NCBI GenBank assembly: GCA_903813345.2 | Contig: CAIIXF020000006.1 | Coordinates: forward strand, 37,973,348-38,037,347 | Direction of reading: 5' to 3' | DNA from: Owenia fusiformis | Taxonomy: Eukaryota; Annelida; Polychaeta; Sabellida; Oweniidae | DNA: 64,000 nt | In this document: positions 1 through 64,000 of the stretch, one piece after another | Layout of the letters: the number at the start of each line of letters is the position of its first letter | Numbering within the stretch: the first letter of the stretch is position 1 | Translations under genes and position numbers: made by a program | The notes under the pieces: generated by a model | What the model was told of the DNA's origin: nothing | Database searches by the model: none | Seen by the model: only the letters and a program-made list of their open reading frames with translations

Positions 1-1
1 T

Positions 2-200
2 GAATTCCTCTTTTACTTACCTTGAAAATTATATATTATATACCTTGAAAATTATGTATTATATACCTTAAAAATTATGTATTATATACTTTAAAAATTA
101 TGTATTATCTACCTTAAAAATTATTTATTATATACCTTAAAAATTATGTATTATATACCTTAAAAATTACTTATTATATAAGGTTAGTAAAAGAGGAATC
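2..200. repeat. Inverted-repeat-flanked minisatellite
   Basis: About eight copies of a roughly 24-bp AT-rich unit (core ACCTTAAAAATTATGTATTA) lie between two arms of about 20 bp. The left arm reads TTCCTCTTTTACTTACCTT near 4-23, and its near reverse complement, AAGGTTAGTAAAAGAGGAA, lies near 180-199. The layout suggests a short MITE whose interior has become a tandem array. The window edge hides any left target-site duplication. Confidence 0.6.
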
Positions 201-1130
201 CACAGTTATTATTAGATTAGAACGAACAGATGACCATATTTGGTATTATTTATGTATTCTGTCTTAAATAGTTATTATTTAGTTGCCATTGTTACTATCT
301 TTTTGTTTTACTTATCCGGGGTCTGTTATTCAGATTGAAAAACATTGTAAACTAACAAGGTCCTTTAAGTAGTGGCCCCTGAAATGGAAAAAATAGTAAT
401 ATAGTCTCGTTGAATGCTCTTGTACATTCCACTGTTTTATTTTATGATCATATGCTTCAATGCATGCATAGATGTAATATAATACATATGTATAGAACTG
501 TTGTATATTGAATAGAGTTTAAACTTTCTAAGAATAAAAGATGTATACATCCAGAAATATTGTATTGTTTAATGTCTGAGCAAATGAGGTCTTTAGTTCA
601 TGGTGATTGAGAATACCCCCATTTCACAAGGCCACCATCTTTATGTTGGGGAGATGGTTGATATATATGTATGCCTATTCACATAGTTATATTGGTGGGA
701 GGGGTAAAAGTTTTGTTTTGTTGGCATGTAAACCATTTATTTAAAAAGAAAAAAGAAAAAACTTTTAGGCCTAATTTGAAAAAGTCAATAAATATCCAAT
801 AACATCTTTGAGGTCCAATAGAGGGGTCAATCTGATATTTAATTAATTACATTTTGGGACAAGATAGAATTTTTGAGTGGGTCCCTGTTTGCTTTTCCTT
901 CATCCTAGGTCCCTTATCTATCAAGAGTTTTCCAAAAATAGCACTACCTTGAAGAAAACAATTCATACATGAAATGAAATTGAATGTTTGAAACAATGTG
1001 ATTTAAATTTAACTCTTACCAATGATAATGAGAAAAAATGAGTTTTACAATGTATTGTGAAGTACACGTATATAAAAATCTTATTGGCATTGTTGTTTAA
1101 ATGGTGCGAAGTATAAAAATTTCAAATATC
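201..1130. other. Intergenic, no gene seen
   Basis: I see no coding exon or recognisable element here. An AATAAA at 533-538 on the + strand, followed by a T/G-rich stretch, could be the poly(A) signal of a gene lying left of the window. That is a guess based only on the motif. Confidence 0.4.
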
Positions 1131-1413
1131 ACAGGCCCCACTGGAAGATCCAGGGAGGGGAGCTCAAAACCTTTTGTGGGCCCAGAAAAAGATTTTAGGC
1201 CCCAAGAATCTTGTAGGGCCTCAAAAAATGGGTCTTTTTGGGCATAATTTGGTATTCTAAGGCATTTTTAGGCAAATGTATCATTAATTGGGCCTTGAAT
1301 TTTTAAAAATTGGGCCCAATTTTAGGTTATAGCTCGGGGCCCAAAATTCTTTCCTGACTCAAAATTTGGGCCTCTTGTTGGCTCTTGTTATCTTCTGGAT
1401 CCGCCAGTGGACA
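1131..1413. mobile_element. Short MITE with CCACTGG...GATCCAG termini
   Basis: The left end reads CCACTGGAAGATCCAGG and the right end reads CTGGATCCGCCAGTGG, forming imperfect terminal inverted repeats. The interior is rich in GGGCC/GGCCC words. A diverged relative with the same right end (GGATCCGCCAG) and the same GGGCC-rich interior lies at about 56351-56645, so this is a dispersed family. Ends of the type CAGTGGCGGATCCAG are common on non-autonomous DNA transposons of animals. No clear target duplication is visible. Confidence 0.55.
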
Positions 1414-2868
1414 CTGCGAACAGATAGATAGTAGAGTTGGCACTAGAATGAAATTCATTGTCTGTACTAAAGAATAACAATAAAGAATATATATATCAAT
1501 TATTGCAATGTGAAGATTAGATGAGAAAAAACTGTAAGAAAAAGCATCAGCTTTAAATCTAAAATAAAGGTGTTTTGCTACTCATACATTTGATGCGATC
1601 ACGTGACAAAGTGGGTGTACATAGCCTCGTTTTGGGTTTAACCTTGCAAATGGCGGACAAAATTTGGAAATCCTAAATCATCGATTATTTGGAAAATATT
1701 AGGGATTTATCCTTTGAATAGTATCGAAATTTACATCAAAGATCTGAGTAAGTATTCATGCATTCGGTATGGGAATTTGCAATTAATAGGATTTATACTT
1801 TTTGAGAAATGTACCCTGTTTTGTCGCTGTCAATTTTACAATCGGAAAAATTCATGCCGCCACCTCCCACTTCCTAGTTTTGGAAAGATATAGCCGTTGT
1901 TTTAATACGATCGATATGTACATGCTGCAAAATCGTCTCAACGATTCTAAATTTGAGTCAAGGACTGTGAGTTGATTTTAGAACAATGATGCAGGTCAGC
2001 GAAGTTGGTGTAGACCTCCTTATCAATTCAAGTCTCAGCCCCGGGTCTCAGCCTAAGGAAGGTTCTTGAAACCTGCGATTTTGATGAGTATACTGGTAAA
2101 CCTTACGGTTGTTTACCAGGATTGGTCAAAAATCCTATTGACATCTCTTTATCATGTCTGAAGTGGAAAGGCAAGACTGGGTCAATTACTTCCTGTGTGC
2201 AGAGGACTAATCTAGTCCTACAAAGCTGCCTGTACAATTGTAACAATGATCTACACCTCTTATTTAAAATTCATGGCACTGGATAAATTCAATGGAGCTT
2301 GCTGACATTCATGCTTATGTTGCTAGACTATCGGAAATCTGTCATTTGTCTTGCCAACTCACCAGTCAGCATATACCATTTACATGACCAGGATCACAAT
2401 GTTCATGTTCACTAAAACTAATTATGACCATCAACCTGATGAAATAATTTGTTCGGCTATTTGAAATTGTTGCTGAAAAATAGTTAAAAGTTATCCTTTC
2501 GGAAAGTTCACGGAACAGATTCTTTTGAAATTTTCAGAAAATGTGCCTAATAGATTACCTTAAATGATACAGGCTTTGAACATTTGAAAAATTGTCTCTA
2601 ACAAAAATTGTGGTCATAAAACAAACCTTCCCCAGAAAAACTGAACCCACTTTGGCAAAAGTCTGGCTATGGACCTGATAAAGTTACCCAGAATTATAAG
2701 ATTATAAACCTCAACTCCCGTCACCATTCTAGAATGATAGAATGTCACACCAACCTCATAATTTTTCTCGATCTCAGTTTTTTTCTGGAGTATGATACAA
2801 ATTGTACTTCCAGTCCCAGATATTAATTGGATTTGCAATATGAAATTATTTTTTGAGAGGACCATACA
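1414..2868. other. Intergenic, no gene seen
   Basis: No coding exon is supported here. A CACGTG E-box-like word lies near 1600. The stretch near 2630-2670 resembles short dispersed repeats, but its ends are not clear. Confidence 0.35.
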
Positions 2869-2870
2869 TA

Positions 2871-4831
2871 CAGGGTGATCCAGAAGTAACGTCAAAGATG
2901 TTGTAATTTCAAAAGTATTCATCAGATCTTCATGAAATTTGGTATACATGTACCCACAACATTTCTGAGTTACCATCTCAAAGATTGGAATTCAATCATT
3001 TCATTGTTTGAAATTATGGTTGCTATAGTAACCCGATATCGCGTAACCCGGGGCAAATTACTTAACGTGTAATGCGTAATCTCAAAATATCAACAAGATC
3101 TGAAATTGTTATATCCTCAACATTTTATTTCACAACAATATAAATCATACTATTGCACAGTTACTAATAATAGTTCATTCTACATAATTGCCACCATTTG
3201 CAACACATTTCTCATGTCTGGATACCCATTCCTTGAACACAGAATTAAATCCATTAGAACTCATTCCTTGTAGGGCTAGTACTACGGCATTTTTCAATTC
3301 CTCACAGGATTGAAAATTATTTCCACTAAGGTTTCTTTTTAGTTCCCCATACAAATAAAAGTCACTGGGGGCAAGATCAGGTGAATAAGGGGCATGTTCA
3401 AGTTGTTGAAATCCAAGTGTTTGGACTGTGTTGCTGGTCAGGATTGCAGTGTGCGTAGGGGCATTGTCCCAATGCAAGATAAACTGCTGCAGATGTCCGG
3501 GACGCTTTTTCCTCAGGGAACGTTGAAGATCACGCTTCAGAACCTGAAAAACAAATGTTTAATGGTTGTTAAACCAGTTGTTTCATTGATTGGATTTGGA
3601 TTTGAATCATGGCCATGGAGTTATAATTATATTGACAGTGAACAACATTTAAATACTTTAATTAAAAATAGAATTCACAGTATGATGTATTATTAGAACA
3701 AATGATATCTTACCTTTGCAATGTAAACGGCATTAATTCTCTGGCCAATGGGAACAAAATGGGTTAACACCATTCCTCTAATGTCAAAGAATGTCACAAC
3801 CATTTGTTTCTTTTGTGGAATTCCTGGTACTATTTTAGGCTTGGTTGGTGTTGGGGAGTTGTCATGTTTCCACGATGAACTTTGTTGCGTGGTCTCTGGG
3901 ATGTAGAATGATAGCAATGATTCGTCACTCATAATGATCTTGTTAAGAAAGTCATCTCCATCTCTCCGATATTTTGCAAGAAAGTCCCTTGAAGCCTTAA
4001 CACGCCGGTCTTTCTGCTCCTGTGTCAAGTCATGCGGCACCCATTTAGCAGACACCTTCTTTAACAGACAGTTCTTTGTCAGTATCCGTTGCACAGTCCC
4101 ATAGCTCAGATCGTGTTTTTCAGCCAATTCTCTGATAGAAATTTGCCTATTGTCCATAACATCAGCTTCAATTGCTTTGATGGTTTGATCATCGAATGAC
4201 GACACTGGCCTGCCTCCTCGCTGCTTGTCTACCACTTCATCATATCCACTGGAATACTTGTTAAACCACCTGTAAATGTTTCTCTCAGCAATGGCAGCTT
4301 TACCATATGCCTTCTTTATCTGTCTTATAGTCTCTTTTACACCTTTCCCCAACTTTACACAGAACTTAATGTTTGTTCTTTGCTCTATTTTACTCTGACT
4401 TGGCGCCATCTTGAATTGGGTGGGTTAGTGTCCTTGGTCATGTTAGTATTTGTCATGGATGATGGAAGCAATTCAAAGAAATTGAAAGCTTTTTATGAAT
4501 GCCTATTGTGACATCACAACTATTACATATTTGTTACCATGGCAACAAATATAAAAATCATAGAAAACAAACAATGAACATTTTCAAATGTTACTGACTT
4601 TTTAAATTAGAGAAATTCACAAAAACATTATGGTTTCTCTTCAATTTGCCCCGGGTTACGCAATATCAGGTAACTATAGCAACCATAATTTCAACCAATG
4701 AAATGATTGAATTCCAATCTTTGAGATGGTAACTCAGAAATGTTATGGGTACATGTATACCAAATTTCATGAAGATCTGATGAATACTTTTGAAATTACA
4801 ATGTCTTTGACGTTACTTCTGGATCACCCTG
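2871..4831 (-). mobile_element. Mariner-type DNA transposon with long terminal inverted repeats
   Basis: This is a 1961-bp element flanked by TA at 2869-2870 and 4832-4833. It begins CAGGGTGATCCAGAAGTAAC and ends with the reverse complement. The inverted repeats run 2871-3059 and 4643-4831, 189 bp each, with only a handful of differences, which is far longer than the roughly 30 bp usual for mariners. The similarity continues a few bases outward (ATACATA on both sides), so the true TA could lie slightly further out. It encodes one transposase on the - strand. Near-identical arms and a readable transposase indicate a recent arrival. Confidence 0.93.
3175..4409 (-). CDS. Mariner DD34D transposase, split by one intron
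   Basis: Exon 1 is 4409-3714 (232 codons) and exon 2 is 3543-3175 (122 codons plus stop), giving 354 residues, close to the usual mariner length of about 345. The N-terminus carries two helix-turn-helix units (RNIYRWFNKY and ISIRELAEKHDLSYGTVQRI), the paired DNA-binding fold that recognises the inverted repeats. The catalytic triad is visible: MSDES, WDNAPTHTA and PYSPDLAPSDF. The last two aspartates are separated by 34 residues, which is the DD34D signature of mariners. The two reading frames are separated by 170 bp (3544-3713) that starts GTAAG and ends TTTGTTTTTCAG in transcript sense. Removing this keeps the frame exactly (AAG then GTT). I see no premature stop in either exon. An alternative is a chance insertion that happens to have splice signals, but the fit is too exact for that to be likely. 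Confidence 0.9.
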
Positions 4832-4833
4832 TA

Positions 4834-5988
4834 TGTATTTTTAAATATTATTTTCTCAACTTGCAGCTACAAAAATGCGGTTTTCTTCATTATAAGCCCA
4901 ATGTAGGTTTCTTGTGATAGCCATTATAAAAGAAATGAGAGATCACGTGGGGGGCAATAACGTCACAACCAATTCGAATATTGCTTATTAAGCAGCTATT
5001 TTCACAATATGATGAAAAAATATGTCCAAATGCATTTATCAAAAAATGATATTGATTCCTTTAGGTTAAAAATACCATTTCATATCTGCTTTAAGTGCTT
5101 ATAGAATTATTTCACTCCAAGCATTATTTCCCGACAAATGGTTAGGCCCATCCTTTATTTTTTTGTCTTCTAGACTTCCCTCAATTCACTAGATTTGCCT
5201 TGTGTACCACTGATACAAAATCAAGATGCAAAAGATTTTGTTTAAATATGATACAATAAAAAGCATCTAAGCAAATTACTTTTAGCTTGTAGATTATCCT
5301 CTATGCAAATCAGTCTCTGAACATATCTAGATTTCATTGAAGTTAGCAATGTTATTGAAATATCATGAATCATCTCTGATTAAAGCATTCAGCTGGAATT
5401 GAATAGTGAATGCTCTCTTCAATATATGGAAGTATCATGCTATTCATAGGATTTTATATAATATTATCCTACTTTGAAAATTGCTATGTGGTCATCGTTT
5501 TGTGCTACTGCTGGTTGAGTGAATGCCAAGCAAATCTTAAATCTTGTCATCAAAATTCTTAGAAAACAACTTATCCATTCAACTTAAAATGTTTACAGAT
5601 GCAAGAGCAGACTAGTGTCAAGGTATGGTCATGTTTTGGGCATGCTGGGTAAATTAAATGGCAGGCATTTGTGTGATAATAATACCTTTATGTTTTGTTA
5701 TCTCCAAGATTCGTCTATTTTTCATTTCTGTTTTGTCGGATACTTACAATTTTGTACTTTCTTGAGTGGGTAAATGTCTGCTGTGTAATTACAATTCAAA
5801 AGAACTTCTTTCAATAACTGATCTCTAAACAATTTCAATAAAAAATAATTATCAGATTTCATTTTGCATTTAAGTTGATTATTCCCTGATACAAAATATT
5901 GAAGTTTATTTGTGAAGATTTACATCAAAATGCTGATGAAGTTTTCTTTTATTTTTTAAGCTTGAATGTTAATCATTATCTGTTTCTC
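4834..5988. other. Intergenic, one dispersed-repeat fragment
   Basis: Most of this stretch shows nothing recognisable. About 5590-5670 (containing GCAAGAGCAGACTAGTG and GGGCATGCTGGGTAAA) matches sequence in AP2A intron 10 near 29145-29240. Part of that family appears inverted at about 52625-52690. It is an unclassified dispersed repeat. Confidence 0.45.
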
Positions 5989-5989
5989 T

Positions 5990-7500
5990 CAATTCTTCGA
6001 TTTAATCATGAATATTGAGTACATTGACTTCATTGAGTATATCGAGTACATTGAGTGTATTGTGTACATTAAGTACATTGAGTATATTGAGTGTATTGTG
6101 TACATTAAGTACATTGAGTATATTGAGTGTATTGTGTACATTAAGTACATTGAGTATATTGAGTGTATTGTGTACATTAAGTACATTGAGTATATTGAGT
6201 ACATTGAGTATATTGTATACATTGAGTATATTGAGTACATTGAGTATATTGAGTACATTGAGTATATTGAGTGTATTGTGTACATTAAGTACATTGAGTA
6301 TATTGAGTGTATTGTGTACATTAAGTACATTGCGTATATTGAGTGTATTGTGTACATTAAGTACATTGCGTATATTGAGTGTATTGTGTACATTAAGTAC
6401 ATTGCGTATATTGAGTGTATTGTGTACATTAAGTACATTGAGTATATTGAGTGTATTGTGTACATTAAGTACATTGAGTATATTGAGTGTATTGTGTACA
6501 TTAAGTACATTGAGTATATCGAGTACATTGAGTATATTGTATACATTGAGTATATTGAGTACATTGAGTATATTGAGTACATTGAGTATATTGAGTGTAT
6601 TGTGTACATTAAGTACATTGCGTATATTGAGTGTATTGTGTACATTAAGTACATTGCGTATATTGAGTGTATTGTGTACATTAAGTACATTGAGTATATT
6701 GAGTGTATTGTGTACATTAAGTACATTGCGTATATTGAGTGTATTGTGTACATTAAGTACATTGCGTATATTGAGTGTATTGTGTACATTAAGTACATTG
6801 CGTATATTGAGTGTATTGTGTACATTAAGTACATTGAGTATATTGAGTGTATTGTGTACATTAAGTACATTGAGTATATTGAGTGTATTGTGTACATTAA
6901 GTACATTGAGTATATTGAGTGTATTGTGTACATTAAGTACATTGAGTATATTGAGTGTATTGTGTACATTAAGTACATTGAGTATATTGAGTGTATTGTG
7001 TACATTAAGTACATTGCGTTTATTGAGTGTATTGTGTACATTAAGTACATTGAGTATATTGAGTGTATTGTGTACATTAAGTACATTGCGTATATTGAGT
7101 GTATTGTGTACATTAAGTACATTGCGTATATTGAGTGTATTGTGTACATTAAGTACATTGAGTGTATTGTGTACATTAAGTACATTGAGTGTATTGTGTA
7201 CATTAAGTACATTGCGTATATTGAATACATTGAGTATATTAAGTACATTGAGTACATTGAGTATATTAAGTACATTGCGTATATTGAATACATTGAGTAT
7301 ATTGAGTATATTAAGTACATTGAGTATATTGAATACATTGAGTATATTGAATACATTGAGTATATTAAGTACATTGAGTATATTGAGTACATTGAGTATA
7401 TTGAATACATTGAGTATATTAAGTGCATTGAGTATATTGAGTACATTGAGTATATTGAATACATTTAGTATATTGAGTACATTGAGTATATTGTATATTG
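5990..7500. repeat. 1.5-kb satellite of ATTGAGTAC-type 9-mers
   Basis: The basic unit is a 9-mer such as ATTGAGTAC or ATTGAGTAT, arranged in a 36-bp higher-order unit (9-mer variants ending in GTGTACATT and AAGTACATT) through most of the array. The right end falls back to simple 9-mer variants. Because the period is a multiple of three and stop codons are rare, four or more frames stay open for about 500 codons. The predicted peptides are pure low complexity (YIEYIECIVYIK-like), so I do not treat them as genes. Confidence 0.95.
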
Positions 7501-7724
7501 GTACTAGTCTTGCAAAATTATTTATCATTCTATATTGTAAGGTAATGCATTATTTTCCATATTAATTAAGTACAGTGTACAACTGTCTCAAGAAATATGT
7601 AGATTTGATTATTAAGACAACAGATTATTCAGGGTGAATGGTGAGTGTCAGCATGATCCAATTTATATCTAATTTTTATTCAATGGGCCTACTGCATGAG
7701 TATTATCTAGGTTTATCGAACTGT

Positions 7725-7927
7725 TACTGTACTTCTACTTAATTTGGCGGCCTTTTTAATTTGGTGTTTTAATTTTAATTGAAGTCTGCCAAATTCAGTA
7801 GCCTCCAAATTCAATAATGTATATTTCAATCGTAAATATGTACATTTCAATATTGCAAGTCTGCCAAATTAAGTAGCCGCCAAATGTTCGAAACAGCAAA
7901 TGCGCCAAATTAAGTAGAAATACAGTA
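7725..7927. mobile_element. MITE with TACTGTA termini
   Basis: The terminal inverted repeats of about 25 bp begin TACTGTACTTCTACTTAATT on the left and TACTGTATTTCTACTTAATT on the right (reverse complement). The interior repeats the word GCCAAATTAAGTAG. TA at both ends fits a Tc1/mariner or pogo-type origin. There is no coding capacity. Confidence 0.8.
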
Positions 7928-8586
7928 GATGGCTTGCAGCACCAACAACTTAACAAGAGCCTCTCTATAAATGCAGCTGATGCTTCTTATAGTTTATGAG
8001 AAACCATATAGAGGGTGCAATTGACTGTAGTCTAGGGTATAAATAGGGGAACCAAAGTTTGATCTATTCAGGTATCAGAGGATGGATAGATTAATGCCTT
8101 TACTCTTTTCTTGAATTAGATTATAAGCCTCTGGTCTGAAGTATGACCAGAGGTTTCGTTAGCAGCAGGCAACAGGCGATTTTCACCGGTTGTTTTCACA
8201 AAATTGTCTGTTGTTTTTAGGGACTTTTCAACTTTTCCACGTTTAAGTTGTGATTTCCATTAATTGCGCCTATCGTTTTCATTTATTTAGCCTGTTGTGA
8301 GAAATTCTAGTGAAACCCCTGATGACAATCTTAAAATTATAGCTGGATTTATGTCCGTCCAGTCATCTGTCTGTCTTGTCAACAACTATGATTTCCTTTT
8401 TAGTTCATCATCAATAGAGAAAACACCCCTATGAGTCTTGGTTCATGAGTACGCCTTAATCCTGACAAATTTCTTTTGCTGGTAATATGTCTAGTGCTGG
8501 CCTTATCTCTAACATTGTAACTATTCAGATTTGTGTATTCACTTTATCATATCTATCATAAACCTAGATTTCTGTTAGAATATATG

Positions 8587-9417
8587 CACAGGCTGGTATC
8601 GAAATATTTGTCCGCTGTGACGGAGCATGCTATTTCTCATAAAAACACTAAGAATACTTCACGATTTATTTTTTAACTTATATGTTTCATTATACCAAAG
8701 GAAATTACTTACTCCATGCAATGGATATATCATTTGCTGGTAACTTTCACTTCTGTTTGAAGTCCAATTACGCTGGGATGAAAAGCTATTGAAAATGGCG
8801 CCGAAGTATCATACTTAAAAATGTACCATTTCTTGTTTAACTTTCTAAAGGCACGATATAGCGAAACGATATTATTTACACATGGTTTCAGCATTACTAT
8901 AAAGGTATAAATGAGATGTTGATGTATTTGGTCTTTTTAATTCTTTTATAAAAAATAATGTTTAATTTTTTTGTCCGCTGTGACGGAGCAGTTGCAAATG
9001 TAAACTGTGAAAATGCTCCGTCACAGCGGACAAAAAATATTCGTATTATTTTTTATAAAAAAATTAAAAAGACGTAATGCGTTAATATCTCATTAATACC
9101 TTTACAGTTATGCTGAAAACATATTTTAATATTATCGTGTCACTATATCATGCCATTAAAAAGTTTAAAAAGAAATGGTACATTTTAGAGTTTGATACTC
9201 TGGCGCCGTTTTCAATAGCTTTTACTCCTAGCGGTATTGGACTTCAAACAGAAGTGAAGGTTACCCGCAAATGATATACCCATTGCATGGAGCAAGTAAT
9301 TTTCCTTGATGTAACGAAACATATGAGTTAAAAAATAAAGTGTGAAGCATTCTTAGTGTTTTTACGAAAAATAGCATGCTCCGTCACAGCGGACAAATCT
9401 TTCGATACCAGCCTGTG
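8587..9417. mobile_element. 830-bp palindromic foldback element
   Basis: Nearly the whole element is one inverted repeat. It runs from CACAGGCTGGTATCGAAA to TTTCGATACCAGCCTGTG, with arms of about 400 bp that differ at scattered positions. The word TGTCCGCTGTGACGGAGCA appears at both outer ends and, inverted, at both sides of the centre (about 8970-9045). It is flanked by a 5-bp direct repeat ATATG (8582-8586 and 9418-9422), a target-site duplication. No transposase is encoded. The element would form a very long hairpin as RNA or single-stranded DNA. Confidence 0.85.
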
Positions 9418-10019
9418 ATATGGTATTGGGTAATATAAAGGAAAACACCTGATTGGTGCCATGAATGAATACGATCCTATGAAGGAATATGATTTTAGGG
9501 TAGTGTATGGATTCTGAGGTAATTAGCTAAATTTTAAGCAATATTTAGTCTCCAGAATTGTGATACGAAAATTCTAGCATTATTTATAGACTTTAGGGTA
9601 ATAAAATAGAATCTGGTTATCTGTATTTTGATAACTGTTATCATATAATGCAGTCATATAAATGTGTGAAGTAGATGCATTCATACAGAATGTGATGCAT
9701 TGTGTTTGTTGACCTTGACCTTATTTCCTCGTTACTTGGCCTATTTAGTTTTATATCAAGACTCTGAACGCCTTCCCTCCCTATCCATTTCCTGTTCTGT
9801 GATAAATAAGGTATTTTACAATAGACTAAATTTCGTCAAAAACACCCTATTTTCATGATTTACTCATTTTTAAGTTAGCGCAAATGGGTTCTCAAGTGGG
9901 TGCAATTATTCTTAAAACCTCAAATGGTTAAATGCTGGCCATTGCTAGCTGTAGAGATCACTTTGCAGGATCTTGATGCAAGATTTGCCACATTGCATTC
10001 CAGTCTATTATATTTTGAG
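9418..10019. other. Intergenic, nothing recognised
   Basis: I see no exon, repeat or regulatory site that I can support in this stretch. Confidence 0.35.
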
Positions 10020-10485
10020 AGGAGTTAATATCCCAGAATTCAAAGATAAACTTATCTCTATCTAATAGTCTTTATCTTTATATGGAGTAAGGTCAGGGGG
10101 GAGATTTCCCAAAGATCAATTTTCATATTGGCACGTTCAATAACCAATTTTGAAATGGATCTCTCAATGTTCGCTTGTATTTTATGAGTATTCTCTGAAA
10201 GTTTCGATCGAGTAACTTCAACAGTATTACCGTAGTTTTGAAATGATGATGTTGAACTGATGTTAAAATGAAATAAAGCCATTTCACCGATTTCAAATTT
10301 TACTTTGCACATGCACAGCACTGAGAAAGCACGTGCTCATGATTGTTCACGTTATCATGATTGGAGATGTACATGTATAATGGGGAATCAACGAATACAA
10401 TAGAATATGAAAGAATTATGGGAGCTTACTCACCTCTTCTGGGGTAAGGTTCATCGATGAATGAATTCTGGGATATTTCCTCGTC
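10020..10485. mobile_element. MITE with GAGG..ATATCCCAGAATTCA ends
   Basis: The left end (GAGGAGTTAATATCCCAGAA) and right end (TGAATTCTGGGATATTTCCTC) are imperfect inverted repeats. Shorter relatives with the same palindromic ends occur at about 24417-24525 and 39484-39612, and a single end lies near 11692-11725. No coding sequence is present and the family is unassigned. Confidence 0.5.
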
Positions 10486-11502
10486 TTTGTTTTAGCAAGC
10501 AGACACCATCACCATGACATTTTATCCAGGAGTAATATATAGCTACCCTGGGAATTTTGCCCTGGTGTGAAATGTAAGGGGGTCATATTTGAAATGCAAA
10601 AATTGTTTCAATATTTGGTAGTTGCAAGAATCCCCCCCCCCCATAAAAAGGGCAAACAGGCAAATAGATGGGTGTGGGGCATTTCATTTCATTATATTTA
10701 TTTCCTATAAAAATGTCAAAGAATGAAAGAATTAAGTGATTTTGTGGCCAAGTAAACTCAACCAGACAGTTTTATGTATGATACAGTAACCTTTAGTTTT
10801 TTCTTAGTTTTATTGGTCGTTAAACATGAATTAGCTGATAATCCGTCTCAGAGATATGCTTTATATCACAGCGGGAGTAAAATAACTGCTTGAAAATGTT
10901 TTAACGAGCACTCATTTAAGATTTGATTAATCTCGAGGCAATTTAATGAGGTTTTTCTTAACTGTTTTAATTTCTATCATGGGCTCATTTTCCCACTATC
11001 TTGTACTATTGCATGTCTTCAGTCAAATTAAAGAACAACTTGAAACTTAGCTCAGATGTAAAAAGTCAAAGTAATATTAAGTCTTTTGAATAACTGAAGG
11101 CTGAATCATATATTTTTGATACTTTGGTCATTCTGTAGCCATCATTTCAAATGAATGCGGGATCCCAACTGCCAGATTGTCAACTGTCTGCATATTATAA
11201 ACTCCTTTTAGTATCTCAGATTTCCATTTTCGTGCTATCTAAATAAAAATTTCCTAAATTTTCTCTTTTTGTATCAAATATAGATGTTTTATGATATTAT
11301 AGGCCCGTATAACATATTACATGCATGTGTATATTGATATTCATATCCATTCAGATGGTAGAATATTTCTCATTCATCATTTTCTTACACATCATTTTCT
11401 GTTTTCTTCAATGGTTTACCACTGAAGAATATAACACTGTTTTGAATGGGCTTTCATATGGTATATTGCTGAAGAATCTCACTCATTCTTTGTTTCCTTT
11501 CA
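10486..11502. promoter_or_regulatory. Upstream region of AP2A
   Basis: This stretch lies between the last upstream repeat and the AP2A start codon. A strong 3' splice site (TGTTTCCTTTCAG, ending at 11503) lies 21 bp before the ATG. At least one 5' untranslated exon, and the promoter, should therefore lie further left. I cannot place either. A run of C near 10630 is simple sequence. Confidence 0.3.
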
Positions 11503-11524
11503 GGTGGTATATAAATAGTCCAAG

Positions 11525-14500
11525 ATGCCTGCCGTCAAGGGAGAGGGGATGCGAGGCCTTGCTGTCTTTATATCCGACATAAGAAACTGTAAGTGAATTT
11601 TTCAGTAGATTTTATATTCCATTTGCTATTTGACATTTGCTTCAATAAACAAGAGCAAAATGTTGTGATCATTTAGCAACACGTGCCCCAGGGGGGGAAT
11701 AACCCCAGAATTCAAAGATGACATACGCTTATAATGTAAACCTGTATTGAGATGACATACATCTCTGATTGGTCAAAAGTTGACAAATAAATGCTGTCAT
11801 CAATGGAGGCTTCAAAATTTTTGAAATACGCTTCGAATAAACAGCCAGTGAAAACTCAAACAAATGAAGTTACAAGGTTAGTAAGCAAGAGATGTATTCT
11901 GTATGTTATCTCTAAAGCTCTGAGGCTTTCCCTCCTCTTGCATGCCCTTTCCCATATCTGTGAAAAGAATAATGCCTATTAAACTATAGGTTATTGTGAC
12001 ATTGTTGATAAACAATTCATTAATATTGAAAGTTTTGCTATTTGGATTTTTCAATAAATCATGTGGATTGTATTTCTTCATTGTCTTATATTTACTACTT
12101 TGTTCAGAAGTATGTGTTACTCAGCAATATTCAGCAATATGTGTTATTCAGCAATATGTCATTCAGCAATATGTGTTACTCAGCAATATATGGTATTCAG
12201 CAATATGTGTTATTCAGCAATATGTCATTCAGCAATATGTGTTACTCAGCAATATATGGTATTCAGCAATATGTGTTATTCAGCAATATGTCATTCAGCA
12301 ATATTTGATATTTAGCAATATGTGTTATTCAGCAATATGTGTTATTCAGCAATATTTGATATTTAGCAATATGTGTTATTCAACAATATGTTATTCAGCA
12401 ATATGTCATTCAGCAATATTTGATATTTAGCAATATGTGTTATTCAGCAATATGTGTTATTTAGCAATATGTGTAATTCAGCAATATGTTATTCAGCAAT
12501 ATGTAATCAGAAATATGTTATTTAGCAATATGTTATTCAGCAATATGTAATCAGCAATATGTTATTCAGCAATATGTTATTCGGCAAAATATGTAATTCA
12601 GCAATATGTTGTTCAGCAATATGTAATCAGCAAGATGTGTTATTCAGCAATATGTTAATCGGCAATATGTCATTCAGCAATATGTTATTCAGCAATATGT
12701 GTTAATCAGCAAAATGTGTTATTTTTACAACACTGTTTATCGACAGTAAATATCGAAGGCAGCTGATTCTATTTTTATGACTAATCTGATTCATTCAGAA
12801 CACAACTGGCACTTTTACACTTTATGGATTTAATAAAATATTTTCAGTTGCAGTTGCTTCAAGCAACCATAATATTTATAAAAGGCCTATTAGAATTAAT
12901 ATTTTTGCAAGATTAATGTTGTTTTTCACTTGTTAATTTAATTATATTGAACATTGACACCAGGCTGTATTTTAACTGGCCAATCAATAATGTAATGTTG
13001 GAGTGCTTTTGTATTATTTTTAATGTAAACAAAAACATTCACGGCGTTTTTAGTTGGCTTAAAGTTATATTTTATTGCTCAGTAGTCATTTGGCTCATAC
13101 CGGTGTGATGTAGGTAAAGGGGGGGGGGATTTGAAGCATGACAAAATGACCACTGACTGAAGTTTCTATTTTCTAAGGAAAATGATCTGCCCCCTCCCTT
13201 CCCACTTCCCATTATGTATTTCCATTCTAGGAAGTTCCCATTATATATCTCCATTCTAGATAGGAAGTTCCCATTATGTGTATTTCCATTCTTGGAAGTT
13301 CCCATGTATTTCGTTCCCATTCTAGAAATGTGTATATTAGGTGGGGACAAAAGATTGCTGTTAATCCAAGAATCAGGAAAATACATCTTCAGTTTTCTAT
13401 TTGCACTCTCTACTGTAAAGGGCCATGTGTCAAATATAAAAGAATCAATATACTACACTAAGATTATGTTGCTTGAAGGTCTGGTATGAATATCAGCCGA
13501 CATGAAATAGCACCCTTAAATGTATTGATTGATTCGTTAAACGCAGATCTTTATTCCTACATTAGTCACAAAGTCAATGGTAAGCAGACCTCTCTGTTCT
13601 TGCGAACATATTTTCTGAGAGAATCTGTGATTTATATCCTGTAGCAATATCCTATTTGAATCTTCCCATTTTTGATACAGGAGATATCATCATTGAATAA
13701 ACGCCATATTATATTGACATGATAATTATGCCTTTGTGAGTATTTTTTAAGTGAATTGTGGATTTTATTCTTGCTTGAAGATTTTGGTATATTATTAAGT
13801 GAAACATTTAATATTTTTGTCTTTTTTCCGTGCATCTTCAGGTTTTGTAACTTTCTTGCAAATTTTATTTATTTTTATTTTTTTGCAACATTTTAGGATT
13901 ATTGCATGATGTTTACATTCAAAAAATAATAATTGGAATTTGTTTGCCTAGTACTGTCTGAGTATTCTAGAGAAGCTTTTAAAGAATCAATAAGTCTGAG
14001 TTTGGTTATAAAGACATTCCATGATATTGTGAGGTTTAGCAAATAACATAAAAGATATCGTACAAACACATGTATTATTTAAAGGTGGTGTGTATACAGT
14101 GAAATCTGTAAATTTGAACACCTTACTTATCCAAACACTTCTCAATGTGAACACTTTTTCTTGGTCCCAGATTTGTTATCTCCCATTGACCAACTTGTTA
14201 ATTATCCCATCGAACGAAGTTCAGAGGGATATAGGGAACGCCTCCGTCCATCCGTACATACGTCTGTATGTACGTACGTCCGTCTGTCCGTCCGTCCGTC
14301 TGTCCGTCCGTGCGGGCAATAACTCAAATACCGTTGGCCCGATTTTGTTCATATTTTGTACACATATACCCTATGGGGGTAGAAGTTCTGCTCGTAAGCC
14401 GATTTTCAAAATGGCCGCTCATTTCAAAATGGCGGCCATTTTAGTGCCGATTTTACAGTAATTTAGGTGCAATATGTAAAACTGTAATAGCAATATGTTT

Positions 14501-17500
14501 TAAATGTAAAAAAATTATAAAGGACATTAATAATGCTACAAATGTAGATATTAAAGAAGCACATGGCAGCCATCTTGAAAAATGGCGGCCTTTAATCGTC
14601 ATTTTACGATTTTTGCTGTAACTCAAAAAATAGTTGAGCAATTTTGTTCATATTTGGTATGTGAATACTATAAGCATTGCACACTGTCTAAAGACACTTT
14701 TGGTAGAAGGCGGCCATTTTGAAAAATGGCTGCCATTTTAAAGTATTTTACTATAACTCGAAAAGTAGTGGAGCGATTTTGTTCATATTTGGTATGTGAA
14801 TACTATAAGCATGGCACACTGTCCTATGACACTTTTGGTAGAAGGCGGCCATTTTGAAAAAAAATTTTGTAAAATGGCCGCCATTTTAACGTTTTTTACT
14901 ATAACTCGAAAAGTAGTGGAGCGATTTTGTTCATATTTGGTATGTGAATACTATAAACATGGCACACTGTCTATTTGTAATGACACTTTTGGTAGAAGGT
15001 GGCCATTTTGAAAAATGGCCACCATTTTAACATATTTTACTATAACCCGAAAAGTAGTTGAGAGATTTTGTTCATATTTGATATGTGAATACTTTAAACA
15101 TGGCACATTGTCTAATAAAACTTTTGGGAGTATTCAGCAATTTTGAAAAATGGCCACCATTTTTATGTGTGTTATTTAACAAGTACGTGTGCGATTTTTC
15201 AAAAATTTTAGAGGTGGCTACTTAAAAGCATATTATTTCTTCTGATGACAACTTGGCTAGTGAGCAACCATTTTGAAAATGGTGGCCTTTCTGGTGTGTT
15301 GTTTTATGATATTTGCTATTCGTTTGTAAAAATGCCAGCCATTTCTGTTCGATGGGATTCGCTACGCTTTGGCGTTGCCGTTGTTCTGGTTAAACCTTGA
15401 AATGTGAACACCTGCTAATCTGAACACTTGTTGAGTCTAAGAGGCATTCAAATCAGACAGGTTTTACTGTATCTTGAAAATACAAAGATTTCAGCTGGAA
15501 AACTGATAACTTCAAACGATTCTTGATTAAACCATCTAGACAGTGATAAATGGATTAATGTTTTATCTTGATAATAGCTGCATGTAAATACATTTAAAGA
15601 GAAAATGACACATATTTTTGACAAGTAGGCATGTTTACTTGCCTTACTTGCGTTTGGTTAAACACGGGTGTAGTAATCTTAGCGGAGGCTGGCATGAAAA
15701 ATCAATTCCAATTACTAGAGTAATTTTAGTTATATCTTGTTTCGTTCTGGGTCAGATTGTGAGCCTTCATCTTTTGAAATTACCAAAGATGTAATCAAAT
15801 GGCTTATTTCATCAAATGGCTTATTTTATCAAATCGCTTATTTCATCAAATGGCTTATTTCATCAAATCGCTTATTTCATCAAATTGCTTATTTCATCAA
15901 TTGAAAGGCTTATTCAATAGATTATATCATCAAAAAGCTTATATCAAATGGCTTATCTCAAAGATGTCATGTTGTAAAACCTGTATGTGCGAACACCTCT
16001 TTAATCTGAACACCTTTTAGTTGAACACTCCTTTTGATACCATTCATTAAATCGCCTATATACTTCCATGTTAAAAAACCTTGAAATGAGAACATGTCAT
16101 GCTAATCTGAACATTTGGTAATATTTTCCACCATTTGAATTTTTGATGAAATTAATGAAAAAATGTTTGTATTTTCGAGACGACGTTATCGCTGAGAATA
16201 ATGGATACTCACTGATACAGTGGTAGAAAGTTATATTGGAATCAAATAACTTTACATACAACATTTAAGTATATACTCAAAATGAAAATCTCAGACGACC
16301 AGTAATAAAGTTAATTGTTTGAAACATCACCAAAGTAGCACTTGTTCTGTACTTTAGACACTCAGTCTATTGTTTTGTAAAGCATGCCTTATCATAGTTA
16401 TCATTTACATAAAAGACACACTTATCTTGTTAAAATACATGTATATATACAGTACAATTGTATTCTGAATTTGTATTTAAGACATGGTGTAATATAGATA
16501 GTCTAATCTTATTGAACTTTTAGATCTGCTATGGATAATATATCACTGTCTAGTCACTTTAACCTATACTTTGACGTCTAATTCAATCTTATTAAGCCAT
16601 CTTGTCATTTGTTTATATTATTGACTCCCCGAGTGCTCGGTTGGATTTTAGGATTTGGTATTTTGTGATCGGTTGCCTCTCCCAAAATGTTACATTACAC
16701 TCGAAAATTTCAAAACTCCTAAAATATTGCTCTGAAAATCACCAAAATATTGTACTATACTGTTACCATAAAGAAATTATAATAAAATCTTTAGCCCATA
16801 AAAGTGCATATCAAGTACTTGTATAATTTTATTAAAGCCTGTTAAAGGACTTCTTATAACTTTTAAGAAGGCCAAAGTATTTTTCAGATAATTACGATGA
16901 GTCAGCATTGCTTTGCAACTAAGTTTGATAAAAATTATTTTGAAGATAGGTACAGTTAATTATATCTTATAGAATGCATTTTCACGTCTTGTTTTTTAAA
17001 TCTCTATCTTACCATCCAATTTTATTTTCAGCTAGAGTTATTAATCTAGGTGTCGGTATAAATCATGTTTATTGACTTTCTAAGAGGGGAAATGTTTAAT
17101 AGATGGTGGTCTCCAATTACCAAGATTAACATGAAATTCTTGATGTAAAGACAAGCAATTGTTCATTGATCATACCTTATGGGCTATTATGGCTTCATTT
17201 TTTCTTCAATTAGTGATTCCATGAAGAAACAATGGTATATTTTACACAATAGGGTTCAATTGCTTTATTACAAAACATTTTGATGAAAAACTTCACAATA
17301 AAGAATTTATGAGGTGTTACAAAGGGACAAAAATATATTGTTATGAAGCTTTTTATCAAAATGCTTCATAACCCCCCTATCACACCAAACTAGTTCTTAC
17401 CCGTTCTTGCCAGTCCTAACGAAAACGTCGTAAAATGGGCTTAATCTGGCTGTGGTCGGGAAATATGTCTGAAATAATTAGCTACTTCGTTCATAAACAG

Positions 17501-20500
17501 TCTTCAATACGTTCATCTCATTCGCAGTTCGTTCAGGTCGCACCACGTTCGGTGTCCAACGTAGTAGAACGCGTCCCTTAGTCTAGAAGGTCAACATGAC
17601 CTGATTTATTAGAACGGTATGGTCGCCGTCGAATTTTGAATCGATTCAAAATTCTAAAATCACATTTCCGTCTGAAAACGTTCATAAAGTTCGTAAATAG
17701 ACCTTAGAAAGTTGCAGCTACGTTCATTCCGTTCACACACAGTTTAAAACCAGTTTTGAAGAACGCAGTGGCAATTTGTTTGGTGTGATAGCCATATTTT
17801 TGTTAACTCGTTCATAAGCAGTGTTAAATACGTTCTTAATCAGTTTAAACCCGTTTGCAATTAGTTCTACCTCGTTCTCAACACGTCCTCAGACAGTTTA
17901 ACTCGTTGTTAAAACGTCCCTAGTAGGATTGACGTACGATGGTTCCGTTCGTAGTACGTCCAGCTCGTCGTTGTAGAACGTGACGACCACGAGAACATTT
18001 TGAGCATTGTCTAAGTTCTAAAGGACCTACCCGTTCGAGTACATTCGATGAAGTTTGTAAATAGATCCCAAACGGTTCTTAGTAGGTCGAGTCCGTTCGT
18101 ACACAGTTGAAGCCCGTTTTCGAGAACGTAGTGAGAACTAGTTTGGTGTGATAGTAGGGTTAGGAAGCAATTTAATCCTTACAAGTACCAATGTTGGAAA
18201 AGCAAAAAACAGCCCCTTATGTACATATCAAGAACACATATAAAAGTCTGGAAATGTCTCTTATTGTGAAATTAATCACATTTTAAGTTAAGGATGCAGT
18301 ACCAGGTCAGCGTAGAAAAAGTTCCAGACATTAAATTTTGCTCATATTTTTTACAGTGTATCACTACACCCTATGCAGACAGAGCCTGTGGGAAATATTG
18401 GGTGCGGCGCAAATGAGCGGAGGGTGCGTAGCTAACGGTCATTTTTGAATTTAAAATTGGGATATTTCTGAAACTAAGCCGTTTTGAGACTTCAAATATA
18501 CCAAGATATGTGTATTTGACACCAAATATCAATAAAATTGTGAAAATAGTGGTGCAATTCATTTTATAGCGACGCAGTATGCCTTAAACATTTCCCAGAC
18601 CTATATATTTTGAGACTATCCTTTTAATACTGCGTCCCCAGCATTCATAAAAAATGGTGTTCAAGATACACTACCCATGCAAATTATTTTTGCATCTTGG
18701 AAGCCAGGCAGTATCTGTGTGATTTTATAAAAATTCGGAAATGTTCTTCAGATATGAGCCCCTCTAAATATTGGGTGCGGAGCTACGTTTATGGAGCTGC
18801 TCCGCACCCAATATTTAGAGGGGCTCATATCTGAAGAACATTTCCGAATTTTTATAAAATCACACAGATACTGCCTGGCTTCCAAGATGCAAAAATAATT
18901 TGTATAGATAGTGCACCTTGAACACCATTTTTTATGAATGCTGGGGACTCAGTATTAAAAGGATAATTTCAAAATATATAGGTCTGGGAAAGGTTTAAGG
19001 CACACTGCGTCGCTATAGAATGAATTGCGCTACTATTTTCACAACTGTATTGATATTTGGTGTCAAATACACATATCTTGGTATATTTGAAGTCCCAAAA
19101 CGGCTTAGTTTCAGAAATATCCCAAATTTAAATTCAAAAATAACCGTTAGCTCCGCACCCTCCGCTCATTTGCTCCGCACCCAATATTTCCCACAGGCTC
19201 TGTCTGCATAGGGTGCACTATGATGTTATCATCATCCAAGTGCAATATGAAGAGGATTGACCGTCTGGTAATTACAAAATAAAAAAATTATTTTACCCAC
19301 CCAAAATGAATCTTTTTACTTTTTTGAGTTTTCAATAGAGCTGGCACCTTTCGAACCCTGGTTTTCATATCCACTAATTGCGACTCAAGAACAAGTTTTC
19401 CCATAAAAGTGAAAGGGATAAAATATGCTTGATAAAATGTTTGCAATTTAATTCTTTTCTGGAAACACCATTATCGAAATAAACTATAATTTTTGAATAA
19501 GACTAAATGCGAAAATGACGTTCTTGGGAGCTAGCTTTCTCAAACCGGAAGTCAAACCTGCGCAAACAGACGTGAAAACCGACCCGGTACTGCATCCTTA
19601 ACAAAGAACAGTATTGAAAATTAGGTCACTGTGACCCCACAACATATTGATAAAATTGGATTAATTTAACACTTTCTTCGCAAAAACATTCAGTCTCAAT
19701 AGAATTCAAATTCAATAGAATTGAGAAATCAACTGCCAAGCAAATTCAATTTTGTGATGTACAATTTCAGATTTGATTGACAGGTCTATTTTTACATGTG
19801 CCATATTTGGAACGAAATATATTACATATACTAAAATTCCAAGGTCAAGCTGATCTGGTCACTCTCTAAGGCATTTTGAAAATGAACATTTGGCTTAAAA
19901 AGACAGAATTCTAACTCTTATTTCTCAGCTAAATCACATTTTTAGAAAAAATGAGCTTTCAAACCATTCTTAGATATCTAATATCAGACTATTTAGGAGG
20001 GTTCTGTTATAAATTATATTGATTAAAAATGATAGTTTTGTAGTGTTTTATGGAACTGTTTTGTCAAAGAATTACTAATGAAGTTGAAGTAGAACAATAG
20101 GATTGATGTGAGATGAGTCCTATGTTTACCATTGAACATGAATTCATTATAATTAAGTCTAAATTGGTTGTAAGGTTCATTTAATAATTGCTTTAATTAC
20201 TGAGTTTAAAAGTTTCATGATTCCTGAGTTTGGAAGTTTCATTATTGCTGAGTTTTGAGAAGAAGTTTCATTTTTTAGTATTGCTGAGTTTTGAGAAGAA
20301 GTTTAATATTGCTGAGTTTTGAGAAGAAGTTTCATTTTTTAGTGTTGCTGAGTTTTGAGAAGAAGTTTCATTTAATATTGCTAAGTTTTGAGAAGTTTAA
20401 TTTAATATTGCTAAGTTTTGGGAAGAAGTTTCATTTAATTAATTGCTGAGTTTTGAGAAGTTTCATTTAATATTGCTGAGTTTTGAGTAGAAGTTTCATT

Positions 20501-23500
20501 TAATATTGCTGAGTTTTGAGAAGTTTCATTTAATATTTCTGAGTTTTGAGAAGAAGTTTAATATTGCTGAGTTTTGAGAAGAAGTTTCATTTAATATTGC
20601 TGAGTTTTGAGAAGAAGTTTAATATTGCATAGTTTTGAGAAGTTTTATATTGTTGAGTTTTGAGAAGAAGTTTCATTTAATATTGCTGAGTTTTGAGAAG
20701 AAGTTTAATATTGCATAGTTTTGAGAAGTTTTATATTGCTGAGTTTTGAGAAGAAGTTTCATTTAATATTGCTGAGTTTTGAGAAGAAGCTTCGTTTAAT
20801 ATTGCTGAGTTTTGAGATTAGATGCGCATGTAAATATAAGCATTGTAATATAACATGTAGTTTTAATCAGATTTCTAAAGTTGATAATTATTATTTTTTC
20901 AGGTAAAAGCAAAGAGGCCGAAATCAAAAGAATAAATAAAGAATTAGCCAACATAAGATCTAAGTTTAAAGGTAAGTTCATTTTTATATCACCACCAGAA
21001 GTAGTCTCTTCTAAAAAATTAATTTCAAAAGAGCCCTAAAATATTTTGCTCTTCACTTTTCTTGATATCACTGAAACCATGTTTTAAAAAAAACATGTGT
21101 AAAAGACCAAACCAAATTGAGAATAAGCTTCCAATGAGGTAATTTGAAGATCGCTAATGCATGTTTTTATGGTTTCACAAGTGCAGGTCGCTCAATCATA
21201 TATTCTGCCTATTGATTAGTTTCCATTTTAAATAACCCTGTTCATTTAATAAAATAACTTATTGACTGGAAATGTAGTCTATCTCACCAAAAATCTCTCC
21301 AGCCAACTGCAAATCTTTTTCTAAAGCTTGCAAGAGATTCTAAAATGTAGTTACGCAAAATTCGGCATTTTGTTTAAATCAAAGAACATCCAGTTATTAT
21401 ATAATCTGTAAGATGGATCGTTCTCAAATGAGTTTTCTAAACTCAGGCTAGTAGACCATGAAATTGAATCGAGCTCTATCAGATGCAAAAAAAGTAAAAT
21501 ATAATATCTAATGGTATTTACAATCATTCAATCCTCAGAACATAATTTTATAGTATTGACAAGATAGATATCTTAATTGACTCATCTTCAAACTTCCAAT
21601 TTCATATTTTTTTATCATCATGTTTTTCTCTTTACTTGTCCCTAATCCAGTAGCGTTTGAACGAGACTGGTTTTCTGTACTTTTATATTTATTCAATTTG
21701 TATTTTTCAGGGGATAAAACACTAGATGGCTACCAGAAAAAGAAATATGTTTGCAAGTTACTGTTTATTTTCCTTTTGGGACATGACATTGACTTCGGCC
21801 ACATGGAGGCGGTCAATCTACTCAGCTCCAACAAATACACAGAAAAACAAATCGTAAGTATTTGGAGAATTTTTCATTGGTTGGTTTTATTTGTCACAGC
21901 CATTGTCTGGACTGGTGGTCAGTTTCTGTAACAAGTGTTACACTTTGTAATCATCTGGGTTACATGCAGTTAGCTTATTAACTTTTATGGCAGAGCTGTT
22001 CAAACAAATGTGTGTGCAATTGTTATTTGTAGATTTGAGCAGAAGTATGTAACTTTTGCTCAAATCTACAATTGTTTATTGTAGATTTGAGCAAAAGTTA
22101 CATAAAGAATTTTACGCATGTTGAACCAATGTAAAGGTTGCATACAAAAATCATTGTTGTGATAGAATAAAGGATTTTTGAAGCAAACACAGTTTTTTAA
22201 AGGTTTAAGAGTATTACTAGGGTTGAATTTTAAAAGAGCTTAAATTACTGGGTTAAATTTCCTGGGGTTGAGTTTTAGTGAGTTGAGTTTTACCAGTGTT
22301 TAGTCTTACTGGTTTGAGTTGATATGGGGTTGAAAATAACCTGTCACCTAAAGAATGACTTTAACAAACATTTTACTTTTTTACAGGGTTACCTGTTCAT
22401 CTCCGTACTGGTCAGTGGTACAAGTGAGCTCATGAAACTTGTTATACAGGCCATCAAAGAAGACATCAAGGCCCGTAACCCAATATTTGTCTGTCTTGCG
22501 CTACAATGTGTCGCAAATATCGGCAGTCGAGAAATGGCAGAGGCCCTCGTTACTGATATTCCAAAGCTTTTAGTGTCGGGGTAAGTTTGGAGACCAGGCT
22601 TTGTGACTAGGGTTGAAAACATGATTTTTGGGCAACCATTTGCCCTATCAGTTATCTCGAAAAAATCTAGAAAATCATTATACAGGATATTTTGACACAT
22701 TTTGGACATTTCTGTGTCCTAAGTTAAGACTAGTTTATTAGGGGAATTTGGCATTATCTTGTGAAAAAAAACTTAAAAGTGAATAAATAAATATATAATT
22801 AAATATATCCTGATCCATTTACCCATAAAATCATGCATATTTTCTTATATTACAGAGATACCATAGACTCAGTGAAACAGAGTTCTGCCCTATGTCTTCT
22901 ACGCCTCCTCAGAACCAACTCTGACCTGTTTAATATGAGTGAATGGGCAAATAGGGTGATACATCTACTAAATGACCAGCACATGGTAAGTTAGACATAG
23001 TTAAACTATGTTCATTGGTGTATGTACTGTAAAACTGTGGAACACTTTTGCCACCTTCAAAATGTGTTCCACTTGGGAGGTGTTCCACTTTGGAGGTGTA
23101 CCACTTGGGAGGTGTTCCACTTACAAAGGTTCATTTAGCACCAAGGCAATAAATAGGTCATTGAACTCTATTCAAAATTATTTAAATAAATTAGTTTGCA
23201 GCTTTTACTCTATTTCTGATCAATAATTGAGTTGCTGCAGAAGTATGTTTGTACTATTTTTAATCCAATGATAGGTTCAGTCATGTTGAGTGTTCAATTG
23301 GAAATAGACTATGTACAAAAGTTCTGACGCTAATATCTTACATGTAAAAATATATTACATGTATTTGAGTTTTGTCTTATCCATTTCTGGTGTATAACAT
23401 ATTTTCCATACATTTCAGGGGGTTGTAACATCTGCCACTAGTCTTATAGAGAATCTTGTCAAGAAAAATGCTGAAGACTTCAAAGGCTGCGTGCCACTAG

Positions 23501-26500
23501 CTATTTCAAGGTTAAGTAGGGTAAGTGAACTGAATTGAATATTTTCTTACATTCTATAGACTTTCCCCAACATTACATAGACCTCAAAATAATTTTTGTA
23601 ACCCAGTTTTGCCTCCATCATTACAATGCACATTCAATATTATGGTTTCAGAAATCCAAAATGTTATACCTGAAAATTTAAAAATCCTGATTGTTCAAAA
23701 TCCTAACTTTTCAAAATCCTAAAATGTTAAACATAGAAATATCAGAATCCTGAATTTTTAACTAATAATGTTCGTAATTCCAAAACCTTAAAACGTTACA
23801 CAGACAAATTGAATGTTTTAAACCTAATAATATCTCTGTTAATTTATCAAGAAATCTATTATTATACAAAAAATATTCTATTTGAAATATCTTGAGAGCT
23901 TCTCTACCCCCATCATGTTAATGTGATTTATTAGTCAATGCAAATGCTGTTTCTCTCGTTTTCATGTCTTACATCACATTGTATTTTTTATGTCACATTG
24001 TATTTTGTAGATTGTGACATCATCCTATACAGACCTTCAAGACTACACCTATTACTTTGTTCCCGCACCCTGGTTGTCAGTGAAACTATTGAGACTTTTA
24101 CAGAATTATCCACCTCCAGGTATACAGTAACTATGATATACTAGATTTCATGATATACTGAGAAGAAATCATTTTTCTATTTCATGTTGCCTTTTTGGAA
24201 TATGTTTATCGAAATTCTCTTTGGATAAAACTAAATGGTTTCATACGAGAGGACAAAGCACTCTTGTCCTCAAAGAACTTAAATAGTTTAACAATGTTTA
24301 ATTATTGTGCATATCAAGTTTCAAGTTTCATTTTTGTTCATTTTGAGGGGATGCTGGGGATTTATTCCCTTGTGACAAGTTGTACCCAAGTGTTCCTTGT
24401 CTTTTATGGCTTACAAGAGGAGAACATATCCCAGGATTCATAGATGAGCCTATTTCCATGCAAAGATGGTTGATCTCTACATGGAGATCATCTGTGAATT
24501 CTGGGGTATTCCCTTTCTTAACCCATTCATTATTACCCTTATAATCCATGTGTGCTTACATATCTTTTTGCTCTCAATTTCCAGATGACCCGTCACTGCG
24601 AGTGCGTCTACCAGAGTGCTTAGAGACCATACTCAACAAAGCACAGGAGCCACCTAAATCTAAGAAAATACAACACTCCAATGCTAAAAATGCTGTACTT
24701 TTCGAGGCAATAAGTTTGATAATTCACATGGACAATGATCCCAATTTATTAGTCAGAGCTTGTACACAGCTAGGCCAATTTCTGCAGCATAGGGAGACAA
24801 ATTTAAGGTAAGTGGAATTCTCCCAATTTATTAGTCAGAGCTTGTACACAGCTAGGCCAATTTCTGCAGCATAGGGAGACAAATTTAAGGTAAGTGGAAT
24901 TCTCCCAATTTATTAGTCAGAGCTTGTACACAGCTAGGCCAATTTCTGCAGCATAGGGAGACAAATTTAAGGTAAGTGGAATTCTCCCAATTTATTAGAG
25001 CTTGTACACAACTAGGCCAATTTCTGCAGCATAGGGAGACAAATTTAAGGTAAGTGGAATTCTCCCAATTTATTAGTCAGAGCTTGTACACAGCTAGGCC
25101 AATTTCTGCAGCATAGGGAGACAAATTTAAGGTAAGTGGAATTCTCCCAATTTATTAGTCAGAGCTTGTACACAGCTAGGCCAATTTCTGCAGCATAGGG
25201 AGACAAATTTAAGGTAAGTGGAATTCTCCCAATTTATTAGTCAGAGCTTGTACACAGCTAGGCCAATTTCTGCAGCATAGGGAGACAAATTTAAGGTAAG
25301 TGGAATTCTCCCAATTTATTAGTCAGAGCTTGTACACAGCTAGGCCAATTTCTGCAGCATAGGGAGACAAATTTAAGGTAAGTGGAATTCTCCCAATTTA
25401 TTAGAGCTTGTACACAACTAGGCCAATTTCTGCAGCATAGGGAGACAAATTTAAGGTAAGTGGAATTCTCCCAATTTATTAGTCAGAGCTTGTACACAGC
25501 TAGGCCAATTTCTGCAGCATAGGGAGACAAATTTAAGGTAAGTGGAATTCTCCCAATTTATTAGAGCTTGTACTCAGCTAGGCCAATTTCTGCAGCATAG
25601 GGAGACAAATTTAAGGTAAGTGGAATTCTCCCAATTTATTAGTCAGAGCTTGTACACAGCTAGGCCAATTTCTGCAGCATAGGGAGACAAATTTAAGGTA
25701 AGTGGAATTCTCCCAATTTATTAGTCAGAGCTTGTACACAGTTAGGCCAATTTCTGCAGCATAGGGAGACAAATTTAAGGTAAGTGGAATTCTCCCAATT
25801 TATTAGTCAGAGCTTGTACACAGCTAGGCCAATTTCTGCAGCATAGGGAGACAAATTTAAGGTAAGTGGAATTCTCCCAATTTATTAGTCAGAGCTTGTA
25901 CACAGCTAGGCCAATTTCTGCAGCATAGGGAGACAAATTTAAGGTAAGTGGAATTCTCCCAATTTATTAGTCAGAGCTTGTACACAGCTAGGCCAATTTC
26001 TGCAGCATAGGGAGACAAATTTAAGGTAAGTGGAATTCTCCCAATTTATTAGTCAGAGCTTGTACACAGCTAGGCCAATTTCTGCAGCATAGGGAGACAA
26101 ATTTAAGGTAAGTGGAATTCTCCCAATTTATTAGTCAGAGCTTGTACACAGCTAGGCCAATTTCTGCAGCATAGGGAGACAAATTTAAGGTAAGTGGAAT
26201 TCTCCCAATTTATTAGTCAGAGCTTGTACACAGCTAGGCCAATTTCTACAGCATAGGGAGACAAATTTAAGGTAAGTGGAATTCTCCCAATTTATTAGTC
26301 AGAGCTTGTACACAGCTAGGCCAATTTCTACAGCATAGGGAGACAAATTTAAGGTAAGTGGAATTCTCCCAATTTATTAGTCAGAGCTTGTACACAGCTA
26401 GGCCAATTTCTGCAGCATAGGGAGACAAATTTAAGGTAAGTGGAATTCTCCCAATTTATTAGTCAGAGCTTGTACACAGCTAGGCCAATTTCTGCAGCAT

Positions 26501-29500
26501 AGGGAGACAAATTTAAGGTAAGTGGAATTCTCCCAATTTATTAGTCAGAGCTTGTACACAGCTAGGCCAATTTCTACAGCATAGGGAGACAAATTTAAGG
26601 TAAGTGGAATTCTCCCAATTTATTAGTCAGAGCTTGTACACAGCTAGGCCAATTTCTACAGCATAGGGAGACAAATTTAAGGTAAGTGGAATTCTCCCAA
26701 TTTATTAGTCAGAGCTTGTACACAGCTAGGCCAATTTCTACAGCATAGGGAGACAAATTTAAGGTAAGTGGAATTCTCCCAATTTATTAGTCAGAGCTTG
26801 TACACAGCTAGGCCAATTTCTGCAGCATAGGGAGACAAATTTAAGGTAAGTGGAATTCTCCCAATTTATTAGTCAGAGCTTGTACACAGCTAGGCCAATT
26901 TCTGCAGCATAGGGAGACAAATTTAAGGTAAGTGGAATTCTCCCAATTTATTAGTCAGAGCTTGTACACAGCTAGGCCAATTTCTGCAGCATAGGGAGAC
27001 AAATTTAAGGTAAGTGGAATTCTCCCAATTTATTAGTCAGAGCTTGTACACAGCTAGGCCAATTTCTGCAGCATAGGGAGACAAATTTAAGGTAAGTGGA
27101 ATTCTCCCAATTTATTAGTCAGAGCTTGTACACAGCTAGGCCAATTTCTGCAGCATAGGGAGACAAATTTAAGGTAAGTGGAATTCTCCCAATTTATTAG
27201 TCAGAGCTTGTACACAGCTAGGCCAATTTCTGCAGCATAGGGAGACAAATTTAAGGTAAGTGGAATTCTCCCAATTTATTAGTCAGAGCTTGTACACAGC
27301 TAGGCCAATTTCTGCAGCATAGGGAGACAAATTTAAGGTAAGTGGAATTCTCCCAATTTATTAGTCAGAGCTTGTACACAGCTAGGCCAATTTCTGCAGC
27401 ATAGGGAGACAAGTTTAAGGTAAGTGGAATTCTCCCAATTTATTAGTCAGAGCTTGTACTCAGCTAGGCCAATTTCTGCAGCATAGGGAGACAAATTTAA
27501 GGTAAATAGATACGCATATAGGAGTTTTACGGGAATTAAGAACTGTTGGATGTTTTGTCAGTCACAACATTGTCTTCGAACAAAAATGAAATCTTTGATT
27601 AGTCCATAATAAAAATAGGAACTAAAGTTGTGTTATTCACTGGGATGGAATTGATATCAGGAATATCCTAGGTCATAAAAGGGTAAATATTTGTTTAAGA
27701 AATCAGAAAGAGTTAAGAAAGGAGTAAGATAAAAGCCCATTTGATGAAATATAAAATTCAGCTTTTATTATATGTGAAGAGGGTGTGGGAGGGGGTCATC
27801 TCAGTGAAAAAAATGAGATGAGCATTTTGACATTACTCCATTGTGTAAACATAGACCATTTGTTTGATGGTTGTAGGTACCTTGCCCTTGAGAGCATGTG
27901 TCTACTGGCAACTTCTGAGTTCTCACATGAAGCGGTGAAGACGCATCAGGAGACTGTCATCTCAGCATTGAAGGTACACTCCCTTCAATAAGTTAAATTA
28001 TAAGTTACTGAGTGATTTGAAGTGCAATACAGGATATATTCTGCTCAAGAAATTTCGGTATTGGAACGAGACGAATATATCCTGTATTGCACTTCAAATC
28101 ATTCAATAACGTTTTTTTTTATCATGTGATCCTCTGTATTGCTACTGAGAATGTCCCCTCCGTACCAATAATTTCTGTATTGCGATGGAGATGATCAACG
28201 GGGACAATCTCAGTAGCAATACAGATTGGTACAGCACAAGAACTGACAAGAACTGAGGGCTTCATTTTACAGATCATACAATAAATATCTATATCAACAC
28301 TCCCCCAAATAAGTTTGGTAACTGGAAGTCCCCTTTTGTGTCAGTTATTGAAGCCTGTTTCATGTTTGACAATTTAAAAATTCATCAAATTAGAAAAATT
28401 TGAATGTCTGCAATTTGTGTAGTTTAAAAGAACAAGAAAGAATAAGCCTAATGAAATACATACAGTATTTGTAAGATCTCATTGAGATCTTCTTTCAATG
28501 TGCTTTTGTTTGTTGTTTCAGACGGAAAGAGATGTTAGTGTTCGCCAGAGGGCAGTAGATTTGTTGTACGCCATGTGTGATCGTACTAATGCCCAGGAGA
28601 TTGTGGCTGAGATGTTGGCCTACCTGGAGACTGCAGATTACTCAATAAGGGAAGAAATGGTAGGTTTGCTCTGTCCATTTTTACATCACCAACACAAGTG
28701 TTAAAGTCTCCAACTTTTTTGTGGACTGTAACGGTCTGCATCAGGGGTTGGTATCTGTAGCAAATGGCAGGTGGTGACATTTTGCATGTTAATGCCTTGT
28801 TATAACATATTTTCAAAGTGCTGTATTGTCATTGTATTGTCATTGTATTGTCATTGTCTTCTGCTGTTGAATGTGCAGGCATGTGGGCAGGCAGGCTTCA
28901 CATGAGGCTTCAGGCCCGTAGCCAGGATTTGCCAAGGGGGGGTTCACTTTTTGAAAATTCCAGGGTGGTTCACTTGTGACATTGTTGGACCAAAAATGGC
29001 CAAAATCACTTAAAAAGTGCTCAGAATGGTGAAAAACTGCATGATTTTGAAAGAATTTTTGGCCATCGAACCCCCCTGGCTACGGGCCTGGGCTTGTCAT
29101 CACCAAAGTTCCAGAAAAATCACTTACCTGTTCAAATGGAAATCTTTACAGATGTAAGAGCAGACTAGTGCCAAGATCTGATTAGGTTTTGGGCATGCTG
29201 GGTAAACTACATGGCGTCCATTTTGCTCTTTAACGTGCGATATTTATCACTGGGTGTCTTGTAATATTGTTAAATGGTATGAGTCTAGTTGCACAGCTTG
29301 GTCTATAATGTCATAAAGGCAATTGGCAATCTATACGATGAAAGTATGTATAACAATGAGTGATTAAATTCTGGTTGCAGGTGTTAAAGGTGGCCATTTT
29401 GGCAGAAAAGTATGCAGTTGACTACACCTGGTTTGTGGACACCATTCTCAATCTCATCAGGGTCGCTGGAGATTATGTCAGTGAAGAGGTAAGAATTTGT

Positions 29501-32500
29501 CATCCGACCGATTTAATTCAGTTGTAAAGTTAGTGAAAGTATGCTCATATTAATGTGTTTTTCAAAGAGTTCAAAATTGTGAACAAAATGATAAGGAATT
29601 TGAAAAATAAAATTCATAATTTTCGCTGGTGTGTTATCATGTAATTCAGAAAGTTCACATATTTATAAATTCTTTCCTTGTCTAGTATTTCACATAAATA
29701 TAATGATATGTATTTTTGATGATCTTTGCAGGTTTGGTATCGTGTAATCCAGATAGTAATAAACAGAGATGATGTCCAGGGATATGCCGCCAAAACAGTA
29801 TTTGAAGCTCTCCAAGCCCCAGCTTGCCATGAAAACATGGTGAAAGTTGGCGGTTATATTCTAGGTAAGTTGACCAATAGGCCGAGAATTTAACTGTAAA
29901 GCAGACTATATTGAATTTTTATAAATATAGAAGTGCAGTGTCTTGTGTCCACGCGAGAAGTGGCAATATATTGTGAAGTGTATTTATTTAGTGTTTGGAG
30001 TCAACTGCTGTGACGTATTGTTACATTTTTGTAACCCTTTGAAATAACTTATCAGGTGTTGACATTTTTCATCAGATCTAAATAATCAAATAACTAACCA
30101 CTAATATATTTCGTGATTACTTGTGAATGTGAACATTGTATTTCCAGGTGAATTTGGTAACCTAATAGCAGGTGATCCTAGATCAAGTCCCCTCGTTCAG
30201 TTCCAGCTTCTCCACTCAAAGTTCCACCTGTGTAGTCCCGCCACCAGGGGGCTCTTACTCTCAACCTATGTCAAATTTATCAATCTCTTCCCAGAAATAA
30301 AACCACAAATTCAAGAGGTAAGAATGAATTAAATAAATGATAAAGAAAATTAAAATGGTGCAAAAATTACAAATTTTGATCTACAGATATTTATTACTTA
30401 TTTATAAAAAATGGTGTGAAATGGAGGACTTATGATCCCAACTCCATGATTAAAATTTAATCCATTTAAATTCAAATTTACTCACAAATTACAAAGTTAC
30501 CTCACTTACTGATTACAAGAATGAATGTTTTTCTGTTTGCAGGTGTTTAGGAGTAACAACCAAGTGCGCAATGCAGATGTTGAACTACAGCAGCGTGCAA
30601 TTGAATATCTCCAGTTAACATCTGTCACTTCTACAGATGTACTGGTAAGTCATTTCTAAATATTTCTGATGATTTTTTATTTATCATGCCAAGGTCTGAT
30701 TTTCAAAATATTTTTAATTTCTTCATTTCAGACAATGTTGTGTTCAAAGAATCTAATTTTACCAATTTCAAATTTTTTTTAATTAAGGAGTCCTCGATCC
30801 TGGTCCATAATTCAGTTATAAGTCTGAAGACGTATTGAAACCCCTCAACATGAAAACTAAATAAATTACTGATTTATATTTGATTCCATCACGCAGGCCA
30901 CAGTATTGGAAGAGATGCCCGCATTCCCAGAGAGGGAGTCCTCCATCTTGGCCAAGTTGAAGAAGAAGAAACCAACAGCAGTGAAGGAAGAAGGGGAGAA
31001 GCCAAAGACGATGCCAACAGCACAGGTCAATTCTGGAGCTACCCCTGATGCAAATGTCAATGTTGTAAGTGTAAAGTTCTTTTGGGTTTTGTTTTGCATT
31101 TATCTCATTTGGTCAAAAGCCAACTATGTAGAATTATCATTGCTGAGAATTGTGGTGACATTTTTCTTTCAAATTGAGGTGATACTTTTCTACCATATTC
31201 CTTTCTTCATAAAATCAATTCTTAGTTTTGATAAATCAGTTTGTTTCCAAATTACCAACTAAGAGTTATCATTCTTAATTGGCTTTATTCAATATTCAAT
31301 TCAATTTTGTAAATCTCCTGAGATATACATCTTGTTGAGTAAGCTCTAAAAATATGCATGTATTAGGGATTAATGGATTTTGATTTTCAACATTCTAATT
31401 GTAGAACAATGAATTTCCATACCAGTATTTTTTTAATAGTCTATTCATTGTAGAATAAAACATATTTTCAAACTTTACATGGGGTCTTTAAAGAGCTTGC
31501 CTGTAGTCTAGTTGTCACATTTCTGCATGCAATAATAACAATGCATGCAAATACATTTAGGAACCTGTTGCTAGTTTGTTTCAAACTGACCCTCCTTCAC
31601 AGGCTCCAGCCGCCCCCGCTGCAACCTCAGATGACCTCCTGGGCCTCTCTACCCCCGTGGCAACCTCTGCCCCTCCAAATGCACTCAACAATGGCGGCCC
31701 ACCAGCCTCAGCTGTCTTACTCGATATATTTGGTGACCCAACACCTGCACCACCCACTAGTAATAATGTCGGAGCTGGAGTCGTCGATGAGGAACATTTT
31801 AATAAGTAAGTGTTGTATTGTTCCCAGTGTCGTTGTACAGTGATCTCCACAGGATTTTTTCTCAAGTGGGTGCAAAATTCTCATTTTCACAATTCACACT
31901 GAAATTGGTCGAAAATGCCAAGTTTTCATGATTTTTCTCATTTTCAAGTGGGTGAAAATGGATTTTCAGTTGGGTGCAAGCCTGTTTTTTAAAATCTCAG
32001 GTGGGTGCTGCGCCCACTTGCTTTAATGCTGGTGAGATCACTGTTGTATCATCTAAAGTAATATATATGATAACAATTGCTATGAACTGTTGATATTTTC
32101 ACTCATACAAAGTATTGAAAGGGGTGATACTTACAATGTATTTCAACGCCAGAATAAGCTGGTGACTTGCTTGAAAAAAAGTGTGAATTCCAATTCCTGA
32201 ATTCAGTGTTAAAGACAATTTTTGTCAAAATAGTTTCGTAATTCAAGTACAGTTTAGCCCATTGCTCCAAGAAATGTATTATTTGCTAAATAACCCATGT
32301 TAAATAAAAGGATGAGTGGGCTTTTTTGGTTATTTTATGTCAGACAGAGAATCCTGTCTTATTAATTAAATAACTGTTTCAATTTTTCTTTTTCAGATTT
32401 ATATGTAAAAACTCTGGTGTAATATTTGAAAATAATTTACTGCAAGTTGGTATGAAGTCGGAATACCGCCAGAACCTTGCCCGGGTAACGCTGTTCTATG

Positions 32501-35500
32501 GCAATAAGACAACTACTACCTTCGCAGCTTTTCTGACAGAGGTGTCTTACCCCGGAGATCTGAAAGAAAATATCCTTTTATAAATATGTGCATTTTCAAT
32601 TTGTGCATTTTCAATGTGTGCATTTTCAATGTGTACATTTCCAGTTGTGAATTTTCATTTTAACATGCATATTTTCAATATGTGCATTTTTAATGTGTGA
32701 ATTTCGAAGGTGTGCATTTCCAATGTGTGTATTTTCAACATGTGCATTTATAGTGTGTTTCTGTACTGAATGATAATTATTCTCCCGACTTAAAATGGCA
32801 AAAATTTGCATTAAGGAATTATTTTTCAAAATGTCTCCAGGAAGATGAGGATTAAGAATTAGAAGTTAGTTGACACTTTCTGATATGCTCATCATCAGAG
32901 TGTCAACTGGACACATTGACATGTATTTTTGAATTTGTATTTTCATGAAATCTACAGGGTGGTCAAAAAATATGGAAACCCTGTCGCCATTTTCCTCATA
33001 TCTTTGTCATTTTAGGAAATTACTCCCTAATATTTAGCACATTTGTACATCATTCAATTTCCTACCAGCCTTCCATATTTCATGACCATCAAATTGATAG
33101 TCACAATATTACAGCACTTTAAACAACATGCTCCATTGGCAAATATTGCACTTTCGGCAAACCTGCACCTATCATCTAAAATGTCCCTACCTAACTTCAA
33201 CCTGTGGTGATACACCAAAAAAGAGTGTACGAGAATAACCTCAGGACAACTGCAGACCTCAAAAAGCAGATCATCCATGTCATTCAGGCCATACCTGCTG
33301 AAAAATGTAGTCATATCATTGACAACCTGTTCAGATTTGCCAAAAATTTGTTGAGATATTAATCAATGTACAACTTTATTAAAAAAAAAATCAATGTTTT
33401 TGATTTGTAAAATTTTTGAATTGTAAGTCAATGTACAACTTCGTAAAAAAAATATTGGTAAGAACATGAAATTTTGATGAGATATTCCTTCAGTCCTTAT
33501 ATGATGAAATATTATTAGTCTTTAAATTATCCAAATGAACTACTTGAAAAATTTGTTAGAAATTTTGATGAGATATTCCTTAACTAGCATCAGGGCTAAG
33601 TGTTCAGTTGAAAGATGTTGATCCAACGATAGAAGGTGGAAGTCAAAAACAACAAATTCTGAACTCGGAGTGCATTTCAGAATTCACCATAGCACCTGTA
33701 CTTAGCTTTGAGTTCATGTGAGTAATATTGTGTCACCTTATGGCACCTTGACTTTCAGTTAATGGCACCCAAACTTGATTTCAATTTTAAGCACCTGTAC
33801 TTAGCTTTGAGTTCATGTGAGTAATATTGCATATTGTGTCACCTTATGGCACCTTGACTTTCAGTTTATGGCACCCAAACTTGATTTCAATATGAAGCAC
33901 CTGTACTTAGCTTTGAGTTCATGTGAGTAATATTGTGTCACCTTATGGCACCTTGACGTTCAGTTAATGGCACCCAAACTTGATTTCAATATGAAGCACC
34001 TGTACTTAGCTTTGAGTTCATGTGAGTAATTTTGTGTCACCTTATGGCACCTTGACTTTCAGTTAATGGCACCCAAACTTGATTTCAATATGAAGCACCT
34101 GTACTTAGCTTTGAGTTCATGTGAGTAATATTGTGTCACCTTATGGCACCTTGACGTTCAGTTAATGGCACCCAAACTTGATTTCAATATAAAGCGCCTG
34201 TACTTAGCTTTGAGTTCATGTGAGTAATATTGTGTCACCTTATGGCACCTTGACTTTCAGTTAATGGCACCCAAACTTGATTTCAATTTTAAGCACCTCT
34301 ACTTAGCTTTGAGTTCATGTGAGTAATTTTGTGTCACCTTATGGCACCTTGACGTTCAGTTAATGGCACCCAAACTTGATTTCAATATAAAGCACCTGTA
34401 CTTAGCTTTGAGTTCATGTGAGTAATATTGTGTCACCTTATGGCACCTTGACTTTCAGTTAATGGCACCCAAACTTGATTTCAATTTTAAGCACCTCTAC
34501 TTAGCTTTGAGTTCATGTGAGTAATTTTGTGTCACCTTATGGCACCTTGACGTTCAGTTAATGGCACCCAAACTTGATTTCAATTTTAAGCACCTCTACT
34601 TAGCTTTGAGTTCATGTGAGTAATTTTGTGTCACCTTATGGCACCTTGACGTTCAGTTAATGGCACCCAAACTTGATTTCAATTTTAAGCACCTGTACTT
34701 AGCTTTGAGTTCATGTGAGTAATTTTGTGTATGGGGCAATTTGTGCGTACAGGTTGACGTTTCGATTTTATATGCATTGCTTAAAGTCTCCATTCTGCTA
34801 CCCCATGGCACCTAGACTTTTTTTAATAGCACCCAAACTTGATTTCAATTTTAAGCATCCTAACTTAGCATTCTGTTCAGGTGAGTGCATCACCATTGTA
34901 TTCATATAATGAAATTAATTAGTAATGCCTTGGTCACATTTGCTCCAATTTTCTCTACGACACCCGGCCGATTGAGTATTTTGTTCAAAACTGAACACAA
35001 TGTTGAACAAAACACTCAGGCGGGCGGGCGCCGGCCGATGGATCGGAGCAAATGTGACCAAGGCATAATTTGAAATTTACCTCTGAATAAATCCTTTGCA
35101 ATTTATTACTTATAATCAAATTGATTTTATTGTAAAATCCATCTCAGGAATCAGAAATTCATTTTACAATTGTTTTACTCCCTTTTACAATAAGTTTTAT
35201 GCAGTATTTACTATTCATGTGAATTTTAGGCATTATGTATATATATATATATGTGTGTCTTATGTCTTACCATATTCTCTGTAATTACTTCCTGGGACTC
35301 TTCGAAAATTCAAAAAACCTCATCCTGACCATAATAAGTGCCCCGTTATGAAAGAAGTCAAAAGCTCCCAGTAATTTTATGTATGACAGTTTAAGGCATT
35401 ATTTAGATATTTTAATGCCTCACTTACATGGGTTTTATATCGTATTTACCTGTGTTTTGCATTATTTTAGAAACAACGGTGCCCCGCAAGCATTCAGAGT

Positions 35501-38500
35501 TAAGCTACCTTTGACGGTGAATAAGTTCCTAACTCCGGCAGTAATGAATTCTGAAGATTTCTTCAATAGGTGGAAGTCACTTTCAAGGTAAGGTTTCACT
35601 TATTAAAAATTTATTGAATACCATAGCATTGTTATGGTCTCCAGCATGTTTGTGGATGGTGTACGGTGGTTGGTGTTTGGTGGTCGGGGCCTATAATAAA
35701 TTACAGGTGGTGCCATTTTGCCAATTGTCATTATGGCGATATACCCTAGTAATATATCATATGAAAGCTTATATTTCAAGAAGTTAATGAATTGTTGGAT
35801 GTAATATATCATATGAAAGCTTATATTTCAAGTGGTTAATGAATTGTTGGATGTAATATATCATATGAAAGCTTATTTCAGGAGGTAATGAATTGTTTGA
35901 TATTTTCAGCCCTGGACAAGAATGTCAGAAAATCTTCAAAGCACAACATCCCATGGACACTGAAACCATTAAACTGAAGGTATCGTAACAAACATACAAT
36001 AAAAACATACAATGCATTGTACAAAAAACTTGTGAAGTGGAACGCCTACCTATGTGCGTTGAGAGTAAATCTGTACTGAAAATAACTTGATCAAAGATGT
36101 TGAAATCATTTATTTAGTTCATTGTGTCTAAACTCCATATTTGCAGTTTTCAATTGACTCGATGTTAATTGGCTTAATGTAATGGAACCTGTAACACTTC
36201 CAATTGGAACACTTTAACCTCTTGAATCCCAGGTTCCAAAATCGGTTGAAACCAGAGATTTTTTCATTTTTGCCAGCTTTTGACATTTTACTTTATACAT
36301 ATACAACAGATGGTGCTCATTTTAGTAAAATTAGATGTAGATCATTTCTAGACATTTTAAAACAATTTTTGTGTAAATTGGGTGAAAATTGTTCAAGAAA
36401 GAGCAACTTAGTGAAAAGTTTTGTGACGGATTTTCTCATCACGAGAAATCTTGTCACCCTGGGTAGTCGAGAGGTAAAAGAGGTCTCAGATGTGATTTCA
36501 TTTGACAAAATTCAGTATTTATGTAGTCTTATTTTCTAATAACATAAATAATTGAATATAAATTATGATTTCAGTTACTTGGATTTTGCTTGGGTGTACT
36601 TGATGGGGTTGACCCTAATCCAGTGAACTTTGTGTGCGCATCTATATTACACACGAGGAATCAACAGATTGGCTGTCTCGTTAGATTGGAGCCCAACAAC
36701 CAGGCACAGGTACATGGAAACTTTCTTCGTATAATTGTATGGATTATGTTAGGGGTCAAATGATTGCATGGTATTTTATTATGTTATATACTGTAGATTA
36801 TGATGAAGCCCTAGGGTCTATTATTGGCTTGAAATGGGCAAAGTTAATAAGGAGCGGCTTATAGTTCTGTATCTTTGAACATTTTTTGTTCCCATTGATT
36901 ACATGTTGTCTTTTTCTTGATTTTTACTGTAGTTTTGTAGTTTTTGCCTTGAATTCCTTTAATTAGTTGTTCTTAATAGTTTATTCTTCTATTTTTTACT
37001 AGACCTGCACTTTTAACCATTTTTTATAATTATTATTTATAATTATTATTTTTTATTTGTTTTTATCTGCATGCATGTTATACTTAAAACCAATGAAGAA
37101 ATAAATTATTGGTTTTATAAAACATTGAATACTGTATTCATCTTTAATTTGGCGAATCAAAATTGTAACCATTTTAAATTGTCATCAAAATACTCATTTA
37201 GATTATTAAAAAAAGATTTACGAAGAGACCCCTTGAAAAACACCAGATTGAATAGACAACAGTATGTCCAGTATCCCCAAAAGTCATATAACGCCAAATT
37301 AAAGCGGAATACAGTATTCATTAATTTTTACGTTTATTAACAGATGTTGAGACTAACTGTCAGAACCAGCAAAGATGATGTTTCGAGAATAATGGCAACT
37401 CTTCTCGAGACGCAACTTTAAAACTTTAATATGATCTCCTTTGTCTTGTGGTAGTTTCTTTATCTCGTTACCTATCACTTCTGGTGCACCATTAGAGCTA
37501 GAGACATTCTTAGTTATGAAAATTCTTAAAATGTGTTGCTTGGCAGGCCCATAGCCAGGATTTGCCAAGGGAGGTTCAGTTTTCAAAATTTTCCAGGGGG
37601 GGTTCACATTTGACAATTTTGGCCCAAATATGGCTAAAATCACTTGAGAAGTGCTCAAAATGGTGAAAACCGCATGATTTTGAAAGAATTTTTGGCTGGG
37701 GGGGGGGGGTTCGCCGAACCCGGCCTGCTTGGCCAAACATAAACCAGATAACTCAAAATTTCCCTTTTATCCTTTAAGATAATATCAATGTCTGACTAGG
37801 ACATGAATCCCTCTCATAACTGACTCACACTTAAGCAATTAAATTATAAATACAAAATAGATGGCTCAAATAGTTCCGCTACCTTAAGCCAAACAAATCC
37901 AGTCTGGGAAGTTACTGAAATTACATAACTAAGAATGTCTGTATTTCTTCTCTGCAGCCCATGACAGAATTCACATTGCTTTCACATTTATACATATAGT
38001 TATTTCACATTTTCACATTGCTTTCACATTTATAACATATAGTTATTTCACATTTTCACATAACCATCCAGGTTTCACATTGGTTATTAATTTTCACATT
38101 TATAACAAATAATCCCTTCACATTTTCACATAACCATGCACTGACTTTTCAATTAAAAAATATTATTATGTGTGTATTGAAAATCATTAATTGATGGAAT
38201 ACTTTTTTGTTATTTGTACATGCATAATAGTCCAGTCATTTTTCTTAATCACCAATTAATTAGCTTTGATCATCTGCAGCTTTGCTAATTAAACCAATTA
38301 AATCAAAAATAATTATTTTGATGCTCCTCAATAAAACATACAGTATAACGATTAACTGTATTTGTTCTAATTTGCTCCCTTTTGAATTAATTAAGCACTA
38401 ATATTCATAGCAAATGAGGAACTCATTAGCTAATTAGCCTAATTAACATCTTGCATCAAATCCCCTCTCAATAAACTAGATATACTATTGATTTAAAATT

Positions 38501-39078
38501 TTTGTCAGAGTGATATCATATTTGAAATCTAAAAAAGTCGTACTAAATTGCATATAAAAATGTGGTTTTAAAGTTTTTTAGTTTTGAAACTTCAATTTTC
38601 TTGGAAAACATATTAAGTCACATAGATCCTCACAGAGCCACCTAGTGGTTACACTGTAAATTATGTATGGGCACTTAGGTTATTTTCTATTTTATTCCTT
38701 AACTTGCATAAAAGTCTAGAAGTAGAATACTAGTGGTGGCTACACAAAAACTTAATGCAAGACAATTCTCATAATTGCACGTACATTTATATATTTCTGA
38801 AAAAAAGATAAACATTTTTACAAACGTGCAATTTGATCAAAACTAAAGTTTTTATCCAATACTAATCCTTGTGGAGTGATAATTTCTAATTTGCTTGCAT
38901 GATTTGACTCAACCTATTTTTGGACTTGACTATTCTAGTTAGAGTATTTTTATGATTATTTTGACTATTCAACTTACTTTGTGAATTTTTTTTACTTCAG
39001 ATGTACCGACTCACCGCAAGATGTAGTAAAGATTCAGTTTCTCAAACTATTTGCGATTTATTAGAAACACAACTCTAA
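11525..39078 (+). CDS. AP2A: AP-2 clathrin adaptor complex subunit alpha
   Basis: This is the large alpha subunit of AP-2, which recruits clathrin and cargo to PIP2-rich plasma membrane in endocytosis. Exons: 11525-11588, 20903-20971, 21711-21853, 22387-22580, 22856-22985, 23419-23520, 24011-24119, 24585-24807, 27877-27973, 28522-28659, 29381-29488, 29732-29864, 30148-30317, 30543-30644, 30897-31064, 31603-31805, 32397-32569, 33594-33717, 35471-35587, 35910-35979, 36575-36709 and 39001-39078 (or 37344-37421). The sum is 2850 nt, 949 residues. The N-terminus [20 protein letters not shown] and the lysine patch [11 protein letters not shown] (residues 53-63, PIP2 contact in the family) match vertebrate AP2A closely. 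The helical trunk spans roughly 1-620, the Ala/Pro-rich hinge with DDLLGL about 640-715, and the appendage about 718-949. All introns are GT-AG except intron 17 (AT-AG). The exon 8 and exon 18 donors sit inside minisatellites. Confidence 0.97.
12107..12722. repeat. 17-bp-type minisatellite CAGCAATATGTGTTATT
   Basis: About 35 short units built on CAGCAATATG are separated by variants such as TGTTATT, TGTCATT and TATGGTATT. Units become more variable towards the right. Three open frames arise from the period and have no coding meaning. Confidence 0.9.
13199..13331. repeat. Short minisatellite, about 28-bp unit
   Basis: Four imperfect copies of a unit containing GGAAGTTCCCATTATGTAT and TTCCATTCTA lie in tandem in AP2A intron 1. 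Confidence 0.7.
14095..15471. mobile_element. TACAGT-ended MITE split by a nested insertion
   Basis: The left end TACAGTGAAATCTGTAAATT and the right end (reverse complement TACAGTAAAACCTGTCTGAT) form Tigger/pogo-like inverted repeats bounded by TA. The flanks share words such as GTGAACAC and TCTGAACAC. A second element occupies about 14200-15370 inside it, so this copy is the older of the two. Confidence 0.6.
14200..15370. mobile_element. Non-coding element with ATCCCATCGAAC ends and internal tandem repeats
   Basis: The ends are ATCCCATCGAACGAAGTTC and its imperfect inverse TTCGATGGGAT. A CCGTCCGTCTG simple repeat follows the left end. The interior has about six diverged tandem units of roughly 130-150 bp, each with a TATAACTCGAAAAGTAGT-type word, a TTTTGTTCATATTTGGTATG word and paired AAAATGGCGGCCATTTT palindromes. 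A second member is at 58907-60320. I see no reading frame that looks like a transposase. Confidence 0.65.
15795..15962. repeat. Minisatellite ATCAAATGGCTTATTTC
   Basis: About eight units of roughly 17 bp, with variants ATCGCTT, ATTGCTT and AAAGCTT, lie in AP2A intron 1. Confidence 0.85.
17370..18162. mobile_element. MITE with CTATCACACCAAACTAG ends
   Basis: The left end CTATCACACCAAACTAGTTC (from 17377) and the right end AACTAGTTTGGTGTGATAG (to 18154) are inverted repeats. A weaker AACCC/GGGTT pairing continues outward. An internal copy of the end (GTTTGGTGTGATAGCC, near 17780) shows that the element consists of two related halves. It has no coding sequence. Confidence 0.75.
18288..19601. 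mobile_element. TTAA-flanked MITE hosting a nested foldback
   Basis: The ends TTAAGGATGCAGTACC and GGTACTGCATCCTTAA are inverted repeats, each including a TTAA. TTAA duplication is typical of piggyBac and Kolobok relatives. A foldback element (18367-19215) has inserted inside it, so this element was there first. Confidence 0.7.
18367..19215. mobile_element. 849-bp foldback element, copy 1
   Basis: This is a near-perfect palindrome beginning CACCCTATGCAGACAGAGCC and ending GGCTCTGTCTGCATAGGGTG. The short unpaired centre lies near 18785-18800, and a GGGTGCGGAGC-type word lies at the ends and the centre. It is flanked by the 5-bp direct repeat CACTA (18362-18366 and 19216-19220). A second copy of exactly the same length, with inverted centre, is at 51553-52401. 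No transposase is encoded. Confidence 0.88.
20199..20816. repeat. Minisatellite GAGTTTTGAGAAGAAGTTT before AP2A exon 2
   Basis: About 20 units of 22-37 bp are built on TTGCTGAGTTTTGAGAAG followed by TTTCATTTAATA. The array ends 86 bp before exon 2 of AP2A and contains no exon sequence. Confidence 0.9.
22030..22105. repeat. Short hairpin in AP2A intron 3
   Basis: TGTAGATTTGAGCAGAAGTA is followed by its inverse and then by a third direct copy (TGTAGATTTGAGCAAAAGTT). The stem would be about 30 bp. Confidence 0.65.
24417..24525. mobile_element. Short palindromic MITE in AP2A intron 7
   Basis: The inverted ends are GAGGAGAACATATCCCAG and GAATTCTGGGGTATTCCC, related to the copies at 10020-10485 and 39484-39612. 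Confidence 0.45.
24739..27501 (+). repeat. Exon-8 donor minisatellite: 33 units each carrying exon end plus 5' splice site
   Basis: Exon 8 ends at 24807 in ATTTAAG, followed by GTAAGTGG. From 24808 to 27501 lie exactly 33 tandem units (2694 bp): 30 of 82 bp and 3 of 78 bp. Each unit is 13 nt of intron start (GTAAGTGGAATTC) followed by a copy of the last 69 nt of exon 8 (24739-24807). There are therefore 34 donors: 33 GTAAGT and a last GTAAAT at 27502. Only the first donor keeps the protein frame, because AG joins G of exon 9 to give Arg. Reading past it gives TAA at once. Units are nearly identical, with a few shared variants (TGCAG/TACAG, loss of GTCA), which shows recent spread in blocks. 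Confidence 0.97.
28013..28101. repeat. Hairpin in AP2A intron 9, first of a pair
   Basis: The arms TGATTTGAAGTGCAATACAG and CTGTATTGCACTTCAAATCA pair over 29 bp around a loop of about 30 bp. It is probably a small foldback MITE. Confidence 0.75.
28133..28225. repeat. Hairpin in AP2A intron 9, second of a pair
   Basis: The arms TCTGTATTGCTACTGAGA and TCTCAGTAGCAATACAGA pair over about 25 bp. The loop contains TGTATTGCGATGGAGAT. It shares the word TGTATTGC with the hairpin just upstream. Confidence 0.7.
28911..29090. mobile_element. MITE with CAGGCCCGTAGCCAGG ends, 5-bp target duplication
   Basis: The left end CAGGCCCGTAGCCAGGATTT and the right end CCTGGCTACGGGCCTG are inverted repeats. The 5-bp direct repeat GGCTT lies at 28906-28910 and 29091-29095. 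Other copies are at 37544-37727 and 61831-62022. Confidence 0.8.
32585..32757. repeat. Short minisatellite GTGCATTTTCAAT inside the U12 intron
   Basis: About ten diverged units of 15-18 bp built on TGTGCATTTTCAATG begin only 15 bp after the AT donor. They do not include exon sequence. Confidence 0.8.
32955..33361 (+). pseudogene. Decayed Tc1/mariner transposon fragment
   Basis: The left end TACAGGGTGGTCAAAAAATA is typical of mariner termini. Further on, about 33218-33361 reads [16 protein letters not shown] and [20 protein letters not shown] before a stop, matching the conserved C-terminus of Tc1/mariner transposases (VYENNPRTIEELK type). Just before it, in another frame, is LW*Y, a remnant of FLWGYLK, so there is a stop codon and a frameshift. 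The catalytic region is missing and no right inverted repeat is clear. The fragment is dead. Confidence 0.7.
33691..34714 (+). repeat. Exon-18 donor minisatellite: 10 units each carrying exon end plus 5' splice site
   Basis: Exon 18 ends at 33717 in GAGTTCAT, followed by GTGAGTAAT. From 33718 to 34714 lie 10 tandem units, nine of 99 bp and one of 106 bp. Each has 72 nt of intron followed by a copy of the last 27 nt of exon 18 (33691-33717). Donors begin at 33718, 33817, 33923, 34022, 34121, 34220, 34319, 34418, 34517, 34616 and 34715. Only the first yields the conserved protein (AT joins A of exon 19). Reading past it gives TGA immediately. Each unit also holds an acceptor-like TTTCAG or TTCAG. 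Confidence 0.96.
34797..34890 (+). repeat. Degenerate eleventh copy of the exon-18 unit
   Basis: After about 80 bp of unrelated sequence, the words CCATGGCACCTAGAC and ACCCAAACTTGATTTCAATT return, followed by a decayed exon end (AACTTAGCATTCTGTTCAG) and GTGAGTG. It is much more diverged than the other units, so the array is older than its homogeneous part suggests. Confidence 0.75.
34925..35066. mobile_element. Palindromic MITE in AP2A intron 18
   Basis: The ends ATGCCTTGGTCACATTTGCT and AGCAAATGTGACCAAGGCAT are perfect inverted repeats. The GC-rich interior (GGCGGGCGGGCGCCGGCC) contrasts strongly with its AT-rich surroundings. Confidence 0.8.
35751..35902 (+). repeat. 52-bp triplication abutting the AP2A exon 20 acceptor
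   Basis: Three units begin at 35751, 35803 and 35855, each with AATATATCATATGAAAGC and GTTAATGAATTGTTGGAT. The last unit runs to within 8 nt of the exon 20 acceptor (TATTTTCAG at 35901-35909). No exon sequence is repeated. Confidence 0.85.
36214..36477. mobile_element. TTAACCTCTTGAATCCCAGG MITE, copy 1
   Basis: The left end is TTAACCTCTTGAATCCCAGG. The right end has decayed to CCTGGGTAGTCGAGAGGTAA. A better-preserved relative lies at 46193-46486 inside the forkhead gene. It is in AP2A intron 20. Confidence 0.65.
37344..37421 (+). CDS. AP2A: AP2A alternative terminal coding exon (22a)
   Basis: This 78-nt exon follows TTTATTAACAG and encodes [20 protein letters not shown] with a LETQL ending before TAA. 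Exon 22b (39001-39078) has the same length and phase and encodes [20 protein letters not shown] with the same LETQL ending. Both match the last 25 residues of vertebrate AP2A (MYRLTLRTSKEAVSQ type). Either can follow exon 21 in phase 0. Candidate poly(A) signals AATAAA at 38330 and 38470 could end the 22a form before 22b. These residues lie in the appendage platform subdomain, which binds accessory proteins in the family, so the forms might differ in partner binding (inference). Confidence 0.88.
   Translation: MLRLTVRTSKDDVSRIMATLLETQL
37544..37727. mobile_element. MITE of the CAGGCCCGTAGCC family, copy 2
   Basis: The ends CAGGCCCATAGCCAGGATTT and CCCGGCCTG are flanked by the 5-bp direct repeat CTTGG (37539-37543 and 37728-37732). 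It contains a homopolymer run of G. It lies between the two alternative terminal exons of AP2A, in the possible 3' untranslated region of the 22a form. Confidence 0.75.
37970..38140. repeat. Short tandem TTTCACATTTATAACATAT repeat
   Basis: About four diverged units of roughly 45 bp carry TTTCACATT, TATAACATATAGTTATTTC and TTTTCACATAACCAT words. They lie between the two terminal exons of AP2A. Confidence 0.65.
38330..38335 (+). terminator. Candidate poly(A) signal for the 22a form of AP2A
   Basis: AATAAA lies 0.9 kb after the exon 22a stop. A second AATAAA is at 38470-38475. Assignment rests on motif and position only. Confidence 0.3.
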
Positions 39079-39483
39079 TAAAACAGACACATACACCAAT
39101 TGAAAGCTGAAATGAGTGAGATACCAATTGAAAGCTGATATAATGAAACCATTGGGAACCGAAATATGTCATCCAGACATTTAACAACATGGACTATGAT
39201 GGAGTAGTGCGTCTAGAGAATTGCAAACAGAAGAATTTGAAAGTACTTCAGGTTCATACCTGAGCCTCACAATGGATTCCAAATAAAAAATGAAGGCAAG
39301 GACTAACTATAGGACAATAAGATTAAAAAGGCTTAAATGCTAGAAAGCTACATGATGATGAATGTGGAAATGGAAACAATTAGAAATGATACAAACACTG
39401 AAAACTTCCATGCAGGGTTCAGTGCTAACATTGAAAACAGTTTGGCCCATATTGCCCATATATAGGCAACCAGTTTTTTCCAA

Positions 39484-39612
39484 ATGGTTGCCTTTGGCAA
39501 AAGAGGAAATGCCCCATAATTCATAGGTGAACCTATCTCTATGTAAAGAATACTAAAGATGAACATGTATGTAAAGAAAACATTTATACATTCTGGGGTA
39601 TCCCCCTCCCTC
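39484..39612. mobile_element. Short palindromic MITE in AP2A 3' region
   Basis: The left GAGGAAATGCCCCATAATTC and right CATTCTGGGGTATCCCCCTC pair as imperfect inverted ends, matching the family at 10020-10485 and 24417-24525. Confidence 0.45.
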
Positions 39613-39665
39613 TTCACTGGCAATGAACTGTTAATTCTGAATCTTATTCTCTGGGTGGTTGTTAC

Positions 39666-40533
39666 TAGAGGTGTAACTCGCCAGAAAAATCCAACTCGAG
39701 TTCAACTTGCCAAATATTTCCAAAACTCGAGTAAAACTCGAGTTCATTCATTTCGTCCAGTACATATTGTAAACCCGGGTATAAAAATTACTGTAACTTC
39801 AAGCGGCAAGTTTATCTGGTTTAATCTCATCTAAAAGGTGTTTAACACGTTGAGGCCATAAGAAAGTGTGGTATTCATTGCAGTTATCTCATATTTCAAT
39901 CAAAAACGATCTGGTATAGACGTCACCACATACGGTAAGGACGAGAGATCGCTAGAATCTAACCAAACAATATTTTAGAAAACCCAGAAGGGCCCCTCAA
40001 ATTAATGAATGGTTTTCCCGGATTATCTTCATTATTTATACTAAAGACTGCTGGTTATCGATCTAAAGTTAAGACTTATGATCTTAATTTAATGATAGAT
40101 CATCTTTTTTATGTAAAAGTCGTGTAAACGACGTGAGAATAAGGGGGCCATTTTTATTCAATTTTAGTGACTACTCTATTATCGCCCGTTGAGTTCCTTC
40201 GATAGTCGATCTTTTTCTGATTTTTTGGTGTAACTCTTCATTCCACGATATTTGTTGAACTTTGTGAAGCTTTGAGAGTGTTTTTAGGTGACGGGCGCTA
40301 AATATGGCGATCATTGGTATATTTGTTCCACTAATGAAGTAATGTTGCACGATCTCTGGGACCCGAATTCATTTTACATGCTTGCAAGATAGGCAAAACT
40401 CGCGAGTTGACTCGAGTTATAGCTAGCTCGCGAGTTGAAATAGATTGCGAGTTTCTAGAGGACAACTCGAGCCAATGTATAGGCAGCTCTGACGAGCTGT
40501 ACTCGAGTTACTGACTCGGGAGTTACACCTCTA
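39666..40533. mobile_element. Non-autonomous hAT element, 868 bp
   Basis: It begins TAGAGGTGTAACTCG and ends GAGTTACACCTCTA. It is flanked by a perfect 8-bp direct repeat GTTGTTAC (39658-39665 and 40534-40541). An 8-bp duplication together with these ends is diagnostic of the hAT superfamily. Many CTCGAGTT words, probably subterminal binding sites, lie near both ends. No transposase frame is present. It sits in the AP2A downstream or 3' untranslated region. Confidence 0.88.
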
Positions 40534-40966
40534 GTTGTTACACTGAGTGAGCCATTTGAAAACCAATTACTTGCTTCCATGTGGACCTGTTCTATCACTG
40601 GTCTACATCATTATGCAAGTATTTATTCCGAGGGGTCGTTATATGGGTGATTCCAGTGATATTTTGTTAAGTTTGGAGACATTTGAGGGGAGTATTTGTA
40701 GCACCAGAATTCTGAGTGTTTAGTCATTTTTGGCTCAGATGATGAGCTTATTATTGAATCGTTGTATCCTATAAAATTTGAGCTGTAATAAACTGTACAC
40801 ATTATGTCAGTCTACCTTTTTGGGGACCCTTGTACCTCATAATGGTAGACCCCTTCCTGCCATTTAAAGAAGGGATGGGGGGAAACTAGTGTATTGCCCA
40901 TTGTTCCTAGTTAGGCATAGTGCAGCCCTTAGGTTTATTGTACATTGTGCAGTGATTTACTTTTCA

Positions 40967-41080
40967 TCATGGCTGTCTTAATGATGATCATGGCTGTCTT
41001 AATGATGATCATGGCTGTCTTAATTATGATCATTGCTGTCTTAATGATCATGACTGTCTTAGTGATGATCATGGCTGTCA
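40967..41080. repeat. Tandem GATGATCATGGCTGTCTTAA
   Basis: Five units of about 21-24 bp with small indels. Confidence 0.8.
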
Positions 41081-41213
41081 CATTTAATGAACTGTTGGTT
41101 TTCTATTATTAGGCTATAGTGAATTGTATGTTTACATCACGTTTTTTTGTTTGTTTTTATTTTCAAGTGAAATTCTTCAAAGAGTGTAGTCACTTAACGC
41201 TCATTGTTGTATG

Positions 41214-41276
41214 TAAAGGGTGTCCAAAAAGTTCTAGGATTGATCAGATTTTCTAGTATTTTTTGAACACCCTGTA
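41214..41276. mobile_element. 63-bp mariner-type micro-MITE
   Basis: The left TAAAGGGTGTCCAAAAAGTT and right (reverse complement) TACAGGGTGTTCAAAAAATA are mariner-like ends bounded by TA, with almost no interior. A lone end of the same type (AGGGTGTTTCAAAAGTACTG) lies at about 53263. Confidence 0.65.
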
Positions 41277-43604
41277 GGGCCTAGGTCTAAACCATATTTG
41301 TATATGTTATTCCATGAAAGGGTGTACAGTCCATACTTTTTCAACTTTTGTATATTCCTATATTCCATTGTTATTCACTTTTTAATTTCAGTTCATAGCA
41401 TGAGATAAAAATAAATATGCATCTTGTATCAATATTATGTAGAATATTACCCAAATTTATGTAATTATTCGTCGTTGTGAAAAATATTATCTGAAAATAC
41501 AATGATACATTTTTGACCACCAAGTGAAGAATTCATCATGGGGATTCTGGGAATGAATTTTCTAGTAACCCTGCACGTGTGGTGGATATATATGAACCTG
41601 ATTATACTCCATGTAACCGGTGGCTATTTTAGGGAAATGGCAAAATTCAGATACTCTGGGATCAAATTTCTTGAAGATTATACATTTATCCCCATCAAAA
41701 GAAATGCTTTTTATCAAACAAAAAGACATAAAGATAACAAAAGTAAAATCACTTTGCTTTCTTTTTTCACTCGCAAAAGTTGAAAATTAACAAAACATTC
41801 CATGCTGACGATCAATGTTGTAAAATAAAGTCAGTTTTGTGAAAAACTATCCTCCAAGCTGTTTAATGTTTAATTCTTTGGATATCTTTAACCCTCATCC
41901 AACTGTATGTGGCTATAGTCATGCATGGTGTGAATTTATAACATGCTTAAATATTTTTAAACACTCATACAAACTTGCATTTTGATGAAGTCTTAGATAT
42001 GGACTGTTTTTCATTAATCGTTGAAGCATAAAATTTGAGAGAAAATTAAATTTTATTTTTGTTTTTGGGCTTATCTTTGAGTTTGATGAGGGTTAAGACC
42101 AGTCTTACACTGATTCAAACATTGAATTTTTTCAACATGTAACATATTTGCCAAATGAAAGTTGTTTTCAATGTACATACGACTTAACAGTGTTATCTAC
42201 ATCCTAAATACATGGGTATTAAACAATATCTTTTGGTACCATGAGCTTTATCAGTGGCTGCCAAAGACACGGGGCTAGCAAGCTCAGCGTCCTAAATACA
42301 AAGTTATGAACAATATCTTATGATAGCATGAGCTTGTTTGCCACGATCCTGTAACCATAGCTAATGTGACCGTAGGGGTTCACATTGAGCTTCTGAGTGA
42401 GTAATTTGTATGCATCCTTGGGAAGGTATCTATCAGTCTATATTTCCTTCAGAATATACCCCATATCTAAAACATCCCATAACCTAACCCTCATATATTT
42501 ATCACATATTAAGCATGGTTACAGTATCTGAGTTTCGATGAATGTAACAGTATGTTACATGTATGAAACAATTATTGTTAACTGCAATAAAGGGTCCTTT
42601 GGGTTGAAGATATCCATTCAAATAAGATAATTAAAAAACTTAAATTTATATCTACTCGTCAGATAATACTATAGCAACCGACTTTGATGTGTTTACTATT
42701 TACAAAACACAGTTTATTAAATGTACCAGAAATTTGAGAAATGTATGTCTCATTTGATGTATAAATAACATGTAGCTGTAATATTTAAAGGACCTATGAA
42801 TTTATAGGTGAGAATAATGAATAGTTGGTTTAGGATTTTTCACAAGATATTGTAAGCTATACAAATCATGTAAATCTGGTTGGATAAAGCAAGTCAGCTG
42901 TAGCCCAATCTTCCATTTTGAGCATGTTTTCGTCTGAGTATGTTATATTTCGTTCATCATAACATGTGTTGTGAATTCTGAATTGAGCATGACTTTTTTG
43001 CATATTTTTTCAAGAATGACTTTATTTCACATTTGTAAATAAATTGAGGTTTATCATCACCCAAAAGTGTGATTAAGTAAAATGTATGTCATACTCTGAT
43101 ATTCAGCTCAATATTTGAATCGGAAACTCAAGCTCGCGATTCGAAGTCCACAAGTTCTGTTTGAAAGATATTAAATGGAGGAAATAACTCATTGGTTATT
43201 ATGGTTACATTTGATAGGTTAGTTATACGCTATGTTTGATTGGCTAATGAAACATTCTGTTTATTGATATGGTTCATTTCATTGGCTAATGATATGATAC
43301 ATTTGATTTGCTATTGTTACAGTTCATTTCATTTGCTAATGATACGGTTTATTTGATTGGTTAATGAAACCGTATGTTCGATTGGCTACAGCTGAGTGCT
43401 CATAGGGTGTATAGATGTAAATAGAGGCGCACACTAAATGTATAAACATATAAATAGATGTGCCATAGAGTAATATAAAGCGACAATTTGTATTGTAATA
43501 TTGTGGTACATGTATATCTCTATGAATGTAAATGAATTGTATATGTACAGTGTGTATTCAATGTACCAAAATGGACATATAGACCATAGAAAATTCAATG
43601 ACAC

Positions 43605-43610
43605 AATAAA
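43605..43610 (+). terminator. Candidate distal poly(A) signal of AP2A
   Basis: An AATAAA followed by GTGTTAC is the last strong signal before the convergent gene. Assignment to AP2A is inference. Confidence 0.35.
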
Positions 43611-43647
43611 GTGTTACTAAATCTGAAAATAATTTATGTATTTCTGT

Positions 43648-43653
43648 TTTATT
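43648..43653 (-). terminator. Candidate poly(A) signal of the forkhead gene
   Basis: TTTATT on the + strand is AATAAA on the - strand. It lies about 1.5 kb past the forkhead stop codon and about 38 bp from the opposing AP2A signal. Confidence 0.3.
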
Positions 43654-43765
43654 ACAAAGTCAACTTGTAACAACAAACTAAGAAAAAATCAAAAAAGAAG
43701 AAATAATCTGTGAAGGTTTCCTGTATTTCCTTCCAATGTTATAATAAACTTAAAGATTTGACTTT

Positions 43766-44690
43766 TGTGCATTTTATAATGCAGTATAAGATTTAGCAGT
43801 GTTCACATTATAATGCACTTCAAGATTAGGCACAATGTTCACATTATAATGCACTTCAAGATTTATCACAATGTTCACATTATAATGCACTTCAAGATTT
43901 ATCACAATGTTCACATTATAATGCACTTCAAGATTTGGCACAATGTTCACATTATAATGCACTTCAAGATTTATCACAATGTTCACATTATAATGCACTT
44001 CAAGATTTGGCACAATGTTCACATTATAATGCACTTCAAGATTTATCACAATGTTCACATTATAATGCACTTCAAGATTAGGCACAATGTTCACATTATA
44101 ATGCACTTAAAGATTTATCACAATGTTCACATTATAATGCACTTCAAGATTTGGCACAATGTTCACATTATAATGCACTTCAAGATTTGGCACAATGTTC
44201 ACATTATAATGCACTTCAAGATTAGGCACACTGTTCACATTATAATGCACTTCTAGATTTGGCACAATGTTCACATTATAATGCACTTCAAGATTAGGCA
44301 CACTGTTCACATTATAATGCACTTCAAGATTTGGCACAATGTTCACATTATAATGCACTTCTAGATTTGGCACAATGTTCACATTATAATGCACTTCAAG
44401 ATTAGGCACACTGTTCACATTATAATGCACTTCAAGATTTGGCACAATGTTCACATTATAATGCACTTCAAGATTAGGCACAATGTTCACATTATAATGC
44501 TCTTCAAGATTAGGCACAATGTTCACATTATAATGCACTTCAAGATTTATCACAATGTTCACATTATAATGCACTTCAAGATTAGGCACAATGTTCACAT
44601 TATAATGCACTTCAAGATTTGGCACAATGTTCACATTATGATGCACTTGGCACAATGTGCATTTTATAATGCCTTTCAACATTTGGCACA
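43766..44690. repeat. 36-bp minisatellite GCACTTCAAGATTTGGCACAATGTTC
   Basis: About 24 units of 36 bp contain ACTTCAAGATT(T/A), then (GGC/ATC)ACAATGTTC, then ACATTATAATGC. Three interior variants (TTTGGC, TTTATC and TTAGGC) are interspersed. The multiple-of-three period leaves long open frames on both strands (MHFKIYHNVHII-type and the reverse). I regard them as non-coding. The array probably lies in the forkhead gene's 3' untranslated region. Confidence 0.93.
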
Positions 44691-45127
44691 AAGTTCATAT
44701 TTAAATGGAATGTTTTTGGCAAACTATCCAGCAATGTTTCACTTTGGCTTGAGCAACTGGCAAATATTGTGTTGAGGGGTTTCAGTGAAACCTTGACCAG
44801 TATCACAAAATGTTGCATGTCATAGTTCAGCACACGATAATAATATCGTCAGTTTGTGATGTGTAAGTTGTATATATTTTCAGCTACCAGTGCCTGAAAT
44901 TACAAACCATTAACAACTATGTCAATGAAATCAGATTGTGCTTAATGGATGGAATTAACATGCTCAAAATGACCAATGAGGTCATGAAAAATAAAAATTT
45001 GGAAAGCCGGGCTGGTACTTAATGGTGTTCATTAACTAGATGCCCTAATGATTCAAATGAAGGTAAACCATAATTTCTTGTTTTTTCCCTTGTAGTAAAC
45101 ACCCTGGACATTATTTTGAAGGTATTT

Positions 45128-48100
45128 TCAAAAACAAACAATAGTTGAGATTGAGCCATAAACATGCTTTAAACACACTTTCCAGCAAGGATGTTGACAA
45201 ACTAATGGAAGGGGGGGGATGTAGAGCTCACCAGTAAAACCTGTAGGAGACATGAAGGAGGTATTGTTGTAGGGTGTGCCGTTGTATTGCATGCTGGGAT
45301 CACACCATCCTTCATAGAATCCTTGAGTACACTCCACTGGCACATCGCAGCCTGAAAAACAGTATAACACAATAGTTCAGACCTTTATGTTGAGTATGGG
45401 ATGACAGTTAAGATTTCCATGTAGAGTATGACACAAAAGCTTAGACTCTCATGTAGAGAATGTCATGAGATTTCAGATTTTCATGTAGAGTTTGACACAA
45501 AAGTTCAGACTCTCATGTAGAGAATGTCATGAGATTTCAGATTTTCATGTAGAGTTTGACACAAAAGTTCAGACTCTCATGTAGAGAATGTCATGAGATT
45601 TCAGATTTTCATGTAGAGTTTGACACAAAAGTTCAGACTTTCATGTAGAGTATGGCATGAGAGTTCAGACTCATCGAGTATGACACAATAGTCCAGACTC
45701 TCATGTACAGTATGACACAATAGATCAGACTCTCATGTAGAGTTTGACACAAAAGTTCAGACTTTCATGTAGAGTATGGTATGAGAGTTCAGACTCCTCG
45801 AGTATGACACAATAGTCCAGACTCTCATGTACAGTATGACAATAGTTCAGACTCTCATGTAGAGAATGTCATGAGATTTCAGATTTACATGTAGAGCTTG
45901 ACACAAAAGTTCAGACTTTCATGTAGAGTATGGCATGAGAGTTCAGACTCCTCGAGTATGACACAATAGTCCAGACTTCCATGTAGAGTATGACACAATA
46001 GTTCAAACTTCTAGAGTATGACACAGTTGAACTATTGTGGATGTTATGTAAAGTATGACACAATATGTGTGAAGACAGTCTTTCAATCAACCGTGTGCAA
46101 GATTATGGTGTATTTAAGTTGCATTCTGAACTTCTTCTAGACTATTTTTAGCTTCAACATTGATGTAGTTATCTCTTAGAATATCTTTTCTTTTAACCTC
46201 TTGAATCCCAGGCTCTAATTCTAAAATCAATTGAAACCAGAGAATGTTTTGTTTCTGCCACCTTTTGACATACCTATACAACTTTAGATGCTCAACTTAG
46301 TAAAATTAGATGGCAGAGATCATTTCTACACATTTTAAAAAAATTTGGTGTAAATTTGATGGAAATTGTTCAAATAAGAGCAATTTTAGTTAGCAATTTT
46401 GTGACAGATTTTCTCGTTGCTCTGGGTTTCAAGATCATTTCTGAGGTGACGAGAAATCTTGTCACTCCAGGACATGAAGAGGTTAATATTATACAAATAG
46501 TGACTGCGGCTTCGGGAATAGTACATTGTAGAGGATATTCCCAAGGGGAAATCATTTACACTATTGCTCGAAATTAGGCAGTCACTATTTGTTTTATTAT
46601 ATACCCTATACTGACTCTTGTCCCGTTTCCTCTGCGAAGGCCAAAAAGGCTTAGAAAGCCCCCTCCCCGGGTCCATTGTTAGCATTATAAGCTGTAACGT
46701 CATCAGATGCTCAACAGAAATGTTTGCCTCTGAGACTCTCACTTGACAAATTCAATCGCGTTTAACACGCGGAATAGATTATCATAACACTTGAAATTAC
46801 ACAGACGTATTGAGCTTAGGGAACTTTATACACGTTGCTTATACTGTATCGTTCACGCACGTTTGTCATGGTGAACAGAGTTGATTTGTGTTTGTGCTCA
46901 TCCTCCATTTTTCTGTTTTTCGTCTGCGCAGTGATGATGCGCAGACGTTTCCAAGGGTAAAGAAGTTGCAATTGTGACGTCAGCGGGCAATAGTTCAAAT
47001 GTATATTCCCGCTGACGTCACATTTGAGGGAATATAACTTTCCGAGGGAAATAGTAAATCTATTTCGGAACACGTGACTAGGCATTGACCAATCAGGATT
47101 AGTGTTACAATCAGGATTAGTGTTACATATTGTATATTGTATACAATGCAAGTATATATTGGGTATATAATTAGAACAAAAATTTACCTTCATAGTTGAA
47201 TGTTGTCTGCATCCCCTGTCCCTGTGTTTGTAGTCCTTTCTGTGATCCCAGTAATAATTGTCCCTTATGTATATTTTGGAGTACCTCTGGCCCTAATGTT
47301 ATTTGTCCCTTTTGTGAGTTGTCAGGAACTTGTGGTTGGATTGTTAGTTTGCCTTTTCGTGTACCTTGAATGACTTGTGGACCTAGTGCCAAATATCCTT
47401 TCTGTGTGTTTTGAAGGACCTCTGGCACATGGATCTCATTCCCTTGACTCCATAAAACCCCATGAGGAGGGTTACTTTCATTTTGAATTTGGGGATTTTG
47501 AGGCATGGTATGGACGTTTTGAGGTAGGTTGTTTTTAGAATAAACTTGGGGGCATAGATAATTGTTTTGTTTTTGTACGAGGGACATGATTTCTGGCTGG
47601 TCCCCTCCACCTGGGGACAGTAAACTCTGGCTATAGTGGTCATATATTTGTACAACTGGGTGCTGAGCAGTTGACATCTGAGGTGTTTGTGTATTATATG
47701 GGTTTCCAAGGTGACCCTGTGGAGCAGGGGCATTCTGGGTGTTTAACATGCGGGGGTATCTTGCGCTGGGATAGTTAACCGCAGATGGCTTATTGGCAAG
47801 TAGACTCTGGATATTTGATAATTCTGATCTCGGCATCATCGGAGTAGCAATAGTGAAGTTAGCTCGTGGGTTCATAATGCGTTGGTGGTGATTTCCCGTT
47901 GCATCTTCAGCACCATTATATGTTGCTGATTGTGACCTTTGAGCACCTTGTACTTTGTTAGATTTTGACTTTCTCGCAGTTTTATTCTTCATAAATGCCA
48001 GTACGTTTTCTTGAGCTTGGAGGGGCACATAACCATGTTGACTGTATGGTATCCAGTTGGTCTGTAAGGCAGGAAGACCCTTTGGGATAATGGGAATATC

Positions 48101-51100
48101 TCCACTCATCGATGCATACTGTAGAAGGTTCCCATCTGATTTTACAGCCCTTGGTGCAGGGATATTTGGCTTTGTTTTTTTAGGGAATTTACATGGGGAC
48201 TGTCTTTTATGTAACTCAATTGGACCAGGTTTCATATTGTATGATGTTTCTCCAATGGACAAGCTTCGTTTTCTTTTGCGTTTCTCTTTTGATTTCTGCA
48301 ACAGTTTCTTATTCATGCAGATCTTGTCTCTCTTTCCCGGTTCTGTAATCGTGGTCCAAATTCCTGGTGTGGTAACAAAGTCTCCAAATGAGGTGGTTTT
48401 CGGGTCCTTGCTTTTTGCATTTTCTTTGAACTGATCAACGATTTTCTGATTTTTGACCTCAACTTCTGAGGCCCACTTTGACAGTACATCTGTAGCCTTG
48501 TCTACAGATGGATTAGTTGTAACTGGGGTTTTAAGAGGAACAACTTTAAACTTTTGTCCCTTATAGACATCTTTGTGATTTTTCACTTTGAATCGGACAA
48601 TGCTGCCTAATTTACTACATACGATGGATTTTCCATCGGGATTTACTTTATCTCCTTTTGGTTCCAAATTAATATGTTTCGTTTTCGTTGCATCTTCATT
48701 TTTCTCACTTGGGGTTTTGATTGGCTCCATCATGCTGTTATTGTTCTTATCAATGGTCTCATCTTGGAGCTCAATATCATCTTCCATCTGTATTTTCCAA
48801 TGGGTAACACTAGTTGAAAGATTCTCATCATCGGTGTCATCTAAATGGACACTTTCATCTGATATTAAGTCATCTTCATCTCCACTCAAGTCATCTATTT
48901 CTGCTTCGCTAGGAATTGTGTCCTCTTGGGTTTGACAGTCATTATCAGGTGTTTTCTTTTCTTTCTTCTCTGTATCATGTTTAGATTCATCACTCAACCC
49001 TTTATCAGTTGCTGTCTTTCTGCTCTTTGGTGTTATTGATTTGATCAGCTCTATTGCCATGTGTTTTACCAGGTCCTGTTTGCTTGATGCATCCAATGTT
49101 GACGCTGCATCCTCTTTGTTGTTCGCATCATTTGACCTTGGTGCTGCAGCGTCTTCATTCATACTGACAGAGCTTGGTGGTTTATCACATTTTATCTTTG
49201 AGTCTGAGTTGGACTTATCAGTTTTCTTAGTGATACTTTTTGGGAGTGGATTTTCCTCATCTTCCACCTCACCATCAGCCTTCGTCTTCCCATCTTTAGA
49301 GTCATCATCTGATGAGTTATTCACCACATCAATAAACTCATCATCCAGCATATTGTCAGTGAACTTCTTTAATAGTTTTACAGCATTCTCCGCCTCATCT
49401 ACATTGTGAATTGCATCGTTTTCTTTATTGGCATCATCTTTGGGGGTGTACAGCTGATTTACATCTATGGTATTAAGGGTGTTTGTTTTTGGGTGGACAG
49501 CTATGTCATGGATCTTATTGGGTTGATCTTTGGTGGTTGTCTTTCTTCCTAGCCCCATTGCTATCACTCCATCTGGGATGATTGGTCGGCCAAGGGAATT
49601 TGCCTCAGTACTTTGGAGAGGTTCGTCTTCCTGGTGGAAAAAATAAGGAATTCAATTCATGTAATAGGCCTTTCCAAGATATACCCTGCCACCGTATAAG
49701 ACATCATCAATCTCTAGCCAATATAATATGATAGCTTCTTTGATGTACCAAAAGCTGGAAGGGTTTATTGAAAAGTAAAAATTGTTATGACCCTTACGGA
49801 AAATAATTGCTGCGACAGCGCTGTGACAGCGCTGTCGCAGCGCTGTGACAGCATATAGGCTTAAAATGATGGCTGGATCAATTTCAGCAACAATCCTCTC
49901 ACATCCATACGCTGCGAGAATGCTGTGAGAGCGCTGTCACAGCATTCTATTTCCATCCATCGCTGCGAGAGGGATGTGACAGTAATTAAGTGGCTGGATC
50001 AATTACAGCAACATGTTCTCTTAGCCAAAGTTTGTGGCAGCGCTCTCACAGCACTCTCACAGCCCTCTCACAGCAGGAAGTACCAATGCATTGTGGGTTA
50101 AAAAATTCAAACTTAAAATCAGTTAGAGCAGGAATTTTGTAGGAGGAAAGAACAAAGGAGTTATGCTGAAATGGCCATCATATCATTACTAATTTACAAA
50201 GCATATGTAAGGTATTGTACTACTGATTATTTATAGATACCTTTGGAATGTTCTAGTGATCTAAGAAAAAGGATCAAATGAAATGAATTTTGTGCAAGTT
50301 AGTACTTACTGCATGGTTAAACTAAAGGTCTGAAATATCAATGTATTAGCACATATAGACATTATAGTGCATCATAAAGGATAAAATTGATACAATTGGG
50401 GCAATTTTGCATGTACATGTGCAATAACAGCTATACACATCTTTCAAACTGAACAATGGAATTCAAGGCAAAAACCAAATAAGGAGTGCATATAGGATAT
50501 ATAAGCTGGCTTGAATCCATAAAGTAAGTTTCTAATTAAATGCAAACTTGATCTAGGGTGCAAATATATTGTCATCAGTTAGATGGAAATGCAGGGTCTT
50601 GGTAGCTAAATGTTTTCTGATATCCCTTATCTTCTTGTCTTGTTGCTATATAGGTAACTAAAATTTATGTGTAGGAAGGATGCATAATCAATGCCATATA
50701 TGGCAATGCTGTGAGAGCGCTGTCGCAGCCTCATTTGCATGGTACATTCCGATGGGCTGTCACAGCGCTGTGAGAGCGCTGTCGCAGCACTGTGAAAGCG
50801 CTGTCGCAGCGCTGTGACAGCGGGCTGTGAGAGCGCTGCGAGAGCGGGCTGTGAGAGCGCTGTGACAGCGGGCTGTGAGAGCGCTGTGACAGCGGGCTGT
50901 GAGAGCGCTGTGACAGCGGGCTGTGACAGCCAGTAAATTTGTATAAGGGGAGCAACAGTATCCCCTTGAAATGTATTTCAAATAATCAGCTCTGGGTTAA
51001 CTCTTCAAATAGTGCCATAGCCAGGCCCTGAGCCAACATGGCCAAAGAGATTCAGGTTGGTCAAAATTGTCAAATTCAAACCCCCTCAATGCCCCCCCCC

Positions 51101-54100
51101 ACCCTTGGCAAAAGCTGGCTATTGGCCTGACATCCCTATCTCCAGGGCACACTGTGGTGAAAATGAAGATATTCAAGAGGATGCCATTCCTACATTCTGT
51201 GCAAACTAATTGTTCTAAAAATATAAATTAAACTGTCATGATTTTTTTCGATAAATAAAAATATTCAAATACTGTAAAACGGGTAATTTTGACACCGGGA
51301 AATTTTAGCGATTTTTCAATTTTAGGGGGTTTTAGCGCGGGAAATTTTAGCGAAATAAAGATTAATCTTTAAAAAATCAAACTAGCGAAATGCATTAGAA
51401 ATTTTATCATTTATGGCAGAAGAATGAATAACGGACATGACAGAGGAATTATCAAAATGTAAGACTTCTAATGCACATGGTATTGGTCCAAACTACTGTA
51501 ATCTCATCTGACTAATCACAAAATCACGGTAGCATTTAAATACATACGATTTCACCCTATGCAGACAGAGCCTGTGGGAAATATTGGATGCGGAGCAAAT
51601 GAGCGGAGGGTGCGGAGCTAACGGTTATTTTTGAATTTAAATTTGGGATATTTCTGAAACTAAGCTGTTTTGGGACTTCAAATATACCAAGATATGTGAA
51701 TTTGACACCAAATATCAATACAATTGTGAAAATAGTAGCGCAATTCATTCTATAGCGACGCAGTGTGCCTTAAACCTTTCCCAGACCTATATATTTTGAA
51801 ATTATCCTTTTAATACTGAGTCCCCAGCATTCATAAAAAATGGTGTTCAAGGTGCACTATCTATACAAATTATTTTTGCATCTTGGAAGCCAGGCAGTAT
51901 CTGTGTGATTTTATAAAAATTCGGAAATCTTTTCAGATATGAGCCCCCTCTAAATATTGGGTGCGGAGCAGCTCCATAAACGTAGCTCCGCACCCAATAT
52001 TTAGAGGGGCTCATATCTGAAGAACATTTCCGAATTTTTATAAAATCACACAGATACTGCCTGGCTTCCAAGATGCAAAAATAATTTGCATGGGTAGTGT
52101 ATCTTGAACACCATTTTTTATGAATGCTGGGGACGCAGTATTAAAAGGATAGTCTCAAAATATATAGGTCTGGGAAATGTTTAAGGCATACTGCGTCGCT
52201 ATAAAATGAATTGCACTACTATTTTCACAATTTTATTGATATTTGGTGTCAAATACACATATCTTGGTATATTTGAAGTCCCAAAACGGCTTAGTTTCAG
52301 AAATATCCCAATTTTAAATTCAAAAATGACCGTTAGCTCCGCACCCTCCGCTCATTTGCGCCGCACCCAATATTTCCCACAGGCTCTGTCTGCATAGGGT
52401 GGATTTAAAAATATTTACCTTTTTCAAATTACAAACCGGAAGTCGAGCACTGAACGAAAAGCTCCTTAAATACTAGTATTCATGTAATTTCCCGGGAATT
52501 TGCAAATTTTAGCGCCCGGTTTATTTTAACCCCGGTTTATTTTAGCGAATTGAATTTTTAGCGAAACTATAGCGTTCGCTAACAATTACCCCTCGCTAAC
52601 AATACCCGTTTTACAGTAACACAATATTTAACAAGACGGGAGTGATAAATATCGCACCTTGAAGAGCAAAATAGCCACCATGTAATTTAATAGATAACAA
52701 CAATGTAGCACTTTTGTTATTAAGCTTTTTATTAAAATATATTGATTAAGGTCTATTCTCAGTTTGGAGAACGAAGTTCATCACTCTAAATGAGCGCTAT
52801 CCCTGCTTCGGATACATTTGATTTTTTTACACAATAGTTATAATATAGTTATAATTCAATTTGGGTGATATTTCTTGATTTTTCATAAAAAATATTAGCG
52901 TATCGAGACTTGAATTCTATTGAATCAGTCTACTGCACCGTTATCCCTGCTTCGGACAATTTTGATATTTTTACATCTTGTAGATTTAGATGTCCTCTTT
53001 TGAATATTCATTATTTGATTTGGGTGATATTTCTATATTTTTCATGAAAAGAATTATTAGCGCAGGAGACTTTTCTCCAAACCGAGACTCATCCATTACC
53101 TCGGCTGACTCCATGTCACATGACTCTATGTCAAAATGAGGCTCCATGGGTTCCGGCACCCGTCTACGTCGCACTCTGAATTTACTGTTGGTCTCATACT
53201 CGGTTAGTTTCTGTTTTTTCTGAAAGACATTTTATCTTTTATGAAAACATATATGTAAATGTAGGGTGTTTCAAAAGTACTGAACAAAATTTTATGGACA
53301 TACTAAATAATATTTAATCATAGTCAATAGTGGTTTAATTTTTTACTCAAGTTAGATCAAATTTTTACTCAAGTTAGATCATTCAATTATCTATTCATTG
53401 TCATTGTCATTTGATTGAATAGTGCTTCAATTATACAAAACCATGGTAACATGGGATCACACAGGACCAGAGTGAATCACACACAGCCAAGAATGTCTTA
53501 CAAAAACACTCCCTTTTGTAGTTTTTTTTTATATTAACACACTTAGTAATTGTTTAAAGGGAGCATGCCTTAAAAGTGGAGCTTAAAAAACAACTGATTG
53601 AGGTGGCAGGTGACTGACTTCTGTCACAGTTTATGCACAACAGACAAGCTAAAAAGGGTGCATTATGTTATCTTAATTCATGAAATATATTAATAAATGA
53701 GAATTCAAATAGTATGATTTTAAATGTTCACAAATGCCATGAGAGGTAAGAGTGTTCTCCTAATTTTTGGAGGAATTATGAAAATCAAATCACACTTTTA
53801 ATTTTGTTGTGGTATTAAAAAAAGTGAATTTCTGGCATACAGCTAATGATTGGTGAAGTCTCATAACTTTTTAACCACTCCTCATATTCACTAATTCAAT
53901 GAATGAATAGCCGTTCAATGGTTTTTATCAGAAAATTAAAATTGTGTGAAAGATTTTATACTGTTCAGGGAAAATCATAAGAATTCTAAAAAGGCAAGAA
54001 TCATGTATTACAAATCTTAGCTAACATCAAAAACAATTGCTTTTTAAAGGCCCAGCGTAAAGTTTGAAAATATATTTTATCAATCAATTATTAACTATTT

Positions 54101-57100
54101 GTCATGTCTTTAAAAGATATTTTAGAGTTTTTTGAGAATTTTTTTTATCAAAATACATGTGAGAATGTATGCTATGCATTGGTGTGGAGTATCGCTTATC
54201 AAAAAGAGGTGTGACCTCTAAAAATAAATTCATAATAATCTTTTTCAAGCAAAAAGTCCTTCAAAAAAACACTTTTAGATATAAAAAAGTTTCATGTATC
54301 ACATTTTGGTATCATTGCGTAAGACTACAATATAAGCCAAAGTTATGTGGGTGCTTTAACTGTTTTCTAAGACCAACATTTGATTTTATCTGAAGTCTCA
54401 ATGATTAAATTCATTTAAAAGTTTATAAAAAAACTTAAGTAAGTTTATACCCAGTGGTGTTTTTCTGCTGCTTCTGCTTTAACTCTGAGCAAAGTGGATT
54501 CATCAGCTATACGCCACACACCTCCTTTACCTGGCTCCCCTCTGCGCTTAGACACAACAAACCTTGGCGTTGTAGACAAACGGTGGCGAATTCCATTCTA
54601 AAACAAACATAAACTATATTATATATCATATGGCTCAATTTAATCAAATGTGCAAAAACATAGACAGCAAGAATTAGAGATCATAAGGTGTAAAATGTTA
54701 GGAGCAATCTTTTCAATTAACCATGTCAGGGTGTCCCAATAAAGGGGTCAGGGGTCAGGGTGTTCCAAATTTAAGATGCTGAAATGTCCAAATTCTAGAA
54801 TTGAAAAATTCTTCAGAATTATCCCATGATAATTTTACTGACATGATCCAAAGTATTTTGATTAAATAAAATGTGACCTCTTATTTACCTGCCATCCTAA
54901 ATTGATTGGGTCTCTGTAATATGAGAACTTTGACCTGGAATACATAACAATGTGTAAACTTAAATTATACATTATATTTGATTATTAACTACAAAATTAT
55001 ATAGGAGTTGTACATATGCCAAATTTCATTTCAATTTTCAATAGCATTTGGGTGCAGTGGTGGGTACTACTGCGCAATTGATAACACAAGACCTAAATTA
55101 GAACCCTGTGTAACACCATTACCGAAATGTGATCAAATGTACAGTTTTTGACTTCTTACCTGATCCAATTGTAAATATCTGAAAGGCATAGTGGACCTTT
55201 GTCAGTTAAGGCAGCCTCAATGAGTTCCCCATATGTAAATGGTGGTTTGTGTCCCCTTTCTTCACCAGACATAGCACTTGGGACATCTGCAGCTGTAGTA
55301 TATAGACAAACCAATTAATTTATTGCATACTAAACTGATTGTAGAATCAAGCTTTTTCAATTTGACCTCAAATGACCTTGACCTGTCTTCATTATTTTAT
55401 TGTACTAATAACACTGTATTTTCCTGTCATAATTATCAATCTCTGGGTATATTTAGAAGTTGTTTAAATTGATTTCAAATATTTTGGGAACATTTTCATC
55501 CATGATATAATTTCATTGAAAAATCTATTTACATTATAAAACTTAATCAATTCATGTATATATTATGGCCTCTCTTGATCTCACGTGACCTTTAAATGAC
55601 CTATTTTTTATTATTTTTACCTAGTTTCTTTGATTTCTTCTTGTAAGAAAGTTTTGAGTCAGGCTTGTCTTTGGGTAAGCCATCGGGTGAAGCATTATAT
55701 CCAACCAGCCAAGCTAGGTCTCCGAGATCGTCAGTTTTCACCATTTCTTCAATCAAAGCCTGAAAGTACAAAAATAATGAACAATGTGGCCTAGCATAAG
55801 AAATTACTTTTGAAGGTGTTGTCAGTATTTATATTCATAATAACGCAGATGCGAGTAAGTAGTTACCAGTTTCACCACCAGGTGGCTCATTCGGGTCAGA
55901 TAACATGGCGGGTACATAGTAGAAAGTTCCCTTTAACTTAATTACATCTGTTTTAGTGGTTCAATTTTCATATAACCCTTATGTATTTAATTGTTATGTA
56001 AATTAAAATATGTCAAATAAAAGAAATGTTATCTGTCCAATACAAGAAAAGATATTTCACTTTTTGTGATTTCGTAACACTAGAAGTCGACATTTTCAAA
56101 AAAAATTAAATTTTCAAAGTTGATAAACAATTTTCGAAACCATATTTCAAGAAGTACTTTTACATGTAGATTTCAAATATGACATCACTTTGACTGAATT
56201 TTGAATATTTAATGACGTAAATCAAGATTATTTCTACTCGCATCTATCTGCATGGTCTATTCAGTTATTTAAGTCATCCAAAAGAAATTGTCTATGGCAC
56301 ATATAAGTGTGTGTGCCACATACAGACAAGACTAAATGAATGGGTTAAGATCCCGGTGGGGGGGGTGTGGAGCCAGAAAATGTATTGAGTTAATGGCCCA
56401 AAAAATTTGTAAGCTTAGGCCAGGGCCTCAAAAATGGGCCTTTTGGGGCATGATTTGGACTTTTTGGCCAATTTGTCAAAAAATGGGCCTCAATTTTTTC
56501 AAAATTTGAGCCCAATTTTTGTTTTTTAGGCTAGGGGCCAATTTTTTTTCCACACAGCTCTAGCCTAGATCTAGTCTAAAAGAAATTTTTTACAACCTCA
56601 AAATATGACCCCCCCTTGTTATATCTGGATCCGCCAGCCCACTGACCCCCCCCCCCCCACCCTTCCAAGGGCGCTACAATAGAAACATCCATGGCTCCCC
56701 AGTTCCTCGAACCTAATCACCCTGGGGTAAGCTTAAGCTTAGGCCTTAATTCCCGGTAAATTGGACACCTCCCAAATACGTTGACATTCCCTATGAAGCT
56801 CGGGCTTCTAAAGGCCCTACCTTCTTCTGAGGCGAATTGGCTTGAGACTGAGTAACCGGGCGCACTTATCCCGTTCCCGGACTATGGACTATAGTCCGGG
56901 AACGGGATAAGGGCGCACGATTGCTCTAGTCCTGGTACGGGATAAGCTCTCATGGAACTCGCAATCGCAAAAAATGCAGTCTGATTTCTCCGGACTTACT
57001 TACCGTATCGTCTCTGTGAAGTTGTTGTGTAAACTGATACAGTTCACCGGGTGACGTTGACAACAGCGTTTCGGAACCATCAAAACAATCTGCATACGTT

Positions 57101-57135
57101 GACAATTTCATTGTGACTGATGCAGACGATAACAA
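45128..57135 (-). CDS. Divergent forkhead-domain transcription factor
   Basis: The coding exons in transcript order are 57135-57004, 55759-55621, 55292-55160, 54934-54889, 54597-54451, 53219-53100, 49630-47188 and 45351-45128, 1127 residues. All junctions are GT-AG and phases agree. The forkhead (winged-helix, DNA-binding) domain covers about residues 106-180: KPPFTYGELIEAAL, LSDIYNWI, FSYYRDP, then recognition helix LGWQNGIRHRLS and wing GEPGKGGVWRI. The usual NSIRHNLS is NGIRHRLS here; the base-contacting N, R and H are kept. A basic block KFRVRRRRVP (212-221) may aid nuclear import. Residues 240-1054 come from one 2.4-kb exon: acidic and serine-rich first, then Gln/Pro-rich, probably disordered. 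I cannot assign a Fox subclass. The start could instead be the second Met, eight codons in. The last exon could splice at GTGAGC (45231) instead of ending at 45128. Confidence 0.88.
45370..46075. repeat. Minisatellite CAGACTCTCATGTAGAGTATG before the last forkhead exon
   Basis: About 20 units of 30-37 bp are built on GACACAATAGTTCAGACT and CTCATGTAGAGTATG. On the gene's strand the array ends about 18 bp before the acceptor of the last exon (45352), and its words (AACTATTGTGT) run into the acceptor region. No exon sequence is repeated. Confidence 0.9.
46193..46486. mobile_element. TTAACCTCTTGAATCCCAGG MITE, copy 2
   Basis: The ends are TTAACCTCTTGAATCCCAGG and CCAGGACATGAAGAGGTTAA, with TTAA at both edges. 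The interior matches copy 1 in AP2A intron 20. TTAA ends suggest a piggyBac- or Kolobok-like origin. Confidence 0.8.
46974..47022. repeat. Hairpin with two TGACGTCA words
   Basis: TGTGACGTCAGCGGG and CCCGCTGACGTCACA are perfect inverted arms around a loop of about 19 bp. Each arm carries the palindromic CRE octamer TGACGTCA. It lies in the last intron of the forkhead gene, so any regulatory role is speculative. Confidence 0.6.
49800..50075. repeat. GCTGTGACAGCG repeat cluster 1
   Basis: Clusters of CGCTGTGACAGCG, CGCTGTCGCAGCG and CGCTGTGAGAGCG words, each nearly palindromic, are interspersed with GGCTGGATCAATT(T/A)CAGCAAC words. It is in the large intron of the forkhead gene. GC-rich words stand out against AT-rich surroundings. 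Confidence 0.7.
50705..50935. repeat. GCTGTGAGAGCGCTGTGACAGCGG tandem cluster 2
   Basis: About ten units of 12 bp (GCTGTGAGAGC, GCTGTGACAGC) are arranged in 24-bp pairs, closely related to the cluster at 49800. The strand frames are open only because the period is a multiple of three. Confidence 0.85.
51022..51129. mobile_element. Possible decayed CAGGCCC-family MITE
   Basis: The ends CAGGCCCTGAGCCAA and GCTGGCTATTGGCCTG and the C-rich interior recall the 28911 family, but no target duplication is visible. Confidence 0.35.
51270..52618. mobile_element. TACTGTAAAACGGG MITE hosting a nested foldback
   Basis: The left end TACTGTAAAACGGGTAATTT and the right end CAATACCCGTTTTACAGTA are inverted repeats bounded by TA. 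The interior is made of TTTTAGCG and CCCGGTTTATTTTA words. A foldback element (51553-52401) has inserted in the middle. Confidence 0.75.
51553..52401. mobile_element. 849-bp foldback element, copy 2 (inverted)
   Basis: It has the same ends as copy 1 at 18367 (CACCCTATGCAGACAGAGCC) and the same length. The asymmetric centre is reversed, so it sits in the opposite orientation. The 5-bp direct repeat GATTT lies at 51548-51552 and 52402-52406. High similarity between the copies implies recent activity. Confidence 0.88.
56351..56645. mobile_element. Relative of the CCACTGG...GATCCAG MITE
   Basis: It shares the GGGCCTTTTGGGGCATGATT and GGATCCGCCAG words with the element at 1131-1413. The left end is weak. 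It is in intron 1 of the forkhead gene. Confidence 0.5.
56864..56911. repeat. Perfect 21-bp-arm hairpin
   Basis: CTTATCCCGTTCCCGGACTA and its exact inverse TAGTCCGGGAACGGGATAAG surround a loop of about 5 bp. GCGCAC words flank both sides in the same orientation. It is about 90 bp downstream of the forkhead first-exon donor. Confidence 0.75.
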
Positions 57136-57536
57136 TTACATCACTTCTCCGGATTGTGGTCCTTGCTGGGTTTGAATTTTCCAATCAATTATTTCTTATA
57201 TTATGGACGAGTCAGGCACATTTCTTTACCTTTTAAAATGTGTTTGAATAATTCATTTAAAACTTTAGTTAGCATCTTTTATAGTATTAGAAGCGTTTGA
57301 GTTCTTTACGCGTTTGTTTATTATGTTTGTTTACAGTATGAGCACATGGCTAATTTGCATAATTTTCCCAGAAGCCAAGTTGATTGTGAGCCGCCACATA
57401 TCCGGTGACGTCATCAAAACTTGCTCAACGGAATATTTTGCAAAACAACATGATTTCTTTCACAAAAAACCTGCAAAATACGTGATACCCTGACCAGAGT
57501 GATACCAAATTCCGCCTACCTTTAGTAAAGATCATC
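57136..57536. promoter_or_regulatory. Bidirectional promoter interval, forkhead gene and ILRUN
   Basis: The two start codons face away from each other with 401 bp between. A palindromic CRE, TGACGTCA, lies at 57406-57413, preceded by an ETS-like ATCCGG at about 57400-57405. An ATTTGCAT octamer-like word lies at 57354-57360. No TATA box is obvious at a sensible distance from either start. Shared control is inference. Confidence 0.5.
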
Positions 57537-60500
57537 ATGGATGTTGACAGCGACTTTGATTCGAATCTGTTGCAACAATTCAGCTCAATGGGGACTCAAG
57601 ATAAAGACGTCCTGATTGCTGAGTTCCAAAAACTTCTTGGGAATCAGCTGAATCCTGCAGGATGTGCTTTCTTCCTAGATATGAACAATTGGTGAGATAA
57701 ATTATAACTCTTTGACCTGTAGGCTCTATAGATGTTATGGGCAATCTGTCTGTATAGGAAAACAGGTGTAATATTTTGCAGAAGCATAGCGCTATTTTTC
57801 TAAGTAGTACGCCACCACGGGAGCCCGCATGGGAGCTAGGTGCATTCATGCACCCTCTGGTTCTCTGAGGATCGTGTTGGCCCCAGGGGTGCATAACGTG
57901 CAATGTAAATTTATCAAATTTAAGAAATGCTGAAAAGTCCGGATCTGATGTTTTTGACTTTTCTCCCAAGATCTTACCTCAATCTTGAAAATTCTTTCAC
58001 CACTGGATAGCGGGACCAAAAATCTTCAAAATGAACAGTAATACAGTAATTATGTGTAATCGTTGCAGATAAGACGAAATTGCATTTCTGACCGGTCTTC
58101 TTGACATTTTCGCTGACCTAATTTCAAGTGCGCATGCGTTGCATAAATCAGTGTGATGATCACGTGATGTGACGTAATTTGATGATCACGTGTTGTAATG
58201 TTTTCCAATAACCAGTTGGTAAAACTGATTCTTGATTCAATATGTTTGTTATCACGTCTTGTAACTGTTCTGGCTTCAAATCAAATCCAAACTTTGGTTT
58301 TATGTTATGCGAATAGAGATCATTTATTTCTTCCATCGAATACATGATGGTCGAATGAATGATATAAACTCTGTATAATATAGATGGCAGCAATATTCAA
58401 TGGCTACTCTCGTCAAATCATGTGAGAATAGAAGCCGCCATAAAGATTTTGTGAACAGTAGCGACAAACGGCGATTTTGCTACAAAATTAGCACAATTCA
58501 ACCTTCTACAACCACAAAGCTATGGTAATTTTTTGTATAAATCATCAATGTATCCATTTTGTTTATATTTCTCTGTAAATGACGCAGAGATTCTAAGCAG
58601 AAGACTAAAATAAAGTGAACCGTCAAAAATAATCAAGAAAAACTTAGATTGGCATGAATTTACAAGGATAAACACCGCCTCTAATGCAAGTCCTTACGAC
58701 AATCCAACGCATTAGAGGCGGTGTTCACCGTCTACATGGGAGCAAGAGTTGAGAGTAGCAAAAAAGCGTTCAGGGGGGTCTGTGGGGTTCTCCCCCTAGG
58801 AAATTTTGAAATTTGGTTGTATTTGGAGCGAATTTGAAATCATCATCTACACTTATGTGTACCCAGCATACCGGGTGTACCCCCATAAATGTGGGGTTAT
58901 TATCCCACCGAACAAAGTTCGAGAGGGATATAGGAAAGCCGTCCGTCCGTCTGTCCGTCCGTCTGTTTGTCCGGGTGATAACTCAAATACCGTTTCACGG
59001 ATTTGATTCAAATTTTATAGGCTTATGCCTTATGGGTGTAGGACCTCTGCTCGAGAAGGAATTTTCAATATGGCCACTGAATTCAAAATGGCCGCCATTT
59101 TTCATAAAATATGTAATCTTTAATAACTCAAATACTAGTTTGCGGATTTGGTTCAAATTTTATATGCTGATGCCTAGGGACAACGGAGTGTCGCACAAAA
59201 AGAGATTTTCAAGATGGCCGCTTAATTTCAAAATGGCAGCCATTTTTCATAAAAATATGTAATCTTTGATAACTCAAATACCAGTGAATGGATTTGGTTC
59301 AAATTTTATATGATGATGCTTAGGGACACAGTAGCTATGTTCAACAAAAAATTTTCAAGATGGCCGCTTAATTTCAAATTGGCGGCAATTTTTCGTAGAA
59401 AACGTAATCTTTGATAACTCAAATACCAGTGAACGGATTTGGTTGAAATTTTATATGATTATGCCTAGGGACACAGTAGGTCTGTTCAAGAAATAATTTT
59501 CAAGATGGCGGCTGAATTTCAAGATGACGCCCAATTTTCGTAAAAAACGTAATCTTTGATAACTCATACACCAGTGAACGGATTTGGTTCAAATTTTATA
59601 GGCTTATGCCTTATGAGTGTAGGACCTCTGCTCAAGAAGGAATTTTCAATATGGTCTCTCAATTCAAAATGGCCGCCATTTTTCGTAAAAAATGTAATCG
59701 TTGATAATTCAAATACAAGTTGACGGATTTGGTTCAAATTTTATATGCTGATGCCTAGGGACAAAGGAGTTTTGCACAAAAAGAAATTTTCAAGATGGCC
59801 GTTTAATTTTAATATGGCGGCCATTTTTCGTAAAAATATGTAATCTTTGATAACTCAAATACCAGTGAATGGATTTGGTTCAAATTGCATATGATGATGC
59901 TTAGGGACACAGCAGCTATGTTCGACAAAAATTTTTCAAGATGGCCGCTTAATTTCAAAATGGCGGCAATTTTTCGTAAAAAACGTGATCTTTGATAACT
60001 CGAATACCAGTGAACAGATTTGGTTGAAATTTTATATGATTATGCCTAGGGACACAGTAGCTCTGTTCAAGAAATAATTATCAAGATGGCGGCTGAATTT
60101 TAAGATGGCGGCCAATTTTCGTAAAAAACGTAATCTTTGATAACTCATATACCAGTGAACGGATTTGGTTCAAATTTTATATGATGATGCCTAGTTCACA
60201 AAACTAACTTTGTGCCAAATTTCATGCTTCTATCACAAAGTGCACAAACATTTCAACATTTACACTAGCTATAATAAGCATAATATGTTTTGTTCGGTGG
60301 GATTTGCTACTCCGTGGAGTTGCTGTTTTTCTAGTTTTGAGGATTTTTAATATTTAGGACATTTGTTACTCAAAATAAATATTTTGAGAAATAAATGTCC
60401 TAACTATCAAAGAACCTCAAAATAACCCCACATTTATGGGGGTAACTGGGTGCTACGCCCATGTCAGGAACTTGCCATGATGTTCTGGAGTCATGCTCAG

Positions 60501-62479
60501 ATTTCATGGTTTGTTGAATCATGGGCTTTCAATTAGATAAATCATTCTAGTTGAAAGCCCAATATGGTTGAATTCTGCCATCTGTGTCTCAATTTCGCTT
60601 TGCCATCCTGACTTTGCGGTTTGCGTTGTATAGCATTGGTGCTCTCTTTCAATCATAAAATCATGAAAAGTACTACCGTGCTCTCCCCATATTGAAATCT
60701 CTGAGATGCAGCACTCCATGTATTTTATAAAACCAAAATGCTCCTCAGTGCAACTAGATGCGCCTCTTAAAATGTTACAATTAAAAAAAAGAAATTCTAA
60801 AATGTTGCACAAAATCCTAAAATGTTGCACACAAATTACAAAATCATAAATTGTTGCACAAAAAGTTACAAAATGCTAAAATGTTGCAATTAAAAAAAAT
60901 AACAAAATCCTCCACACTAAATTATCCTGGGGAGATCACGGTACTACATATGTAATCCAAATGCCACTTGTACCAGCCAAAAATGCTCAGATTGGCAGGT
61001 GTTCATATTTTGATGAACTTGTAAGCACGAAGCCTATGCTTGAAAAATGTGACCAAAAAGTGTTCACATTGACTGTTGTTCAGGAATCCAGAGGTATTAG
61101 GATAAATCAGGTTTTCCTGTATTTGATAAAAATTTTGATTTTTCAGGAACCTACAAGCTGCAATATGTTCGTATTACGAGTATGAACAACCGACAGCTGA
61201 TAAGCTACCACAGATGACTTTTGTCAAAGACATCACCATTGGAGAGGGGGAGTCTGTGCCTCCAAGAACTGCTTTCACTAAAACATGGAGAATCATGAAC
61301 TCAGGTACTACACTACTCTTCATAAGTTTGGTAACTGGAAGGCCTTATTGGATAGCGTATGAAAGACTGTAAATGTTGGCATCTTAGCTTGTATTTGCGA
61401 ATGCTACTGGTGCAACCTACTATTTTATGACCTACTCAAATATGAAAAGTACCTGCCACTATTCCATTCTGTTTTGTTCATGTATAACAACTAATTAATG
61501 ACAAAGATTAATTTCTTTAAATTGCCAAACATAAATAGGCTTTGATAAGTGACCCAGAAGATGACCTCCTGTTGCCAAAGTTACGGAGGGGGTTGTACAT
61601 TTTGCATCTAACCTTTAAATTCTCAAATATTTCACTTTGACCCTTGAAAATTGGCTAGGGCCTAGGGGTAATGCGATTCTGCTTCTACATCACAAATATA
61701 TTCAAATTACTTTACTTTGAATTACAAAAAATTGAATTATATACAAAAAAACATTTTTACTCGTCTATAAAATTCTGAAATGGCAAAATCCTGTCCTTTG
61801 GTGATTGCCCTATACAAATTGCCAACAGCTCAGGCCCGTAGCCAAGGGGTTCGAGCAAACCGCCCCCTTTTCAAAAAATCTTTCAAAATCATGCAGTTTT
61901 CACCATTCGGAGCACTTTTTTTAGTGATTTTGGCCATTTTTGGACCAGAATTGTCACAATTGAACCCCCCCTGGAATTTTTCAAAAAGTGAACCCCCCTT
62001 GGTAAATCCTGGCTCAGGCCTGCAGCTGATGGTGCCATCTATAAGCTAATTGGTATGAATTTAGGAACTGAAGTGCTTCTAGTCTGACCATTACAGGAGA
62101 TTAAGAGTGACAGCAACTTATATCTATAGAGGTTTGCTGTTAGTCCAAATATATTACACCCCCTCCCTCTAGGTTCTATTTTTCAGTTGACCCATGAGCA
62201 TAAATTCAAATGAAAATCAAAGTGATTTATACAAATTTTCGTAGAACTCAGATTACTAAAACGTATCTTCTTCTTTTTCAGGGGATGAAGCCTGGCCACC
62301 CGGGTGCTCTTTAAAATTTCTTTGTGGTGACCAGTTTGGTCATCGTGATCGTGCCATGGCAAATGCCCTTCAGCCCGGAGCTGTTATGGACATTAGTGTA
62401 GATATGTCAAGTCCTGCAAATGCGGGGATGTTTCAAGGACAATGGAGGATGACTACAGCTACTGGAATGTTCTTTGGTG
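57537..62479 (+). CDS. ILRUN: ILRUN (C6orf106-like) protein, 5' part
   Basis: Three exons are in the window, 57537-57691, 61147-61304 and 62282-62479, giving 170 residues plus one base. Human ILRUN is about 298 residues, so the remainder lies beyond 64000. The N-terminus (MDVDSDFDSNLLQQFS, KDVLIAEFQKLLG, LNPAGCAFFLDMNNWNLQAA) is the UBA-like region of the family. Residues about 75-170 (ITIGEGESVPP, TKTWRIMNSGDEAWPPG, GDQFGH, GMFQGQWRMTTATGMFFG) form most of the FW (NBR1-like, four-tryptophan) domain. In vertebrates ILRUN restrains IRF3-dependent antiviral and inflammatory transcription; that is known for the family, not shown here. The exon 3 donor (62480) is inside a minisatellite. Confidence 0.95.
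58196..58336 (-). pseudogene. Fragment of a RecQ-like helicase
   Basis: Within a short open frame, FGFDLKPEQLQDVITNIL then LPTGYWKTLQ resembles the Q-motif and Walker A region of RecQ-like helicases (LKPEQ...I..IL...LPTGYGKS). The Walker A glycine is replaced (GYW for GYG) and residues before LPTG are missing. Nothing else of the helicase is present. It is probably a relic inside a non-autonomous repeat in ILRUN intron 1. A chance match is possible given the short length. Confidence 0.4.
58668..58728. repeat. Hairpin in ILRUN intron 1
   Basis: The arms AACACCGCCTCTAATGC and GCATTAGAGGCGGTGTT are perfect inverted repeats around a loop of about 26 bp. Confidence 0.75.
58907..60320. mobile_element. 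ATCCCACCGAAC element with about eight internal tandem units
   Basis: The left end ATCCCACCGAACAAAGTTCG and the right end TTGTTCGGTGGGAT are inverted repeats, followed on the left by CCGTCCGTCTGT simple sequence. About eight units of 140-160 bp carry GATAACTCAAATACCAGTGA, GGATTTGGTTCAAATTTTAT and AAGATGGCCGCTTAATTTCA words. It belongs to the family at 14200-15370. Longer inverted flanks (CCCCCATAAATGTGGGGTTA near 58880-58900 and its inverse near 60425-60445) enclose it, so it may sit inside a second element. Confidence 0.7.
61831..62022. mobile_element. MITE of the CAGGCCCGTAGCC family, copy 3
   Basis: The ends CAGGCCCGTAGCCAAGGGG and CCTGGCTCAGGCCTG are flanked by the 5-bp direct repeat CAGCT (61826-61830 and 62023-62027). 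The orientation is opposite to the 28911 copy. It is in ILRUN intron 2. Confidence 0.78.
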
Positions 62480-64000
62480 GTATGTGCGATTTAAAGGGGA
62501 AATAAAGGAATGTTCTTTAGTAGATCTAGTATGTGCTGTTTAAAGGGGAAATAAAGGAATGTTCTTTGGTGGTATGTGCGATTTAAAGGGGAAATAAAGG
62601 AATGTTCTTTGGTGGTATGTGCAATTTAAAGGGGAAATAAAGGAATGTTCTTTGGTGGTATGTGGTGTTTAAAGGGGAAACAAATGAATGTTCTTTAGTA
62701 GATCTAGTATGTGCTATTTAAAGGGGAAACAAAGGAATGTTCTTTGGTAGATCTAGTATGTGCTATTTAAAGGGGAAACAAAGGAATGTTCTTTGGTGGT
62801 ATGTTCTATTTAAAGGGGAAACAGATTAATGTTCTTTGGTGTTATGTGCTATTTAAAGGGGAAACAAATGAATGTTCTTTGGTGGTATGTGCGATTTAAA
62901 GGGGAAATAAAGGAATGTTCTTTGGTGGTATGTGCTGTTTAAAGGGGAAACAAATGAATGTTCTTTAGTAGATCTAGTATGTGCTATTTAAAGGGGAAAC
63001 AAAGGAATGTTCTTTGGTAGATCTAGTATGTGCTATTTAAAGGGGAAACAAAGGAATGTTCTTTGGTGGTATGTTCTATTTAAAGGGGAAACAGATTAAT
63101 GTTCTTTGGTGTTATGTGCTATTTAAAGGGGAAATAAAGGGAATGTTCTTTGGGGGTATGTGCTATTTAAAGGGGAAACAAATGAATGTTCTTTGGTAGT
63201 ATCATACTACATACTGTATGTGCTATTTAAAGGGGAAACAGATGAATGTTCTTTGGTGGTATGTGCTATTTAAAGGGGAAACAAATGAATGTTCTTTGGT
63301 GGTATGTGCTGTTTAAAGGGGAAACAAATGAATGTTCTTTCGTGGTATGTGCTATTTATAGGGGAAACAAATTAATGTTCTTTGGTAGTATGTGCTATTT
63401 AAAGGGGAAAAAATGAATGTTCTTTGGTAGTATCATACAACATACTGTATGTGCTGTTTAGAGGGGAAACAAATGAATGTTCTTTGGTGGTATGTGCTGT
63501 TTAAAGGGGAAATAAAGGAATGTTCTTTGGTGGTATGTTCTATTTAAAGGGGAAGTAAAGAAATGTTCTTTGATGGTATGTGCTATTTAAAGGGGAAACA
63601 AGTGAATGTTCTTTGGTGGTATTTGCTGTTTAAAGGGGAAACAAATGAATGTTCTTGTTGGTATGTGCTATTTAAAGGGGTAACAAGTGAATGTTCTTTG
63701 GTGGCATTTGCTGTTTAAAGGGGAAAAAATGAATGTTCTTTGTTGGTATGTGCTGTTTAAAGGGGAAACAAATGAATGTTCTTTGGTGGTATGTGCTGTT
63801 AAAAGGGGAAATAAAGGAATGTTCTTTGGTGGTATGTGCTATTTAAAGGGGAAACAGATGAATGTTCCTTGGTGGTATGTGCTATTTAAAGGGGAAACAA
63901 AGGAATGTTCTTTGGTGGAATGTGCTATTTAAAGCGGAAATAAAAAATGTTCTTTGGTGGTATGTGCTATTTAAAGGGGAAACAAGTGAATGTTCTTTGG
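62464..64000 (+). repeat. ILRUN exon-3 donor minisatellite: about 35 copies of exon end plus 5' splice site
   Basis: Exon 3 ends at 62479 in GGAATGTTCTTTGGTG, followed by GTATGTGC. A 43-bp unit, made of these last 16 exon bases plus about 27 bp of intron (GTATGTGCTATTTAAAGGGG and AAACAAA), is repeated to the window edge. I count 35 occurrences of the exon-end word including the exon's own. Units are more diverged than in the AP2A exon-8 array. Some carry insertions (TAGATCTAG, TATCATACTACATACTG), and a block of about four units at 62676-62870 recurs at 62951-63130. Reading through the first donor reaches TAA within the first unit (AAA TAA). Confidence 0.95.

Follow-up and report, generated by a model that had tools for sequence, protein, structure and literature searches.

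We analysed a stretch of 64,000 nucleotides, hereafter the window, from the genome of the annelid Owenia fusiformis (C6:37973348-38037347 of a 498-Mb assembly, to which all genome-wide counts refer). It is animal DNA with about 35% G+C, and an Rfam scan at gathering scores gave zero hits. The gene for AP-2 alpha (AP2A) has 22 exons at 11504-39084; its model of 949 aa contains no internal stop and is matched over its full length by 6owt_A (1517 bits). The closest relative of this model is the O. fusiformis protein P0001, which is 99% identical and differs solely in 14 aa at E15/E16, where the annotation takes another acceptor. The window also includes the first three exons of ILRUN, the third of which matches N_BRCA1_IG, and, on the minus strand, a forkhead-like gene with two exons that match Forkhead under Pfam's cut-off. 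We placed 29 donors and 29 acceptors in the window, the forkhead-like gene being covered in part.

Three introns in the window open with arrays whose first copy coincides with the coding end of the preceding exon (AP2A exons 8 and 18, ILRUN exon 3), as the original prediction stated. It had also stated that other arrays near splice sites halt before the exon, and two such arrays were found, at AP2A exons 17 and 20. The features are as follows:

24585..24807, forward strand: AP2A exon 8, contributing its terminal 69 nt as the first copy of array 1 (placed by the gene model and the identity to P0001)
24739..27505, forward strand: array 1, 82-bp unit, 34 copies, across the AP2A donor 24807/24808
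32583..32749, forward strand: array stopping short, which begins 14 nt past the final base of AP2A exon 17
33594..33717, forward strand: AP2A exon 18, contributing its terminal 27 nt as the first copy of array 2
33691..34730, forward strand: array 2, 99-bp unit, 11 copies, across the AP2A donor 33717/33718
34805..34886, forward strand: diverged 12th copy of array 2, outside the TRF row
35749..35901, forward strand: array stopping short, which ends 8 nt upstream of AP2A exon 20
62282..62479, forward strand: ILRUN exon 3, contributing its terminal 16 nt as the first copy of array 3
62464..64000, forward strand: array 3, 43-bp unit, across the ILRUN donor 62479/62480, extending past the window end

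The unit of array 1 consists of 69 exon and 13 intron nucleotides; three copies are 78 bp long, the final copy is partial, and 33 of its donors read exactly AAGGTAAGT. Array 2 has 27 exon and 72 intron nucleotides per unit. Its copies 1-11 end in TTCAT/GTGAGT and score 5.1 bits as donors, compared with 9.0 bits for copy 12, which ends in TTCAG/GTGAGT. A reading of copy 12 as the fossil of an ancestral Arg was set aside as insecure, the 117 homologs having R at this site in 65 cases, M in 14 and T in 12, with other residues in the remainder. The unit of array 3 holds 16 exon and 27 intron nucleotides, with the basic period set by hand. Beyond the window a 1393-bp block of array 3 recurs at 100% identity, an exact second block of the kind expected if the assembly had collapsed or multiplied repeats. 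Copies within the arrays differ by variants common to particular copies, however, and 28 further loci (19 donor, 9 acceptor) have different units with the same anatomy by score, so that an assembly artefact is barely credible as the source of these arrays.

The first donor is the one used at all three arrays at the protein level, in the annotated Owenia proteins P0001 and P0241; the ILRUN record P0241 reads on as FFG-D-IIW across the donor of array 3. Read-through to the later donors meets a stop within a few codons at each of the three arrays. The exon copy of array 1 holds one private residue, T331, which is N in 117 of 117 homologs. The idea that concerted evolution spoils the AP2A protein was nevertheless rejected, because the array copy shows no elevated rate (1 of 21 sites compared with 17 of 446).

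Ladders of donor-like sites could in principle have a function of their own, for example as U1 sites that guard long introns against premature polyadenylation, or in the tuning of splicing. The 33 exact AAGGTAAGT sites of array 1 are in line with this, as is the density of donor-like sites in arrays 1 and 3 (12-14 per kb, compared with 1.2 in the other AP2A introns). Array 2, however, has weak donors and only 0.81 such sites per kb, and arrays at acceptors, described below, would require another function. We consider a functional role very unlikely.

Statistics within the window have to be read against the abundance of repeats there. Among 29 donors, three have the 16-nt exon end copied in the adjoining intron, and among 29 acceptors none; this says little, since 15.7% of 1500 random window points also have such a copy of the adjoining 16 nt, arrays filling much of the window. 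With 24 arrays placed at random, 0.48 donor-straddling seeds are expected and 3 were observed (P about 0.013, post hoc). With 48 arrays, obtained at a lower TRF score, the expectation is 0.32 (P 0.0043, post hoc), or 0.64 for straddlers of any junction (P 0.027, post hoc). The ratio of donor to acceptor straddlers in the window, 3:0, is not significant. The 24 arrays occupy 12.9 of 64 kb, whereas in a tract of 200 kb on C1 that was not selected for repeats those at TRF score 40 make up 4.7%; the window is thus a repeat-rich outlier in its genome. Window statistics, being post hoc and drawn from such a region, were therefore set aside as sole evidence.

The unselected tract contains few crossed junctions. 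With an exon finder of our own, trained on the window, 0 donors and 1 acceptor were crossed among 81 predicted exons at score 20, 0 and 1 among 126 at score 16, and 0 and 2 among 172 at score 14. These counts are a loose upper bound only, because the finder is rough: of its predictions in the window, 23 of 34 at score 20 and 24 of 53 at score 16 coincide exactly with modelled exons.

In the whole genome, three AGGTRAGT motifs at a spacing of 30-60 nt give 1152 matches, compared with 501 for the reversed motif (2.3x), and at 61-91 nt they give 1146 compared with 579 (2.0x), a count that overlaps the former and is not independent of it. The pattern CAGGTAAGT gives 133 matches and its reverse 53. 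The single motif is no commoner than its reverse (11 vs 16 in the C1 tract, 4 vs 6 in the masked window). For the acceptor motif TTTKCAGG in triplicate there are 480 matches genome-wide, compared with 108 reversed, and the single motif occurs 32 times in the C1 tract against 14 for its reverse. All genome-wide figures are overlapping motif triples rather than arrays, and a donor array contributes more entries than an acceptor array. Counted by eye among the matches listed, which run from C1 onward, there are at least 6 arrays for AGGTRAGT at 30-60 nt, at least 11 for CAGGTAAGT and at least 21 for the acceptor motif.

In order to place the array edges relative to exons, we read 24 donor arrays, being all those listed (the 6 and 11 above and 7 new ones from the 61-91 nt spacing), and 20 of the 21 listed acceptor arrays, C3:6492485 being left out. 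A donor array was called exon-like if its first copy forms the end of an open frame that has an acceptor and scores at least 20 on a home-made exon scale; the minimum acceptor score was 3 in the first donor-edge reading and 2 in later readings. The single-site controls, all from one tract, were 10 of 11 AGGTRAGT sites (one near the tract end was dropped) and 32 acceptor sites.

Donor-motif arrays start in exon-like frame in 19 of 24 cases, compared with 3 of 10 single AGGTRAGT sites (p 0.010, odds ratio 8.9), and acceptor arrays run into such a frame in 9 of 20 cases, compared with 3 of 32 single sites (p 0.0045, odds ratio 7.9). Thus the splice-edge class occurs at exon-like donors and acceptors above the expectation from single motifs, as judged by a home-made score and a small control from one tract. 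The surplus is sensitive to that small control and to the score threshold, being present at 18 and 20 and weaker at 22. A threshold of 18 gives 15/17 vs 4/10 (p 0.014) for the first 17 donor arrays and 12/20 vs 5/32 (p 0.0013) for the acceptors, and at 22 the values are 11/17 vs 3/10 (p 0.089) and 6/20 vs 3/32 (p 0.064). Among the unanchored donor loci, L035 and L063 are intronic, L068 is without an exon, and L062 and L070 score 18.2 and 17.8. At acceptor arrays the last copy, attached to the exon body, is the in-frame copy.

The threshold of 20 drops three loci that we judge to be real, L037 (a 2OG oxygenase), L039 (a terminal exon) and L055 (a septin-like P-loop), and admits the doubtful L036 and L049. 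At L030, the same exon has a donor array and a two-copy 122-bp duplication across its acceptor.

The proteins encoded at the arrays outside the window were examined with Pfam, in a scan that covered the donor loci other than L035, L058, L062, L063, L068, L070 and L073. At E 1e-3 or better, Pfam names 8 of the 17 donor-array exon peptides (Muted, Rieske_4, NIF, Kringle, PF15874, Pkinase, B56 and Fasciclin) and 3 of 8 acceptor-array peptides (7tm_3 of a class C receptor, HMA and C2H2), the exons of these three lying immediately after their arrays. The Kringle, Pkinase and 7tm_3 matches score under Pfam's own cut-off, as is usual for short pieces. At this threshold no match was obtained for 9 donor peptides, L030 (Tetraspanin 0.058), L032, L033, L057, L060 (0.043), L066, L067, L069 and L071, or for 5 acceptor peptides, L037 (2OG-FeII_Oxy 0.0016), L039, L043, L045 and L047; the L033 peptide also has no PDB match. 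Several of the named exons contribute little to the repeat itself, with just 6 and 4 exon nucleotides inside the unit at L034 and L072, and just 6 and 5 at the class C receptor and HMA acceptor arrays.

The donor-array class is therefore general in the genome, as originally predicted, given the twofold excess of triples over the reversed patterns and the 19 of 24 arrays that begin in exon-like frame. A bias towards donors alone was part of the same prediction and is rejected as stated, since acceptor-straddling arrays are common as well. What stands of it is that donor arrays are anchored on exons more often than acceptor arrays (19/24 vs 9/20, p 0.029); a greater number of them was not demonstrated, with 6 donor-motif and 2 acceptor-motif arrays among the matches listed in the part of C1 common to both lists (0-11.98 Mb).

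The shape of the repeat unit bears on how the arrays may arise. One explanation is a mutational mechanism at 5' splice sites, involving U1-bound nascent RNA, R-loops or replication-transcription conflict, by which more arrays would be born at the donor. Besides the more frequent anchoring of donor arrays and the surplus over single motifs, the breakpoints argue for it: the intron part is 14 nt or shorter in 12 of 19 donor units, compared with 6.4 expected under uniform breakpoints (P 0.007). The exon share of the unit differed from uniform for the first 15 donor arrays (KS p 0.007) and with the three window arrays added (0.017), but for the 19 anchored arrays, with a mean of 0.66, the KS p is 0.075 (t-test p 0.015), and the exon/intron partition differs between donor and acceptor arrays at p 0.07. 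Against it, acceptor arrays are frequent too. Over the initial 100 nt of the window introns, repeats occupy 442 of 2800 bp, some 300 of them from the three straddlers, and 171 bp in the last 100 nt, both ends lying below the mean over introns of 27.8%. Unit G-skews in the window are +0.09 (array 1), -0.05 (array 2) and +0.62 (array 3), the unit being G-rich in one of the three, and G-skew is therefore no shared feature of these arrays. We regard this mechanism as rather unlikely to be the main cause.

A second alternative is that exonic DNA, with its higher G+C and its transcription, is the better seed for duplication, and that survival is confined to exon edges, splice-site biology having no part in the birth of the arrays. 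Enrichment at both exon edges and the mostly exon-derived donor units agree with this, whereas in acceptor units the exon contributes only about one half (mean 0.475 over 10 arrays); we consider it quite unlikely as the whole explanation.

Unit lengths were set by hand to the basic period before these statistics were computed. Among 18 units, lengths modulo 3 are distributed 6/6/6, which indicates that the copies are not selected as codons. At L033, L056, L062 and L066 the next copy starts at donor +3, and exon and donor share AAGT or GAGT. This is suggestive of duplication mediated by microhomology, and it is also compatible with selection in favour of junctions at which a good donor is restored. 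Of the mechanisms considered, slippage or microhomology combined with tolerance fits better.

Taken together, splice-edge arrays are a genome-wide class in Owenia fusiformis, and at a dozen or more genes they carry a splice site in every copy and yet appear to leave the protein intact. The best account, to which we assign a probability of about 60%, is that duplications over an exon edge persist because splicing takes the exon-proximal site, whether at the donor or at the acceptor end. Tandemly duplicated segments of about 25-100 bp would arise in and around exons, and selection would remove most of those that touch coding sequence. Duplications spanning an edge would survive because one complete splice site remains joined to the exon body, the spare copies falling into the intron. 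Splicing would use the first donor at one edge and the last acceptor at the opposite edge, in keeping with exon definition. The copies left in the intron could then expand and become homogenised like those of any minisatellite, of which the coding end of the exon would still be a member. That the last copy of acceptor arrays is the one in frame points to a common rule, namely that the exon-proximal site is kept; at loci outside the window this choice is deduced from open frames and is correspondingly provisional. The manner of duplication, the neutrality of the spare copies, the part played by exon definition and the favouring of exonic DNA as seed are likewise presumed from the pattern.

Tolerance of this kind accounts for the presence of arrays at both edges and for the fact that they can be harmless to the gene. 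On its own it leaves unexplained the surplus over single motifs, the exon-rich donor units and the crowding of breakpoints near donors. An additional factor is required for the surplus, which may lie in the composition of exons, in transcription or in a control (10 and 32 sites from one tract) that is unrepresentative, and a higher birth rate, either in exons or at splice sites, is therefore likely. A mutational bias behind the donor-near breakpoints is possible though unproved; an excess of donors by itself cannot separate such a bias from tolerance, because the rule that the first donor wins predicts an excess too. The stronger proposal would be that the class is born at splice sites, with a breakpoint no farther than about 14 nt from the 5' splice site, through donor-exon microhomology (AAGT/GAGT) and during transcription, after which the exon-proximal site wins and exon ends evolve in concert with the intronic copies. 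We find this chain of steps doubtful.

Single cases of similar anatomy are known in humans. At the CBS VNTR, the first donor is the one spliced. The window arrays resemble this repeat in that the unit holds an exon end and a donor, copy 1 is coding, and the first donor is spliced, as seen at the protein level. The CBS repeat has a 31-bp unit and is given in a passage of PMC2630376 as c.1444_1467+7(16_21); read from this notation, it has 24 exonic and 7 intronic nucleotides over the donor in 16-21 copies, which is the anatomy of array 1. It is, however, a single human locus with a known polymorphism, whereas the Owenia class occupies many loci of one genome. The same source describes CBS 844ins68, in which the intron 7/exon 8 junction is duplicated and splicing at the distal site yields a normal mRNA; this comprises two copies only, whereas the worm arrays have three or more. 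The passage on 844ins68 says 'donor' and the title that it cites says 3' splice site, which we take to be meant.

Internal tandem repeats at exon-intron boundaries have also been described in human duplicated genes, with 27 intron modifications kept after inspection (PMC2812944). Both these and the Owenia arrays are minisatellites at such boundaries, but according to the passages of that paper the human repeats create novel introns or alternative splicing in young paralogues, whereas the three window arrays lengthen an existing intron and leave the protein unchanged. The gain of introns from exon sequence duplicated in tandem (Lehmann 2010, PMC2891723; Zhuo 2007, by its title as cited there) likewise involves tandem duplication of sequence with splice motifs. 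As presented in these passages, however, both ends of a gained intron come from the duplicate, and in the Owenia arrays one end is duplicated while the other splice site lies outside the array. The expectation that models of intron birth give a different product is borne out, as 0 of 29 window acceptors have the exon head copied upstream and the acceptor that follows array 3 lies outside the array.

In annelids, metallothionein genes have first-intron minisatellites, which the passages of PMC12783039 do not place over the donor. Junction counts are absent from passages of PMC3152781, PMC8096271 and PMC12783039, the texts of PMC7277093 and PMC11975116 contain no splice-junction count terms, and passages of the review PMC3488318 hold no further case. 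No report of a genome-wide class of splice-edge arrays was found among the papers listed from the literature searched, outside which most subscription journals lie. Single human cases such as CBS are already in print.

With these observations the CBS repeat is no longer a human curiosity but an instance of a class open to counting within one genome. Every array amounts to a competition assay set up by nature, with 33 identical donors in series at array 1. As only the exon-proximal site gives the protein, native genes can be used to test how one of several equal splice sites is chosen. Splice-edge arrays also couple conserved coding ends to fast-evolving repeats, and they may mislead gene prediction.

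Two further repeated or mobile elements are present in the window:

3175-4424, minus strand: Mos1-like mariner remnant with two open frames, one of them with Pfam matches
5966-7565: array of 41 copies of a 36-bp unit, with several reading frames open on both strands

The upstream open frame of the mariner remnant matched the Pfam families HTH_48 and Transposase_1, and the search of Pfam families with the second open frame returned no match.

The minisatellite of 43-bp units over the donor of ILRUN exon 3 (array 3) recurs beyond the window, where positions 773-2165 of the stretch L009 (1393 bp) are 100% identical to window positions 62608-64000; either this block was duplicated recently or its second copy is an assembly duplicate. 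Within the region 63183-63473, two copies of the array carry a 17-bp near-palindromic insert (at 63183 and 63414), and other copies carry a 6-bp insert containing GATC.

Duplication at exon edges was also observed at two loci outside the window. At L030, a tetraspanin-like exon is duplicated at both edges, having a donor array as well as a two-copy duplication over its acceptor (782-1023; 122 bp, 96%). At L055, a long array, extending over at least C3:2522786-2523641 and ending further on, has a unit composed of an acceptor and a septin-like P-loop (GESGLGKSTLINS).

In the AP-2 alpha gene (AP2A), the annotated protein contains 14 residues (31561-31602) that are extra relative to our model, as if exon 16 started 42 nt further upstream, which would reflect either an alternative acceptor or a model difference. 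Intron 17 (32570-33593) begins with ATATCCTTTT and ends with TTCCTTAACTAGCATCAG, and these ends are supported by the annotated protein (KERLSVQ). Judged by its sequence against the U12 consensus, this looks like a U12-type AT-AG intron.
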